From assembly GCA_018296165.2 (NCBI GenBank), contig JACKQL020000003.1:620001-684000 (forward strand): a stretch of DNA of 64,000 bases, written 5' to 3'. Shown in pieces: positions 1 through 64,000 of this stretch. Within the stretch, counting starts at the first letter, position 1; every line of letters starts with the position of its first letter. The position numbers and the translations under genes were made by a program. The notes under the pieces were generated by a model. It did not search any database. It was not told where the DNA came from and saw only the letters and a list, made by a program, of their open reading frames with translations. This DNA is from Termitomyces sp. T153. Lineage: Eukaryota; Basidiomycota; Agaricomycetes; Agaricales; Lyophyllaceae.

Positions 1-33
1 GCTTATCAAGGGGAAGTAGAGGCTGGACTCAAC

Positions 34-1421
34 CTGTTAAGAAGATTTCCTTCGTCCAGAATAGATTGACGTCAACAGTTGCAGTTTTCTCCCAGACTGC
101 GACGTTGACAACTGTTCCCCGGGGTCGGACACTATGAAGAGCAGTGTCCAGGCTGGCTTGTATGCCTGCGGCATCAAAAGCAATGTCTACTCCAATGCCA
201 CCTGTGGCTTTCGTAACAGCTTCAGGCACATCAACGCTCAGAGGATCGAGTGAAAGCGTAGCGCCATTTTTCAGAGCCTGTTGACGACGTAAGACTGTCG
301 GCTCTGACATGACAATAGTGGCTGAAGGATCGAACGACCTAATATACAAGTCTGTCTTATGAATTCCTTGAGCAAGAAATGTTCATACCGGAGAATCTTA
401 AGTATGAATAGACCAATCTAGGCCTTGCAGTCAGTTTCAATCTTGAGTTGTCAGGCATGTTGTATGACGTACTGGTCCTGCTCCCAGAATTAAAACACTT
501 TTGCCAGCGCTAAATCCTGACCTCTTGATTGCATGCCATGCCACTGCAAGAGGCTCAATACATGCACCAATTTCCACTGATATGCTATCAGTAAAACTGA
601 GACAAGACATTGGGATAGCTACTTGCGTGGTATGCCTTGTGGGAGGACGTGCAAGTATTTAGTATCAAGTGCAATGAATTCTGAGAGGCCCCCTCCCCAC
701 CCACAAATCCCCTGTCAATATTGATTCATTAATACGGTAATAGCAATCTATTAGCGAAACGTACGATGAAGTTGCACTTACGGCAAAGGTTCCGGCTTCC
801 CGATGCACACGCGTGGCATGTATCGACTTTCATACATGAGATTACCGGCTCGCTGTACACACGCGATGAAGGAAAATGCTACATGAGAGAATATGTCCTC
901 ACACCACGACATTCGTCCCTACAGTCCATTTACTTTGATCTACGCCCGGACCGAGCGCTACGATGGTACCGGAGAACCTGTATGACTTACATGAGAAAGG
1001 GGAGATAGATAAAGGTATATATGAGGATGAACTCACTCATGGCCAAGGGTCACCGGGGCAGTTTCCCCAGTCAGTTCATTTGGTACCGAATTTGCGTATA
1101 TGGGAATTGGACTCAGGTATGCGTGAAGGTCGCTGCCACAGACTGAGAGCGAAGGTGGTCGGTCAAGTTGATCTAACGGAAACAGAATCCGGACATACTT
1201 CCATTCCTAATCGAGAGTATTCAGAGAGATAGGTTAGCAAGCTGCTGAGGCCGGAGGCTCACCAGGCGATCTTTGTTTCGATCTCACCGTTAGCGGGGGG
1301 ATCACAAAACATCGATCAAAGTTTAACAGACCTTGACTTTGACTTGACCATTGCTCGCAACAGGTTCTGCTATATCCTCCACACGAATGTCGCCTGGGCC
1401 ATAATATCTTGCTGCTTTCAT
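34..1421 (-). CDS. Zinc-dependent alcohol/polyol dehydrogenase (MDR family), copy 1, 3' end cut by window
   Basis: Medium-chain dehydrogenase of the sorbitol/2,3-butanediol dehydrogenase type, expected to oxidise a secondary alcohol or polyol with NAD(P)+. Ten exons are read on the minus strand: 1332-1421, 1263-1270, 1199-1206, 1037-1142, 903-977, 765-852, 623-711, 473-584, 389-417 and 34-338; the last exon lies left of the window. The frame stays open across all of them (303 codons plus one base). Visible family motifs are the start MKAARYYGPGDIRVEDI, the catalytic-zinc segment GICGSDLH, TLGHE(F), a four-cysteine structural-zinc lobe (CHACASGSRNLCRKC), the nucleotide-binding LGAGP, and GGIGVDIAFDAAG. 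Exons 2 and 3 are only 8 nt each. A close paralogue lies at 8670-10379. Substrate cannot be told from sequence. Confidence 0.85.
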
Positions 1422-1592
1422 AGCTGAGGAGTGAGTGGTGCTATTGAGACACAACTCTTCGGATAGGTACCGTTTTTATAAATGACACATGCTCCATGCA
1501 TGTTCCATGTGATGAGGGCTCAGCGGAGCTTACAGTGGTTTGCATAAGAGGTTGGCACTCACGCAGATGACAGCCCCTTTCATAACGTCTTA
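1422..1592. other. Upstream region of dehydrogenase copy 1
   Basis: This is the presumed promoter of the minus-strand dehydrogenase. It has a TTTTTATAAATGACACATG-like stretch (about 1470-1490) that resembles the TATAAATGAGACATA stretch upstream of copy 2 (about 10,440). The similarity suggests that part of the promoter was duplicated with the gene. No ORF of note. Confidence 0.4.
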
Positions 1593-1879
1593 TTTAGTTG
1601 ATTGGTTGATGGCCACGCTTGCCGGGACGTGTAAGTTTTCTTCAGCTTTCTCATTGCCCTTGATCTCGTTATTGGTTTCATCTGTCTTCTAACACGTCTC
1701 GTGATACAGGGCTAAACTTACATAAAATGTTCATTTTCTTGTGTAGCTATGAGTATACTATGGGCCGGTGCGAGCACGGCGTAATTAAGTTCTAGGAATA
1801 GGAACCCAGCCAGGTAAAATGTTCATTTTCTCGTGTAATACACGTCCCGGCAAGGGCGGTGATCAACCAATCAAGTAAA
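1593..1879. mobile_element. 287-bp MITE with about 41-bp terminal inverted repeats
   Basis: The left end (1593-1633) reads TTTAGTTGATTGGTTGATGG and then GCCGGGACGTGTA. The right end (1838-1879) is its near-complete reverse complement: TACACGTCCCGGC, then ATCAACCAATCAAGTAAA. The interior is non-coding and contains an imperfect direct repeat of AAAATGTTCATTTTCT (near 1724 and 1816) next to each TIR. Size, long TIRs and lack of coding capacity fit a miniature inverted-repeat transposable element. The target-site duplication and superfamily are not clear to me. Confidence 0.75.
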
Positions 1880-2004
1880 CAAGGGCTACCTCCAAGGAGT
1901 CCAACATTATGAAAGGCTGTAGTACTAGTCAGGGTCACAATATGTATTTTGATGAGCTACGGTCCAGTCCGTGCCCTCGGCGTGGGTCTGTAGCTCTTGC
2001 TAAG

Positions 2005-2280
2005 TCCCAGACCCAACCTCACTTCATTCGGTTAGGTCCTTGATATTCTAACTCAATGTTGAGATCCAAACCCAACCTCACTTTGTTCAGTTAAGCTTTG
2101 TATTTGTTAATTCAATGCTAAGATCCAGACTTGACCTCACTTTGTTTGGTTAGGTCTTTGTAATTGTTAATTCAATGCTAAGATCCAGACCCAACCTCAC
2201 TTTGTGTTTGGTAACTTAATTTTAATATCCAGACCCAACCTCATTTTGTTTGGTTAGGTCTTTGTATTTGGTTCACTAAG
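2005..2280. repeat. Tandem repeat, about 62-bp unit, roughly 4.3 copies
   Basis: Successive units carry CCAGACCCAACCTCACTTTG, a TTTGGTTAGGTCTTTGTA core, and TTAATTCAATGCTAAGAT before the next unit. Units diverge by several substitutions and small deletions. The array lies downstream (in minus-strand terms) of the Helitron helicase remnant and may belong to the same dead element. No coding potential is evident. Confidence 0.75.
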
Positions 2281-2522
2281 TGTTGCTTTTCTCTTACTAT
2301 TCAATCCTGAAATTTTATGTATAAACTGACCATGTATCTAGATTACATTACCAACAAGATACTAAAATGTCCACTGGTATATATTAGAGATGCTAACAAT
2401 TATCAAAGTTAGTACTAACCAAGTAAATATTCAAAACTGTCACATCTAGATTTGTAAACTATTCAGAATATCTATCCTACACTGTCAAGCTATATACATT
2501 AGGTACTCAAAGTTCATAGAAG
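2281..2522. other. AT-rich gene-free stretch
   Basis: AT-rich sequence with no credible ORF, RNA gene or repeat, lying between the 62-bp tandem array and the helicase remnant. It may be decayed transposon sequence. Confidence 0.3.
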
Positions 2523-3048
2523 TTAGCAATTTGTTGTTTGAATCCATTCAAAGTCACACCTATATTTGTAAACCATCAAGGATTTCTTGATAGACAATAT
2601 TTGTAATCTTTCTTGATGTGTTTTCTGGGTCCAAAATGACTTTGATACAATTTCCTGATGTGCACAGGAAAAGTGCAACATAAAGTTGGCCATGTGCAAA
2701 GACTCCTTACTAAAGGTCCAGTCTAACATGCTTGACTGATTGACCTTGAGACTTGTTGATTGTCATAGCAAAGGCCAAGCAAACTGGGAATTGTCTGCTG
2801 CACAATGGAATCAGCAAATCCTCTTCAGAGACATCCATGTTGATTTTTAGAATCAAAACAATTGATCCTGCAAACTTGGCATCTCCACTGATGATCCAAC
2901 TTCTAAGAAGTCTGGTGCTGATGGGGGTGACAATCATTCTTGTTCCATTGCAAAGTCCTTTAGTTGTATCCCTAAGCAGCATGACAGGAACACCAACTCT
3001 CAGGGGACTTCCATTTCCAACCTCCATGGCTGGTTCCAGCACCTCCAC
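2523..3048 (-). pseudogene. Helitron/PIF1-type helicase C-terminal remnant
   Basis: The minus-strand translation shows the end of a SF1B (PIF1-like) helicase as carried by Helitrons. There is a segment with GVPVMLLRD and LCNGTRMIV, then AMTINKSQGQS, the conserved motif V/VI region, and after a frameshift a sequence resembling '[10 protein letters not shown]' (here [12 protein letters not shown]). Only about 170 residues of a protein normally over 1,000 residues remain, split over two frames. The Rep/HUH endonuclease part is missing. It is a dead fragment, and its Helitron ends were not identified. Confidence 0.75.
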
Positions 3049-3189
3049 AGCTTGTTCAACATCTCTGGGGCTCCTTCTAGAACCCTGGAATTCTCCATAT
3101 TACCTCAGCAGTCATTGCTCTAGGGGTAGGAGTAGCTCTGGTCATCTGTACAGTAGTTCCCATGCCTTTGCCACCTGCTAATGTGCTGC

Positions 3190-3452
3190 ACCAAGCAGCG
3201 GGGATCCTTAGACTTGTTCTCTTCAGATTCCCCTCTGCTAGGTGATTAGTTACTGATTGTATCATTGTCTACTCCACTAATATACTTTGGATTCCTCTCT
3301 GCTAGCTGCGTGACTCTGATCTGCTGCTCCAGAGGTTGCCCTTACAGCAGAACAAGTCTCCTAAAACTGGTCTGGAAGCCCCTTATGGCTGCAAGGAACC
3401 TCTGAGCTGCTACCTGTCACTTCCCCACCAGAACTAAACACTGTGGAGTTCT
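3190..3452 (+). mobile_element. Leader of the gypsy-derived element
   Basis: This non-coding stretch directly precedes the gag ORF. The part at about 3200-3350 is repeated in inverted orientation at about 31,420-31,580. Both copies contain CTAGCAGAGG-type boxes (read on the minus strand here) and a CCAAAGAGAACAAGTCT-like box. The repeat shows that this is transposon sequence upstream of gag rather than host sequence. No 5' LTR or primer-binding site could be delimited. Confidence 0.5.
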
Positions 3453-6400
3453 ATGTCTCAGCTTGCCAACCCAGACACACTCTCAGAGGCCCTGGCCCCA
3501 CAGGACAAAGCCTGGACTCACCTGCTTCACCTAGAAACCCAGGTGCAATTAATGCAATCATCTCTCACCCACCATACTACTAAACTCTCTACCCTCCATC
3601 AAGCAACTGATCTTATCTCCCAATCCCTCCAGGCACTGCTCAAATGCCTACCCTCTAACTCCACCCCTCCTGTGGCCATGGAACCAGCCCCAACTGCATC
3701 TGCACCTGTCTCTGCAGCTCCAGTGACCTTACAGCCATGGATTCTGCCTTCTGTGCTACCAGATGCATACAATGGCACCTGCTCCAGCAGGGAGAAATTC
3801 CTACAGTCCTGCCTCACCTATATCCACCTCAGCAGGGACACCTTGGACTCCAACACATTGAAAATAGCCTGGGTGCTGTCATACATAAAGACTGGACATG
3901 CCTCTACTTATGTGCTGTGAGTCTTCTGTCACTCTGGAGGTGTTGGAAGCTTTCTGGACTGGGCCACCTTTGAGAAGGACTTCTGCACAGAGTTTTTTCC
4001 ATTAGACCCCACCAAGACCACAGCCTTGACACTACACAATAGGGAGCAGTACAGACAAGGGAAGCATACACTGGATGAGTACATTGACTTGTTCTGGGCT
4101 CTGGTGGAGCAGGCCACTTACCCCAATGGCCTCCAACTATGCCTTACTTTCTGTGATGGCTTGCACCCCACACTGGTGGAATGCATTGACAATCTGGTGG
4201 AGGGTTGACCTGATGGATGATGAAAAGATCACATCATGGTACAAGGTGGCCTGGAACCAATGGCAACTCATGGAGATTCAGAGGAAGCTCCACTACCCCT
4301 ATTCTGCACTGTGCCCAGCTCTGACCAGCAATCTCTGCCACCCTGCACCTGCTTGTCCAATGCCAGCCTTGACTCCAGCTATTCCTGCAGCATGCCCCCT
4401 GCCACTGGGGATCCCCATGGACATGGATGCTGCTAGGCAGCTCTGCACTGCCCCACTGCTGTGCTGGAGATGCCAGAAGCCTGGGCACTTTGCATGACAC
4501 TGCCCCCTGGGCCTAGAGGTACACTACCTTTCCACAGCAGAGCAGGAGGAACTCCTCCTGCAGCTGCTGGCTGCAAAGAATGCCACTGGAGCTCCATTGC
4601 TAGATGAGCCTACACTGGAGTTGACCCTGAAGGAGATCAGTGCATGTGCCTCACCTCTGGAGCTGGAGGAGGATTTTTAGTTGAGCAACAGATGAGGTGT
4701 ACACCTCTGTTGCTGGATGCTAACAGGTTCTCATGTCTGTTGATAGAAAATGAAACTGCCTTTTCTGACACTCTTCATTCTGAAACAGAAGAACCTCAAT
4801 GCCCCCCTTCAGATGTACAAACACTAACTCTAGAGCACCTGCTGAGCTCTCTGACATCTCCAAAGGTCCATTAGTGCAGTTCTGCTTGGATGCATCAAAT
4901 GCCCCGACAGTATATGATGGCCTCTGCCCCATCTGCCAACTCCCTGCACCTTGATGTGGAGATTGAGATGATGGCAGAGTCACAGCTCTTCTGGACAGCA
5001 GAGCAACAGGACTGTTTCTGGACTCAGAGTTTGTCAAATGCTACAGCCTGACCATGCAGCCCCTCCCTAAGCCCATTCCTATCTACAACATCAATAGAAC
5101 ACCTAAAACACAGCAGGTGCCATCAACTCCATCATTGATCTGGTCCTCCACTATCAGAACTACACAGAGCACACCGTATTTGCTGTCACTAGCTTGGGAA
5201 GGCAGGACATGATCCTTGGTTTCATGTGGCTCCAGATTGGCCCAGTCTGCCAAGATATGTCAGTGCAGCAGAAATAGGAGAGAAACAGGATTAACTCATG
5301 AAGAACCCTCCACCACTCTGAGGCCACTTTGTTGGTAAGCCACTCTTTCCATTGCCTCCCCACCTCCACTGCAGCCTGGGACATCCCCATATCAGGTACT
5401 CTCTGCCCCACCCTTGCTCCCAACTCCTCCAAACATCCTCCTGCCCCCACCTTTTCTATACCCTGCACTTCCAACTGGGCCAACTGCTCCTGCAGCCCCT
5501 GAGCCTCCAGCACATGCTCTGTGGCCCTCTAGGCAGCAACTCCCTGCTCCTGCTGTGCTGCATCCCAGTCCTTGGACACCTAACAAACCTCCTCCTCTCA
5601 TGCCACCAGCAGCCTTGTCAGCACCTCAACTCACCACTGCAACAACTGCTCCACTATTGGGCACATCAACTCAGACACTCTCAACACTGGAGGCACAGGT
5701 TTAGGAAAACCCACAGAATGCCCCACTGGAGCCCCCAAGCTGGGGGAGTACACATAAAGCCCCAGGGGTCCTGCTATTACTGTGTTGACACAAGGCCTCT
5801 TGCTTGGGCTGGCCTCTGGGGGGGAGATGCCCAACATTTCTCCTTGTCCCACATGACCCTTGCCTTCTCCTTGCAACCACCCTATAGCAGACCCACCTTC
5901 TCTGATGGACTCCCACCATCCAACACCCTGGGCCTCCACCCCTCCTCCAGTTGCCCCTTCACCCAAGCCTGCTCCCAAGCCTGCTCCACAACCAAGCATG
6001 CTACTTGCCACTCCCTTGTCACAGAACACCTCTCATGCTGGAGTTGACATGAGAGGCAGATGGACAAATCATGGCACAACCCCTCCACCAGCACCTCAAA
6101 CTCACATTGCTCTCCACATTGGACACAGGGAGCATACTGGATGAAGGAGCTCAGCCGAGACCTAACAAAGCTGCTCTGAGGAACTCACTGGCACTTCTGA
6201 CTGACACCACTCCAGCATAGGGGGGCCTGCAGCTGCTCCAGCACCACCACAAACTGCTCTAGCATCACCTCTGCTTGTGGAATCCACTGGGCATCAGGGA
6301 TGACAAAAACAACCCCAGGGTCCAAACTCAGCCTTGACAACCATATGGACTACACTGGAGCTGGTTGAGTCAATGACCCCAAGGCCTGGGGAGGAGGCTC

Positions 6401-6838
6401 AGATAGCGCTGCCACCACTGCCAACAGTTCTGCAAGAAGGGTTAGTATTATATGATAACAAGCAGAGCACCTACAACTCCAATACATTACATCAACCCTC
6501 CATCTGTTTTGCCCCTCTCAGACTCCTCCTCATGGTTGGACCATGCTTTGGCACTACTGTTGTCCAAGAGTAAGAGAGTTGGAGTTGCTGCTGACAATGC
6601 AGAGTATGAGGCTGAGGATGACATTGGGAAGATTGGAGAAGCACTGGGGTATGTCCTGACTCTTTTTAATTTCCTGGAAGGCTTCTTGATGGGCAACAAT
6701 CCTACTTCAACTTTGTTACCCATGCCACTGCCACAGCTGCAGTTTGATCAATATTGCTTATGCTTTGATTCCCATGCTCCTACTGATCTCCAACCTATGC
6801 CCTGCATCTCAAGGGTCTCAATGCTGAAGGGGGGATGA
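3453..6838 (+). pseudogene. Ty3/gypsy-derived gag-protease remnant lacking reverse transcriptase
   Basis: The gag starts at 3453 (MSQLANPDTLSEAL...). Its capsid-like part contains LPDAYNGTCSSREKFLQSCL and LKIAWVLSYIKTGHASTYVL. A TGA at 3918-3920 interrupts it, after which the frame continues (WATFEKDFCTEFFPLDPTKT). A second TGA (4206-4208) and a frameshift follow. The CCHC zinc knuckle CWRCQKPGHFA-stop-HCPLG is at about 4459-4506, with a third TGA inside it. The aspartic protease is recognisable at about 4975-5260 (LLDSRATGLFLDSEF, where the usual DSG is DSR, and VFAVTSLGRQDMILGF). I see no reverse transcriptase, RNase H or integrase; 5.3-6.8 kb is proline/serine-rich with broken frames. Many arginine positions are W, C, H, Q or stop, as expected from CpG decay. 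Confidence 0.8.
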
Positions 6839-7750
6839 TGTCATGACCCACTCCCACACCTCCAGACCTCCTCCCAGGACACCCTGCCCCCCCAGAGCAC
6901 TCTCCAACATTCTTCCAACTCACCCCAACCCTTGTTGATCCATGGTGCCTGCCCCAGCTAATCTGACACATTCTCAGCAAGCTCCTATGACCCCCTGTCA
7001 AACCCTGACACATCCCCTATGGGCCACCTCAGCTTCCCCTCTTGCTTACAAGGCCCCCATGCCCCTCCAACACTTCTCCTGGCACAGACATACATTACTC
7101 AACCACTCCAGAGTCCCCCAACAACTGTGGGACAGCCTGTGTTCCTATCAGAATGTCACCATAGCCCACCTCCCAATCAGAACTGACACCTGTTGACCCC
7201 ACACAGCTCCAACAAGCCCCGCCATTGCCATCCCAACCCCTGGAGAAGGTCCAGTAGTTAGTATATAAAGATGTAGAGTAGCATTTGTTACCTTAGTCTT
7301 GATATTGCATTAACTGATTACTTGTGTCTTGTGTTTCTCTCTCTGTCTCTATTTTTAGTCTCAAATCTATCTCTTTCTCAATTTCATCTTGTCTCAACTG
7401 TCTCTGTTTCCTTTATCATTTCTAAGCTCCTTTCATCTCTGACATCATTACAAACTCCACACACATGCTATGAACCCTCAAACATTCTTATGACAACTCC
7501 AGACCTTGCCCTACACTCAGCCCCAGAACCCATCAGTCTTGATTGATCTCCCATCAAACTCTGGCTCCACTCCCATCACTTGCAAAGCCTCTGCTTGCCC
7601 CACAGTCCATTTACATGCCTACAAACTTGTTCCTGATGCCTGCCTAAGCCCAACATTAAATATACTTGGTCTTAGACTTCCCTGGACCACTCTGGACTTG
7701 CTCAGACCAACTCCCTTGGCTTCTCCTTGCAAGTCCTTGTAGTCTGCACC
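6839..7750 (+). mobile_element. Putative 3' LTR of the gypsy-derived element
   Basis: A purine run (AAGGGGGGATGA, 6828-6838) resembling a polypurine tract is followed directly by TGTCATGACCCACTCCC, a typical gypsy LTR start. A TATA box (GTATATAAAG, about 7260) and a pyrimidine-rich TCTCTCTCTGTCTC stretch follow. The right end of the LTR is not defined because no 5' LTR is available for comparison, so the end given is approximate. Confidence 0.5.
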
Positions 7751-8669
7751 AACCCTGGAGCACTAGGTTATAAGCACAGGACATCATGTCCACCTAGTAA
7801 GGACTCACCCAGTGTAGCTGAGCCCCTGTAGTCAGTGGAACCTGACATTACCCTTGATAGGTACAGCAAAATAGGTCCTCAAGCTTTTAGGGAAGGCAAT
7901 CTTATGGTGTTCAACTATTGTTTGTAGTGGTACCCATACAATGCAGTCAATCCAGGATGCTTCAAGTAATGAGGTCACTGATGTTGTTGAATGGATCATT
8001 TAAGAAGGTAAGTAACATAAAACCTTTCAAAAAACAAGCAAACTCACAGAGCATAGAAAACATCGAAACAGGTACAGAAGGCATGTGAAGGGGGAATGAA
8101 ACTGAAGAGGAAAGTGAGGCAGCTGATGATTGACAGCAATAAAGTGGAGAATAGTGCAAGAAAGAAGATATAAAGGGCATAGGGGACAATGGAAGTCGAC
8201 AACTAGATGAGACAAGAAGTAATTGATGGAAGCAAAAGACAAAGACAAAAGATATCTTTAGTAATTTTTGATGAGGATAGAAAGTGAACATAAAATCACA
8301 TGCATGAAGGCAAACTGAAAAGAAAATGGCAAGGTCAAAGTTGGGTGATTGAGGGGTAGAGAGTGCACTGACGATACAGACACGTGGAAGATTAATATTT
8401 TAATATCGATTAGACTGATAATCAGGAAACTAAAGAAAAGGAACAGGAAAAGAAAAGAGGAATGTAGCATTGAAAGAGGAACGTAGTATCATACTATACA
8501 AGAACACAAAAAAGACTGGTGCATCGACGAATTTCTGAAATGGAAAACCTCGATCTAGTACTAGATCTCGGAACATTTCTCATCATATTTCGGACAATAA
8601 TGATTCATGAAGGACATGATCAATTGTGGTGTACTGACATGGAAATACATATCAGATAACCTTTCCTTC
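7751..8669. other. Gene-free stretch between the repeats and dehydrogenase copy 2
   Basis: The plus strand is purine-rich (GAAA/AGAA runs at about 8050-8520). Minus-strand open frames exist but are low-complexity leucine/serine/phenylalanine strings produced by that bias, and I do not regard them as genes. The last part would contain the 3' UTR of dehydrogenase copy 2. Confidence 0.4.
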
Positions 8670-10379
8670 CTAGAGTTTAGACATCGTATTGCCTTCGTTG
8701 CCTGATGGATGAACAAGGATTTTGACTGTGAAAGGCGTCAGTTGATTGAAAAGCCTCAGCGTGATGAAAGGCTGACTATGAGCATCCTTGTTGCGTAACA
8801 AAGCTTTGAATCCCTTTTCGACAACATCCTCGAGAGCTATCTTACGAGTTATCAAATCCTCGAGGCCAGTTATTTTTCCTGCTTTCACCGCCTCCAAGAG
8901 TTCCGGGTGCACGCGATCATAAAGCGACGTTCCTACAGCAGTATACTTGTGAGTGCTTCAAATCAAGCACATGCTGGACTCAACCTGTCAAGAAGATCTC
9001 TTTCGTCCAGAATAAATTAACGTCCACGGTTGCAAATTTCTCCCAGACTGCGACGTTCACAACCGTTCCACGGGGTCGGACGCTATGAAGAGCAGCATCC
9101 AGGCTGGCTTGTATTCCTGCGGCATCGAAAGCGATGTCTACTCCAATGCCACCTGTGGCTTTCGTAACAGCTTCAGGCACATCAACGCTCACAGGATCGA
9201 GTGAAAGCGTAGCGCCATTTTTAAGAGCCTGTTGACGACGTAAGACTGTTGGCTCTGATACAATAATGGTATTCGAAGGATCGAAGGACCTAGAATACCA
9301 ATCAGTTTGATGAATTCCTCGAGCAATAAATGCTTATACCGAAGGATCTTGAGTATGAATAGACCAATCTAGATCATGCAGTGGGTCTTAATGCGCTCTC
9401 AAGCATGTTATATGGCGTACTGGTCCTGCCCCCAGAACCAAAACGCTTTTGCCACTGCTAAATCCTGACCTCTTGACTGCATACCACGCCACTGCAAGAG
9501 GCTCAATACATGCACCAATTTCCACTGATATGCTATCAGTGAAACTGGGACAAAACATCGGGACAGCTACTTACGTGGTATGCCTTGTGGGAGAACGTGC
9601 AAGTATTTAGTATCAACTGCAATGAATTCTGAAAGGCCCCCTCCCCAGCCAGATATTCCCTGTCAATATTGATTCATTAATCCAACAACAGCAACATATT
9701 GGCGAAGCGCACAATGAAGCTACACTTAGGACAGATGTTGCGGCTTCCCGATGCACACGCGTGGCATGTATCGACTTTCATGCATGAGATTATCGGCTCG
9801 CTGTACATACGCGGGGAGGTAAAACACCAGATCATCACCTGAGTTGTGGAATGTTCTCACACAACGACATTCGTCCCTAGACTCCATTTACTTTCATCTA
9901 CGCCCGGACCGAGCGCTACGATGGTACCGGAGAACCTATACGACTTACATGAGAAAGGGGAAATACATAAGGGGAATATATGAGGATAAACTCACTCATG
10001 GCCAAGGGTCACCGGGGCAGTTTCCCCAGTCAGTTCATTTGGTATCGAATTTGCGTATATGGGGAGCGGACTCAGGTATGCATGAAGGTCGGTGCCACAG
10101 ACTGAGGGCGAAGACGGTCATGAAAGTTGATACAATAGAATCAGACTCTGGACATACTTCCATTCCTAGTAGAGTTTCAAGAGACATAGGTTAGCAAGCT
10201 GCTGAGGCCAGAGCGCACCAGGCGATCTGGATTTGTTTCAATCTCACGTTAGCGGGGGATCACGAAACGTCGATTGAACTTGAGCCGACCTTGACTTTGA
10301 CTTGACCACTCCTCGCCACAGGTTCTGCTATATCTTCCACACGAATGTCACCTGGGCCGTAATATCTTGCTGCTTTCAT
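8670..10379 (-). CDS. Zinc-dependent alcohol/polyol dehydrogenase (MDR family), copy 2, complete
   Basis: Complete paralogue of the gene at 34-1421. Eleven exons (minus strand): 10290-10379, 10219-10226, 10158-10165, 9996-10101, 9861-9935, 9713-9800, 9571-9659, 9421-9532, 9340-9368, 8985-9289 and 8670-8932. They sum to 1,173 nt, giving a 390-residue protein without internal stops, the usual size for the family. Landmarks are MKAARYYGPGDIRVEDI, GICGTDLH and TLGHE (catalytic zinc), CHACASGSRNICPKC (structural zinc), GACIEPLAVAWYAVKRSG, LGAGP, GGIGVDIAFDAAG, and a C-terminal TSLYDRVHPELLEAVKAGKI. Exons 2 and 3 are 8 nt each. Intron 2 starts GTGCGC and intron 6 starts GTGCGC, weaker than the matching donors in copy 1. 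Expected to be a cytosolic NAD(P)-dependent oxidoreductase; substrate unknown. Confidence 0.85.
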
Positions 10380-10444
10380 AGCTAAGGAGTGAGTGGTGCT
10401 ATTCAGACATCATTTACCTTAGTGAAGCTCTGATAAATGCATCT

Positions 10445-10690
10445 ATAAATGAGACATATCCCACGTGAGGAGGCTCAATGGAGGGTAAGAATCTAGGTCA
10501 GGTGGGAAAAAAACCACGATGATACTGTAAAAAAGAGGACGCAATCTGATGAATACCTCTATTATTAATAAGACATACCCCACGCAAGGAACTCAGCGGA
10601 ACTTGAGCGAATAAGAATCTAGGCCAGGTGAAATTCGAAAAAAAAACCCACGTTGATGCTGTGAAAAAAGAGAGCGAACAGCAACTCAAG
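10445..10690. repeat. Two-copy direct repeat of about 120 bp upstream of dehydrogenase copy 2
   Basis: The two halves (about 10,445-10,565 and 10,566-10,690) share GACATAyCCCACG, TAAGAATCTAGG(T/C)CAGGTG, an A-run, CCACG(A/T)TGAT and GTGAAAAAAGAG. They lie between divergently placed genes, so promoter duplication is possible. No ORF is supported. Confidence 0.6.
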
Positions 10691-10769
10691 TCAGATGTAT
10701 TAGACGTCTTCCCGGAAGGTGATTTTCTCTGTAACTTTGTCGCAGAATTTCAAAGATAGACCATTAGAA

Positions 10770-11710
10770 TATCTCGAACTATCTCCAAGTGTGCTGTAGA
10801 GTGTGGTAAGATGTGTAGGCCGACCTCTGTCTCCGCCAGGAGTCTATCGACTCCCGTTGAATCTGGACAGCATCAAAAGGTTCGTGCATGAGGACGTGGT
10901 CGACGATACTTCGAGCAGAGTCCTGAGTGTCTTAACATCGGAACATGACAGAACCCCGATAGAGCATGTCCTTCCAGTGGTCATCCTTCAACCACTTTCT
11001 CGCAATCTTCTGCGGGACTTCGCTCCACTCGGTCGTAGCGAGTACGATATTCTTGATGGCACTGAGACCACACAGTTTTCGGAACATATCGATATTTCTT
11101 CGCACGGGAAACATGTTGCTCTGAGATATTTCGGAGATAGATAATCCTAGCTAGTTTCATATCTGCATGATAGATGAGGAGTTCGATAAGCGCAAAAAGG
11201 AAGTTCGATTACGATTAAAACTCACGATCGGGCCAGCCACACGACAATACGTCTCAAGATCTCTCTGTCATCCACGGTGGTATGATCAGAACCTAGTGCA
11301 TCAATGACAATCACGCGGTTTCCTGGTCGATAAGGGTGTGTGTAGACGACGTGTTGGTTTTGATCCGTCTGAGAGTTGAGATAATGTCTTGCTATACAGG
11401 CGACGTCGTCCTGCCAAAGCAGATTATTGGTGAACTACACCCAAGATATTAGCGGATTGTCATCATGACAGTGGAAGTAGATACACTGCTTCTACTACTC
11501 CTGTTATGGAAGCTTCAAAAGGCCACAGCGTTGATCACTGGTCTAGCGAAAGATACGAGTGAACTCAAGGAATAATAACGTCGGTGTCTTTAGGATCATC
11601 CATGAAAAGATCTTCTGGGCTGGTATCGTTCAAGAGGTAACTTTTATTGTGTTTAGTCCTTCTGTTCGATTTCCTGTATTTCTCGGCCCTGAATGCTTAT
11701 ATGCATGTTA
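10770..11710 (-). pseudogene. AIG1-like GTPase pseudogene (paralogue A)
   Basis: Same family and exon plan as the intact genes at 18,970-20,109 and 25,852-26,958. Recognisable parts on the minus strand are a basic N-terminus ending DLFMDDPKDTDVIIP (about 11,580-11,690), a switch region DREILRRIVVWLARS (about 11,225-11,270) and NIDMFRKLCGLSAIKNIVLA followed by TTEWSEV (about 10,990-11,090). The exon that should carry the P-loop (about 11,480-11,540) has no GxxxxGKS and contains a stop. DTPGFDD has become DALGSDH. There is a one-base frameshift before NIDMF, a stop in place of RFDGTQ, and another frameshift near 10,830. It cannot bind GTP normally and is a dead copy. Confidence 0.85.
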
Positions 11711-12402
11711 GTCTTACGATACGCAGGAGCTGAGCTCATTGGTGAACAGGACTCACGGAACAATCACGTATGCTTCATTAAGGTCATCTATGCCGTTCTC
11801 ATTTGACCTGAAATGGTTGACCTAGGAAGCTATACTGTTCATGTATGCCAGTGAGATCGTCGCAAAGTCAACGTCGGGCGCCGACATGTGAGGAGGTTGG
11901 CTGAAAGTCAAGAGTAACAACCTGATTAAGATAGACATATGCGGACGACATAGCACGAAGGAAACAGCTTTTGCTTCGGAAGACTATAGCAGGTCTAATA
12001 TGCACTTATGCATCATACGTGGTCAATCGTCAAAATTTCGTTACATTATATGCATGTTGCATGTTTTGAGACAAGGAAACAAGCACTCTAGCAAAACAGG
12101 GGCTCTCCTGATAGTCGATCGCTGTGTCGTGGATTCGCCAACTCGGGTCTCAAGCAAACTGAGCGCTAATTGAAAAAGATAAGGTTATGGTGTGCCAGCT
12201 TCTGTTTGTTGTCGAAGGTGATAGTAAACATTTACCCTTTTGACACGTGCGGGGAAAGGTTGGCCTGAACCCGAGACCTGTATGACATCTTACTCGGAAG
12301 TATCAACATAAACGCGCGGTGGAGTTCGGCCTGCCATTACTGCTGTAATCGTTTGTTTGAGAGGGCAACTGGACTTGAAATATCACTTGGGAGACTCGAA
12401 TT
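11711..12402. other. Intergenic region upstream of TRS65
   Basis: Gene-free region between the dead GTPase and TRS65, holding the presumed TRS65 promoter. No repeat, RNA gene or convincing ORF was seen. Base composition is balanced and CpG is present, unlike the transposon regions. Confidence 0.4.
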
Positions 12403-15336
12403 ATGTCGTTCGAACAATTATTCGCATCGTCTGTGTTGGCTGTCGCGGTTCCCGATACTTCTGTCGAATATCCACCCCAGGGACCTGCAGATGAATGGTT
12501 AGAAAAATTGCAGTCCGGATCTGTTGAGCGACGACAAGCTTTCTTCGGTGATTCCATCTTTATCAACACTATACTTTATGTTCGCTCATTTGAAATTGAT
12601 TAGACGAACACCTTCAGTTATTCTTGACACTTCGTATCGAACACCCAAGTCTTGATAGTCCCCCAAACCCTGCGGATCCTCCTCAACCTCTTCTGAGATT
12701 CTTAGCACACACACAAATATCTCTTGAAGCGACATATATATCTTCTGTCCCTGCACCAAATTCAGAGCTACCTCGTACCTCGAGGTTATCGGCTCCTCCT
12801 CGGATGGCACCATCGTCTTCAAAGCTTAACCCGCGTCCTCAAGGACAGCCTCATCATCCTTCAATACTTCCTCCTGCAACTCCGAATCCGACACCTTTAT
12901 CTGCCGACCACGATCGTCAATATGCTACTTCAGAAGGCACATTGTTAGTTGCTAGTACTTGGGGCCAGAGTACTTCGGAAGGGTCGAAAGAGACCTTCTT
13001 GCTTCTCTGGTCTGAGACTGAACAAGTTTGGGTAGCTATTTACCGTCTTGCCCTTATTGTGTGTAAGTAATAGTGGTTTGGGTCGAACTGCCAGCTGCAA
13101 TTAATTGTTGACTGGATTCATAGCGTTCCTTCGGCTTAACTTTGAGGATCCACTTCTGTGTTTGACAGTCTCAGCAACATTACGGGATAAACCCCTCGCC
13201 CTAGGCCAACCTAATCATCCTTTGGCTCTATTTTTCGCATCAGTGGGCAGCCAACTATTAGTCCCACCTGAATCGCCTATGAGCCCCAATGGAGCACTTG
13301 TGGAAGAAGAAAACTCGTATGACCGTCTTGAAGAAGTCAATCTTCTTGAAGGACTCATGGCCGGTGAGAATGATTATACTTTTCCTCACTTTATTAACGC
13401 AGCGAAGGCAGGTCCATCATTTAATAACAATCACTCAATAAACCTTCCATCAACCCGATTGGGAACCGTTTCTCGGCAAAAGCTTTTCGCGTTGCCTCCC
13501 GTGTCCCTCCCAACACTGGCAACCCCTTCACCTTCCCCTATGACTGCCGTGCGCACTGCACACCCGACGCTACGTAAATCCTTCCGGAAAACTATGCAAA
13601 CGGTTTCAGGATTCCGTGTTCGGATGCGAACAGTATTTGTACCATCTGTGCTCCTCCCGGACCAAGAAGATCCAGACCTCGAGGACACACAGGAGGAACG
13701 TGAAAGGCGCGAAGCAGGGAACGAAGAGCGGACAGTGGTTCTTTGTGTTGAGATCGAAAATTCCGGAGAGTCGGGCGCTAGTATTGGATTTATGGTTGAG
13801 AAAGTTGAAGTCTCGATTGGTGGTGAAGGTGCCAAGGCTATGCTCATCGGGTGGGGAGATGGGGGCTTTAGTGGAGATGTGGAAACCAAGACGTTCCCTC
13901 TTCATATCGGAGCGCTGGCGCAGTACAATCTCCTCTATGCTGTCTCATTCCTTCGTACTCCGGAGGAGGTAGAAGGTTTCTCTCTGAAAAGGGACCTCAA
14001 TAATACAGAAGGATCTCAAGCAGCTAGCTATCTGGAACTCCAGAGAGCAGTGGCGATTGACATCTTTGGAAAGCCATACATGGGTTCACAGCCGCCCTCA
14101 GAGAAGAGCGATGTCGTGTTTCCAACAACTACTTTCTCCTCGAGATGGAATTGCGTTCTCGATCTCTCCACTCGCCGAACTCAGCCAGCTGATACGGACG
14201 AGGATTTCAAGGGACTTCAGATACTTCCTGAGCCTGCCTCTCCCTTCCCCGTTCCCATGACTCCCCATACCCCCAATTTCACGTCTCCAAAAGGAAGTAC
14301 AACTTCTCCAGGTTCGGTGCCCCAGTCAGCTATGACTGCTGGCAGCAAGCGTCATACAATCGCGGCTGGCCAAAAACTTAAGGCACTTAGTGGTTCCAAT
14401 TCCATGCAACCTAGCGGATCTGTCAGAGAGAGAGCGCAATCCCCGCTCAGCGCTCTATCAAAGAATTCATATTTACCCCCTTCCGTGTCAGCACAAATAC
14501 CTCGGTCACCTACAACATATAGCGCACCACCGCCTCCACAACATTTGGCGATTGACACAGGCGAAAAACGTAGCGAGGCTGGCCCAGAGCGGATAGCAAC
14601 ACCGCCAACGACGCCCGCGTATCCCCCTCTATCTGCCATCCCGCCTAGTCCCTTTTCACAGAGACCGATCGCATCACATACTACTGGGAGTGTTGGCCCT
14701 ATCGTCGAAGTCCGCCGCGAGCGTGGCACGGGTCTGGACAATATGCCTGCGCCACAGACACCTGGCCCATGGGTCTCGGGAGGATTTGGCGAACAGAAGC
14801 CGTTTTCACGGTTGCAGACGGCGGAGCGCAACGGGGAGTCTATAGTCGTTTCTGTTGGGTTACTTCCTCTGGAAGAGACCGCGAGGAGGCGGAAGCCCAC
14901 TGGAGCCAAGATGCTTGGACCTGGGAAGATATATCCCCTCAATTACTTTACGCTGGACATTTTCGTGTATAATCAATCGGAATGGACGCGCCGGTTTGAG
15001 ATTACGTGCCCTTCCCGTCGGAGGCGGAGGGAAGGGGTAAGTTGGTCGAATGGCTCGAGGAAGGTAAAGAAGGATGTGTTCCCTGGGGTATTGCCGTTGG
15101 ACGCTCGAGTCCGTATAGGGTATATTTTTGTTCCTTCTTCCATTTCCTCAGCAGAAAGTGACACTTATTGCAGACCGCTTCGTCCATCCGCATGCCAGTC
15201 CGTTCGCATGGAATTTCTTGCGGTGACGCCGGGTGTCCACTCTATTGAGGCGTTGACACTCACAGATGTCGAATCGGGGTATTCCATGAATCTGAGATCG
15301 GTAATGGATGTCGTTGTCCACGATCTCGACGACTGA
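12403..15336 (+). CDS. TRS65: TRAPP-II complex subunit Trs65 (Kre11)
   Basis: Subunit of TRAPP-II, the tethering and Rab-GEF complex acting at the late Golgi; in yeast Trs65 also affects beta-1,6-glucan in the wall. Three exons: 12403-12547, 12604-13062 and 13124-15336, giving 938 residues with intact frame (splice junctions RRQAFF|DEHLQLFL and YRLALIV|SFLRLNFEDP). The N-terminus MSFEQLFASSVLAVAVPDTS, the YRLALIVSFLRLNFEDPLLC segment and the C-terminus CQSVRMEFLAVTPGVHSIEA then LTLTDVESGYSMNLRSVMDV are the conserved blocks of this family. The region about 480-640 is a long Ser/Pro/Thr-rich disordered insert. CpG content is normal, in contrast to the neighbouring DUF6535 gene. A single-copy housekeeping gene is the best reading. 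Confidence 0.9.
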
Positions 15337-15871
15337 TACTCCGACGATGTGCCTTGATCCTGATAGAGCTTCGACCATCTGGTTGGAACTAAAAGTCGAC
15401 AGGCCCTACACATGTAGTGCATGATGTCAAGTCGATGTCAAAAGTTGAATTTAACTTTCCAACGCCCTGTTCGGAATGAGGCAATATTTCCGAATATGTG
15501 CTAACACACGTGCTCCATTACATCTAGGTTCACGAAGTGTAGTAGCTAGTATCAGACCTTCTGTCATTCAAAGCTATGTGCAACAACCTATATTGTCCCA
15601 GCTTCAATGCATTTGACTTGATGCAGCAACGTTGCCCGACTCATAGTTAGTGAATACAATAATTGCTAAGGAGATCATGTGGTCCTGTATACCATCGATG
15701 GGCTATGGAGTCGATGCTTGTCGTTTCATTTAATTCTGATTGGAGCTGAGTGTAACTTCCCCGCGTAGATAGCGCCGCCTGGGCCTCTGTCGGACTAAAT
15801 AAAGTACGTTGCTTATCAACTGCTCTAACTCTCCCTCCCAAGTTCCTCCACTTGGCACGCCTCGTCTCACC
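15337..15871. other. Intergenic region between TRS65 and the DUF6535 gene
   Basis: Gene-free; it holds the TRS65 3' end and the putative promoter of the next gene (a pyrimidine-rich CTCTCCCTCC stretch about 40 bp before the start). Nothing else was recognised. Confidence 0.4.
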
Positions 15872-18033
15872 ATGTCCTCTCACTTCAAGTCTAGATCATC
15901 TGTTATCCCTAATTCAGCTTCAACACCATCCAGCAATGCTAACATTGGTATTATCCAGCATTGAATTTGATTTATCATTCTTGACAAGACATAAGGCGCT
16001 CGGGTCTATGACTATACGGATAAATACAAATCAGACAAGCCTGGAGAAGAAATTGAAGAGAATGCTCGAGTGTGGAGTGTTTACCTTGATGAAGCAGAGA
16101 GCCACGATGCAGATGTCATGCAAGGTTATCGAACCATCATTGATGGTCTCCTGGTATTTGTGAGTTAAAATAAGAAATGTGTATCGAACCTCTATCTTGA
16201 ATTTTTTGTCAGGCTTCTCTATTCTCAGCTGTTGTCACCACTTTTGTTGCTCAAACATCTCAGGCTCTTGCACCGGACTATGCACAAGTTACAGCAGTCC
16301 TTCTTCTTGAAAACAACCAGCTATTGAGAGCTGCAGGAAATAGTACCACTTTAAATGATATTCCTGCTGCTTCTCTTCATCCAGGCAGTCATACCTACTC
16401 TTCAACTGATGTTTGGGTGAATGGATTCTTCTTTACTAGCCTTGGATTGTCTTTATCTACTGCCCTTTTAAGTGTTCTGGCTAAACAATGGATTCAGGTT
16501 AGTGCACTGATCTGTGCATCACGGATATATCTGATATAAATTTTAGGCATATACTACTATCGTCCCAGGTGGTGCTAAAACTCGTGCTCTCATACGACAT
16601 TTCCGTTTCCAGGGGACTGTCAAATGGAAGCTTGGTGAAATCATTGAAAGCCTTCCACTGATACTCCATGGTTCAGTTGCTCTTTTTCTCATTGGTTTAG
16701 CCCTCTATACATCTCAACTATCCTCTCCCATATGTGGTGTTGTTGTTGCTATCACCTGTTTCACATTTCTCTTCTATCTTGGAACCTTAGTGCTCCCAGC
16801 TGTCTTTCTTGACTGTCCATATCGTATTTCCTTCCTCTTTCCATTGGCTCAACTTGCATTATATGCCTTCCATTTGATGCAGTGTGCTTCCTGCTTCTTA
16901 TGGCAGTGGCTCCAGTCTGGATTTGTCCAAGTGCCAAAGATGCAGTGGCCAGCTTTGTCTGCGAAATCCTTCAAAAGTGCAGAGAATGATGCTATATTTC
17001 TTGACGACTCTGCTTTAATGCATTGCCAATACATATGTGACACACTGTACTGGGTTTTAAACTACTCATCTAATCAATCTATCAAGCAGGTTGTCTTTGA
17101 AGGTGTATCTGGACTACTCTTCAAATGGAGATCCATGGGCCTTGAATCATCTCAGTCACTTTTAATGTCCAAACATGACTTGTTCCGCCATTCAATCCTA
17201 TTCACCTTGGACAAGTTAGCTGAAATGGCATCACCTTCTACTCAACAAGATGATGTAATCTGGAACCCATGGTTCAAATTGATTGAATATGTCTGGAGAC
17301 CATTCTACAGGCAACCTGAGGGCAAGTCACTGTGGGGAAGCTCCATTGCTCACAAGGAAGAACAGTGGAAGGAAATTCAGAACTTGATGAAAACAGCTCT
17401 TGACAGAGCTATTACCAGAAAGGATCATGTTCTATTTAGGTGCCTTCTGAAATGGGGTCACCCTGGTATTCAAGATGCCAAGCTGGACTGGGCCCAGGAT
17501 GTACCTCTACTTCATTATTCTGCATGAAAGGAGCAACAGAGATCATTGATTATATGCTGGATAATAAAGTAGTGGACATCAACCAGCATGACAATCAAGG
17601 AAGAACTGCATTGCACTGGGCAGCTATGCAAAATCAGTTGGATACTGTCATTGCTATTGTTGATAGAGAAAAATCCCTCATACATGTCAGAACCAATACT
17701 CATAGAACACTCACAGCACTGGATACTGCAGTACTGAATGGCAACTATGATGTAGCAAGATACCTTTTGGCTGAAGGTGCTGAAAGGCCTCCTGATGCAC
17801 TTCACCTGGTTACTGCACAGCCTTTATTATGGAGATCTGGAAGTGTCATACGGGCTTTATTGGACTTGGGATGGAATCGAAAAGTTGAAGATGCAGAGGG
17901 AAGGACACCTATTGATGTTGCATACAACGGTGGCTTTGTAGAAGCAGCTGATTGCCTTGAGCATTACCAGACTGCTAGCATCCAACCATACATGACTGTA
18001 CCCCTTACTCCAATTGTTGTACGGGGTACATAG
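15872..18033 (+). pseudogene. DUF6535 membrane protein with ankyrin repeats, one frameshift
   Basis: Exons 15872-15947, 15996-16159, 16213-16497 and 16547-18033. The DUF6535 domain is clear: ENARVWSVYLDEAESHDADV, LLVFASLFSAVVTTFVAQTS, DYAQVTAVLL, and WVNGFFFTSLGLSLSTALLS before VLAKQWIQ. Two further hydrophobic stretches follow (16,670-16,870), so about four membrane segments. The C-terminal part (from 17,530) has ankyrin-like repeats (NQGRTALHWAAMQNQLDTVI, EGRTPIDVAYNGGFVEAADC). Between the halves, LLHYSA is followed by TGA at 17525-17527. A single missing base there (expected SACKGATEII) accounts for the break, and no intron fits. Either the allele is dead or one base was lost in the assembly. 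CpG is strongly depleted compared with TRS65. Function of the family is unknown. Confidence 0.8.
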
Positions 18034-18575
18034 AGTCAGTTGTGATCAATATATATACCAACTTCTTCCCTTGATTTCATCCATCCTGCACTTTGGTATA
18101 GAACTTCTGATATTCGGACTTGATCCCTTTAAGAACCTCAAATTTCAGTTTCTTGGTCTTTTACCTCTGTCAAACCTCTGTTCCTATCCTCACTTCAATA
18201 AGAAATGAGTTCCTAATCCTAATACTAGTAGATATATGCATTTGACCTCAGTAGATGTATCCTCTTGGTCATATTTCCGTTTAATCTTACTCTTCAGTAG
18301 CCCAAAGCAGTAACATTTGTTACAGGTGGTAGACCCCCTCGTGTGTTGATCTATTCACGTTGATTTTCTTGCGATGGTCCCAGGTGTCCCCTAATTTAGT
18401 GGAACGCTTCACCCCATTCAGTTGTCGTCGAGATTAGCATCGCGTCTTGTCGGAAACGCTAAGCCCCAGCCGCACTACCAAGTCCCCAGGGGAAAAGCGT
18501 GTGTAAACAACTTTGACATAGTCTTACATTGAGCCTTATTTGCGCCTCAATAATATCCTGGGATTTTCCTGGTCG
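18034..18575. other. Gene-free stretch after the DUF6535 gene
   Basis: Shifts from AT-rich (3' UTR-like) to GC-balanced with CpG at about 18,340-18,600. No ORF, repeat or RNA gene supported. Confidence 0.35.
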
Positions 18576-18905
18576 CTACCCCCGCGACGATTTAAACTCT
18601 CTCGTACGTACGTCCGGAGTTATCTCACACGAATAGACAGATGAGAATGTGCTGTTATGGTAATTCAACAGGAACTTGTCACTGGCAAATAAAAGCTCAA
18701 AATTAGGAATGAGATGAGATTTGGTCCTTGCATGATATTCTTCAAATCGTTCTGATCCATGGCATCTTCCTTGATGAACTTGCCTATCCATATATTTCGA
18801 GTGAAGAATGTAATGTTTCAGGGGGCTGTCCGGAAGATCGCTTGCGCAACCGCTGATCCAAAAAGGCAGATACATGCAAGACAAGATTATCATTTTCATG
18901 ACCAT
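18576..18905 (-). CDS. Possible small secreted protein (109 aa), doubtful
   Basis: Single open frame starting MVMKMIILSCMYLPFWISGC, which resembles a signal peptide with cleavage after GCA, followed by an unremarkable hydrophilic stretch with no recognisable domain. It lies directly downstream of the minus-strand GTPase gene, and part of it may be that gene's 3' UTR. No splice support, paralogue or motif; listed because the N-terminus is suggestive. Confidence 0.25.
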   Translation of the reverse strand: MVMKMIILSCMYLPFWISGCASDLPDSPLKHYILHSKYMDRQVHQGRCHGSERFEEYHARTKSHLIPNFELLFASDKFLLNYHNSTFSSVYSCEITPDVRTREFKSSRG

Positions 18906-18969
18906 GCTTTTCCCTGCTGATGTTGATTACGGACGTATTTTTACTGGAAGGAGGAGTCGGCCATACGTC

Positions 18970-20109
18970 TTAATTCGTGTTCAAGGTAAATCGGGGGTCG
19001 ACACTCACCACTAATCCGAGGAATCTTGTAATTTTTCGAGACAGAGGGATATTCAGCTCTTTGATTTGCTTCAGGGTCTGCCGAATCTTCTCTTCGTTTT
19101 CGAGCGCCTTCTCATGCATCGAGGAATCACCTTCGGAGATACCATGCATTTTAGTAGACATGGCCTTTTGCATCTTCAAGAGTTCCTGGAGAGTGAACCG
19201 CAGAGTACGTCCCGCCTCTGTTTCTGCAAGAATATCTCCAATCTGTACCAATTCTGTCTGTATTTGCACTGCATCAAGTGGTTGTTTCGCGAGAATATAG
19301 TTGACGATACGCCGTGCAGAACGCTGTGTACCATCAAAACGATGAATGCGGGATCCCATGTTCACCATGTGTTTCCAATGCTCTCCCTTCAGCTGTGACT
19401 CTCGAAGCTTTCCAATACCCTCACTGGAAAGTTCGTCCCATTTGGTGGTGATTAGGATGACGTTCTTAATTGCTTCTGGTCCACATAGCCTCGTGAACAA
19501 ATCAAGGTTCTTCCGCGACGTGCCATGCATGCGGGGCTGAGTGATTTCGTGAAGATAGATTATCCCTGCAAGTCTCATTTTGGCATCGTAACTGGATGAA
19601 GAGTCTGTTGGCACCAAATGATAGTTCTTAAGATAAAAAAATACTTACGATCGAGCCAGCCACACAGCGATGCGCCGCAAGATTTCTCGATCGTCGATGT
19701 CGGAGTCGTCGAATCCAGGAGTGTCAATAATTACGATACGACGATTTGGATAATCAGGATGTGTCAAAGTGAAGTGCTGGATGTGCGCGGTATGAGATTG
19801 TAGTTCGTGACCAACAGACGCAACTTCTTGGCCGATCAGAATGTTGATGAACTAGGGCAGTGAGGTCCAAGGTCGGAGACAATTACGGCTTGCAACCCTT
19901 ACCGTGCTCTTCCCTGAACCAGAAGGCCCCATAATTCTTGCCAATGACCGACCGTCAGAGTTCGACTCAACGTTGAACGCAGAAACCGCAGCTCACGGAA
20001 CAACCATGTCGCTCTCTCTTGGATCGCTCAGGAACACGTCGTCTGCCTTGATCTCCCGCTTCCACGTTGGACTTTTCCTATTTTTTGTTTTTCCCAGATT
20101 GCGAAACAT
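18970..20109 (-). CDS. AIG1/GIMAP-like G-domain protein (paralogue B)
   Basis: P-loop GTPase of the septin/AIG1-like group. Four exons: 19997-20109, 19903-19936, 19649-19851 and 18970-19591 (972 nt, 323 aa). G1 is IMGPSGSGKST, split from FINILIGQE by an intron directly after the P-loop. G3 is IDTPGFDDSDIDDREIL and G4 is ITTKWDE. The family block LAGIIYLHEITQPRMHGTSR then KNLDLFTRLCGPEAIKNVIL is intact. A predicted helical C-terminus (about residues 230-300) ends IPLSRKITRFLGLVVSV. The basic N-terminus (MFRNLGKTKNRKSPTWKREI) precedes KADDVFLSDP. All splice phases agree with the paralogue at 25,852-26,958. Cellular role in fungi is not established; nucleotide-dependent oligomerisation at membranes is inferred from AIG1/GIMAP relatives only. 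Confidence 0.85.
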
Positions 20110-20638
20110 GTCAAGACAAGAGGCACTAGATGATGTTGACTCGTCGAAAATAGCTGACTACGATGGAGGATGGGATCTCCTCAGAGGTGACGGTCTGCAA
20201 CTTTCCTGAGCGAGGGCTTCGCGATTTATCTATACAATGGAGTCGTGGGCACGTCGACTCACTGACCGCAAGGAAGCCACGTGTGAACACATGAGGCCGC
20301 ACTTTCTATGGGTTTTCAGCTGTTCCACGCGTGTGTTGGCTGGAAATGTAGTCAGTTTCGCAATCACGCTAATGCCTGACAACTCACCAGACTGTATATT
20401 CTAGCTATTAAGATGACTAGGCATCCCGTGCTGCTATGCATCAAATCAATCTCGTTGTGGGATACACAGCTTCGAATACTGCCAGAATGATACAATTCAT
20501 TGACGAATCAAATTATGCAATCACTAGAGTCGCGATTCCCAAGACAACAACTGGAAGTAATAAAACAACTGGAAGCGATGATGTTAAGGAATGGAGTCTG
20601 CCCCAACCACAAGCTTCTGCGTGTCTAACTGTCGAAAT
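20110..20638. other. Intergenic: GTPase promoter and 3' end of small-protein gene
   Basis: Upstream region of the minus-strand GTPase B and downstream region of the minus-strand small basic protein. Open frames on the plus strand here are antisense and not supported. Confidence 0.35.
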
Positions 20639-20881
20639 CTATTTCTTTGACATTTTGCCTCCGATGGGCGCTTTCTGGGTTGCTGGGGTACTGGTTGTCT
20701 GTTTGGGAACGCCGCCTCCAGCGGTCTTATTAGGAGTCACAGTCTGAGTTCGAGCAGCGGTCGAAGCCTTGCCAGTGCCAGCTTTGGCCTACGAGAGTTC
20801 GAGATACGGGAAATGAGTAAAGAACCAAGATCTTACACTGGTCTGAACTTTGGACGAAGCGGTGGGATTCTTTCCTGCCAT
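20639..20881 (-). CDS. Small basic low-complexity protein (64 aa), two exons plus 5' UTR intron
   Basis: Exons 20837-20881 and 20639-20788 give 195 nt and a 64-residue protein, MAGKNPTASSKVQTS joined to AKAGTGKASTAARTQTVTPN, ending IGGKMSKK. It is rich in Ala, Thr, Ser, Lys and Gly with no hydrophobic core, so it is probably disordered. The coding intron (20789-20836) has GTAAGA and CGTAG signals. A second clean intron (20888-20940, GTATGT...CTAG) lies 6 nt upstream of the ATG in the 5' UTR, which argues that this is a transcribed gene. I do not recognise the family. Confidence 0.6.
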
Positions 20882-20887
20882 TATGAA

Positions 20888-20940
20888 CTAGAACGAAAGT
20901 ATTTTGTGACGGCAATGTATCATAGAGTGTCTCGACATAC
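20888..20940 (-). other. 5' UTR intron of the 64-aa protein gene
   Basis: GTATGT donor, TAG acceptor, 53 nt, ending 6 nt before the start codon at 20881. Read from sequence only. Confidence 0.5.
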
Positions 20941-21694
20941 CTTTGGTTGACGTTAAGAGTTATGAGTGCTGGTTTGAGTACGAAAGGCTGGGATAACAGT
21001 AACTTGAAGGGCAGGACATCGACTCAGCCGCCTTATAACGTCCTCAGAGACTGAAGTCAGATGATAAACAATGTCGATCAAACAAGGGCGTGAATTGTGC
21101 TACTCGCGAGCCCACAGTACCACATCCACCATGCCAGAGAGCCTTCAGATACGTTCGACTCTAGATGCTAGGAGGTACTGTCAATCCAGATCTATCAGTA
21201 AGCTATCGCACACCTGATTAGGCGGGCCCCCTGGGAGAAGATGAACTGTGAGACGGATTAGGGGGCGGGAAGATAAGGCTCATTATACAGGGCCAATAAG
21301 AGTTGAGCGCTTTTGGCGGGCTTCGAGAAGTGAATGACCAAGACGACTGATGCATCGATGAAGCCGAGATAACCCTTGGCCCTGCAAAGACTTCGGAGAG
21401 TTGTTCACACTGTACGAAGGTTTAATTAAGGGCGGTCCGATCTCTTCGAGCTTACGGCCTCGCTAAATAAATAAGGGTGCATTTGTTTTTCGGGTCGGGT
21501 ATGTAGATACGATACGAGTCCTGACATCGAAGGGAGGAGTACGTTGGTATGAATAACGCGAGAGTCTCGTCAAGAGATCTCGAAGAAAAGCAGAATTCTC
21601 CATTTTGCAAAAAATCTATAATTCTTCAATATATTTGTCAGGATGATAGCCTGGAAAAACATATAAGCAAACTCACCTAATATCGAGAGTACCA
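20941..21694. other. Gene-free stretch
   Basis: Upstream region of the small-protein gene and 3' side of the next minus-strand ORF. Contains GC-rich patches (GGCGGGCCCCC, about 21,220) but no gene or repeat that I can support. Confidence 0.35.
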
Positions 21695-21985
21695 TCAAGG
21701 ATGGATTCTTCGTCTATGATGCGCAGACGAGTGGCGACGGAGGACCGATGCGGCCGGTGTACCGCGAAGCACAACATCATCAGGAAGCGCGAAATTATTC
21801 GAGGGTGAGTTGGATGGTGTAGAACGCTGGAACGGCCACAACCAACTGAGAGAGCCTGACTGTGTTGCTCCAGAAACCTCTGATGGATGGAGATCGGGAG
21901 TAGATGCTGAAGCAGATGATGCGGCTTTAGCGCTGACCGACAACACAACAGCGGTGGCTAAATAATGTGATGGATTGAAGCGCAT
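21695..21985 (-). CDS. Small secreted protein candidate (96 aa)
   Basis: Starts MRFNPSHYLATAVVLSVSAK, a credible signal peptide with an Ala-rich cleavage region (AASSASA), followed by a Ser/Pro-rich part and an Arg/His-rich tail (SSAHHRRRIHP). The frame ends at 21695. A GTGAGT donor just downstream (about 21,672-21,677) and an alternative open frame leave room for further spliced exons, so the C-terminus is uncertain. No family recognised. Confidence 0.45.
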   Translation of the reverse strand: MRFNPSHYLATAVVLSVSAKAASSASASTPDLHPSEVSGATQSGSLSWLWPFQRSTPSNSPSNNFALPDDVVLRGTPAASVLRRHSSAHHRRRIHP

Positions 21986-22349
21986 TGTGGATTGTAGGGA
22001 TTGTCTATGTCTGATATCAGGCCAGTCAAAGAAATTAGAAAATTAAGGTATTCATACCTAGTGGCGGCAGGTCGATTACAGCTTTGTTATTGGAGACGCC
22101 GGCGTTCCTTCTGATTTGAGTAGGGAAAAAGGAGACGCGCAACCGAACATGTCGGCCTTTTATATATACAAAATACAGAGAGCACGAGGCCGCGGACAGC
22201 CTCGTTCTGGGGTTCGTTTAAAAATGCCGTGGAATCCTCCGTGGATCATGTCAAAAGAAACAAACCAAGGTTAGAGACAGTGATGTTGCTTAGTCATCTC
22301 GAACAAAGAAGCGCCCCCATTCAAACTACCCGCCTGCTACATTTCAAAA
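21986..22349. other. Divergent intergenic region between the secreted-protein candidate and NOSIP
   Basis: Shared upstream region for a minus- and a plus-strand gene. Contains a TATATATA stretch at about 22,162-22,170. No other feature seen. Confidence 0.4.
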
Positions 22350-23677
22350 ATGACCAAACATAGCAAGAATAATACAGCTTCATCTATCTTCAGCTATGCC
22401 GAATACAAGAAACTAGACTATGGAACTAAACGAGTATGTTTTGCTGTGGGTGCTGCAAAACACGGTGCTTACCCTAACCAGCAACGTTTAGGAAATGAAT
22501 CAATGCGGCGTTTTGATGCCTGTGCATTGTGCTTGAACCGTGCTCGAGAACCTGTTGCGTGTGGTGAAGGACATCTTTTCTGCAAGGAATGTGTTTACAC
22601 TGATCTCTGTGAGTTACTCACTCCCAATGGCTGGTTCTTCGACGCTGACCCTGTCAGTGACCCAGAAAAAGGACATACAAACACAGAAGAAAAAGCTAGA
22701 GGCGCTCACTCAGGAGGTGGAGGAGGAGAAAGCAAGGGCGAAAGAAGCTGCCAGGGAGCGCGTGTTGAGAGATTTCGAGAAGGGTCAATTAGGCCTGTCT
22801 GCTTTCCCATCAGCAACGGGAACGAAATCGGGTGCTGATGAACGTGAGTCCACTCCATGTCTCAATGACTTGAGCCGTATCTAATCTATCACGGAAAGCG
22901 CGAGGAACGAAGCGCAAGTTCGCCTTTGATTCGTCAACAGTCGAAAATCTCGCACGAGAGGCTGAAGAGGCCGCTCTTCGTGAGATCGAGCGAGAACAAG
23001 CTGATGCACTGAAAAACAAGCTCCCCGACTTCTGGCTGCCTTCACTTACTCCAACATATACCTCGACTGGGCCTCCTACTTCTCTTAAAGACGTGAAATT
23101 GCAGACTACCTGTCGTGGAGGCAATCCTTCCCATCCTATCGCGTGAGTACAGTTTTTACTGTCACTCAACCACTAGTACAGATCAATATATTCTCGCTAG
23201 TCTCAAGCATCTCATACCAGTCAAATTCTCGTATCATGACCCAAATTCTGGTCCCTCACGATCAATGGCCTCGACACCTGCAGAGTCTGAAGAGAAGACC
23301 AGGAAAGAGGATTCCGAACCCATGTGTCCGTCCTGTAAGAAACACCTGTCGAACAATATTCTTATGTTTGGTACGCTAAGCAAACCTTCAACGGTTTGGC
23401 CTTTTTCTGATCAATATCTACATTGTAGTTATGAAGCCATGTGCACATGTAACATGTAAGACCTGCACGGACTCCCTCGTTCGCCCTGCCAAGCAGTGTA
23501 TTGTCTGCGACAAAGTACTGAAAGAAAAAGATATAGTAGAATTGAAGCGGGAAGGTCAAGTTCTATCTATGACATTGCGATTTGGTGTCTCTGACTTGGC
23601 ACTTGTTTATAGGAACAGGATTTGCGGGAGGAGGATTGGCAGAAACATCGAAGACTGGAACAGCCTTTCAAGGCTGA
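22350..23677 (+). CDS. NOSIP: NOSIP-type U-box/RING E3 ubiquitin ligase
   Basis: Homologue of nitric-oxide-synthase-interacting protein, a nuclear E3 ligase associated with spliceosomes in animals and plants. Seven exons: 22350-22433, 22482-22608, 22658-22843, 22899-23142, 23201-23370, 23429-23554 and 23613-23677 (1,002 nt, 333 aa), all phases consistent. The N-terminus MTKHSKNNTASSIFSYAEYK and QRLGNESMRRFDACALCLNR then AREPVACGEGHLFCKECVY are the zf-NOSIP signature. A charged coiled-coil (KKLEALTQEVEEEKARAKEA), the RGTKRKFAFD block and the C-terminal half-RING CPSCKKHLSNNILMF followed by KPCAHVTCKTCTDSLVRPAK and QCIVCDK follow. It ends GGGLAETSKTGTAFQG, as in other fungal members. High confidence. 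Confidence 0.93.
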
Positions 23678-23895
23678 ACTTCGTCTTGCTATATTCCTCG
23701 CTGGAATCTCTGGATCACCCACGGTAGCTCTAGCGCCGAGATTCCCAATATTCTTCGCTTTTTCCTTGCTGTTGTAGATACTCCATGATTAATGCTATAA
23801 ACCGCATTCGCGACGTTGATGGCCTGCCCGCCTCAGCGCCTGCTTATCCTGACAGCTGGACCATACTTGCTAAACGGTCATATCTTCTGAACGGT

Positions 23896-23960
23896 CATAT
23901 CCGATAAGATCAGATCTTACGCGTCCCACGTGTGTGGTTCAAATCCCACACGAGACGACG
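23896..23960 (+). other. tRNA-Leu(CAG)-like remnant
   Basis: Contains an anticodon-arm-like hairpin (TAAG-ATCAGAT-CTTA, seven-base loop with CAG after T) and a T-arm-like GTGTGGTTCAAATCCCACAC, as at the 3' half of a tRNA-Leu. A matching D-arm and acceptor 5' strand are absent, and the T-loop is one base too long. Probably a partial, dead tRNA copy; a chance resemblance is possible. Confidence 0.3.
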
Positions 23961-23989
23961 ATTGTCTCGTTTAAGTTGCCTCGCACGGC

Positions 23990-25467
23990 ATGGACAGCAT
24001 CAGCACCAGCGCGTCCACCTTGCGCTCATTCCCTCAATTGCTACCGATAAACAGCGATCCCAGTCCTTCAGAACCCTCCTCACCGCGCTCGAGCCACCTT
24101 CCATCAAGCCCGAGCTCAGATTCTGTCTCTTCATTACCGTCTGTCTCATCTTCGTTCTTCTTTAGCTCAGCAGCAGCTAGTCCACCTCATCCTCATCCAG
24201 AAGCAGAGCAAATTGCCAAGGATTCTACTCATGGGCTTGTGATTCCATCATTGACACTTCCTACGGCACTGCGGATACCAACTCCATATGGTCAGACGCT
24301 GGGCGATTTGAAGCTATTAGTGCTTGGCAGTAAGGATATTGGAAAGGGTTTCGTGAGTCGGCTTCTCTTGGAACAGAATGAAGAAGTTGTGGAAGTAGGC
24401 CCTTGGGAGGACTCGGCGGCAGGGAGAGTCATTCGCGCTTCCACTGATTGGTTGGAGCATCGAGATGCTCATGGATTGGAATCGTTCGAGCCTACTCGAA
24501 ATGTGGAAATTGTTGAATTACCAGAGTACGACTCTACGTCCAATGTACGTTTTCATTCACACTGGTCCGTGAAACTCTACTGTATCTGAATTTAACAGTC
24601 CGAAGATTTGATTTCCACTCTGAAATCTATCGTTCAGTCACCTTTTTATACTGTATCTAATGTCTTAGATCCTGCACATCGACCATCATCTGTCTTGGCA
24701 GGCCTTGTATCATCACCATTGACGCCACTGTATACTGCTCTCATATTTCTATCGCCTTCTTGTAAGTCTCAGTTCACTCTAATGGGGAATATCTCCACTG
24801 GCTCAATCCTTTAGCATCTAGTGTTTTGGACAATCTAATTATTGATGCCCTCGGTCCACAAATACCCATTATTGTGCTTCCTCGCCTCGTCGATGCCAGT
24901 CAAAATGCTAAGCTCTCCTCATTCCGTCCCTCCTCCATTATAGCTCTCCGTGCAGGCCTATTTCATTCACCTGAAACCATCTCAGTCCTTCGCAGCGAGG
25001 CCACGGACCGCTTCCTTCGTTGGCGTGAGGTCGAGAAGAGCGTTGACGACATCCACATGTCACAAAGGAACGATACCTTTCATCACCACCGGGATCCGGA
25101 TGGAAAGCTCTGGTCTAAAGCCAAATGGGAGGCCGAATGGCTTCCGAGCTTATCCCAGGACGTCGCGAAGCGCCTGCGAGAGGGAACGGTTACAGAACGC
25201 GGCACACGACGGTTGAAGCATTATGATCATGTACGATTTGACGACTCTCCACGGATATGTATGAACAACACACGTTACGACCCCTTGTACTTTCCTTCAC
25301 TCGTTATGTTTTCGATGTCTCTTCTAGGGCCGCTACGAGCACGTATGCGGCGCACTCTATCACGGATTTTCGAGATTGCAAGCGATACACATGTACGCGT
25401 TGCGGTCATCGGTGGATTTTGTATTGGAGTGGGGGTAGGGATGTTTTTGAAGTCTAGGAGTGGATAA
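23990..25467 (+). CDS. Septin-type G-domain protein, tail-anchored (basidiomycete-specific family)
   Basis: Exons 23990-24544, 24599-24761 and 24815-25467 (1,371 nt, 456 aa). A Ser/Pro-rich N-terminus (about 80 residues) precedes LRIPTPYGQTLGDLKLLVLG and then SKDIGKGFVSRLLL. The latter is a P-loop-like GxxxxGKG whose last residue is Gly instead of Ser/Thr, so nucleotide binding may be weak. The conserved blocks STDWLEHRDAHGLESFEPTR, NVEIVELPEYD, LIIDALGPQIPIIVLPRLVD and GLFHSPETISVLRSEATDRF match a protein common to Agaricomycetes, annotated there as septin-type G-domain. The C-terminus VRVAVIGGFCIGVGVGMFL is a single membrane segment followed by a short basic tail, suggesting a tail anchor. 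Function unknown. Confidence 0.8.
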
Positions 25468-25851
25468 TAACGCGGATATTACTGATGTTCATGTTCACTA
25501 TCCAAGAACTACTTGTATTACAATCACACTCGGTAGGTTCAGAGACAGATACCACGTTCTGATGATGATGATGATGAACTCTGTTTAACGCCGACAAGCT
25601 ACAATACTGAGCTAAGAGGCGGGCCGTAACACGTTCTGATTCCAATGCGTGTTTACCTCGAGGCACGAAAGTCTTAGACTATCTCTTCTGTGATTGTTGA
25701 GTGGATACTGAAATGTCTCTGCGGAGCACACATGCCTCCCGCGTGGCTGGAAGCGTTTCAATGGCATGGGCATGTAAGCTTTAACCTTATTTCGAGCGCT
25801 GCTTCAGGATCTTTTCTACCATCACGTTGAGCCACCTCGAAGTTATCAACC
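25468..25851. other. Intergenic region with GAT microsatellite
   Basis: Short spacer before GTPase C. A GATGATGATGATGATGA run lies at about 25,560-25,576. No gene seen. Confidence 0.4.
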
Positions 25852-26958
25852 ATGAAAAGACTGGGAAAGAAGACGAATCAGTGGGAAAAGGAGCAAAAGG
25901 CGGACGATATCTTTGTTGATAACCCTCAAGAAGGTGACCTCGTCATTCCGTGCGTGACCAGTATCCATTCTTCGGGTCAGTAGTCAAACTTGAATAGGAT
26001 AATGGGTCCGTCAGGCGCTGGCAAGAGCACAGTAGGTCTCCTACTAGTCCTTCGCTCGCAACATGACAAACGAATTGGAATTGTGGATATAGTTCATAAA
26101 TATCCTCCTTGGAGAGGAGAAAGCATCCGTTGGCCACGATCTCAAGTCACATACTGCTCAAATCCACCACTATATCTTTCCTGATCCTCATCGACGGGTT
26201 GTCCTGGTTGATACCCCAGGTTTCGACGACACCAACATCGATGACCGCGAGATTCTTAGGCGTATTGCTGTTTGGCTGGCCCGGTCGTGAGTGATTGCAA
26301 ATGGAAGCGCACCTTGTGCATTCCATAGTCCACCGTGGACCATAAACCAGTACTAACGTACATCACTTATCCTAGTTATAACGCTGAGATGAAACTCGCC
26401 GGCGTCATCTACCTGCATGAAATAACGCAGACGCGCATGCTTGGAACGGCGCGGAAGAACCTAGATTTGTTTTACAAGCTATGTGGGCCGAACGCCGCAA
26501 AGAACATCGTCCTGACCACCACCAAGTGGGATGAGGTCGTAGGTGAAGTCGGTGTGCGTCGAGAGATGCAGCTGCGTGAAGAACATTGGAAGGATATTAT
26601 AGCGCGGGGATCGACCATGGCGCGCTTCGAGCGTACCAGGGTCTCGGCACAGGCGATTATCAAGAGTATTCTCGCGCGGGAAGCGATCAATGCCGTACAA
26701 ATCCAGTCGGAACTGGTAGATATTGATAAGCTGCTCGCGGAGACTGCTGCGGGCCAGACGCTGAGGTACTCCTTGAAGGACTTGCTGGAGGTGCAGAAGA
26801 GGATGGCGGCACAGTTGAAGGTGAAGGGAGGGGAGGAAGTGCGCGATCAAATTATCGAAAATGATAATAGGATCCGTGCACTCCTTGCTCAGATCAAGGC
26901 ATTGGATATCCCACTTCCTAGAAAATTCATGCGATGGTTGGGCTTTGTCAAAGCGTAG
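25852..26958 (+). CDS. AIG1/GIMAP-like G-domain protein (paralogue C)
   Basis: Complete GTPase with exons 25852-25949, 25998-26031, 26093-26286 and 26376-26958; junction phases are identical to paralogue B. Motifs: basic N-terminus MKRLGKKTNQWEKEQKADDI, G1 IMGPSGAGKST, switch I region EKASVGHDLKSHTAQIHHY, G3 VDTPGFDDTNIDDREIL, the conserved LAGVIYLHEITQTRMLGTAR then KNLDLFYKLCGPNAAKNIVL, and G4 TTTKWDE. The C-terminal half is helical and charged (LLAETAAGQTLRYSLKDLLE) and ends IPLPRKFMRWLGFVKA. About 302 residues. It is encoded on the opposite strand from paralogues A and B. Molecular role in fungi not known; GTP binding is strongly supported by the motifs. Confidence 0.87.
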
Positions 26959-27736
26959 TTAGGAAGCATGATTTCCATGGACCAAATTCAATTGTGATGT
27001 TAGATCGGCTATATTGGACTTGATGTTAAACTCAAGCATCGAATGAGTAGGATACAAGGCAAATCGTACTTCGACAAAAGCCGTTGTATTCTAAGCAGTC
27101 AGTTCCGCTTCACAATACCGATTTGCTTACTTGAACGTTCTAGACCGATTCAAACTCACGACATTCGAGTGTATAAGTACGCTAAATTTATTTTGAGCCT
27201 CATGACTTGCCGACCTGTCCGCGTAAGTCAAGGGGCCCGAGAGGGGAGACGTAAGAGGGTCGAATTTTCGATTACAAGTGGCCATCTTCTGAGCGAGGTC
27301 AGTGAGACCCAATGTCAGCATCCTTCATTATCCGTCCCCGCAAGTTCCGAGATCAGCTAGACCCGATACTACCAGCATCCTTCACTATCCGCCTCCATCT
27401 CCTTTACCCTTCTTCCATATCCACGATACTTACTCAATTGTTCCAGCATGGCATTCCATCCGATTATTTCCCGAGGCTTCCACTTCCTTTGCTGCCCCAT
27501 CTGCTTATCTGACCACTTATTTCACTGAAACCGAGTGATACATTCTTTGATAAAGTTCAGAAGCGCTGAATGTAAACTTTTATTGACTGACACTCCTCTT
27601 GAATTGAAATTCCGACCCTGGTGGCGGCTATCCGAGAACAGGTGCCCCAAAGAATGCTGCTCATGGTTTTGAAGGTCTGCATAGGGATAGATTGAAGACG
27701 AGTCACGACCCATAGAAATTGATTACAACTCCAACT
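26959..27736. other. Gene-free stretch downstream of GTPase C
   Basis: Several short open frames exist on both strands but none shows a domain, signal peptide or intron structure. There is a small near-direct repeat of AGCATCCTTCA(T/C)TATCCG-type sequence at about 27,320-27,390. Confidence 0.35.
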
Positions 27737-28765
27737 TGATACCTATAATGATATCGTAAGTCTATAATGATGTCGGTGCCGTACTAAACCGTAAGGTTCA
27801 AGTTAGCGCCGTTACGGCCGTAGTGCGACCGCAAAGATGAGAATGAAATCGAAAGTCCGCTCTACACCGTCCTCTTCTCTACACCTCAACACGATGTTAC
27901 AATATTGTTGAAGATGCAGCATTTGTTGTGCTTATCAGTAATTTAATCTATATGACAACGTTGATCATTTTTGAACATCATCAAAACCCTTAACACAATA
28001 TACTTTCATTATGTCTTTTTCCTGAGCACTTTTACAGTTCCTAGCTTGTAGTCGTGCCTTCTGACACTCGTTGTGCTCTCGACAACCAGGGACACAAAGG
28101 ATTTACAATGGTTTGGATTCGGAGTCGAAGGGGAGTGCACCCAATTCCTCAGTGTACCTCAAGGGTAATATGTATGCATACAGTGCTTTCCTACCAGGCA
28201 CCACTTCTCACTGACAGGTTCTGGTTGTGTAACAAAGAGCTAGGCTTGAAGATACCAGAACTGCTACTGCTGCTCTGGGAGAGGACCTTCGATGTGACGC
28301 CGGATGCTCAGACCTTTGCATTTGAACCAGTGATATGAGAAGCAATGATATCATGGTCTGCTGTCGCGGTCGAGCATATTTCCTGTGCAGGAAGAGATAC
28401 TATTTCACTTTGTCATGCTAGTTTGCTTCCTGAGACTATTCAAACACTCATGATCGTTGAGCACAGACTGAAGTTAGGCCGTTATAGTGGAAATACATTG
28501 TAATAGCATTCCTTAATCATTACAAACTTTGCTAGCCGTATTTTTCGGTTTACCGCCCTAGATCTGCTGTGCCGTGCCGTAGAAGGTTTTGGAATTTTTG
28601 TACGGTAAGGTTCGCGGTTGCTGTGACTGTATTATAGCTGTAACCTTACGGCCGTGCAACCCTAGATATCGTGAGTCTATAATGATATCGTAAGTCCGAT
28701 GCACAGTCGTATACAAAAGACTATATTAGTCTCTTCCGTTCCTATAATGATATCGTAAGTCTAAT
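27737..28765. repeat. Degenerate DNA-transposon-like region flanked by CTATAATGATATCGTAAGTC repeats
   Basis: The 19-20 bp motif CCTATAATGATATCGTAAGT occurs at about 27,742 and 28,741, with variants at about 27,763, 28,665 and 28,680. Inside, a left part (CCGTAAGGTTCAAG...GTTACGGCCGTAGTG, 27,788-27,828) is roughly mirrored by a right part (GGTTCGCGG...TAACCTTACGGCCGTGCAAC, 28,610-28,665). TAGGGTTGCACGGCCG on the minus strand looks like a hAT-type end. No transposase is recognisable. Confidence 0.45.
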
Positions 28766-29549
28766 TTCAAATTTACAGCATTAGTAAGATATTGTAAGAA
28801 TCCAACTATATAGTAGTAAGTAGAGATATTCAATAGGGTTGAAACCAACCATGGTAGAAAAGATAATGGGAGGTCAGAGAGCCAGTGGTGTTATAACAAT
28901 GCCGAAGGGTGATAGCGTGATATCAGCGGATGCCAACAAAATTTCCCAAAACTTAGTCTGATGCATCCATACTAAGGGAATAGAGAACTACGGCATGTCT
29001 ATCCTATGTGTAACCATATGCAAAGATCAATTAGAATTGAGGCGAATGACCTTGATGGACCATCAGAATGAAGTAGTATAGTCAGAGTACAACGTATCAG
29101 TCGGCTATGTTACATACTAATAAATGGGGGTGGAGAGACCATATCACGAGGGACAGGTCAGGTAAGTACTTCCTGATCGGGATTTGGACTTCCAACCTGA
29201 ATACGATTATACGTAATGTAGTGGGAGATTGATACCAACCCGAGTCTCACTCTGAAACTTTCGCTCGTCTGTATTATGATATCAATGTATTCCTTGAACT
29301 TTCGCTCGCCTAGCCAATTTGCGGACTACAGAGTGACAAGGGTCACAGAAGACTCCTAAGGTTTGAAGGATATACTCATCTGCAAAGGATCTGAATAACG
29401 TGAGGCGGAAGGAATAAATATGCCAAGCTCTTCCGCGGAGCAAGAAGGCGCCACACCATTGATCCTCTCAATTCTTCTTGTGCATTCCTTTAGATTAATC
29501 TTGCACTATAAAAGGGATTGCAGCACCTAGTGATCTCCAGCCATTTACG
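28766..29549. other. Intergenic region upstream of the methyltransferase
   Basis: Gene-free. Contains ACTTTCGCTCG twice (about 29,257 and 29,298) and a TATAAAAGG TATA box at about 29,507, some 40 bp before the methyltransferase start codon. No other feature seen. Confidence 0.45.
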
Positions 29550-30771
29550 ATGGCGCCCGTTGCTGAAACTCGTGCATTCGAGGACATGAAAAGGCAATAT
29601 TACGTGTCAGTAAGTAAAAGAACACTCCTCTTGCACCGTACGAAGTTCACCCAAAACCAGAATGACGCCGAAGAATGGGAAAGGTAATTTCGACCCGTGG
29701 CTTCAATCAAAGTCGCGTGTACTACCTCCGTGTTCGAATTCTAGGTTGGACGAAATGCACAAGGGAATTGACATCTACCTGGGTCATAAGCTTTCATTAG
29801 GCCCGGATGTCTACAACGTTGAGAAAATTCTTGAGATCGGGTGAGATACTTTTGGATTTTAGAATTCAGAAGCTCACCATTTACACCTTAGTTGTGGTAG
29901 CTGTGCATGGTACGTCTGGTTTGTAGCAGCCATCATGTTTTCCAACTTCAATGAAGGGCCATCCAAGCTGCAGAAGTGTATCCTGAAGCCATCGTGAATG
30001 CAATTGACAAATCTGCCTTACCTCCACGACCCCTACCTTCAAACATACGGTTCATGCAACTCGACGTCACAGAGTCGTTACCCTTTGAGCCAGCAAGTTT
30101 TGATATTATCCATGCGCGCTATGTCTTTGTGCATGTACGTTACTTCTGTCATCTTACGGTGGCGCGTTCACCCTCGTCTCCAGCTCCCGAACTGGAAAAA
30201 TGTTCTTGAGAACGTCATAAGTCTCCTGAAACCCAAAGGATGGCTTTGGATCGAAGAAATAGACGGATGTTTTTATGATGATCAGGGATTGGGGCCGTCC
30301 TTGAAGATGTTCAACAAGAAGTTCCTCTCATATTCCAGGGCTAGTAACATTGACATACTTGTTGCTTCATCCCTCGCATCAGTTTTGCAAGAGCTAGAAA
30401 GCCTCTCGTGAGTCTCTTCCATTCACATACTAATCGAAGTTGGGAATTTCCCTACGATCTTCCTACTACAAGGGAGGTCCATAATGTTGCGATTAGGTGT
30501 CCTACAAACGGAAAAGACAACAGTGAGCTACTTGGATCGTATGATACAATGAGAGGCTCAATCCTTGAATCACCCAGGTCCCAATAATGGCTGGATGGGT
30601 CAAATAATGTGGGCATCTTTCCGCCGAGCTTTGACAGAAACCAAGGCCCTCGGCTGGCTTACAAATGAGTTTGGGACTTCCAAACAAACAGAAGAAGTTC
30701 TTCAAGAAGCTGAAGACCCCTTGCGCAATGTTTACTTACAGGTACACATGACATGGTCACGAAAGAAATAG
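29550..30771 (+). CDS. SAM-dependent class I methyltransferase (UbiE/type-11-like)
   Basis: Eight exons: 29550-29609, 29661-29683, 29745-29840, 29892-29909, 29957-30134, 30184-30407, 30473-30522 and 30578-30771 (843 nt, 280 aa). All junction phases are consistent. Motif I is VEKILEIGCGSCAWAIQAAE, assembled across an 18-nt exon. Motif II is IVNAIDKS, and the post-motif region LPSNIRFMQLDVTESLPFEP then FDIIHARYVFVH is typical. The LLKPKGWLWIEEIDG strand is motif III. The C-terminal part (NNGWMGQIMWASFRRALTET) resembles fungal small-molecule methyltransferases such as those in secondary-metabolite or TAM-like clusters. Substrate unknown. A TATA box lies about 40 bp upstream. It is the last host gene before the transposon block. 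Confidence 0.82.
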
Positions 30772-31732
30772 GCTCTCGGATCGCCGTTAACCTGTACTTA
30801 TGACACCATTCCAATCTAGATAGTTTCCCGCTATGTTACAGAGCTTTCGGAAAATGATGTCTGCACTTGTTTGGAGTGAATGAAAAAGTCTGTAAACAAG
30901 GGGAATGAAATTAAAATCTCTATAGTAGAAATTGCAATTAAATTAAAATCTCTATATTATTGCGACGACGGACGTGGGAAAGTGGCTGCGCCTTGACGAC
31001 CTCTTTGGGAAGAATGTGATGAGTAAGCGCTGACCAAGAACCTTCCATTTAGGGTGACTCAGCTGTTTTTGGCACTTTGAATGGGTTTTTTTAAAGAAAA
31101 TTAGGAGACTGCTTGAATAGCTGCATAACATCTTTTGACTACATGAGAAAGGTGCCAGATAGTCTGCAGGTGTGACCAAGGCCAAACGCAATCTAGTGGA
31201 CACTGTTTTTCACACCTTGCATGTTTTTTGACACAATATGACCAAATATTGGAGGTTTCCGAAGTTGTGGAAAGGAGATCACACAACAAAGTATGTTTGA
31301 TCACATCAATTGATTGATTGATTGATGTTGACTAACAAGCTTAAAAGTAATTCCTTAACCACATTGAGCTATTGATATATTGAATATCTCATCATGCAAG
31401 TTAATTTTAATGGTTTTTGTAAGGGTGACCTCTGGAGGCTGTGGCTCAGTCACACAACTAGCAGAGGGAGATTCAAAGTCTATTCAGCACAGTACAATGT
31501 CTACAAGTAGGACTACATACCTGGCAGAGGGAGATCCAAAGAGAACAAGTCTGAGGATCTCCAATGCCAGGGTTCAGAAAAATTACTCTGGTCACATGAC
31601 CTTGCCAAACATGTGCATACCTTGCCATGTGGGTTCTGCACAGGATGCACATGGCAACTGATCATGTGACCAAACACATGACCAAACACATGATTCACAT
31701 GACCTTGCCAAATATGTGCATACCTTTGCCAT
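30772..31732. other. Repeat-rich flank and target site of the giant element
   Basis: No gene. Holds TTGATTGATTGATTGATG (about 31,307), an inverted copy of the gypsy leader (about 31,420-31,580), and a tandemly repeated target sequence. The first unit (about 31,598-31,683) runs uninterrupted from CCTTGCCAAACATGTGCATA through CCTTGCCATGTGGGTTCTG. The second begins at about 31,700 and is broken at 31,732 by the giant element. The duplicated CAT is 31,730-31,732. Confidence 0.6.
31420..31580 (-). mobile_element. Fragment of gypsy leader, inverted
   Basis: Reverse-complement match to about 3200-3350, sharing the CTAGCAGAGGGAGATTC and CCAAAGAGAACAAGTCT boxes. Only the leader is present, without gag. 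Confidence 0.5.
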
Positions 31733-32850
31733 CACTTCAGGAAATGTAGCGTGTTTCCTGAGAAAAAGGTGTCAGAAATATGTTTTTCAATTTCTGACAC
31801 CTTTTTCTCAAGAAACATGCTAAATTTTGTGTCAGAAAATTTCAATAAATATATCAAATATTCTCTTAATGTTTCTTTCATGGAATGATAAATTTTTCCG
31901 TGTTTTTTCCAAAGAAACAATCTTCAAAATATTTGAAATGTTCTCGATAATTTTCTTAAGAAACACGTGATATGTTTTAGCACGTGTTTCTTAAAAAACC
32001 TTTGTCCTGTTCTTAGTTTGTATCTCGAGAAATACTCTGTATTCTTCTCGAGAAACACGTGTCAGCATAATGTATGATATTTCTCAAGAAACATGCAATA
32101 AAAAAATGTAATAATATTATATAGAAACAATATACAGAAACATGTGTTGCGTTGCTCAGCGCGCAACCATCGATTCGCTCATCAAGACGCTTAATACGTA
32201 GTACTGAGTCGGTAACATAGTGTACAAAATCATAGACTTCCAAGTCTCCAAGAAACAGATGAACAACAGCTGAAGTCAAGAAAAATGAGGGCTAAATCAG
32301 CAGGACAGACAGGGCATCGACTTACAAGGAAAATCACCAAAATCAATCTGATCTACAAGCCTCTCAAATTTGAATTCGCCGGCCGTGGACAGCGCGTGGA
32401 ATGCTATATGGTCGGTAATGAGCAGATCGAGATTTTGTGTGGCCCAAGCACTGCGCAACTATCTGGGATAGCGTCATTGTGCATGTCTGGTTGACTCTTG
32501 ATTGGTTGGACGGCGTCGTCGAGGGGGGTTCGTCAACAATGATGAGTTCCTGTGTGTGGTTGAGGATTGGTTGGTCGTCATTGCGCTCCAGTTTGATGAC
32601 ACAAGACAGAGACTTGCGCGCCTGAAGCTTGTTAATTCTGTGTAGTCATACAAAAATCTCAACACTGACCTGTGACAGATGGATGGAAATGGTGGACCCT
32701 ATGTAGATGTTATCATACAGGATCTCAAAATTAGGCATTGTGGTCAGCTCTGTGCTGGTGTATTTGAGCTGAAAGATTGGCATTGTGATGGAATTATGAG
32801 AAAGAATGTGCATTTGTGATCATTTGGCTCCCTAACTCTAGATTAGATTT
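31733..32850. repeat. Left terminal inverted repeat (about 1.1 kb)
   Basis: Matches 60,907-62,006 in inverted orientation over its whole length. Next to the tip are a hairpin (GGTGTCAGAAAT / ATTTCTGACACC, about 31,768-31,802) and a series of palindromic boxes of the form TTCTYRAGAAACAYGTG, for example 31,958-31,969 with 31,981-31,992, and near 31,810, 32,048 and 32,085. Such subterminal repeats bind transposase accessory protein in plant CACTA elements. A short ORF in the distal part (32,285-32,494; MRAKSAGQTGHRLTRKITKI) is kept in both TIRs (minus strand 61,268-61,477), but its reality is uncertain. Confidence 0.88.
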
Positions 32851-32921
32851 GTGCTGAGGAGTATGATGAGACAGATCCCGAACAAAATGTAGCTCTCACA
32901 CTGTGTAGCCATTAGAGGACC

Positions 32922-33700
32922 ATGCAATACAGTGTTACACCATTGCCTTTGAAGAAGACAGGTTCAGCAATCAAATCTCTATCCCAAAACCTACGTCGTG
33001 CATCCGTACGTGTGGTCAACTTGGCATCCACTGGGTTGGAGAGTCAACTCCATCTCGAGGATGAGGAGGAACAGGCCACTGACAAGAACCCAATCCCTGA
33101 TCTTACAAAGGCTTTACCTCTTCGTGGTTGGACGCTAGGGTTTCTTGGGACAGACAGCAAACTTTGACTGGCTCTCTTCAATTTTCTTGTGTACCCATAT
33201 GTTATGCTTGTGTAATATGTTCACCTTGGACTGATTTTCATGTTCACAGGTGGACTGAACCTATCATTCTTGTGCTGATTATCATTAATGCTGTCATCTT
33301 AACCATACAAGCTGCCCTTCCTTTGACTCTCTCTACCTCTGATGGCACTTCCATCCCACCTTGTATCAAAGGATACTTCCATTCCTGGGAGGATTACACT
33401 CTATTTGTATTATTTGTTATATTTACGTGAGTTCTGCCTCCTCCACTGTTATGTTCTCTCATCAAAGACATCATGTTAGATTAGAAGCCTTTGCTTGCAT
33501 ATGTGTTTCCGGGTTCCTATTTGATCCTGAGGTCTCTATTGGCTCTTTCTTTCGTTCACCATTCCAATGCAAATCCAATCATTTTCTGCCTGCTCCCTTT
33601 GCTGGATCCACTACAACTCTTGGTCACTCTGGCTCTCTCTCCCAAGCTGCTCTCAATGGGAGTACCTCCATCTCGAAGTCTGGTGCCTCTTGTTGAGATG
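32922..33700 (+). pseudogene. CCH1: Captured 5' fragment of the Cch1 voltage-gated calcium channel gene
   Basis: N-terminal cytoplasmic part and first membrane segments of the fungal high-affinity calcium channel alpha subunit. VTPLPLKKTGSAIKSLSQNL then RRASVRVVNLASTGLESQL and LPLRGWTLGFLGTDSKL end at a TGA (33,165-33,167, arginine expected). Then LALFNFLV, an intron (33,191-33,249), WTEPIILVLIIINAVILTIQ (membrane segment), KGYFHSWEDYTLFVLFVIFT, a second intron (33,427-33,479), and LEAFACICVSGFLFDPEVSI. The coding sense is lost near 33,690. Introns are present, so genomic DNA and not a cDNA was captured. Only about 250 of some 2,000 residues remain, so it cannot make a channel. Confidence 0.83.
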
Positions 33701-33937
33701 GCTAAAGTCCTCACTGACGCCAACCTCTGTGCCAAAGGGCTCGATGAGCTGTGGTGTGAACTTTGGGTGGCATTTGATTGACACAGGGTCGACGATGCTG
33801 ACCAATTTCCAAACCCAGACTGGTTGTGTGACTGGGCCGTCCCTGGTGTTCTTGACAGGGATCCTTTTGCCCTTCTTGTTTGTTTTGAATACTTTCGAAC
33901 TGTCTACTAACCTATCAGCATGTGTCTTTATGATCTC

Positions 33938-34327
33938 CTAGGTGCCCCATGAGGTATTGGAGGATGATTTTCTTGAGGAATCTGTGAGAAGTCTCAGTTT
34001 GGGAGTGTAGATAGAAGAGAAGGATTTTGCATACGCTTTAGACCGGACCAGGTGCTCTGGGTTTGGAGGACCAGGTGGTTGTTCCCTCTTCTTACCCTTT
34101 ATTCTTGGGGCAGGCATGGGAGGATACAGCTTGTTTGCCCTTGTATGGAGATTGTAAAACTCGGGCGAGGGAGTGTGTTGGAGGCTGAGTTTGTAGAGTT
34201 CGTCAGTGGTCATGCTAAGGGGACTGTGGAGAGGACTCTCTTTGTTGGTGAGAATGTCACGGACAATGGCACAAGCACACAAAAACAATTCACTGTCAAC
34301 AAGCAAGGCACTATAAACACCCAACAC
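33938..34327 (-). CDS. Transposon-linked hypothetical ORF fragment
   Basis: Open frame of 129 residues (PLSMTTDELYKLSLQHTPSP, then RANKLYPPMPAPRIKGKKRE). It has no domain that I can name, but its style (short Pro/Arg-rich cargo protein) resembles hypothetical proteins carried by Tnp2 elements of basidiomycetes. It is probably a partial cargo gene. Adjacent to the CCH1 fragment. Confidence 0.3.
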   Translation of the reverse strand: MLGVYSALLVDSELFLCACAIVRDILTNKESPLHSPLSMTTDELYKLSLQHTPSPEFYNLHTRANKLYPPMPAPRIKGKKREQPPGPPNPEHLVRSKAYAKSFSSIYTPKLRLLTDSSRKSSSNTSWGT

Positions 34328-34423
34328 AAGACTGTAATATACAAAAGAAGGTATATCATCTAATAACGAAGCATCAGATCAAACCTGAAGTAGTCACTGG
34401 GAGTACTCACTAAAACCCTTCAT

Positions 34424-36343
34424 GTGAAGATGCTTGACCATGAGTTCTGCAATGGTTGCCAATGTTTTGGTGACCTGTGCTTGTGGTAAATTGAGAAACA
34501 GAAAAGAATTAAAAGCTTAAATTAAGAAACTTATGCAAAACAACAAAAGGAACAATCTTTCACCACAGATTACATTGCACAATTCTCAATGTTCGATACA
34601 ATTAACTAGTTTTTCCCTCCCTTGTTCCTTTTATCAGCCTGTGGTATATGAGAAAACTGAAGAAATATAAACAAAAAGAGAACTGACCTTCCAGCAATCA
34701 TGCCTGTCATAGATCCCCTCTTCCCCATCAATCTCCCTAATCACCTTCACACTCCAAGAGACCCAGACACACTTGATCCAGTCAATACATTTGTCCTCCT
34801 TTACTTGACCAAAGCATTACTCACCGATGGCAAGGCGTTTGACAAATATCCCATCGCCTCAAGTTCCCTTCAAAAGTGTGCCCCCCAACGCTTCTCCCAC
34901 AAATGAGCCACAAACTTTGCAGCATGAACGTCGTTGGCAGATCAAATGCACACATTGGTGTTGTGCTGGATAGAGGCCTAGAATTGGAATGAAAGATACT
35001 CAAAGCAAAAGACCATACACAAATCCATTGGCTCTTCTCTAGCTTGAGGACAGAGTACCCTTTGAGTCAAGACTTGCTTGGGCGAAGGACAGGGCGGCAC
35101 ATTGGGATCTTGAAGGACTTGGTGTGCCTTGGCATATTGATGGTGTAGACGATGCTAGAGAAGTGTTAAGTAAGTCAAAAGAAGGAAATAGAACAACTTA
35201 CTTGTCAGAGATGGTAGTTCGAGTGAAGGAGACGGTTGAGAAACCAGATGCCTTAAAAATGACAGAGCAATGGGGTCTTCTGAAGAATTAGAACTTGGAA
35301 TATTACCCCAGAGCTCAGACAATCATAAGAGTGAGTGAGTTTGGGTGAACTCAGGTGTCATGAGTAAGGGATAAAGCTTGGGTGAACCCAGAGCTCATTA
35401 ATGGTGGTATTCAACACACAGAAGAGACTGTCTTGTTCCCAAGGCACCTTACAGGTGTACATCAAGCCCCATGCCTTGAAAGTCACTCGGCAAAGGAGGA
35501 AATTTGAGAGTTGGGGTTCCCAAACCCAAAACTTGAGAGGGAGTGTGAGTGAGTTTAGATGTATCCAGAACTCGTGAGGGAAGGATAGAGCTTGGGGGAA
35601 CCAAGTTCAACTCCAGTCCTACTTCAATGGAGTTTGATGATTATGTAATTCACCCATGGAAAACACAATGAGCGTTGAGCGAGTGGGTGTGATCTGTGAG
35701 CAATATATTAGAAAAAATAGATCTTTGAGGTAGCATCATGGTGATACAGACGCCTTAGTCCATCAAGGCTATGCCATAGAGAGATCCTTAAGATCACTCA
35801 GCACAACAGGAGTTTGAGTTGAGCCAAGAACTAAAACCAGGTGATCACAAGTTTGGGTTGGACCCAGAACTTCATAGGCAGTGGTAGAGTTTGGATGAAC
35901 TCAGAAGTGATACAGAATTCAACGAGCTTGGGTGAACCCAGAACTCATGAGGGAGGGACAGAGCTTGGGTGAACCCAGAGCTCATGGTTGTTTTCAACAA
36001 GTCAAAGTCTGACTTGACTGGTGTTTGATTCTTATATAACCCATCATGGGAATGCAATCAGCAATAAGCAGAATCATAGATAAGATTATTAAGATTATAT
36101 ATGAGCGCGTCGAGTGACAAAGACTACATTTTTGTAGGGACAACGGTCGAGTATCAGAAATGATAAATTTGAACAAAATTGATTTATTTGAGAGCCAAAC
36201 TATAATAGTAATGAGTTCTGTAACTGACAGACAGTAAGTGCAAACAAGACTACTATCATCTGCCAGACTATATGTATCTAGACTTGGCACCACAAGTTAT
36301 TTAGATCTGATCAACATAAAGAGACTAGATCAAAATGAGTGAG
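34424..36343. repeat. Left internal inverted arm (about 1.9 kb)
   Basis: Reverse-complement match to 54,378-56,277 end to end (GTGAAGATGCTTGACC at the outer end; CAAAATGAGTGAG at the inner end). It carries one copy of a cargo gene (34,700-35,291) and an array of AGCTTGGGTGAACCCAGAGC-type boxes (about 35,330-35,990). The inner end is followed directly by the transposase gene's 3' end. Confidence 0.85.
34700..35291 (+). pseudogene. Cargo hypothetical gene, left-arm copy
   Basis: Starts MPVIDPLFPINLPNHLHTPR and includes DPVNTFVLLYLTKALLTDGK. It continues in other frames, through small lesions, to VGRSNAHIGVVLDRGLELE, then HTQIHWLFSS, then FESRLAWAKDRAAHWDLEGL and EQWGLLKN. This resembles a hypothetical protein often seen inside basidiomycete Tnp2 elements. 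The right-arm copy at 55,410-56,001 has better preserved frames. Function unknown; broken here. Confidence 0.55.
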
Positions 36344-39300
36344 TTTATTCATCTTGAGCTCAGAGAAAATACAAACACGTCTCAGTGATATAACCACCCA
36401 GTTGTCCTCCCATTTCAACCTTGCTGCATGAGCTTCAATGTCTGAAATCATCACGGCTCTAAGCTGTGGGTCCAATTCAGTACTCCAAATGCTTGCTCCC
36501 AATTCCTGATATTTTGAGTAAAGGTCAAAAGAGAATGAAGTTGAGGGCTTCAGATGATACCCAACAATCCATGTGCCATGAAGAGTTTGATCGTCCCTCA
36601 CTACAGGAAACCCAAGAATGTTCCCAATCATAAATGGGGCAGAGACGTTTTGCAAGAAGACAAAGCTGTTGCCCTTATGCTTCTCACAAGAGGTGTATGA
36701 CAAGCCGAAGTGATGGATTTGAGATTTAATGACCGCTTTTGGAGGAATTTTGTGATATGGCTTGGCATGTTCAATTGCCAGACCATATCCTTCGGGAAGT
36801 GGGGTTAATTTCCCTTTTAGAGTATTGTCATCATCATTGTTTACTTCAGTCCTGTCGAACAAAATGAGGGTAAAAGCATTGTCCTCTTCAGTTGCCAGGA
36901 TCCCACAAGTCTGTGGTCAAACGAGAGTCTGAAACATGGACTCGCATTCTTTGATGATGTTGGGGCAGGCCTGTTTAAGGAAGAGCCCTCTTACACTAGA
37001 TGTTCAATGCCAAGGGCGCACAATTGTCTCTTCATATTCACCTGAACTGCATGTTATTAATCAAAGCCAAATGAATACGTTGGTTTTACCTTTCTTATAA
37101 TTTGTTGACATTCACTGCAATTGCCCAATTGCATGCTCAAAAGGAAAGGCCCACCAGCCTGAAGCAGGACCAAATAATTCGAGAAAATCAGGAATGTGGA
37201 AGGCCATGTGATGATTGGGGACACATTTATAGAATGGGAAGAGGCGAGCAAGCTCTTTTCGATACTTAGTCATGAGCTCCAAATAACGCACTCTATGATT
37301 CATGCTAGTCACTCGAGAAGTTGCCACTTGGACAGCCAAAGAAAGCAGCATTGTCAGATGCAGGAGATTTTTCTTTTGTTCATCACCATCCCACCATAAG
37401 TGGGTCAAAGATATGGGAAGATTTACACAGCCAACCATCCGCCATTGATCCGCTTTGAGCTTGGGCCCACTTGATAAGAGAGTTGTTGGGACCAAAGTCA
37501 CCCAGGAAGGTCTGATAATATCTTTGAAGTCAGCCCAGATAGTCTCCATTTCATCTTCTGAGAAGATTTCCCCATGAAATAATGTGACATTGTGTTCTGG
37601 TTGCTGAAGTCGCTGGTAGAACAATCTAAGTTAACGTTGTTCATACACATTGACCGATTTATACATACCCAGAGAAGGATTGCACGAGCATAATCCTCTC
37701 TAGTCCCTTTATCTCCCAGCGATAGTTGAATACCTAATCCTGTTGCCATACAAACCAGGGCTTCTTTGCACAAATTTCTCCATCTCTTGACTGCTTTATC
37801 AAAAGCTGGGCCTTCAGCGCTGAAATTGATGGGCCGTTGAAGCCACTGGCAAAATGTATATACATCATTGAAAACCTTCAGCTCAGTCTCTGAATCCGGC
37901 TTGGGATTGGCTTCATTGTAGTGAAAATTCACCACAGTCAACTTTGCTGGAGCTCCCTTCTTGGTCTTGCACTTCTTATTGTCGGGGTCATAACCAAGGA
38001 TGTTCTGGAAGTGCTCTTTAATCAAACTGAGAAAGAGATTATGCATAACATTGACAACAAGGTATGTTGATGCCTTGTAGTATGGAAGCCGGAGAAGCTC
38101 AGTTCATTGCAAACCCAATTTGCCAACAAGAGCAGATGCCTCTTCTGGAGAAGAAGCCGAGAAGTAGTTCTCAGCCAAGTCTCAACATTCTTCATTAGTT
38201 TGGAATTTCCAGCATTTAACATCACAATTGCTGAGTTTGTGAGATGTCCTGTTGCACCAGCAGTGGGAACAAAAGTACTTGTGATGGATTGAAGTAAAGC
38301 CTCCAACTTTTTGAACCATCATGAGATCACAAATTATGAGAATGATGGCACACAGAATCAGTCGACTATAAGGGAAGTCGGTGGTCTGGCTAAAGGCAAC
38401 ACCTGACCAGAGATCCAAGAATTCATTGATGATGGGGCGCAAGTATGGGTTCATTCCATCCAGTTGGGCCTCAGGTTCCTTGGGGCCAGGAATGATGTGG
38501 ATAAACATGTTCTCTGGTCTATACTGTTCCTCGATAAGTAAATTCAAGCATGCAATGCATATCATGCCAATAGAGATCTTCTTTCTGGCTTGTTTGTTGC
38601 CCAAAGGGTTGAAGAAATCCACACTGAGTGAGAAAAGGTAACAACCAGCATTTTCACCTCCATAGATGCTAAAGTGAGATTTTCCATCGGGGCCTTTGAA
38701 ATTTTGGATAGCAGAACCTTGAAAGATGTCCCTTAGTATTCCATCAGAAGGCATTTCCATCTGCTTCCAAGCCTGATCCATCTTTTTTTCATATGATTCT
38801 CATGAGAGTAACCCGGCAAACCAATCTTTGAAGTCAAATACAACGTAAGGCCGGATGGGAATGTAGATGTTCAGTCAGCAGGTTCCTATTGACTTAGGAT
38901 GAATGAGCAATTCTTTGCAGAGAACACCATGCCGAATGGCATCACACTGTAAGGGGTAGACAGGTACTTTGCTGTAATCACCTGCTTTAACATTGGGGAA
39001 TTTGGGCCTGTAAATCGCATGACACTTTGGACAGGAAGCGTAAACCAAGGACTTTCTCTCTATGCGAAGGGGTTTCATAGTGGTGTGAATATTGACAGGA
39101 AATTTATCAAGGATGCCAGTGATGGGACACGGAATAGATGGGAGAAAGGAAAAAGCATCGCTTATGATTTTACTGCACATTTGGAATATCCAGACAGTTC
39201 CCCTATGAGGAAGGCATAGGACAACATGGCAGATGGTGATCATGAAGACCACAAGTTGGAGGAAAGGTACCACTTTGCTAAAGCTGAGGAAGAAATGGTC

Positions 39301-39996
39301 ACCTGAGGAAGAAAGAATCAGAGAACAATTCATGCACATTGCCATTGGTGACTCACTCGTGTCAAATTGACTGTGTGTGAGTGCCAGTGGCTCTGCAATT
39401 TGTGTGTCTAGCGCATTTGTCCATGACTCTGTTGTCTCATTGAGAAAGTGCTGAACATCCTGCCGTAGGGTGTCAACAATGCTGTGCATGTGCACAACGG
39501 CAGGAGTCTTGACTCTTTCAATGGTATGTAAACACGTAGTTTGCTCGTCTAAAGTTTGCTTGATCGATTCTAGCGCTATAAGCTTGTCCACAAACATACA
39601 GTTGCCTGCGTGAAACAGAGCCAAACCAATCACTTGCACCTTGGTGCACAAAGATTCAAGTACACCCTCAATCTTGTTGAGACCAGCAACGAGTTTGCTC
39701 ACTTTGTTAATTGGTAAATTTGGCTTATCACTGGTTACAGGTGGAAACGTTGCCAGATGCGCCGCAATATTGCTCAGCAAAAGATTGTTCATAGCAATTG
39801 CTATCTCAGCTTTGTGAGCCTTCAAGGCTTGTGCTTTGTATGCTAAGGCACAATCACCTAATCTCTGAGCCTTGTCCTCCTTTTCATGATTTTGAAGTGT
39901 TCTGGCATCAACCAAGGTGCCACAGGTGCCATCTGGAAGCTGATTCAGATGGCATTTGAATTTTGTGCAAGTGCAGATTTTGTCTTTTGGCAACAT
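36311..39996 (-). pseudogene. Tnp2-type CACTA transposase, five in-frame TGA stops
   Basis: Transposase of the Tnp2/Transposase_21 family. The start at 39,996 gives MLPKDKICTCTKFKCHLNQL with a cysteine cluster at the N-terminus. A coiled region, a hydrophobic stretch near 39,200, a zinc-ribbon-like YASCPKCHAIYRPKFP (near 39,030), and VVFDFKDWFAGLLS follow. The catalytic-region block includes DGILRDIFQGSAIQNFKGPD, FSLSVDFFNPLGNKQARKK, HIIPGPKEPEAQLDGMNPYL and FCSHCWCNRTSH. Later come LQRPINFSAEGPAFDKAVKR, an intron near 37,610-37,669, RMVGCVNLPISLTHLWWDGD and a C-terminal domain to 36,311. In-frame TGAs sit at 38,875-38,877, 38,800-38,802, 38,182-38,184, 38,104-38,106 and 37,112-37,114, where Arg or Trp is expected. 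The frame is otherwise continuous. Confidence 0.87.
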
Positions 39997-40503
39997 CGAA
40001 GAGGTAGTAAAAGGGAGGGAGGCAATCATAAGTAGCCAAGAGATGAAATCAATATGCAGACTAAGCAAGATAACATCCAATGGACACATCAATTAGTATG
40101 ACAAAGGTTTGCCATACAATGCTCTGTAGAAACAATTGAGAACCTCCTGCACCCTGTGCCCTGTCCCCTTCAAAATTATAGCTTAGTCGGCACATTTTAT
40201 GCAGATGAAAGGAAGGGCTGTAACTGCAGCCTGGGCCTGCCTCCAAGAAAATCTATGTAAGGAGTCGAAATCAAACATGTGCCAAGCGGGGATAACGATA
40301 AGCATACCGATTGTTATTAGACTCTTTTAGGCAGTCATTTTCTTTGTCTCCAGAAAGACAAAGAGTTTCGCAAGTTCCTGTACATGTGCAGGGCATGATA
40401 CATGTGATAACAAAGAACAGATACTCATTAATATTCACATGATGAGAAGTTTGGTACCTCATACAACTTCATTTTCAAATTTTTCAAAGGTAACAAAATA
40501 CAA

Positions 40504-42436
40504 TCAGATATTGAGATCAACAACGTGAAACGGCACTTCTACATCATCCACCTTGGCAGACTCTTCCTCTGATAACTCCGGCTTTGTGGTAGTAAAACTC
40601 TCCGCCATTGGGCAAGTAACTGTAACAAATCAAGTGATTGTGGAGACCTCTTTGGCCTGTGCACTAGTGATGGTCCAGATTGTAGTGTAAGATTAGGCAC
40701 TGACCGCCTGGATAACATACAAGAGGGTGACTGGACTCGTGCTTTGCTCTGCAAAAGCATCTGGAGCCGCATGATGGTGGGTGGCAAGATCTTGAGCGTT
40801 TGACTTGAAAAGCTGCGCGGTTAGTGCTCTGACACTAGGGATAGGCTAGGGAGTGCAAATATAGTACACAAAAAGATATCGAGGGAGGGGCAAGTAAACA
40901 AACATTGACAAAGGAGACAGCCATCGTTGAAAACAGTACCTGCAATAACATAGCAGCATAGAGCACACAGTAAGCAGCTTGTTTCACAATAGAGAACCAC
41001 TTTGCATAAACCACTGTGAAGCCCATTGCAAGTGGTTCATTGGCACTTTCAAAGGGCTAGATGACAAGTTGGTGAATGCAGACTTGATAGTGAATCAGAA
41101 CTACGCACCTATTTCACCCACATATACACCTCAAAACCTCCCAAACTGGAGCCACCTACGATCATATCATACCCATCTTCATGTTTGGCAACTGCAATGA
41201 CTTGCATGAGTCCTAAGATACCATGAGCACAAATCATCAACCAGGGTTATATAACTCACCAGATCCAGACAACTTTTGCAATATTTCCCGAGTCACCATG
41301 TCTACCACATAGACCGTTCCATGATCGCTGACACACACGATAATTTTGCCTTCTTCTGCAAATACTCCTTGAATGATTCTATGCTGGGTAGACGTAACAC
41401 CTGGTATTGCTTCCACTGGAGTACTAGGAAATCGGTGGAGTTGAAAGTGGCCTTGAGTGAGATTATGAGTGAACAAGAGGTCTTCGCCAGGCAAAAGGGT
41501 GGCATGACCTCTGGAAGAGGCAGTCAATAATGCGGAGGACAACAGCAAGAAAAAGCACACATTGCACTCATTAAATGCTTTTGCCACAGCTGGTTGGAGG
41601 TTTGAGCATTGATGCAAAGGCTGTAAAGGGTAAACTTGGATTCAACATTGACCGTTTAGATACACCTACATTTCGCCATTTTCAATCTTGGTGAGCAGTA
41701 TATTTTGGCTACCAGCACCAAAGAACTTGAGGCTTGCGGGGATGGCATCAGCCACAGGTGGAATGACCCACAATTCCGTCATGTCAACTGCCAGGGGTTA
41801 GACAAAGACAGGGTGACATAACTGCCAATACTTACCACCTGCACTGATGCTAAACAATTTGATTGTACCATTATGACTAGCAACCACAAGTTGCTGGTTA
41901 GCATCATCACAAGCCTGGGTGGTGATGCTATTGTTGAACTCAAAGATATTGTAGACCTTGGAATACCTCTGAGAGAACCACTGGGACCATGATCAGGGAG
42001 GGACAACATTTCAACTCAAGATGACGTACAGAGGTTGAATTTGCACAGGGAATAAAGCAGATTGATCCTCAAATGGTCCCAACACATATAGATTCACCCT
42101 TGTTACCAGCAGCATTTATAGTGAGACAAGTCAGAGCGGTGACTTTGCCCCACATCTTATCATAGGGGGTTTGTAGGGAGGAGAGATCCTTTGTGGAATA
42201 GACATGGACATGTCCATCATCGCCTGAGAAATGATCAATTTGTGTAGTCAAGGCAAATTGAAAGACCTACCTCCTATTAAGACCATACTCAAATCTTTAG
42301 TGAAGGTCGCAGCACTAACTGAGCCTTTGCTGCCTCTGAGGTCACCCCGAAGCTTGTATTCAGAAGTCTGGGAAGGGGCAGAGGTCAAAAGGAGGGTAGA
42401 AAATGAGAAACTGATGCTGACAGATGCGAGAGCCAT
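40504..42436 (-). CDS. WD40-repeat-like cargo protein (multi-exon, boundaries approximate)
   Basis: Starts at 42,436 (MALASVSISFSFSTLLLTSA). Exon 1 (42,271-42,436) joins exon 2 (42,098-42,223) as SMVLIGGDDGHVHVYSTKDL, a WD40 blade. Further blades are QQLVVASHNGTIKLFSISAG (about 41,840-41,900), TELWVIPPVADAIPASLKFF (about 41,730), ARGHATLLPGEDLLFTHNL-like sequence and KIIVCVSDHGTVYVVDMVTR (about 41,290-41,350), and MQVIAVAKHEDGYDMIVGGS (about 41,150-41,210). A hydrophobic stretch (YCVLYAAMLLQVLFSTMAVS, about 40,920-40,980) and an acidic tail ending VPFHVVDLNI (40,504) may be the last exons. Some junctions could not be phased, so it may be partly decayed. WD40 proteins are common passengers of fungal Tnp2 elements. 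Confidence 0.5.
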
Positions 42437-42588
42437 CGTATTGAACTGTGGATATAGCGTGCAAGAGTGAAGTGGATAATCCCTTGTCAAAAATTGGGCA
42501 CAATTATGTAACAAAAAAAAACAAAGGTCTTTGTTGTTGCTTTGAGGCTCAAAGCACGTTTGTAAATCAATAAAATTATATATAATGC

Positions 42589-43290
42589 ATGCCAGGAGAT
42601 GGAAATGTATCTGTTTCCTGGAAAACTACAATGAACCTCTATGTTGAAAGACCTTTTCCCTTGACTGCATCTCAAATCGAGTTTACAGTTCTTCCACCCG
42701 CCTCGCTTCCCCCAACTGCTCCAGGCATGGAGTTTGGGAATTACATTTTACACCGCGATAACCCTGGAAACAAGAGTGATGGAGAACCTGAGGTTGAGCC
42801 TTGCCGCTCCCAGAGGTGTTTGGGTAAGAAATTTCTCCAGCCCAATGGCAAACCAAGAAGGCCCAACAGTGGTGGGTTCAATTTGAGCTTGAAGCTTGTC
42901 AAGACTGGTTGGACTATCCAAACTGTTGAACGCTTTTTGGTGGGCAGTCATACAAGATCAACTTACAAATTGACCTGATTTTCTGAACAGGAAGATGTGT
43001 ATGAATTGGCCAAAAAGAAATTGGATTTGACCAAGAGCTATCAAAAGCAAGATAACAACGAGATAAAGAAGTTATGCAAAGAGGTATGCGTGGACAGTTC
43101 AAGATGAGGCTTGAATAACCTCATCTTAATGTGTTTGGCAGATTATGAGGGACAAGAACTGGCTTTATCTAAAGGACTATAAGAATTGCTGGCCAGTAAC
43201 TTCCTTGCTGAAGTTGAAACTGAAGAATGGCACTGCATCAGCTTGCAGGCAAGAGATGAGGGCTACCCATGAGCACTTGTGAGCTGCTAT
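42589..43290 (+). CDS. Transposon-linked hypothetical protein, two or more exons
   Basis: The first frame (42,589-42,978) begins MPGDGNVSVSWKTTMNLYVE and ends in a Lys/Arg-rich part. A second segment, EDVYELAKKKLDLTKSYQKQ (from 42,990), runs to an intron (GTATGCG... at about 43,083 to TTTGGCAG at about 43,141) and then MRDKNWLYLKDYKNCWPVTS. The (D/E)YxNCWPV pattern near the C-terminus recurs in hypothetical proteins of mushroom transposons. No domain of known function. The joint between the two segments is not certain. Confidence 0.45.
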
Positions 43291-43309
43291 GAACAGAAGG
43301 GGAATAAGC

Positions 43310-44460
43310 CCAGATACTTAATTATTATTATTGTAATGTAGGTGGGAATGAACATGGCACTTGAAGCTCAGCAAGAGGATAGGGGAGACCCTACTCTGGT
43401 GGATCAGCGCACTAGGTAGATGGTCCGTATGGATGCAATGGATAGAATTTGGAGACGTCAATTGCAATGGGTAGATGTTGGAGACGTTAGAGTATGAGGG
43501 GAGAATGACCAGAGTTTGGGTGAACCCAGAACTCAAGAGGAAGTGATAGAGCTTGGGTGAAACCCAGAACTCAAGGGGAAGTGATAGAGCTTGGGTGAAC
43601 CCAGAGCTCATGCATATGGTTGTTTTCAAGTCCGACTTTGCTGGTGTTTGATGATTCCAAGACATCAGATCTTATCTATATTGTTCATCTGGATTACGGA
43701 ACCATCCAATGCCATCAAAGTTTGGACTTTGAGATTTGGACGTTGGACTGTCATGACCATTGATGAGCTCTGGGTTCACCCAAGCTCTGTCCCTTCATTG
43801 CAAGTTCTGATTCTGCATTTGTATAAAATGACCTTCATTTATTGCCATTGTGAGATCACTCGACACTCATCCTTGCTCATAACAAATCTTATCTATATCA
43901 TTTATCTGAAATGTCCAATGCTGGCCAAAGTTTTGGACTTCAAACTTTTGCCTGTCATGACCATTGATGAGCTCTGGATTCACCCAAGCTCTGTCCCTTC
44001 ATTGCAAGTTCTGGGTCTGCATTTGTTGTTTGTACCTACTGTCTGTCACTTACAGAACTCATTACTATTATAGACATTCACTTTCAAATCAATCAATTTT
44101 CTTCTATCTAGATGTTGTGTGCAATTGCCATTGTGAGATCGCTTGATGCTCATCCTTGCTCATAAGGAATCTTATATATATTGTTCATCTGGAATATGTA
44201 ACCATCCAATGCTGGCCAAAGTTTTGGACTTTGAACTTTTGCCTGTCATGACCATTGATGAGCTCGGTCCCTTCCTCACGAGTTGTGGGTTCATCCAAGC
44301 TTGTTCACTCTCTTATGAGTTCTTGGTTCACCCTAACTCCCTCATTTCCTCTTGAGTTTCCAATCCATGAACCCAAACTCACTCACTTCCTCCTGACTTA
44401 TAGCCTGATGCTTGGGATGTGCAGTGTTTTTTCCTTTGTACATCTTCACCTCCTGTGAAT
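43310..44460. repeat. Dispersed subterminal-type repeats inside the giant element
   Basis: Partial copies of the arm sequence in both orientations. GAGCTTGGGTGAACCCAGAG-type boxes lie at about 43,510-43,610, and GAGCTCTGGGTTCACCCAAG-type boxes at about 43,765, 43,975 and 44,260-44,400. Copies of the ATGACCATTGATGAGCTC-linked unit recur three times about 200-300 bp apart. Non-coding. Confidence 0.7.
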
Positions 44461-44844
44461 AATCCAATTCCTTGAACTGACTCAATGTTATCTAAAGTTC
44501 CAAGACCTAAGGTGACCACTTCCAAATATGAGATTCTGTGGCCAACATCATCTTATTGCTTATCCTTAGTCATCGTGTTTCCATTCCGGTATACTCGTCT
44601 TGGTAGATGACATGGTCTCCAGACATTGCTGCAGCACCACATGGATATCACGTTTGATTTCTTTGAGGTGTGGTCATCGAGACTTATATTTGCAATTCAA
44701 CCAGACCTGCCCCTTGTACTTCCCCATTAGCAGAATATGGATTCAATGCCCCCACTGGAGAGGACAACAACATTGCAAAGAGGAAAAACTTGATGACACG
44801 ATTTCAGATGGTGCTAGAGCACCACATGGATATTGCGTTTGATT

Positions 44845-45280
44845 TCTAACTATGAAGAATATATCTCCATGCTCTCAAAGTATCAAAACAACAATGACTT
44901 TGTGAAAAGGTAAAGCTTGAATGGCTCTCTATCCTCAAGTCAGAGTCTCTCGCCATCCTTACCACTCTCCCAACTAAGTTCATCACGATGTACAATGCTG
45001 TAGCTGGGCTAACGCCACTCGACAACTGCACAGTTACTTCGTGGCTCATCACCCTGGGAAATGCAATGGGAAACAAGCAAGATGGGATACAGGAATTGGG
45101 CAACTGAGTTACTCAGCTTCTCAACAAGGCAGATTCAGGCAAGGCAGGAGGAAAGTCAGTACTGGATACACTGGTGGAGCATGTTCATGAGGTGGGGTGA
45201 GCGGAGCAGTTGCAGATGGCTGTGGAGGCCATGGAAGGTGTGAGAGCGTTGTCTAAGGCGGATACAGATATGTGATGGAG
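44845..45280 (+). pseudogene. Degenerate coding-like segment
   Basis: In one frame, interrupted by stops and one small shift, the sequence reads EEYISMLSKYQNNNDFVKR, then KLEWLSILKSESLAILTTLP, then TSWLITLGNAMGNKQDGIQE and LQMAVEAMEGVRALSKADTD. It looks like the remains of a helical protein. I do not recognise the family. It lies between repeat arrays within the giant element. Confidence 0.3.
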
Positions 45281-45978
45281 GAATGAGTGGTTGGTGGTTT
45301 TGGATTTATTTGTTTATACTTGTACTTCTCATTTCTGAGTATCATCTTAAATAGAAATTAAGCATATGTTGCATCATGTTCAACAAGCTTGGGTAAAGCA
45401 TTAGAAACACATTCATATCCAGCAGAGGTGTGATATCATATAGCCCTGTTTGGAATTACGGTCTGTCACTTACAGAACACTGTGTATATTTTGCTCTCAA
45501 ATAAATAAATTTTTTTCATGCCCATGTCAGATACCGCAAAATATGTAGTCTGTGTGCAATTGGTATTGCGAGATCACTAGACGCTCATCCTCACTCATAC
45601 ATAATCTTATCTATGATTATACTTATCACTCATCATGTTCCCATGATGGCTTATGTAAGTACCAAACACCAGCCCAGTCGGACTTTGGCTTTTTGAAACA
45701 ACCCATGAGCTCTGGTTTCACCCAAGCTCTGTCCCTTCCCCACAAGTTCTGGGTTCACCCAAGCTTGTTCCCTTTCCCTTGAGTTTTGGGTTCACCCAAG
45801 CTCTATCACTCCCTCTTCCAAGCTCTGATCATCCTCCCCATATACTAGTGTTCTGGAATTTTATCCACCTCATTATAATCATCTTTCTGAGGCAAGGCTT
45901 GGTACTTGCCCAGACCTCTCTATAATTGCATTTTTTGTAACATTTTTATCTGAGTCCCACCAACTATAGACAGAAACA
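45281..45978. repeat. Repeat segment before the 45,979 cargo gene
   Basis: Contains a partial copy of the arm sequence (TCTGTCACTTACAGAAC, CTCAAATAAATAAAT, then GGGTTCACCCAAGCTC boxes at about 45,715-45,830). No gene. Confidence 0.6.
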
Positions 45979-48705
45979 ATGAATAGAGAGTAAGTTTTGC
46001 AACTCGATATACTGCTGAGCATTGTTAACACCAACTTTATAGATTGGATAAAAGTTCTAGAAACATCGTCGTTTACCAGGGTGATTTATACTATTTGCCA
46101 AACTGCAGTTGCTCAATTTCTCTCCCACCTCAAGATCCCAAAATTGGAACGGAGTATAGCATATTTCAAAGCGAGATTTCTCGTACAGACGATTTTACTG
46201 AGCCTTTCTGGTGGACAGAGGCATATGGATGGCTTGCATTTGTCTCCTGTAAACCTTCATATGCTGGTCCTCTTTTCAAACAACTTGCCAAAGTTCCAAG
46301 CTTGGAACGTGCTAAAGATGGGCAAGACCAGTTTGTTCTACCTTCAGAAATTAAGGATTCCTGGGTCAAGTTAGATTGGTGGCTGAATTGTGTGACAACT
46401 ATCCTAGCCAAGAACTTCAAGGCTTTGGTAGTTTGCCCCTTCTCTCCCTGGTCTATGGGCTATGTTGATGGACGCTACAGCTATGGGCATACTTTGTCTC
46501 AAATCTATAAGGCTAGAGACTGGTTTCCAATTTGGATGGGATTGCTGTCCTATCTCATTGCTAAAGCCAAGTCAGCCAACACAACTGATACCGATGTATA
46601 TTGGCAAGTTGCACTTTGCAATAATGGTTTCCCAATCAAAACAGTAGACATGCTTCAGGCTTTGACAGTTTGTGACTTCTCCCCAAACACCAAACATGCT
46701 GGCATATTCCTTGATATAACCAGTAAAGACACAAGGCAACCAGCTATAGAGTGGTTTCTCAAGTACAACATTCCAGTCTGGTATTGATAGGGTTCTAAAG
46801 AGGTGGCCATCTCTTTCCTCACTTATTTGGCACCCACTGCAAGCCAGATGCAGTGTACAGTGCTGGCTTTGACCAATCCTGTGCACGAGACACACACACT
46901 GAGCAAACAACTCCACCCATCCATGCAGACGACAAAACGGCCTGAGTATGAAGCTTTTCTTTCTGCTCGAGACAAGCATAATGCTCGATGTCTCTTGTCT
47001 GAGACTCCTGCTGCTTGACAGACCCGTTTGAACAGAGAGCAATGGCCACCAACAGTCAGTGCTCAAGTCTTTGAATGGTCTCATAGCAAGGAGGACAAAA
47101 ATGTGTGGTGCCACATTCAAGTGCACAAGGCAGATAGAGCAGATACACTCGGACAATATAATGAGGCACAGAAGCACTACGATTCATTCTCAAATGAGTG
47201 GGATTGCTGTGAGGAATTTGGTCCTAGCGATTGTGATTATGAGGCCGAGTTTGAGAAATTTTACGCTTTCCCAGAAGAATCAACCAATTCCTGCAATCCA
47301 CTCGAGCCTCCATATAATAATACTAAGGTCCCAAGGGTTCTCAGTCCTTCAGATCAGCCAGCGCATCTTTTGGAATCCAAACACCTCAACGTGCCCCACA
47401 TTCATCCCCTCCAGCATGCTGTTGTTCTTTCAGAGCCAGTGGTGCCAGAATTGCCAGTGTCGCCTGAATTGTCATCGGAGCCCATACCCATTCTGTTATC
47501 ATTGTCAGACTCCAGGTCAATTGACATCTTGCAACAGGAAATTTTGGAAATTCTCATCTTACACTATGGTTTTACTCCATCTCTTCCTCTTCCATCCTCA
47601 CACCCCTCGCTGGCAAGCGCGGCAGAAGCCAGTCAACTTGTTTGTTGGCTAGGTTTGGGATTGGTTGAGTGCCAGCCTCACATTATGGCAGTTCCATGTG
47701 CAGCTCTGGCAAGGTCTTACTTGGAAGGCATTATCACAGGACAAAAACCCAAGGATGATGAGTGCAATTTCAACATTCGAAGCCGTGTCTCTCTGTCAAT
47801 GTCTGAGCAGTCCAAATACTTACGCATCGTCGTCAATGATGACAATTAGTCTCAATTACTGTACATGTTTGACTTTGGGGACAAATCTGAAACGCCATGG
47901 AAGCTGACATTGACTACTGTGGCGGATGCATTGATGGTGTGTCGCCTTGATTCTCGGCTTTGTGAGTCAGATGTTGCCGAGTATCTCTTCCAGCATGGAA
48001 TCCCATTTCAAACTTGTCTTCCTCTTGAACTTGCTTCTAGAGCACCACGCCAATCCCTGCCACCTTGTGTCCTACCTACGCAATTGTCTGATTTGTTGTT
48101 TGGGATGGAGGATTACAATTCTTATCTGAGGCAATGGGAGTCCCTTTTGAATCAACCTCGTGCGTGCGCTGCATTGATGCGAGGGGGTTTTATTTGGCAA
48201 TTGAGTGCGTCTGTCATTAGTTTTTCAACAGTCCTTCAAGGTCCTATGGGTTGGTCATTGGTCCCAAACACAATGCTCAGAGTTCGCGACCCAAAAACCA
48301 ATAGAAGATTCATTGATGACACTTTGACTGAATTGGAGTTCAACCTTATTTCTGGTGTGTATGTATGTTACACCAGTGAGATTTTCCTTCTGTTATCGAA
48401 TTTCTGGTTCTCACTTTCTTTTAGGATTTGGTCATCAAATGGTGCTCCATTCCTGGTTTCCCACAATGAAGACCTCTGAAGCTAGTGGGGAAGAATATGG
48501 ATGCTGGAATGGAAATTGCGAGCATACCCTCTCTAGACGACTGGCTGAGATCACAAATACTAGTTTTCAAACAAATTCTCAAGGGCCCATCAGCTCAAAG
48601 AAATGGCACAATCTCTTATGTGGCAACAAAGAGATTCATTGTATTAAAGACACTATGGAGTCATGGTCCCAATCATTCATCGAACAGTACTTATCAAAGT
48701 CATGA
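45979..48705 (+). pseudogene. Large transposon-linked hypothetical protein, four in-frame stops
   Basis: Starts MNRE, with an intron to 46,043, then LDKSSRNIVVYQGDLYYLPN. Conserved-looking blocks are EPFWWTEAYGWLAFVSCKPS, YAGPLFKQLAKVPSLERAKD, WWLNCVTTILAKNFKALVVC, YGHTLSQIYKARDWFPIWMG and CDFSPNTKHAGIFLDITSKD, ending the first part with WFLKYNIPVWY. This is a cargo protein often found beside Tnp2 transposases in Agaricomycetes; function unknown. The frame continues through TGA-TAG (46,785-46,790), TGA (47,016-47,018) and TAG (47,847-47,849). It then runs to an intron near 48,354-48,423 and a C-terminal part EYGCWNGNCEHTLSRRLAEI. All four stops are explained by C-to-T or G-to-A changes (CGA, TGG, CGA, CAG). 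Confidence 0.72.
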
Positions 48706-48899
48706 AAGTCACATCTCGAGGGTATCAGATTCCTACTATTGTTACATGTATATATAAAGCATATGCGAACCTGTATTTTATATTCTAATCCATTTATATC
48801 TGTCAAGGGAAACAGAACGTTAAGTTTTTGGGGATATAGAGTCGACCCTGATGTGCTCTGCCTACAAAACTAGTGGTTTCCAAATCAACTCACATGAAA
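48706..48899. other. Short AT-rich spacer
   Basis: AT-rich sequence after the previous cargo gene; nothing recognised. Confidence 0.3.
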
Positions 48900-49400
48900 G
48901 AGATTGATGAAAGGCCCATACATACCAACGCATGGCAAAGTTGGCAAGAGTGTTATCCATAGCTTGGATGTTTACGAATTCTTTTTCTTTCCCTTTTTTC
49001 AAGAAGAAAATGTTGCCTTGCCAGCTCCCTGCTGCCCATGGCAAAATTTGATGGTTAACTGGTAAGTTCACATGGTTCTTGAAAAACAGATGGAACTGAG
49101 CTATTCCGTGGTCACCTGTGATGGTGACGAGGGCATGGTGGATATGGGGTTGGACTTTGTGGTTGGTGAGGATAAACTCGAGGTGTGGTCACCTCCTGCA
49201 ATAATTGGTTTGACATTGAACTCTCTTGGTGATAGGTTGTATATGCGACACACTATAATAACGCCCACTGAGAAGCATTGTATAGTCCTACCCTGGGTCA
49301 ACATCATACAATCTATCATGAATAAGAAAGCCACTCACATGTGTGGTAGGGGTGAATGGTTCCAAAGTATTGACCATTGTGATGATTAATATGCAGTAGC
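48900..49400 (-). CDS. Transposon-linked hypothetical gene fragment
   Basis: On the minus strand a segment RIYNLSPREFNVKPIIAGGD (about 49,190-49,260) is followed, after a possible intron (GTGACCACGG...CTTACCAG, about 49,062-49,125), by HQILPWAAGSWQGNIFFLKK, then NIQAMDNTLANFAMRWYV. The pattern W-x-GNIxxxK resembles short cargo proteins of basidiomycete transposons. Start and end are not defined. Confidence 0.3.
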
Positions 49401-49656
49401 GATGAGCGTGTTGCAGGTTTGACAAGGAAACAAGCGATATTTCCGTCTGAGAGAGTAAGTGAGCAGATTTTTATGTGGTCATGTCCTTTGTTTTCATTTT
49501 GTCCTTTGTGGTCATTTTGACAAAGGAGCGGACTTTAAAATTTCTAACATATGTTTTCTTTGAAATTCAACCTTTCAGCCTTTGTTCCATATCAGTTCCC
49601 CATTATCATCCTCACCACCTGTGGAAGTCAGGCAATACCTACATAGTCCAGATACA
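49401..49656. other. Spacer before the coiled-coil cargo gene
   Basis: AT-rich, no repeat or ORF of note; presumed promoter of the following gene. Confidence 0.3.
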
Positions 49657-52600
49657 ATGAATGGTGACTTTGAGGTATGTGAAGTCCCATATTGTTTCTT
49701 TGTAATTTCTGACATTGCATTGTTTTCTAGGCTATCATCACCATTGGAAACGACCCAGTGCATCACAAACCTTTGAATAGACAAGGAGCAACTATGATGT
49801 CTGTAGAAACCCAAGAGGAAGCTCTGTTCCATAAACATTCCCTGTTACCCAAACATATTATAACAACAGTCAACAAGCAAAACAAAGAAGGGGTTGGTCA
49901 TGTCAATGATGCTCCTTCCAAGAAATGTCAATGAGGAAATGAAGAATTAACCAGCTGCCATGAACTAGTTCTATATACAGTAGATCACTTGTTCATCCAG
50001 CCATCCTTGTTTGACTTGTCTCTTGTAGGGCTTGGACAAGAACTCAAGTCAAGATGACAATGACACTGCTTCACTGAAGCTCCAGATTCTCTCTCTGGAG
50101 CAGTGGGTGAGCTCTGTGCAAGTCATTGAAGAATCCATACTGATCGACTTGCTAGCTTGCCAAGAAGATAGCTGAATTGAATGAAACACAGAAATGTCTT
50201 GCCAATGTATGTCATTCTCACATAAATTTGTCAGAATACCCATGACACCATCCACACCTATATCAAAAGTACCAACACCGAACTTGAGCACACCCTCAAC
50301 ACTCAATGCTCAGACTTGCAATGCAAGATGATAGAATTGGAAGACAGTGCAGAACAAGTTGCGTGGCTTCAAGCTTACGCTGATTGTCACCATCACAATG
50401 AGATTGCCAAGAAGAAAAACATTAGATTTCACATGCAAAGAGCCCTAGTAGCAATGACTATTCTGGCACAGACTTTCACCGCCGAGTGCAACTCTTCTTC
50501 AAAGCAACTAACCATCCTTCAAGCCAAGCAGCAACGCCAAAGAAATGCTGAAGCAGCATTGTTAGAGGAATATCAGGTGGGTTGTAATACTCATGCTTCT
50601 ACCCTTTTAAAAATATATCAAGTCTCTTTAGGACCAGATGGAAAGCAGCAAGCAACAGCTACTACTATTGCAAGGAGAGTGCAATAGGCTTCGATTGGAT
50701 TTGAAACAAATCAAGGGCAATCTCAACAACACTACAAATAATAAAGAGATTCTTGTTGCTACCGTTGGACATCTGAAGATTCAATTGTTGACTCTCCAGG
50801 AAACTTATCAAAATACCTTGGAACAACTGGGGTCAGTCAAAAGAGAGTGAAAGAGTCTTTGAGAGTGTATGGCTGTGGACCAGAAAAAAGTCAATGAGAA
50901 AATTGTGAGTGCTTATCAAGATCAACAAATGAATTATCATTCTAACTGCAAACAATTTCTCAGGCTGAGCTAGATGCCGCCAAAATTGTCATATCTGACT
51001 TTCAGGCGAAGTTGGAAGCCCAGTCTGAAGAGTCAACAGTGGGTCACTATTCATCACCTCCTTTCGCTCCAGTCATTCTTTGTCTGCTTTTACTCTCTGC
51101 TTACTATCCAATACTTAGGTGATGATTCAAAGACTTCAGAGTCAATTGCAGATGGCTGAGGAAGAGCAACAGATCCTGGAAATTCAAATATCTGTTAAAG
51201 AGGGGCTTCTCCAACAGAACACAGTAAGTGTTTGCCCATCGACTTCTCATCATTTTTGCTCTGACACTTTCATCAGGCTGAGTTAGCAGCGTCAAAAGAC
51301 GTACAATCAGAAATGAGCATGCAGTCTGCAAAGGCTTCTGTCAGTAACTGATTCATGTGTTTTTCTCTTCTCCGTTGATTCCTCATTGTTAGGCCACTAT
51401 TCAAGATCTTCAGAGCCAATTGACAAGTCTTCAGAACACCCATCAAAACACTCTGAGTTGACACCAGGAGGAATTATTGACTGAATGGAAGAAGGTTCAA
51501 GAGAATGCAGTAAGCCTCTGGCATACCATTTCTCATCATTCCAGTCAACTAAAACACCCTTTTTCTCAGGTTAAGCTGGCAGCTTTGGAGTCTGTAGAGT
51601 CAGATACCAGTATGTGGTCTGCAATAGAGGCATCAGTTGGTCACTTCCTGCTTTCTTTTGTTCTTACTTATTTTTCAATGTTAGGTGCTTGAGGATCAAT
51701 TGTCAGCTCTTCAAGAGGCACACCAAGCTACACAAATCGAACGAGATAATCTTCAAGTTCAATGTGATCAAGCACTGAAACAGATGCAAGAGGCACGTTT
51801 ACAACTTGATCAAGCGCAAAAGTTGATTGGCAAGCTCAGAGTTGTATGTCTTTCATTTTTTTTCACTTCCTCAGGTTTCCATTACCTTTGTTGCAGGAAA
51901 AGAGTACTCATGAAGATGCTGTGACCAAGCTTAAACAGAGGATTTCTGCTTTGGATGCTTTGGAAGGGAAGGTATCTGCACATCCAGCACAATCAAATGA
52001 AACAACACAAGCTGAGCCCTCTGCTGCCAAACATCCTTCAGATGAGGATGTTGTACTCAATGTTGCAGACCAAAATGGATATGAACCTGACACAGAATCT
52101 GAAGATGACAGCGACTGAATGATTATCAACATAGATGACATCCCCAGTACCACCAACTTGAGGCCTGCTTGTTACGAAGGGCAGCAACAAACCATCTCCA
52201 ACTTTGCTGATGGAAGACCTTATCGCACTGGAAAACAGAAAGAAAATTTGCCTGACCCATCAATGCCAGTTGACTACCAAGTAAATTCATACTATCTTCG
52301 ATTATCAAATATCTGACTTGTTCATTTCTCAAGCTGTTTGGAATGAGACCCCATTCTTTGCCATTCAGATCATGTGCATCATCTCAATCAGTTGCCTCCC
52401 ATACTTGTGGGACTGTGGGAACTTCTCTTGCCAATGATTCAATGCGTTCACCTCACATTTTAAGCGAGATTCCTGATGACCATCTACTGCTTCAAAACCA
52501 AATGATTTGCTTGAGTCCTGCTTGGCAAGCACAGCAATCACAGACCTCTCGGAAGTTTTCAACACTGTCCCACGTGTCGCCCAATCCTTGTTCTGAGAGT

Positions 52601-53840
52601 GTTCACTTGCCACCTACGATTGTGACTCCTTTGAAAAAGTCCAAGCAACGCAACTGTGATGATTTCGTATGGATGGACAGGCTTCCTAGAACTGGTCAAT
52701 TGAATTACCAGCCCACTTTGTTGCCCAAGATTGATGAAGAACTGGTTCTCACCCCTTCTGCTCGCCTTCACAACTCTTTTCAATCGTCTACCACTCCTCA
52801 AATGGCAAAGAGTTCAAGACTTCGAGAGACCAGAGAGGATGGCAAGAGCACTTCTTCAAATGATGCAACTCAGCCGTCTGTCCATTTTGCTAGGAGACAC
52901 CAAGGTGGGGCTGCTAGTGATAACAATGGTGGAAGTGACGTCAAAGACAAAGAAGACAATAACAAAGACAACAAAGACAACAACAACGGTGTTGTCTATG
53001 ACAGTGATGACATCGGACCTACTCTTAGAAGACTAAAGGATGAAATCTTGGCCTTACGCAGCGATTTTGATGTAACCATGCAGCGTTTCAGTGAGCTTGA
53101 ACGTAGAAAAGCATTGGTGCAGTGGACATTCCCTTTCAAAGTACCGCAAGGCCGAGAAGTACGAACTGAACAGCACAACAATACCATGCACGTTGTCCAG
53201 AAAGAGATGTGGTCCCTCCTTGGAATGAAGAAGGATAGGAAATTCCCAAATATTGTCTCAGAAAGACCAGAGCTACTGGCTGCACCCCAGGACATGTTCT
53301 TGTACACATGACAGCCAAGTTTCAAGCTATGAGTCACCGTAAGCAAGTTAGGATGAGACAGAAACAAGTATGTGTATCCTTTCTCCATCTTTTCATTGGC
53401 TAACTAAGACATTCAAGCTATACCTTGCAAGGAGCGGTCATTGTCAAGACCAAGTTGAATATGATAATAATCTGGCTTGAAACGAGATGCTTCTCATGGT
53501 TAGATCTCTAGGAGTGGATGGCCAGAGTTCAGATGAGTCTGATGGTGGAGAATATAGAGTCAAAATTCAAACTTGGCACGATCCACACATTACCAGACTG
53601 CTTCGCTACATAGACTGAAGTCATCCTACCACTAACATCCTTGGAAATCGACTCCCTGGTAGTGCTCCTTGTATCCGTCAAATCAGCGAATGCAAAGAGA
53701 CTACATGTCTTTACAGTGACATTCCTGCGAAGCTTCCCGCAAACTTCTATGACAAGGTGTGGTTCAAGACTCTGGTTCCTGGATTGCAAACCAAGTTGGA
53801 CCCTCACCCAGTCCTTAACTTACCTCACTTGCAGAACTAG
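49657..53840 (+). pseudogene. Coiled-coil cargo protein with repeated exon modules
   Basis: Probable start MNGDFE at 49,657, then an intron and ITIGNDPVHHKPLNRQGATM. From 50,040 to 52,080 nearly everything is predicted coiled coil: KQLTILQAKQQRQRNAEAAL, SSKQQLLLLQGECNRLRLDL, LQSQLQMAEEEQQILEIQIS, LEDQLSALQEAHQATQIERD. The exons are short and separated by introns at about 51,038-51,119, 51,223-51,277, 51,340-51,392, 51,510-51,570, 51,637-51,684 and 51,845-51,897. After an acidic NGYEPDTESEDDSD and a stop (52,116-52,118), a Ser/Pro-rich part, an Asp/Asn/Lys repeat (52,935-52,990), and SDDIGPTLRRLKDEILALRS follow. The final segment (53,486-53,837) has DESDGGEYRVKIQTW and INFYD-like ANFYDKVWFKTLVPGL, a tail seen in many Tnp2-element cargo proteins. 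Several in-frame stops. Confidence 0.6.
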
Positions 53841-53865
53841 TTGATATGATTGATACATGTAGTCC

Positions 53866-54377
53866 GGCAGATGATAGTAGTCTTGTTTGCACTTACTGTC
53901 TGTCAGTTACATAACTCATTACTATTATAGTTTGGCTCTCAAATAAATCAATCTTATTCACATTTATACTATTATAGTTTGGCTCTCAAATAAATCAATC
54001 TTGTTCACATTTATCATTTCTGATACTCGACCATTGTCCTTACAAAAATGTAGTCTTTGTCACTTGATGCGCTCATATATAATCTTAATAATCTTATCTA
54101 TGGTTCTACTTATTGCTGATCATGTTCTCATGATGGGTTATGTAAGAATCAAACACCAGTCAAGTCAGACTTTGACTTGTTGAAAACAACCATGAGCTCT
54201 GGGTTCACCCAAGCTCTGTCCCTCCCTCACAAGTTCTGGGTTCACCCAAGCTCGTTGAATTCTGTATCACTTCTGAGTTCATCCAAACTCTACCACTTCC
54301 TCTGAAGTTCTGGGTCCAACCCAAACTCGCTCACTTGGTTCTATTTTTCTATTTTCTCTGAGCTCACAATCAACACA
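53866..54377. repeat. Partial direct copy of the right-arm inner half
   Basis: Repeats the start of the right arm (compare 54,436-54,860). Shared sequence includes ATACATGTAGTCCGGC, TACTGTCTGTCAGTTACA, CTCAAATAAATCAAT (with one internal duplication at 53,930-54,005) and the GGGTTCACCCAAGCTC boxes at 54,195-54,260. It shows local tandem duplication at the inner edge of the arm. Confidence 0.7.
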
Positions 54378-56277
54378 CTCACTCATTTTGATCTAGTCTC
54401 TTTATGTTGATCAGATCTAAATAACTTGCAGTGCCAAGTCTAGATACATGTAGTCCGGCGGATAATAATAGTCTTGCTTACACTTACTGTCTGTCAGTTA
54501 CAGATGTCATTTACTATTATAGTTTGGCTCTCAAATGAATCAATTCTGTTTACATATATCATATCTGCAAAATGTAGTCTTTGTCACTCGACGCGCTCAT
54601 ATATAATCTTAATGATCTTATCTATGATTCTGCTTATTGCTGATTGCATTCCCATGATGGGTTATGTAAGAATCAAACACCAGTCAAGTCAGACTTTGAC
54701 TTGTTGAAAACAACCATGAGCTCTGGGTTCACCCAAGCTCTGTCCCTCCCTCATGAGTTCTGGGTTCACCCAAGCTCGTTGAATTCTGTATCACTTCTGA
54801 GTTCATCCAAACTCTACCACTGCCTGTGAAGTTTGGGGTCCAACCCAAACTTGTGATCACCTGGTTTTAGTTCTTGGCTCAACTCAAACTCCTGTTGTGC
54901 TGAGTGATCTTAAGGATCTCTCTATGGCATAGCCTTGATGGACTAAGGCGTCTGTATCACCATGATGCTACCTCAAAGATCTATTTTTTCCAATATATTG
55001 CTCACAGATCACACCCACTCACTCAACGCTCATCATGTTTTCCATGGGTGAATTACATAATCATCAAACTCCATTAAAGTAGGACTGGAGTTGAACTTGG
55101 TTCCCCCAAGCTCTATCCTTCCCTCACAAGTTCTGGATACATCCAAACTCACTCACACTCCCTCTCAAGTTTTGGGTTTGGGAACCCCAACTCTCAAATT
55201 TCCTCCTTTGCCGAGTGACTTTCAAGGCATGGGGCTTGATGTACACCTGTAAGGTGCCTTGGGAACAAGACAGTCTCTTCTGTGTGTTGAATACCACCAT
55301 TAATGAGCTCTGGGTTCACCCAAGCTTTATCCCTTACTCATGACATCTGAGTTCACCCAAACTCACTCACTCTTATGATTGTCTGAGCTCTGAAGTAATA
55401 TTCCAAGTTCTAATTCTTCAGAAGACCCCATTGCTCTGTCATATTTAAGGCATCTGGTTCCTCAACCGTCTCCTTCACTCGAACCACCATCTCTGACAAG
55501 TAAGTTGTTCTATTTCCTTCTTTTGACTTACTTAACACTTCTCTAGCATTGTCTACACCGTCAATATGCCAAGGCACACCAAGTCCTTCAAGATCCCGAT
55601 GTGCCACCCTGTCCTTCACCCAAGCAAGTCTCGACTCAAAGGGTACCCCATCCTCGAGCTGGAGAAGAGCCAATGGATTTGCGTATGGTCTTTTGCTTTG
55701 AGTATCTTTCGATTCAATTCTAGGCCTCTATCCAGCACAACACCAATGTGTGCATTTGATCTGCCAACAATGTTCACGCTGCAAAGTTTGTGGCTCATTT
55801 GTGGAAGAAGCGTCAGGGGGCGCACTTTCGAAGGGAACTCGAGGCAATGGGATATTTGTCGAATGCCTTGCCATCGGTGAGTAATGCTTTGGTCAAGTAA
55901 AGGGGGACAAATGTATTGACTGGATCAAGTGTGTCTGGGTCTCTCGGAGTGTGAAGGTGATTAGGGAGATTGATGGGGAGGAGGGGATCTATGACAAGCA
56001 TGATTGCTGGAAGGTCAGTTCTCTTTTCATTTATATTTCTTTAGTTTTCTCATATACTACAGGCTGATAAAAGGAACAAGGGAGGGAAAAACTAGTTAAT
56101 TGTATTGAACATCAACAATCATGCAATGTAATCTGTGGTGAAAGATTGTTCCTTTCATTGTTTTGCATAAGTTTATTAATCTAAGCTTTTGATTCTTTTC
56201 TGTTTCTCAATTCACCACAAGCGCAGGTCACCAAAACATTGGCAACCATTGCAGAACTCATGGTCAAGCATCTTCAC
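54378..56277. repeat. Right internal inverted arm (about 1.9 kb)
   Basis: Inverted partner of 34,424-36,343. Box array at about 54,715-54,860 and 55,100-55,380 (GAGCTCTGGGTTCACCCAAG and variants). It carries the minus-strand cargo gene copy at 55,410-56,001. The outer end joins a 26-bp stub of the element's terminal sequence. Confidence 0.85.
55410..56001 (-). CDS. Cargo hypothetical gene, right-arm copy
   Basis: Better preserved counterpart of 34,700-35,291. MLVIDPLLPINLPNHLHTPR (56,001) leads to DKYPIASSSLRKCAP. After a frame change or intron, MSHKLCSVNIVGRSNAHIGV, VLDRGLELNRKILKAKDHTQ, IHWLFSSSRMGYPLSRDLLG, and then LEDGVPFESRLAWVKDRVAH ... EQWGLLKN (stop at 55,410). Resembles a hypothetical protein of basidiomycete Tnp2 elements. 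It overlaps phases, so an intron or small lesions are present. Confidence 0.5.
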
Positions 56278-56278
56278 A

Positions 56279-56304
56279 GGAAACATGCTACATTTCCTGA
56301 AGTG
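56279..56304. repeat. Orphan stub of the element's terminal sequence
   Basis: Reads AGGAAACATGCTACATTTCC then TGAAGTG. This equals the last 26 bases of the giant element (61,981-62,006) in the same orientation. It abuts the outer end of the right internal arm, and no partner is present at the left arm. It suggests that the arm once ended in a functional terminus. Confidence 0.8.
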
Positions 56305-56579
56305 TGTGTGCCACCTCCATTCATCGCTTCACTTGAAGTTAGATCTTCTGTTACCCTGATATCTACAGTCGCTGGCTGGCTTGTAGCACATCCAACACTC
56401 TTTCGGAACTGAAAATGTCAGTGAACATGTCCTCTTCCTTGTTGTACATGACACTGACCTCGCCAACATTTGAGCCCAGCCAAAAGCACTGCATCTTTGT
56501 CAACTACAAGCAAAAGTGAACTTTCTCCTCTGGATTCCTTCAGCCTTGTCAACGCTGTACATGATCTCAGCTAGGTCAT
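56305..56579. other. Spacer
   Basis: No repeat or gene recognised; contains weak open frames only. Confidence 0.25.
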
Positions 56580-58437
56580 TGCAAATATTCAAGACATGTT
56601 CCTGGGGCAGATTTCTCCTCTTGCTGCCCCTCCATCATACCGACCACCAGTTATTGAAACTCCCTCAACATCCCAAGAACCAAAGATCTCGATGAATACC
56701 ATGAAATCTATACCTGATCTAGAACCAAAACTTGATACCTGATTTGAGGCTACTCCTGCTGTACCAAGACTGACCACGCACGTCCCCGCAACTTTGTCCA
56801 TCACCAAACCTACTGAGATGTTCACCCCTCCATGAGGTGGGAACGCATGTCCAGCAAGCATGTTTGCGGCGAGCCCGAGCCACCTCGCAATCCACATTAC
56901 ATCCACCACTGTACCTACCCCCAAATCTCAAAGATCTGGCACTACACCTAACAAGCTCGAGTACTTCCTGCCTACTCTTGAGCCAAAAGTCTCCGAATTC
57001 GGCAAAGGACATGAGATTTTGCACTCCTTGTCCCATACTCAAGTCTTGCTAGAGCAAGGTACAAGTACTGGGTCATTCTCGGCCATTGTACATAAGAAGG
57101 TGACAGAGCTACTGACGACAATGACTTCCTTGTACTTAGATGTTTATGCAAAGGTGTCAGAGACACCGAAGAAAGTCCAGCGAGCCAGAGCTCGTGATGA
57201 GCCCTGGGTATGGAGAGCTGGCTGAGTTGTTGCATGAGGCAGCGTTACTAGAATTCTCATTGGAGCATGGAGAGTTGCCTGGTGAGGGTGCAAAGAAGGC
57301 AGGTGTTGAGCTGGAGAAGAAGGAAAGACAAGGGGAAATGAAGGGGGGAGAGGAAAGGGAGAAGCAGCCAGTTGTCAAGGCCGAGGAAGAAAAGAAGAAG
57401 CATGCTACCATGGCTAAGGCTCATGCGAAGCAGGAAGCGTTAGCAAGCGAGTCAAAAAGTGTCTTCTGCAACCCACTCCTCAGGAGCAAGTCGGTGCAGA
57501 AACAGGACGAGTCGGTGGACAGTGAGGCCCACAAAGAGAAATCTGTGACCCTCTCCTTTTGCCCACTGCCTGAACTGCCTTTCTTTCAAAGCACATCCAC
57601 CCCCTTCCTTAGCAATTACTCCAATACCAGAAAAAGAGGTTGTGCCAGCTGATGCCACGGCACAGGATGCAGAGATCAAGTCTCCTGTACAGACATCCCC
57701 TAGATCTTTGTGGTATTTTACTAGCCTCAAGCATTTTGCAAGTTCCTTGAAAACCTCACTGATGAGTAGTTCCCAACCTCAAGACAGCATGTCTGCGTCA
57801 TCAGAAATGTCAGAGGATTGGTCAGTCATTCCTATGCCAATGGAGAATAGTGGTGAAATTGAGAACAAGAATGGACTTTTCAATGGTCCAGGCATTGGGT
57901 GGCCAGTGTTGTCTCCCAAAAAGAGTTCAGGTGTTGGAAGATCAGCATTGTTCATGGATAGGATTTTCAACTGAAATCAAAAGACATCAAAGATGTTGAC
58001 AGTGTTGTCTGCCAGTGATGCAAATAGTGCGTATGAGGCCATCGGTAAATGCTACTCTCTCTCATTGTTACGTCAATGCTGACCTAAGACCTTCAGATCA
58101 ACTTGCTAAGTCAAAAGCAGGAAAATCTGCAGCATCACTCATCCCACTGCTCAACCCCATGTCATTCACACTTGACATCCCCATCATCCAGGAGAACAAT
58201 CAGCTTCTGCCCTCTCCGCCAGAACTCCTCTCACCAAAGTGGTCTGCATCCCTCTATGTCCCATCCACATCTCAATTTCCACCTATCTTTTCTGCACATC
58301 CCACGAGTTCATTTTATACTTCTATTCCTCAAATTTCGGAAAATTACACATCTTCTCGTGCATTAGATTCTGTAGGCAAGGACAAACTCATGAGCCCAGA
58401 TTTCACTTCTCCAACAGGGCCCCACAGCAAAGCATAG
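56580..58437 (+). pseudogene. Degenerate Ser/Pro-rich cargo coding region
   Basis: A chain of plus-strand frames with stops and shifts: MFLGQISPLAAPPSYRPPVI, then PTPKSQRSGTTPNKLEYFLP (56,920-56,970), YLDVYAKVSETPKKVQRARA, then a frame change to ELAELLHEAALLEFSLEHGE, a Lys/Glu-rich helix (57,290-57,440), SSEMSEDWSVIPMPMENSGE (57,800-57,860), and a proline/serine-rich end (LPSPPELLSPKWSASLYVPS, 58,200-58,260). Charged-helix and disordered segments alternate. No domain recognised. Probably one decayed cargo gene. Confidence 0.4.
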
Positions 58438-58744
58438 ACATGGAGTACCAACCCAGTGGTCGAATGCAAATACCACAAATGAACAGCTGTCAAGCCCAGA
58501 TGCTGTGCTTTTCTTGGTGCAGCCGACAAGTCCTGTATATATGCCACATGCTACAGCACTCACCATGCGCTCTCAAGAGACCATCACTGACTCCCCTACG
58601 CGTAACTTTAGCTCTCTGCTCCAGAGAAGTTCTATTGAATGCCAGGATAGTCATATTTGGGTGCATCGTTGTCCAAACTGGTACTTTGATTGAGATTGTG
58701 GCTGTCTTGATTTTAGAGAGTACGTATAATCGTCATCGACGGAC

Positions 58745-60845
<2,101 letters not shown>

Positions 60846-60906
60846 TGAGAGAAGTGCTCAGAGTAAGTAAGAAACTGGCCAGGATTTACCAAGGCTCGAG
60901 GCAAAT

Positions 60907-62006
60907 AAATCTAATCTAGAATTAGGGTAGCCAAATGATCACAAATGCATGCACATTCTTTCTTATAACCCCATCACAATGCCAATCTTTCAGCTCAAAT
61001 ACACCAGCACAGAGCTGACCACAATGCCTAATTTTGAGATCCTGTATAATAACATCTGCCTAGGGTCCACCATTTCCATCCATCTGTCACAGGTCAGTGT
61101 TGAGATTTTTGTATGACTACACAGAATTAACAAGCTTCAGGCACGTGAGTCTCTGTCTTGTGTCGTCAAACTGGAGCACAATGACAACCAACTGATCCTC
61201 AACCACACACAGGAACTCATTGTTGTTGACAAACCCCTCTCAACGACACTGTCCAACCAATCAAGAGTTAACCAGACATGCACAATGACACTGTCCCAGG
61301 TAGTTGCGCAGTGCTTGGGCTGCACAAAATCTTGATCTGCTCGTTACCGACCATATAGCATTCCACGCGCTGTCCACGGCCAGTGAATTCAAATTTGAGA
61401 GGCTTGTAGATCAGATTGATTTTGGTGATTTTTCTTGTAAGTTGATGCCCTGTCTGTCCTGCTGATTTAGCCCTCATTTTTCTTGACTTCAGCTGTTGTT
61501 CATCTGTTTCTTGGAGACTTGGAAGTCTATGATTTTGTACACTATGTTACCGACTCAGTACTATGTATTAAGCATCTTGATGAGCAATGCAACACGTGTT
61601 TCTGTATATTGTTTCTATATAATATTATTACATTTTTCTATTGCATGTTTTTTGAGAAATATCATATGTTATGCTGACATGTGTTTCTTAAGAAGAATAC
61701 AGAGTATTTCTTGAGATACAAACTAAGAACAGGACAAAGGTTTTTTGAGAAACATGTGCTAAAACATATCATGTGTTTCTCAAGAAAATCATTGAGAACA
61801 TTTCAAATATTTTGAGGATTGTTTCTTCAGAAAAAACACGGAAAAATTTATCATTCTACAAAAGAAACATTAAGAGAATATTTGATATATTTATTGAAAT
61901 TTTCTGACACAAAATTTAGCATGTTTCTTGAGAGAAAGGTGTCAGAAATTGAAAAACATATTTCTGACACCTTTTTCTCAGGAAACATGCTACATTTCCT
62001 GAAGTG
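60907..62006. repeat. Right terminal inverted repeat (about 1.1 kb)
   Basis: Inverted match to 31,733-32,850. Contains the same hairpin and AAGAAACA-type palindromes (about 61,675-61,790). Several CACGTG sites of the left TIR appear as CATGTG here, the change expected from CpG decay. Ends CCTGAAGTG at 62,006, followed by the CAT duplication. Confidence 0.88.
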
Positions 62007-62009
62007 CAT

Positions 62010-62238
62010 GTGGGTTCTGTGCAGAATGCACATGGCAACTGATCATGTGACCAAACACATGACCAAGCCAAGCATGTGCATTGGCAGTTCCCTGACAGTT
62101 TTTGGCTATTGAAATGCTTGACAATTGATATTTCAGGCATACAAAACAACTATCTACTACTCCTGAATGCCAAAGGCAACAAGCTAGAATCCAAAGGAGG
62201 CCTTTAACAGTCACAAATGACAGATCCTGATAATTGTT
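62010..62238. other. Right flank of the giant element
   Basis: Continues the target repeat (GTGGGTTCTGTGCAGAATGC, then GATCATGTGACCAAACACAT) that is also present at 31,626-31,683. No gene. Confidence 0.5.
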
Positions 62239-62966
62239 GTGCAAAGATCTTTACAACAGATCAATACTGTGGTTGTTTCACCACTTCAATCTGGGCCTGG
62301 GGGTTTAGGACCTAGGGGTATCAGATCTTTGGGACAGATCAATACTGTTGTTGTGCCCCCACTTCAATTTAGGCCTGGAGGTATGGGAACTGGGGGCATT
62401 AATCAATCTATGGGACTTGGGAGTTTGAGACTTGGAAATAATCACCAATCTATAGGCACCACTTCTGGTTTTTTCAGAAAGACTTATTATTCAGCCAGCT
62501 GCTGTCAATGATTCATGGTGATTCCTGAAACTATTTTGTCTGAAGGGTGGGATGCTCCTTTACTAAACTCTATTCCAAGACTTGCTCCTGCACATGGATG
62601 GAATTTGCTTTACAGAATGCTATACCTAGACTCGCTCCTGTACATGGAGCTCCCTTACCAAAGCTGCCACCTATTCCTGCCCCTGTCCCAGAAAGAGACA
62701 ATGTATCAAGACTAATTAACCAGCCTACTGTTGGTCAATCTACTGTGGTTATTCCTCAAACTTATCTCTCTGAAGGATGGGATGCTCCTTTACAAAACTC
62801 TATTCCTAGAATGGTACCAGCTCCACCTGCTCCTGCACTTAGAAGAGTCAGAGTTGCTCTGGACCAACCCCTTGATGATCCATTGGGTAAGCAGGATGAC
62901 ATGCCTTCTAATGATGACTTGGAGTATGTGGATCCTAAAGTGAGGTGTCTGTTGTGTTCTATGTGA
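62239..62966 (+). pseudogene. Degenerate repeat-containing coding region
   Basis: Two protein-level repeat types. QINTVVV(S/P)PLQ-x-(G/R)PGG occurs twice (62,256-62,380, period about 75 bp). VVIP(E/Q)T-x-LSEGWDAPL-x-NSIPR occurs at about 62,512-62,580 and 62,748-62,815, with partial copies between. The frames change several times, and it ends LEYVDPKVRCLLCSM. Looks like a decayed Gly/Pro-rich repeat protein, perhaps a retroelement gag. No family named. Confidence 0.35.
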
Positions 62967-63044
62967 ATACAATGTAATTACATGAATCACAGGATATTCA
63001 TCTATTGTTCACTTCCTTGCTTTGTTCCTTCCACTAATAATATG

Positions 63045-63320
63045 TGGGGCCATGTGGCTCAGTGGGCACCATGCATGTCTCTTGGTATGCAGTTCTCTCA
63101 TGCCATCTCAAGAGATCCATGAGGTTGGGGGTTCAAACCTGCCTGGTTGCAGTTGGAATGCTCCTGTGAAACACAATCACATGTTCTCAGATGAGTACTT
63201 GGGTATAGGCCAGGCAATGCATCCTAGGCCAAGTCATAGCAGCAACTGGGTGGAGTGATTGCCAATCACTGGGCCCTGTGATGGGGTGCTGTGAGGTGCT
63301 GGGTTGGACTACAATAGACA
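63045..63320 (+). mobile_element. tRNA-headed SINE-like element
   Basis: GGGGCCATGTGGCTCAGTGG carries a pol III A box (TGGCTCAGTGG, 63,054-63,064). GGTTCAAACC (63,130-63,139) is a B box, 66 nt downstream. The head resembles a tRNA with an enlarged anticodon region. The body continues to about 63,320 with G/T-rich sequence (GGTGCTGTGAGGTGCTGGGT). The 3' end is undefined and no flanking duplication was found. Confidence 0.5.
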
Positions 63321-63803
63321 CTAGCTGCCAAGGTTATTCAACACTTCCAGATTCCACCAATCTGGATGCCAAAGTAACAGAAGGTCTGGAGGATGCTGAG
63401 TGAAGCATGGTATGCCCTGACAGAGTATGTTGGATTTGTAGCTGGCAAAAGCCAACCTCCACCACAGTAAATCCTTAGCCTTGGCACCTGTGGAACCAGG
63501 CAGATGGGCCACCCATGAGACACCAGTACCACATCCTACAATGACATCAAGGTTATTACCATGCTCCCTGCAGATCAGAAAAAGATCCATGGGCTGTCTG
63601 GAACTCAGGAAATTGGGAGGGGATGGATTGTCATGTGAAACCAATGTGTCAGCAAGTAGTTTGGCAACCCGGATCAGCCTGTCAAACAAGACAGCATCAG
63701 ACAGGTGAGGCCCTGGGTCAGGTCAGCAAAACAGTGCATGTGGGAGAACAAATCCTTGATTGACCAAGACATACTGGGTTGGTTGGGCTGGGTTGGCACA
63801 GTA
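63321..63803. other. Unassigned repeat-like sequence
   Basis: A minus-strand open frame (63,321-63,689) shows no family signature (TGVSWVAHLPGSTGAKAKDL). CpG is scarce. Probably transposon-derived, but I cannot assign it. Confidence 0.25.
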
Positions 63804-64000
63804 TGTTAGAATTGGACATGATGATGTGATGAGGTAATAGGATGCCATGAACCAAGGCCAGGGCCACTGTGGCACACAGTGGCCACAGGCCATCCTTTGT
63901 CTGGCACACAGTGGCCATGGGCCATCCTTTGTCTACACTTACTATATATACAAGGACCACTCATAGAGTACCCTCAGTTACTTTACATGTTCTGAGGATA
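63804..64000 (+). mobile_element. Putative LTR start, runs off the window
   Basis: TGTTAGAATTGGACATGATG at 63,804 is a typical copia-type LTR start. A 32-bp tandem duplication (GGCACACAGTGGCCA..., 63,871-63,902 and 63,903-63,934) precedes a TATA box (ACTATATATACAAGG, 63,941-63,955). The 3' end of the LTR is outside the window, so family and completeness are unknown. Confidence 0.45.

Follow-up and report, generated by a model that had tools for sequence, protein, structure and literature searches.

A 30.3-kb CACTA/EnSpm-type element with Pack-CACTA-like capture of host-gene sequence in Termitomyces sp. T153

Results

A stretch of 64,000 nucleotides from Termitomyces sp. T153 (the window; contig C3, bases 620001-684000) contains, at 31733-62006, a complete CACTA/EnSpm-type element of 30.3 kb whose ends are exact to the base. 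With a probability of roughly 85%, we regard this element as one copy of a large family, likely moved by cut-and-paste through a Tnp2 transposase, that gained a fragment of the host AROM gene, likely via template switching during gap repair. Searches were run against the organism's own genome (72.4 Mb, 307 contigs).

Ends and insertion site

The outer tips, at 31733 and 62006, are inverted copies beginning CACTTCAGGAAATGTAGC, with 1 mismatch in the first 72 bases. The first-pass annotation of this DNA had described a tip repeat of about 50 bases; it was right that the copies are inverted and that the tips differ by one mismatch, but the repeat is about 1.1 kb long. Aligning the two ends confirmed this: the left terminal inverted repeat (31733-32850, plus strand) and the right one (60907-62006, minus strand) are 92.2% identical over 1,123 alignment columns. 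The 59 substitutions between them comprise 58 transitions and 1 transversion. Among the transitions, 25 fall in CpG and 23 in CpA context, scored in the copy that keeps the C, and the left repeat holds 35 CpGs versus 12 in the right. Since divergence of the ends is largely of the CpG-loss type, the identity percentage is a poor clock.

The element is flanked by the target-site duplication CAT at 31730-31732 and 62007-62009. We joined both flanks with one CAT into a 201-bp query, which crosses the junction uninterrupted at dispersed repeats elsewhere in the genome, among them C15:82731-82916 (96% identity over query positions 1-186) and C49:332065 (95% over positions 1-191). The element thus lies within a dispersed repeat, and because other copies of that repeat are contiguous with a single CAT, the pre-insertion site is visible in paralogous form. 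The tip reading and these single-CAT sites bear out the annotation's exact ends with CAT on both sides. No noncoding RNA or tRNA was found in the window at the thresholds used.

A family of large and small copies

A search for other copies with the same ends, which the annotation had proposed, was successful. The genome contains 83 exact occurrences of the 14-base tip and none of its reversed control; when up to 3 mismatches are allowed, an 18-base tip is found 167 times and its control 24 times. We read 19 paired tips, belonging to 9 large copies (15.4, 22.6, 27.2, 30.3, 31.3, 35.9, 37.5, 42.0, and 44.0 kb) and 10 small ones of about 0.9 kb (864 to 1,009 bp). Two further large copies, C48 and C72, have one outer end read each and stand outside this count. 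The 3-bp flanks are identical in 16/19 pairs, while mismatched pairings of flanks agree in 6/342. Two other pairs, C29 and the small L034, have 4-bp duplications (CATA, CGAC), and one, C16b, has none. Similarity stops at the tips: across 19 large-copy ends (the right end of C16c, one of two identical ends, being omitted), mean pairwise identity per 10-base bin is 24 to 28% outside the tip and 90 to 98% inside it. The outcome that the annotation had named as refuting its view, similarity ending well away from these ends, thus did not occur.

The right 9,064 bp of C16b, of which 1.5 kb is flank, matches C16c at 100%, so this end appears to be either a recent duplication or an assembly artifact. 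Such identical 9-kb ends are what one would cite for the view that the family as a whole is a product of chance or misassembly. That view is next to negligible, given 83 tips versus no control occurrence, the sharp identity drop at 19 ends, and the prevalence of matching duplications.

The small elements consist of the outermost 430 to 475 bp or so of the end repeat, copied head to head, which suggests that the ends alone likely suffice for mobilization. C78b (15.4 kb) and C120 (22.6 kb), two large copies read from end to end, retain little or no Tnp2 and yet have target duplications; they likely moved in trans or decayed afterwards. C78b contains the WD40-like gene described below with the counterparts of the window's ORFs near 42.6 and 52 kb, and C120 contains the counterpart of the ORF near 52 kb.

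The element core

The core is bounded by subterminal inverted repeats at 34419-36375 and 54346-56282, which are 94% identical in reversed orientation. Within it lies a Tnp2 transposase gene (36311-40092, minus strand) that is likely degenerate. The gene was identified by a Transposase_21 (PF02992) match above cutoff at 38182-38799 on the minus strand (E = 6.1e-9) and by Agaricomycete Tnp2 homologues, the best being a Termitomyces sp. T112 protein with 52% identity over 72% of the query. With the CAC..GTG ends and the CAT duplication, this match (E of 6e-9) upholds the annotation's assignment to CACTA/EnSpm elements with 3-bp duplications. The Tnp2 segment that it placed inside is present too, but looks degenerate. 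Its splice model omitted upstream exons, the exon tested has an open frame of 201 amino acids in the window versus 633 in C16b, and in the D-x-M-H motif (described in PMC1636069) the window has a substitution at the conserved acidic residue, which C15 and C72 retain.

Next to Tnp2 is a gene for a WD40-like protein (41115-42436, minus strand; spliced model). All seven homologues of the protein are named Termitomyces, six at 77 to 91% identity and one at 40%. We asked how often the two genes occur together. The downstream exon of Tnp2 has 39 genome matches, grouped by hand into 32 places, and the exons of the WD40-like gene have 106 matches in 29 places. A WD40-like match lies within 15 kb in 24/32 Tnp2 places, and the converse holds for 23/29; as an arithmetic yardstick, and not a shuffled control, an even distribution of 29 places over 72.4 Mb would put one of them within 15 kb of any chosen point in about 1% of cases. 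These pairs include diverged loci in which Tnp2 identity is 33 to 41%. Because the WD40-like gene recurs beside Tnp2 even there, we place it in the core and reject the idea that it is captured cargo. We propose the protein as a candidate transposition partner.

Three more inner features, to which no function is assigned, lie on the plus strand: an ORF at 42589-43282 (gene model), which recurs in C78b; one or more ORFs at 45979-48479 (a model at 45979-47849 plus a frame at 47850-48479), of which a start fragment recurs in C78b; and an ORF at 52210-53311 (gene model), which recurs in C78b and C120. The feature at 46 to 48 kb has relatives in the Lyophyllaceae: the 6/9 matches that carry an organism name are from Termitomyces, Lyophyllum, and Arthromyces. 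With whole or partial recurrence in C78b or C120, all three look like core sequence. The multiple cargo genes that the annotation had seen in this region are therefore mostly unsupported, since the WD40-like gene and these ORFs recur in the family.

A captured AROM fragment and its host gene

At 58737-60699 (plus strand), domain matches and an alignment to the host gene delimit a captured AROM fragment that encodes 3-dehydroquinate synthase and the beginning of EPSP synthase. AROM matches occur at three loci in the genome, namely, the window, C15, and C122. Reading of the frames at C122 found a start codon preceded by further sequence on one side; on the other, the frames complete EPSP synthase and enter the following domain. 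Because its frames run on beyond the fragment in both directions, C122 is taken as the host AROM gene. The window fragment holds a 260-bp tandem duplication (58948-59207 and 59208-59467) that neither the C15 copy nor the host gene has. With one 260-bp copy set aside, host and window align without gaps over 1,703 bases, across three stretches that we read as introns by their GT..AG ends and that are retained in the window copy. This gap-free alignment across putative introns leads us to reject a processed, RNA-derived copy. Intron motif patterns picked out all three in both element copies but only one of the three in the host, whose sequence departs from these patterns at some positions.

Host and window differ at 109 positions, 82 of which are host C>T or G>A, and the window copy has lost 59 of 91 host CpGs and gained 3. 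The C15 copy gives a similar picture (89/113 differences are host C>T or G>A; 57 CpGs lost and 2 gained). A bias toward CpG loss relative to the host implies that the element copies are likely the derived ones and have been decaying as methylated DNA would.

The arm that received the fragment is also found free of the insert, in the right arm of C120 and in both arms of C78b. In C15, the AROM insert sits between two copies, about 40 bp each, of arm (acceptor) sequence; in the window one of these flank copies is missing, as by a small deletion, so that the whole duplication is seen in C15 only. By our own reading, allowing for CpG decay, the bases common to arm and host number about 4 at one junction and about 2 at the other. 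The AROM arms of the window (duplication CAT) and C15 (duplication ACA) are 93 to 94% identical, and the aligned parts of the opposite arm are 91 to 95% identical. Since these two copies share the arm and have different target duplications, an AROM-carrying unit likely moved after the capture.

The 40-bp acceptor duplication in C15 fits template switching during gap repair, and we propose the following sequence of events. Tnp2 would act on the family's tips and move copies by cut-and-paste. Repair synthesis would then leave the arm, copy the host AROM gene, and reenter the arm about 40 bp upstream. Such a return slightly upstream would explain why there are filled and empty arms, a 40-bp duplication, shared junction bases, and a missing flank in the window. 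The window copy, with its apparently degenerate Tnp2, would have been mobilized by a sister's transposase or before decay set in, and the WD40-like protein may assist transposition as a partner.

Arm modules and further captures

The left variable arm (32851-34418) is a mosaic of modules, pieces of which recur in other copies; its 32860-34415 portion has 26 matches in the genome, itself included. On the right, a module at 56468-58736 is common to many copies (29 matching pieces, itself included), and a search of the organism's own genome found no donor gene for it. Of the two captured host fragments that the annotation had claimed, the AROM fragment stands, with its parent found; the module at 56468-58736 instead recurs in many arms, and the donor search came back empty.

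We scanned 20 arms, at most 8.5 kb each, for stretches of at least 150 bp that match no arm of another element. In 8/20 arms, a stretch of this kind starts immediately internal to the end repeat, at a distance of 1,105 to 1,647 bp from the tip; this count includes the identical ends of C16b and C16c and the window, whose stretch is only 169 bp. Others start at 448 bp (one arm) or at more than 2.4 kb (several arms), and 5/20 arms contain no such stretch. The position immediately internal to the end repeat is therefore favored as a slot, though it is not the sole one.

Ten frames, picked by eye from nine arm stretches, were searched against Pfam. Six scored above the cutoff (two GH31 domains of one gene, a Cys/Met pyridoxal phosphate enzyme, ankyrin, a protein kinase, and BAR), two matched below it (a second kinase piece and MatE), and the remaining two of the ten matched no Pfam family. 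GH31 glucosidase pieces occur in C48 and C4 (presumed host on C31, 86% identity), the Cys/Met enzyme piece in C16a (C103, 76%), kinase pieces in C78a, C33, and C120 and partially at C2:1786525 (C2:79316, 79%), and BAR-domain pieces in C72, C79, and C56 (C46, 70%). The presumed hosts were identified by match and are so called because, among the matches listed, none of these loci has an adjoining tip, Tnp2, or WD40-like match; C4, C33, C56, C79, and the second C2 copy were called elements from nearby tips or matches to elements. The Cys/Met frame (L012:6401-7396) is 332 amino acids long, and its end matches an 831-amino-acid frame at C31:276827. Since it matches two different loci, it looks like a fusion of two host genes.

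Captures occur as well in copies of 27 to 44 kb with transposase sequence (the window, C15, C16a, and C78a). A broader reading would make the family an autonomous giant Pack-CACTA, in which a standing cargo slot inside the 1.1-kb ends is filled repeatedly by repair copying of host exons with their introns, a core of Tnp2 and the WD40-like gene spreads units of 15 to 44 kb, and fused host frames, the Cys/Met-enzyme/coiled-coil ORF being an example, are a side effect. We offer this scheme tentatively, as possible but somewhat short of an even chance.

An internal tip and rival origins

At 56277-56304 (minus strand) lies a 28-bp sequence identical to the outer right tip. This inner tip, in the same orientation, is present in 7/20 arms; another junction is found at that place in 6, and neither was found in 7. 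All nine inner tips read have the same 12 bases outside, allowing single changes. The inner tip appears to be a relic of an earlier end, enclosed once and then copied between arms.

The inner tip bears on how the arms came to hold host DNA. If a transposase bypassed one end and used the outer end of a neighboring element, the host DNA between would be enclosed, the old end would persist as the 28-bp inner tip, and AROM and the other pieces would simply have come along. Aberrant excision from tandem arrays has been put forward for Pack-CACTA elements (PMC13317346), and end bypass is treated in PMC8277862. A shared inner tip with a uniform outside flank is what one former end in one site should leave, and end bypass remains the natural explanation for the module that carries it, as a rival or a companion to template switching. 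As an account of the whole element we think it unlikely, although less so than the next alternative: the empty state of the AROM arm is known, and end bypass does not predict the 40-bp duplication in C15. End bypass may thus fit the module at 56468-58736 and not AROM, for which we retain template switching during gap repair.

A second possibility is that a 22-kb element inserted into a smaller one of 8 kb, the nest mimicking a single large element. The inner tip at 56304 and the inverted repeats at 34419-36375 and 54346-56282 could be taken for the ends of such an inserted element. However, a left inner tip was not found in the window. C15 and C78b do have both inner tips, but in each the sequences outside these two tips repeat each other in inverted and not in direct orientation. 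The same arrangement is also seen in copies with different target duplications, and none of the tips read belongs to an independent copy that terminates at the inner tips and has a 3-bp duplication of its own. We consider nested insertion very improbable.

Discussion

Host-fragment capture by inverted-repeat transposons is known mainly from plants. The fungal precedents that we found are one hAT case, TET/JBP genes in several transposon groups including EnSpm, and Helitrons. Here a single genome offers base-exact ends, filled and empty arms, a host donor, and sister copies, so that a capture mechanism becomes readable from sequence. The pairing of Tnp2 with a WD40-like gene also makes the product of the latter a specific candidate for a second protein of transposition in CACTA elements of Agaricomycetes.

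Canonical CACTA elements have tips reading CACTA or CACTG, and those of the present family read CACTT, not literally either one. Fungal EnSpm elements are recognized by CAC..GTG termini and 3-bp duplications (PMC12730594, Kojima 2025), and the family has CAC..GTG termini within inverted repeats, 3-bp duplications in 16/19 pairs, and a Tnp2/Transposase_21 transposase. We excluded Plavaka, which has TGT..ACA termini with 2-bp duplications or CATCA..TGATG termini with 2- or 3-bp duplications (PMC12730594), since the window's termini are CACTT..AAGTG. The KDZ elements Kyakuja and Dileera, with 7-bp or 8-bp duplications (PMC12730594), were likewise excluded by family duplications of 3 to 4 bp.

The fungal EnSpm families of PMC12730594 resemble the present one in termini, duplication, and transposase type, and some of them have captured a TET/JBP dioxygenase. 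That gene is likely useful to the element, whereas the window family carries several ordinary host-gene fragments instead, and no TET/JBP domain match was obtained in 20 element ORFs scanned (of 112 listed). Inverted ends of 1.1 kb, a WD40-like partner, and fragments of several ordinary host genes are features of the window family that the available part of PMC12730594 does not describe.

Large fungal cargo elements are discussed mainly as Starships, which resemble the window family in size class and cargo. A Starship has a tyrosine recombinase captain at one end, in contrast to the long inverted repeats, 3-bp duplications, and Tnp2 of the window family, and no tyrosine recombinase Pfam match was obtained in the 20 element ORFs scanned (of 112 listed). 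Eight Starships are reported from one basidiomycete, Tremella fuciformis (PMC13066641).

The first-pass annotation had judged the element far larger than typical CACTA elements. Large it is, but it has precedents: a soybean CACTA element reportedly measures 20.5 kb, going by the title of one study (PMC2613891), and En/Spm elements of the red alga Chondrus crispus, 16 to 20 kb with 4 to 5 ORFs (cited in PMC6431247), are likewise oversized and carry multiple ORFs. Host gene capture goes unmentioned for the latter in the available part of PMC6431247 and is present in the window family. The hAT element of Pyrenophora tritici-repentis that carries a histone H3-like gene, a transduplication claimed in PMC3538342 as the first in fungi, likewise has a host-like gene between inverted repeats. 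It is about 5.6 kb long with one such gene, whereas the present elements are CACTA elements of 15 to 44 kb with fragments of several unrelated genes.

The closest likeness is to plant Pack-CACTA and Pack-TYPE elements, in which CACTA ends surround copied host fragments that move along with them (PMC8903248, PMC13317346). A host coding fragment between CACTA ends is present here too, in the form of AROM with its parent identified. Pack-TYPE elements are defined there as nonautonomous and lack a transposase gene, whereas the window and other large copies contain Tnp2 sequence, and captures occur also in transposase-bearing copies of 27 to 44 kb. Our search of the open-access literature found no report of a fungal CACTA element capturing ordinary host-gene fragments. 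We accordingly describe the family as a new variant of a known process, that is, Pack-CACTA-like gene capture by large, transposase-bearing fungal elements.

Five contigs of the same genome (C27, C79, C99, C144, and C55) start or stop inside the family of large CACTA/EnSpm-type elements or near it. In both C27 and C79, the conserved terminal sequence, or tip, lies at position 1014 from the contig start. Its distance from the 56468 module, an arm module common to many copies (56468-58736 in the window element), marks this sequence as an inner tip, the presumed fossil of a former end. Given that contigs end in or near the element, two of them at an equal distance from a tip, the family likely either breaks the assembly or sits near chromosome ends. 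Two element ends on C16, at 416,300-426,225 and 665,000-674,873, share 100% identity over 9,064 bp, a stretch that takes in 1.5 kb of flank; either one was duplicated from the other very recently or the region is misassembled.

Inside another copy, C16a, an open frame of 332 amino acids (L012:6401-7396) combines a piece of a Cys/Met enzyme with a coiled-coil piece, the latter matching a different gene.

Outside the element, the window carries a 743-aa frame on the plus strand (13105-15336), with a Trs65 domain match above the cut-off and a TRAPPC13 match just below it; the frame probably belongs to a normal trafficking gene of the host. Two further frames, one with ankyrin (17440-18033) and one with zf-NOSIP (22350-22838), are host-like too. 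At the left edge, direct repeats of ~1.45 kb each (14-1451 and 8965-10409), ~9 kb apart and 86.6% identical, are probably the LTR pair of an ancient retroelement. A retroelement is also likely nested in copy C120, where frames at L026:5989-7844 resemble Ty3-type gag and protease.
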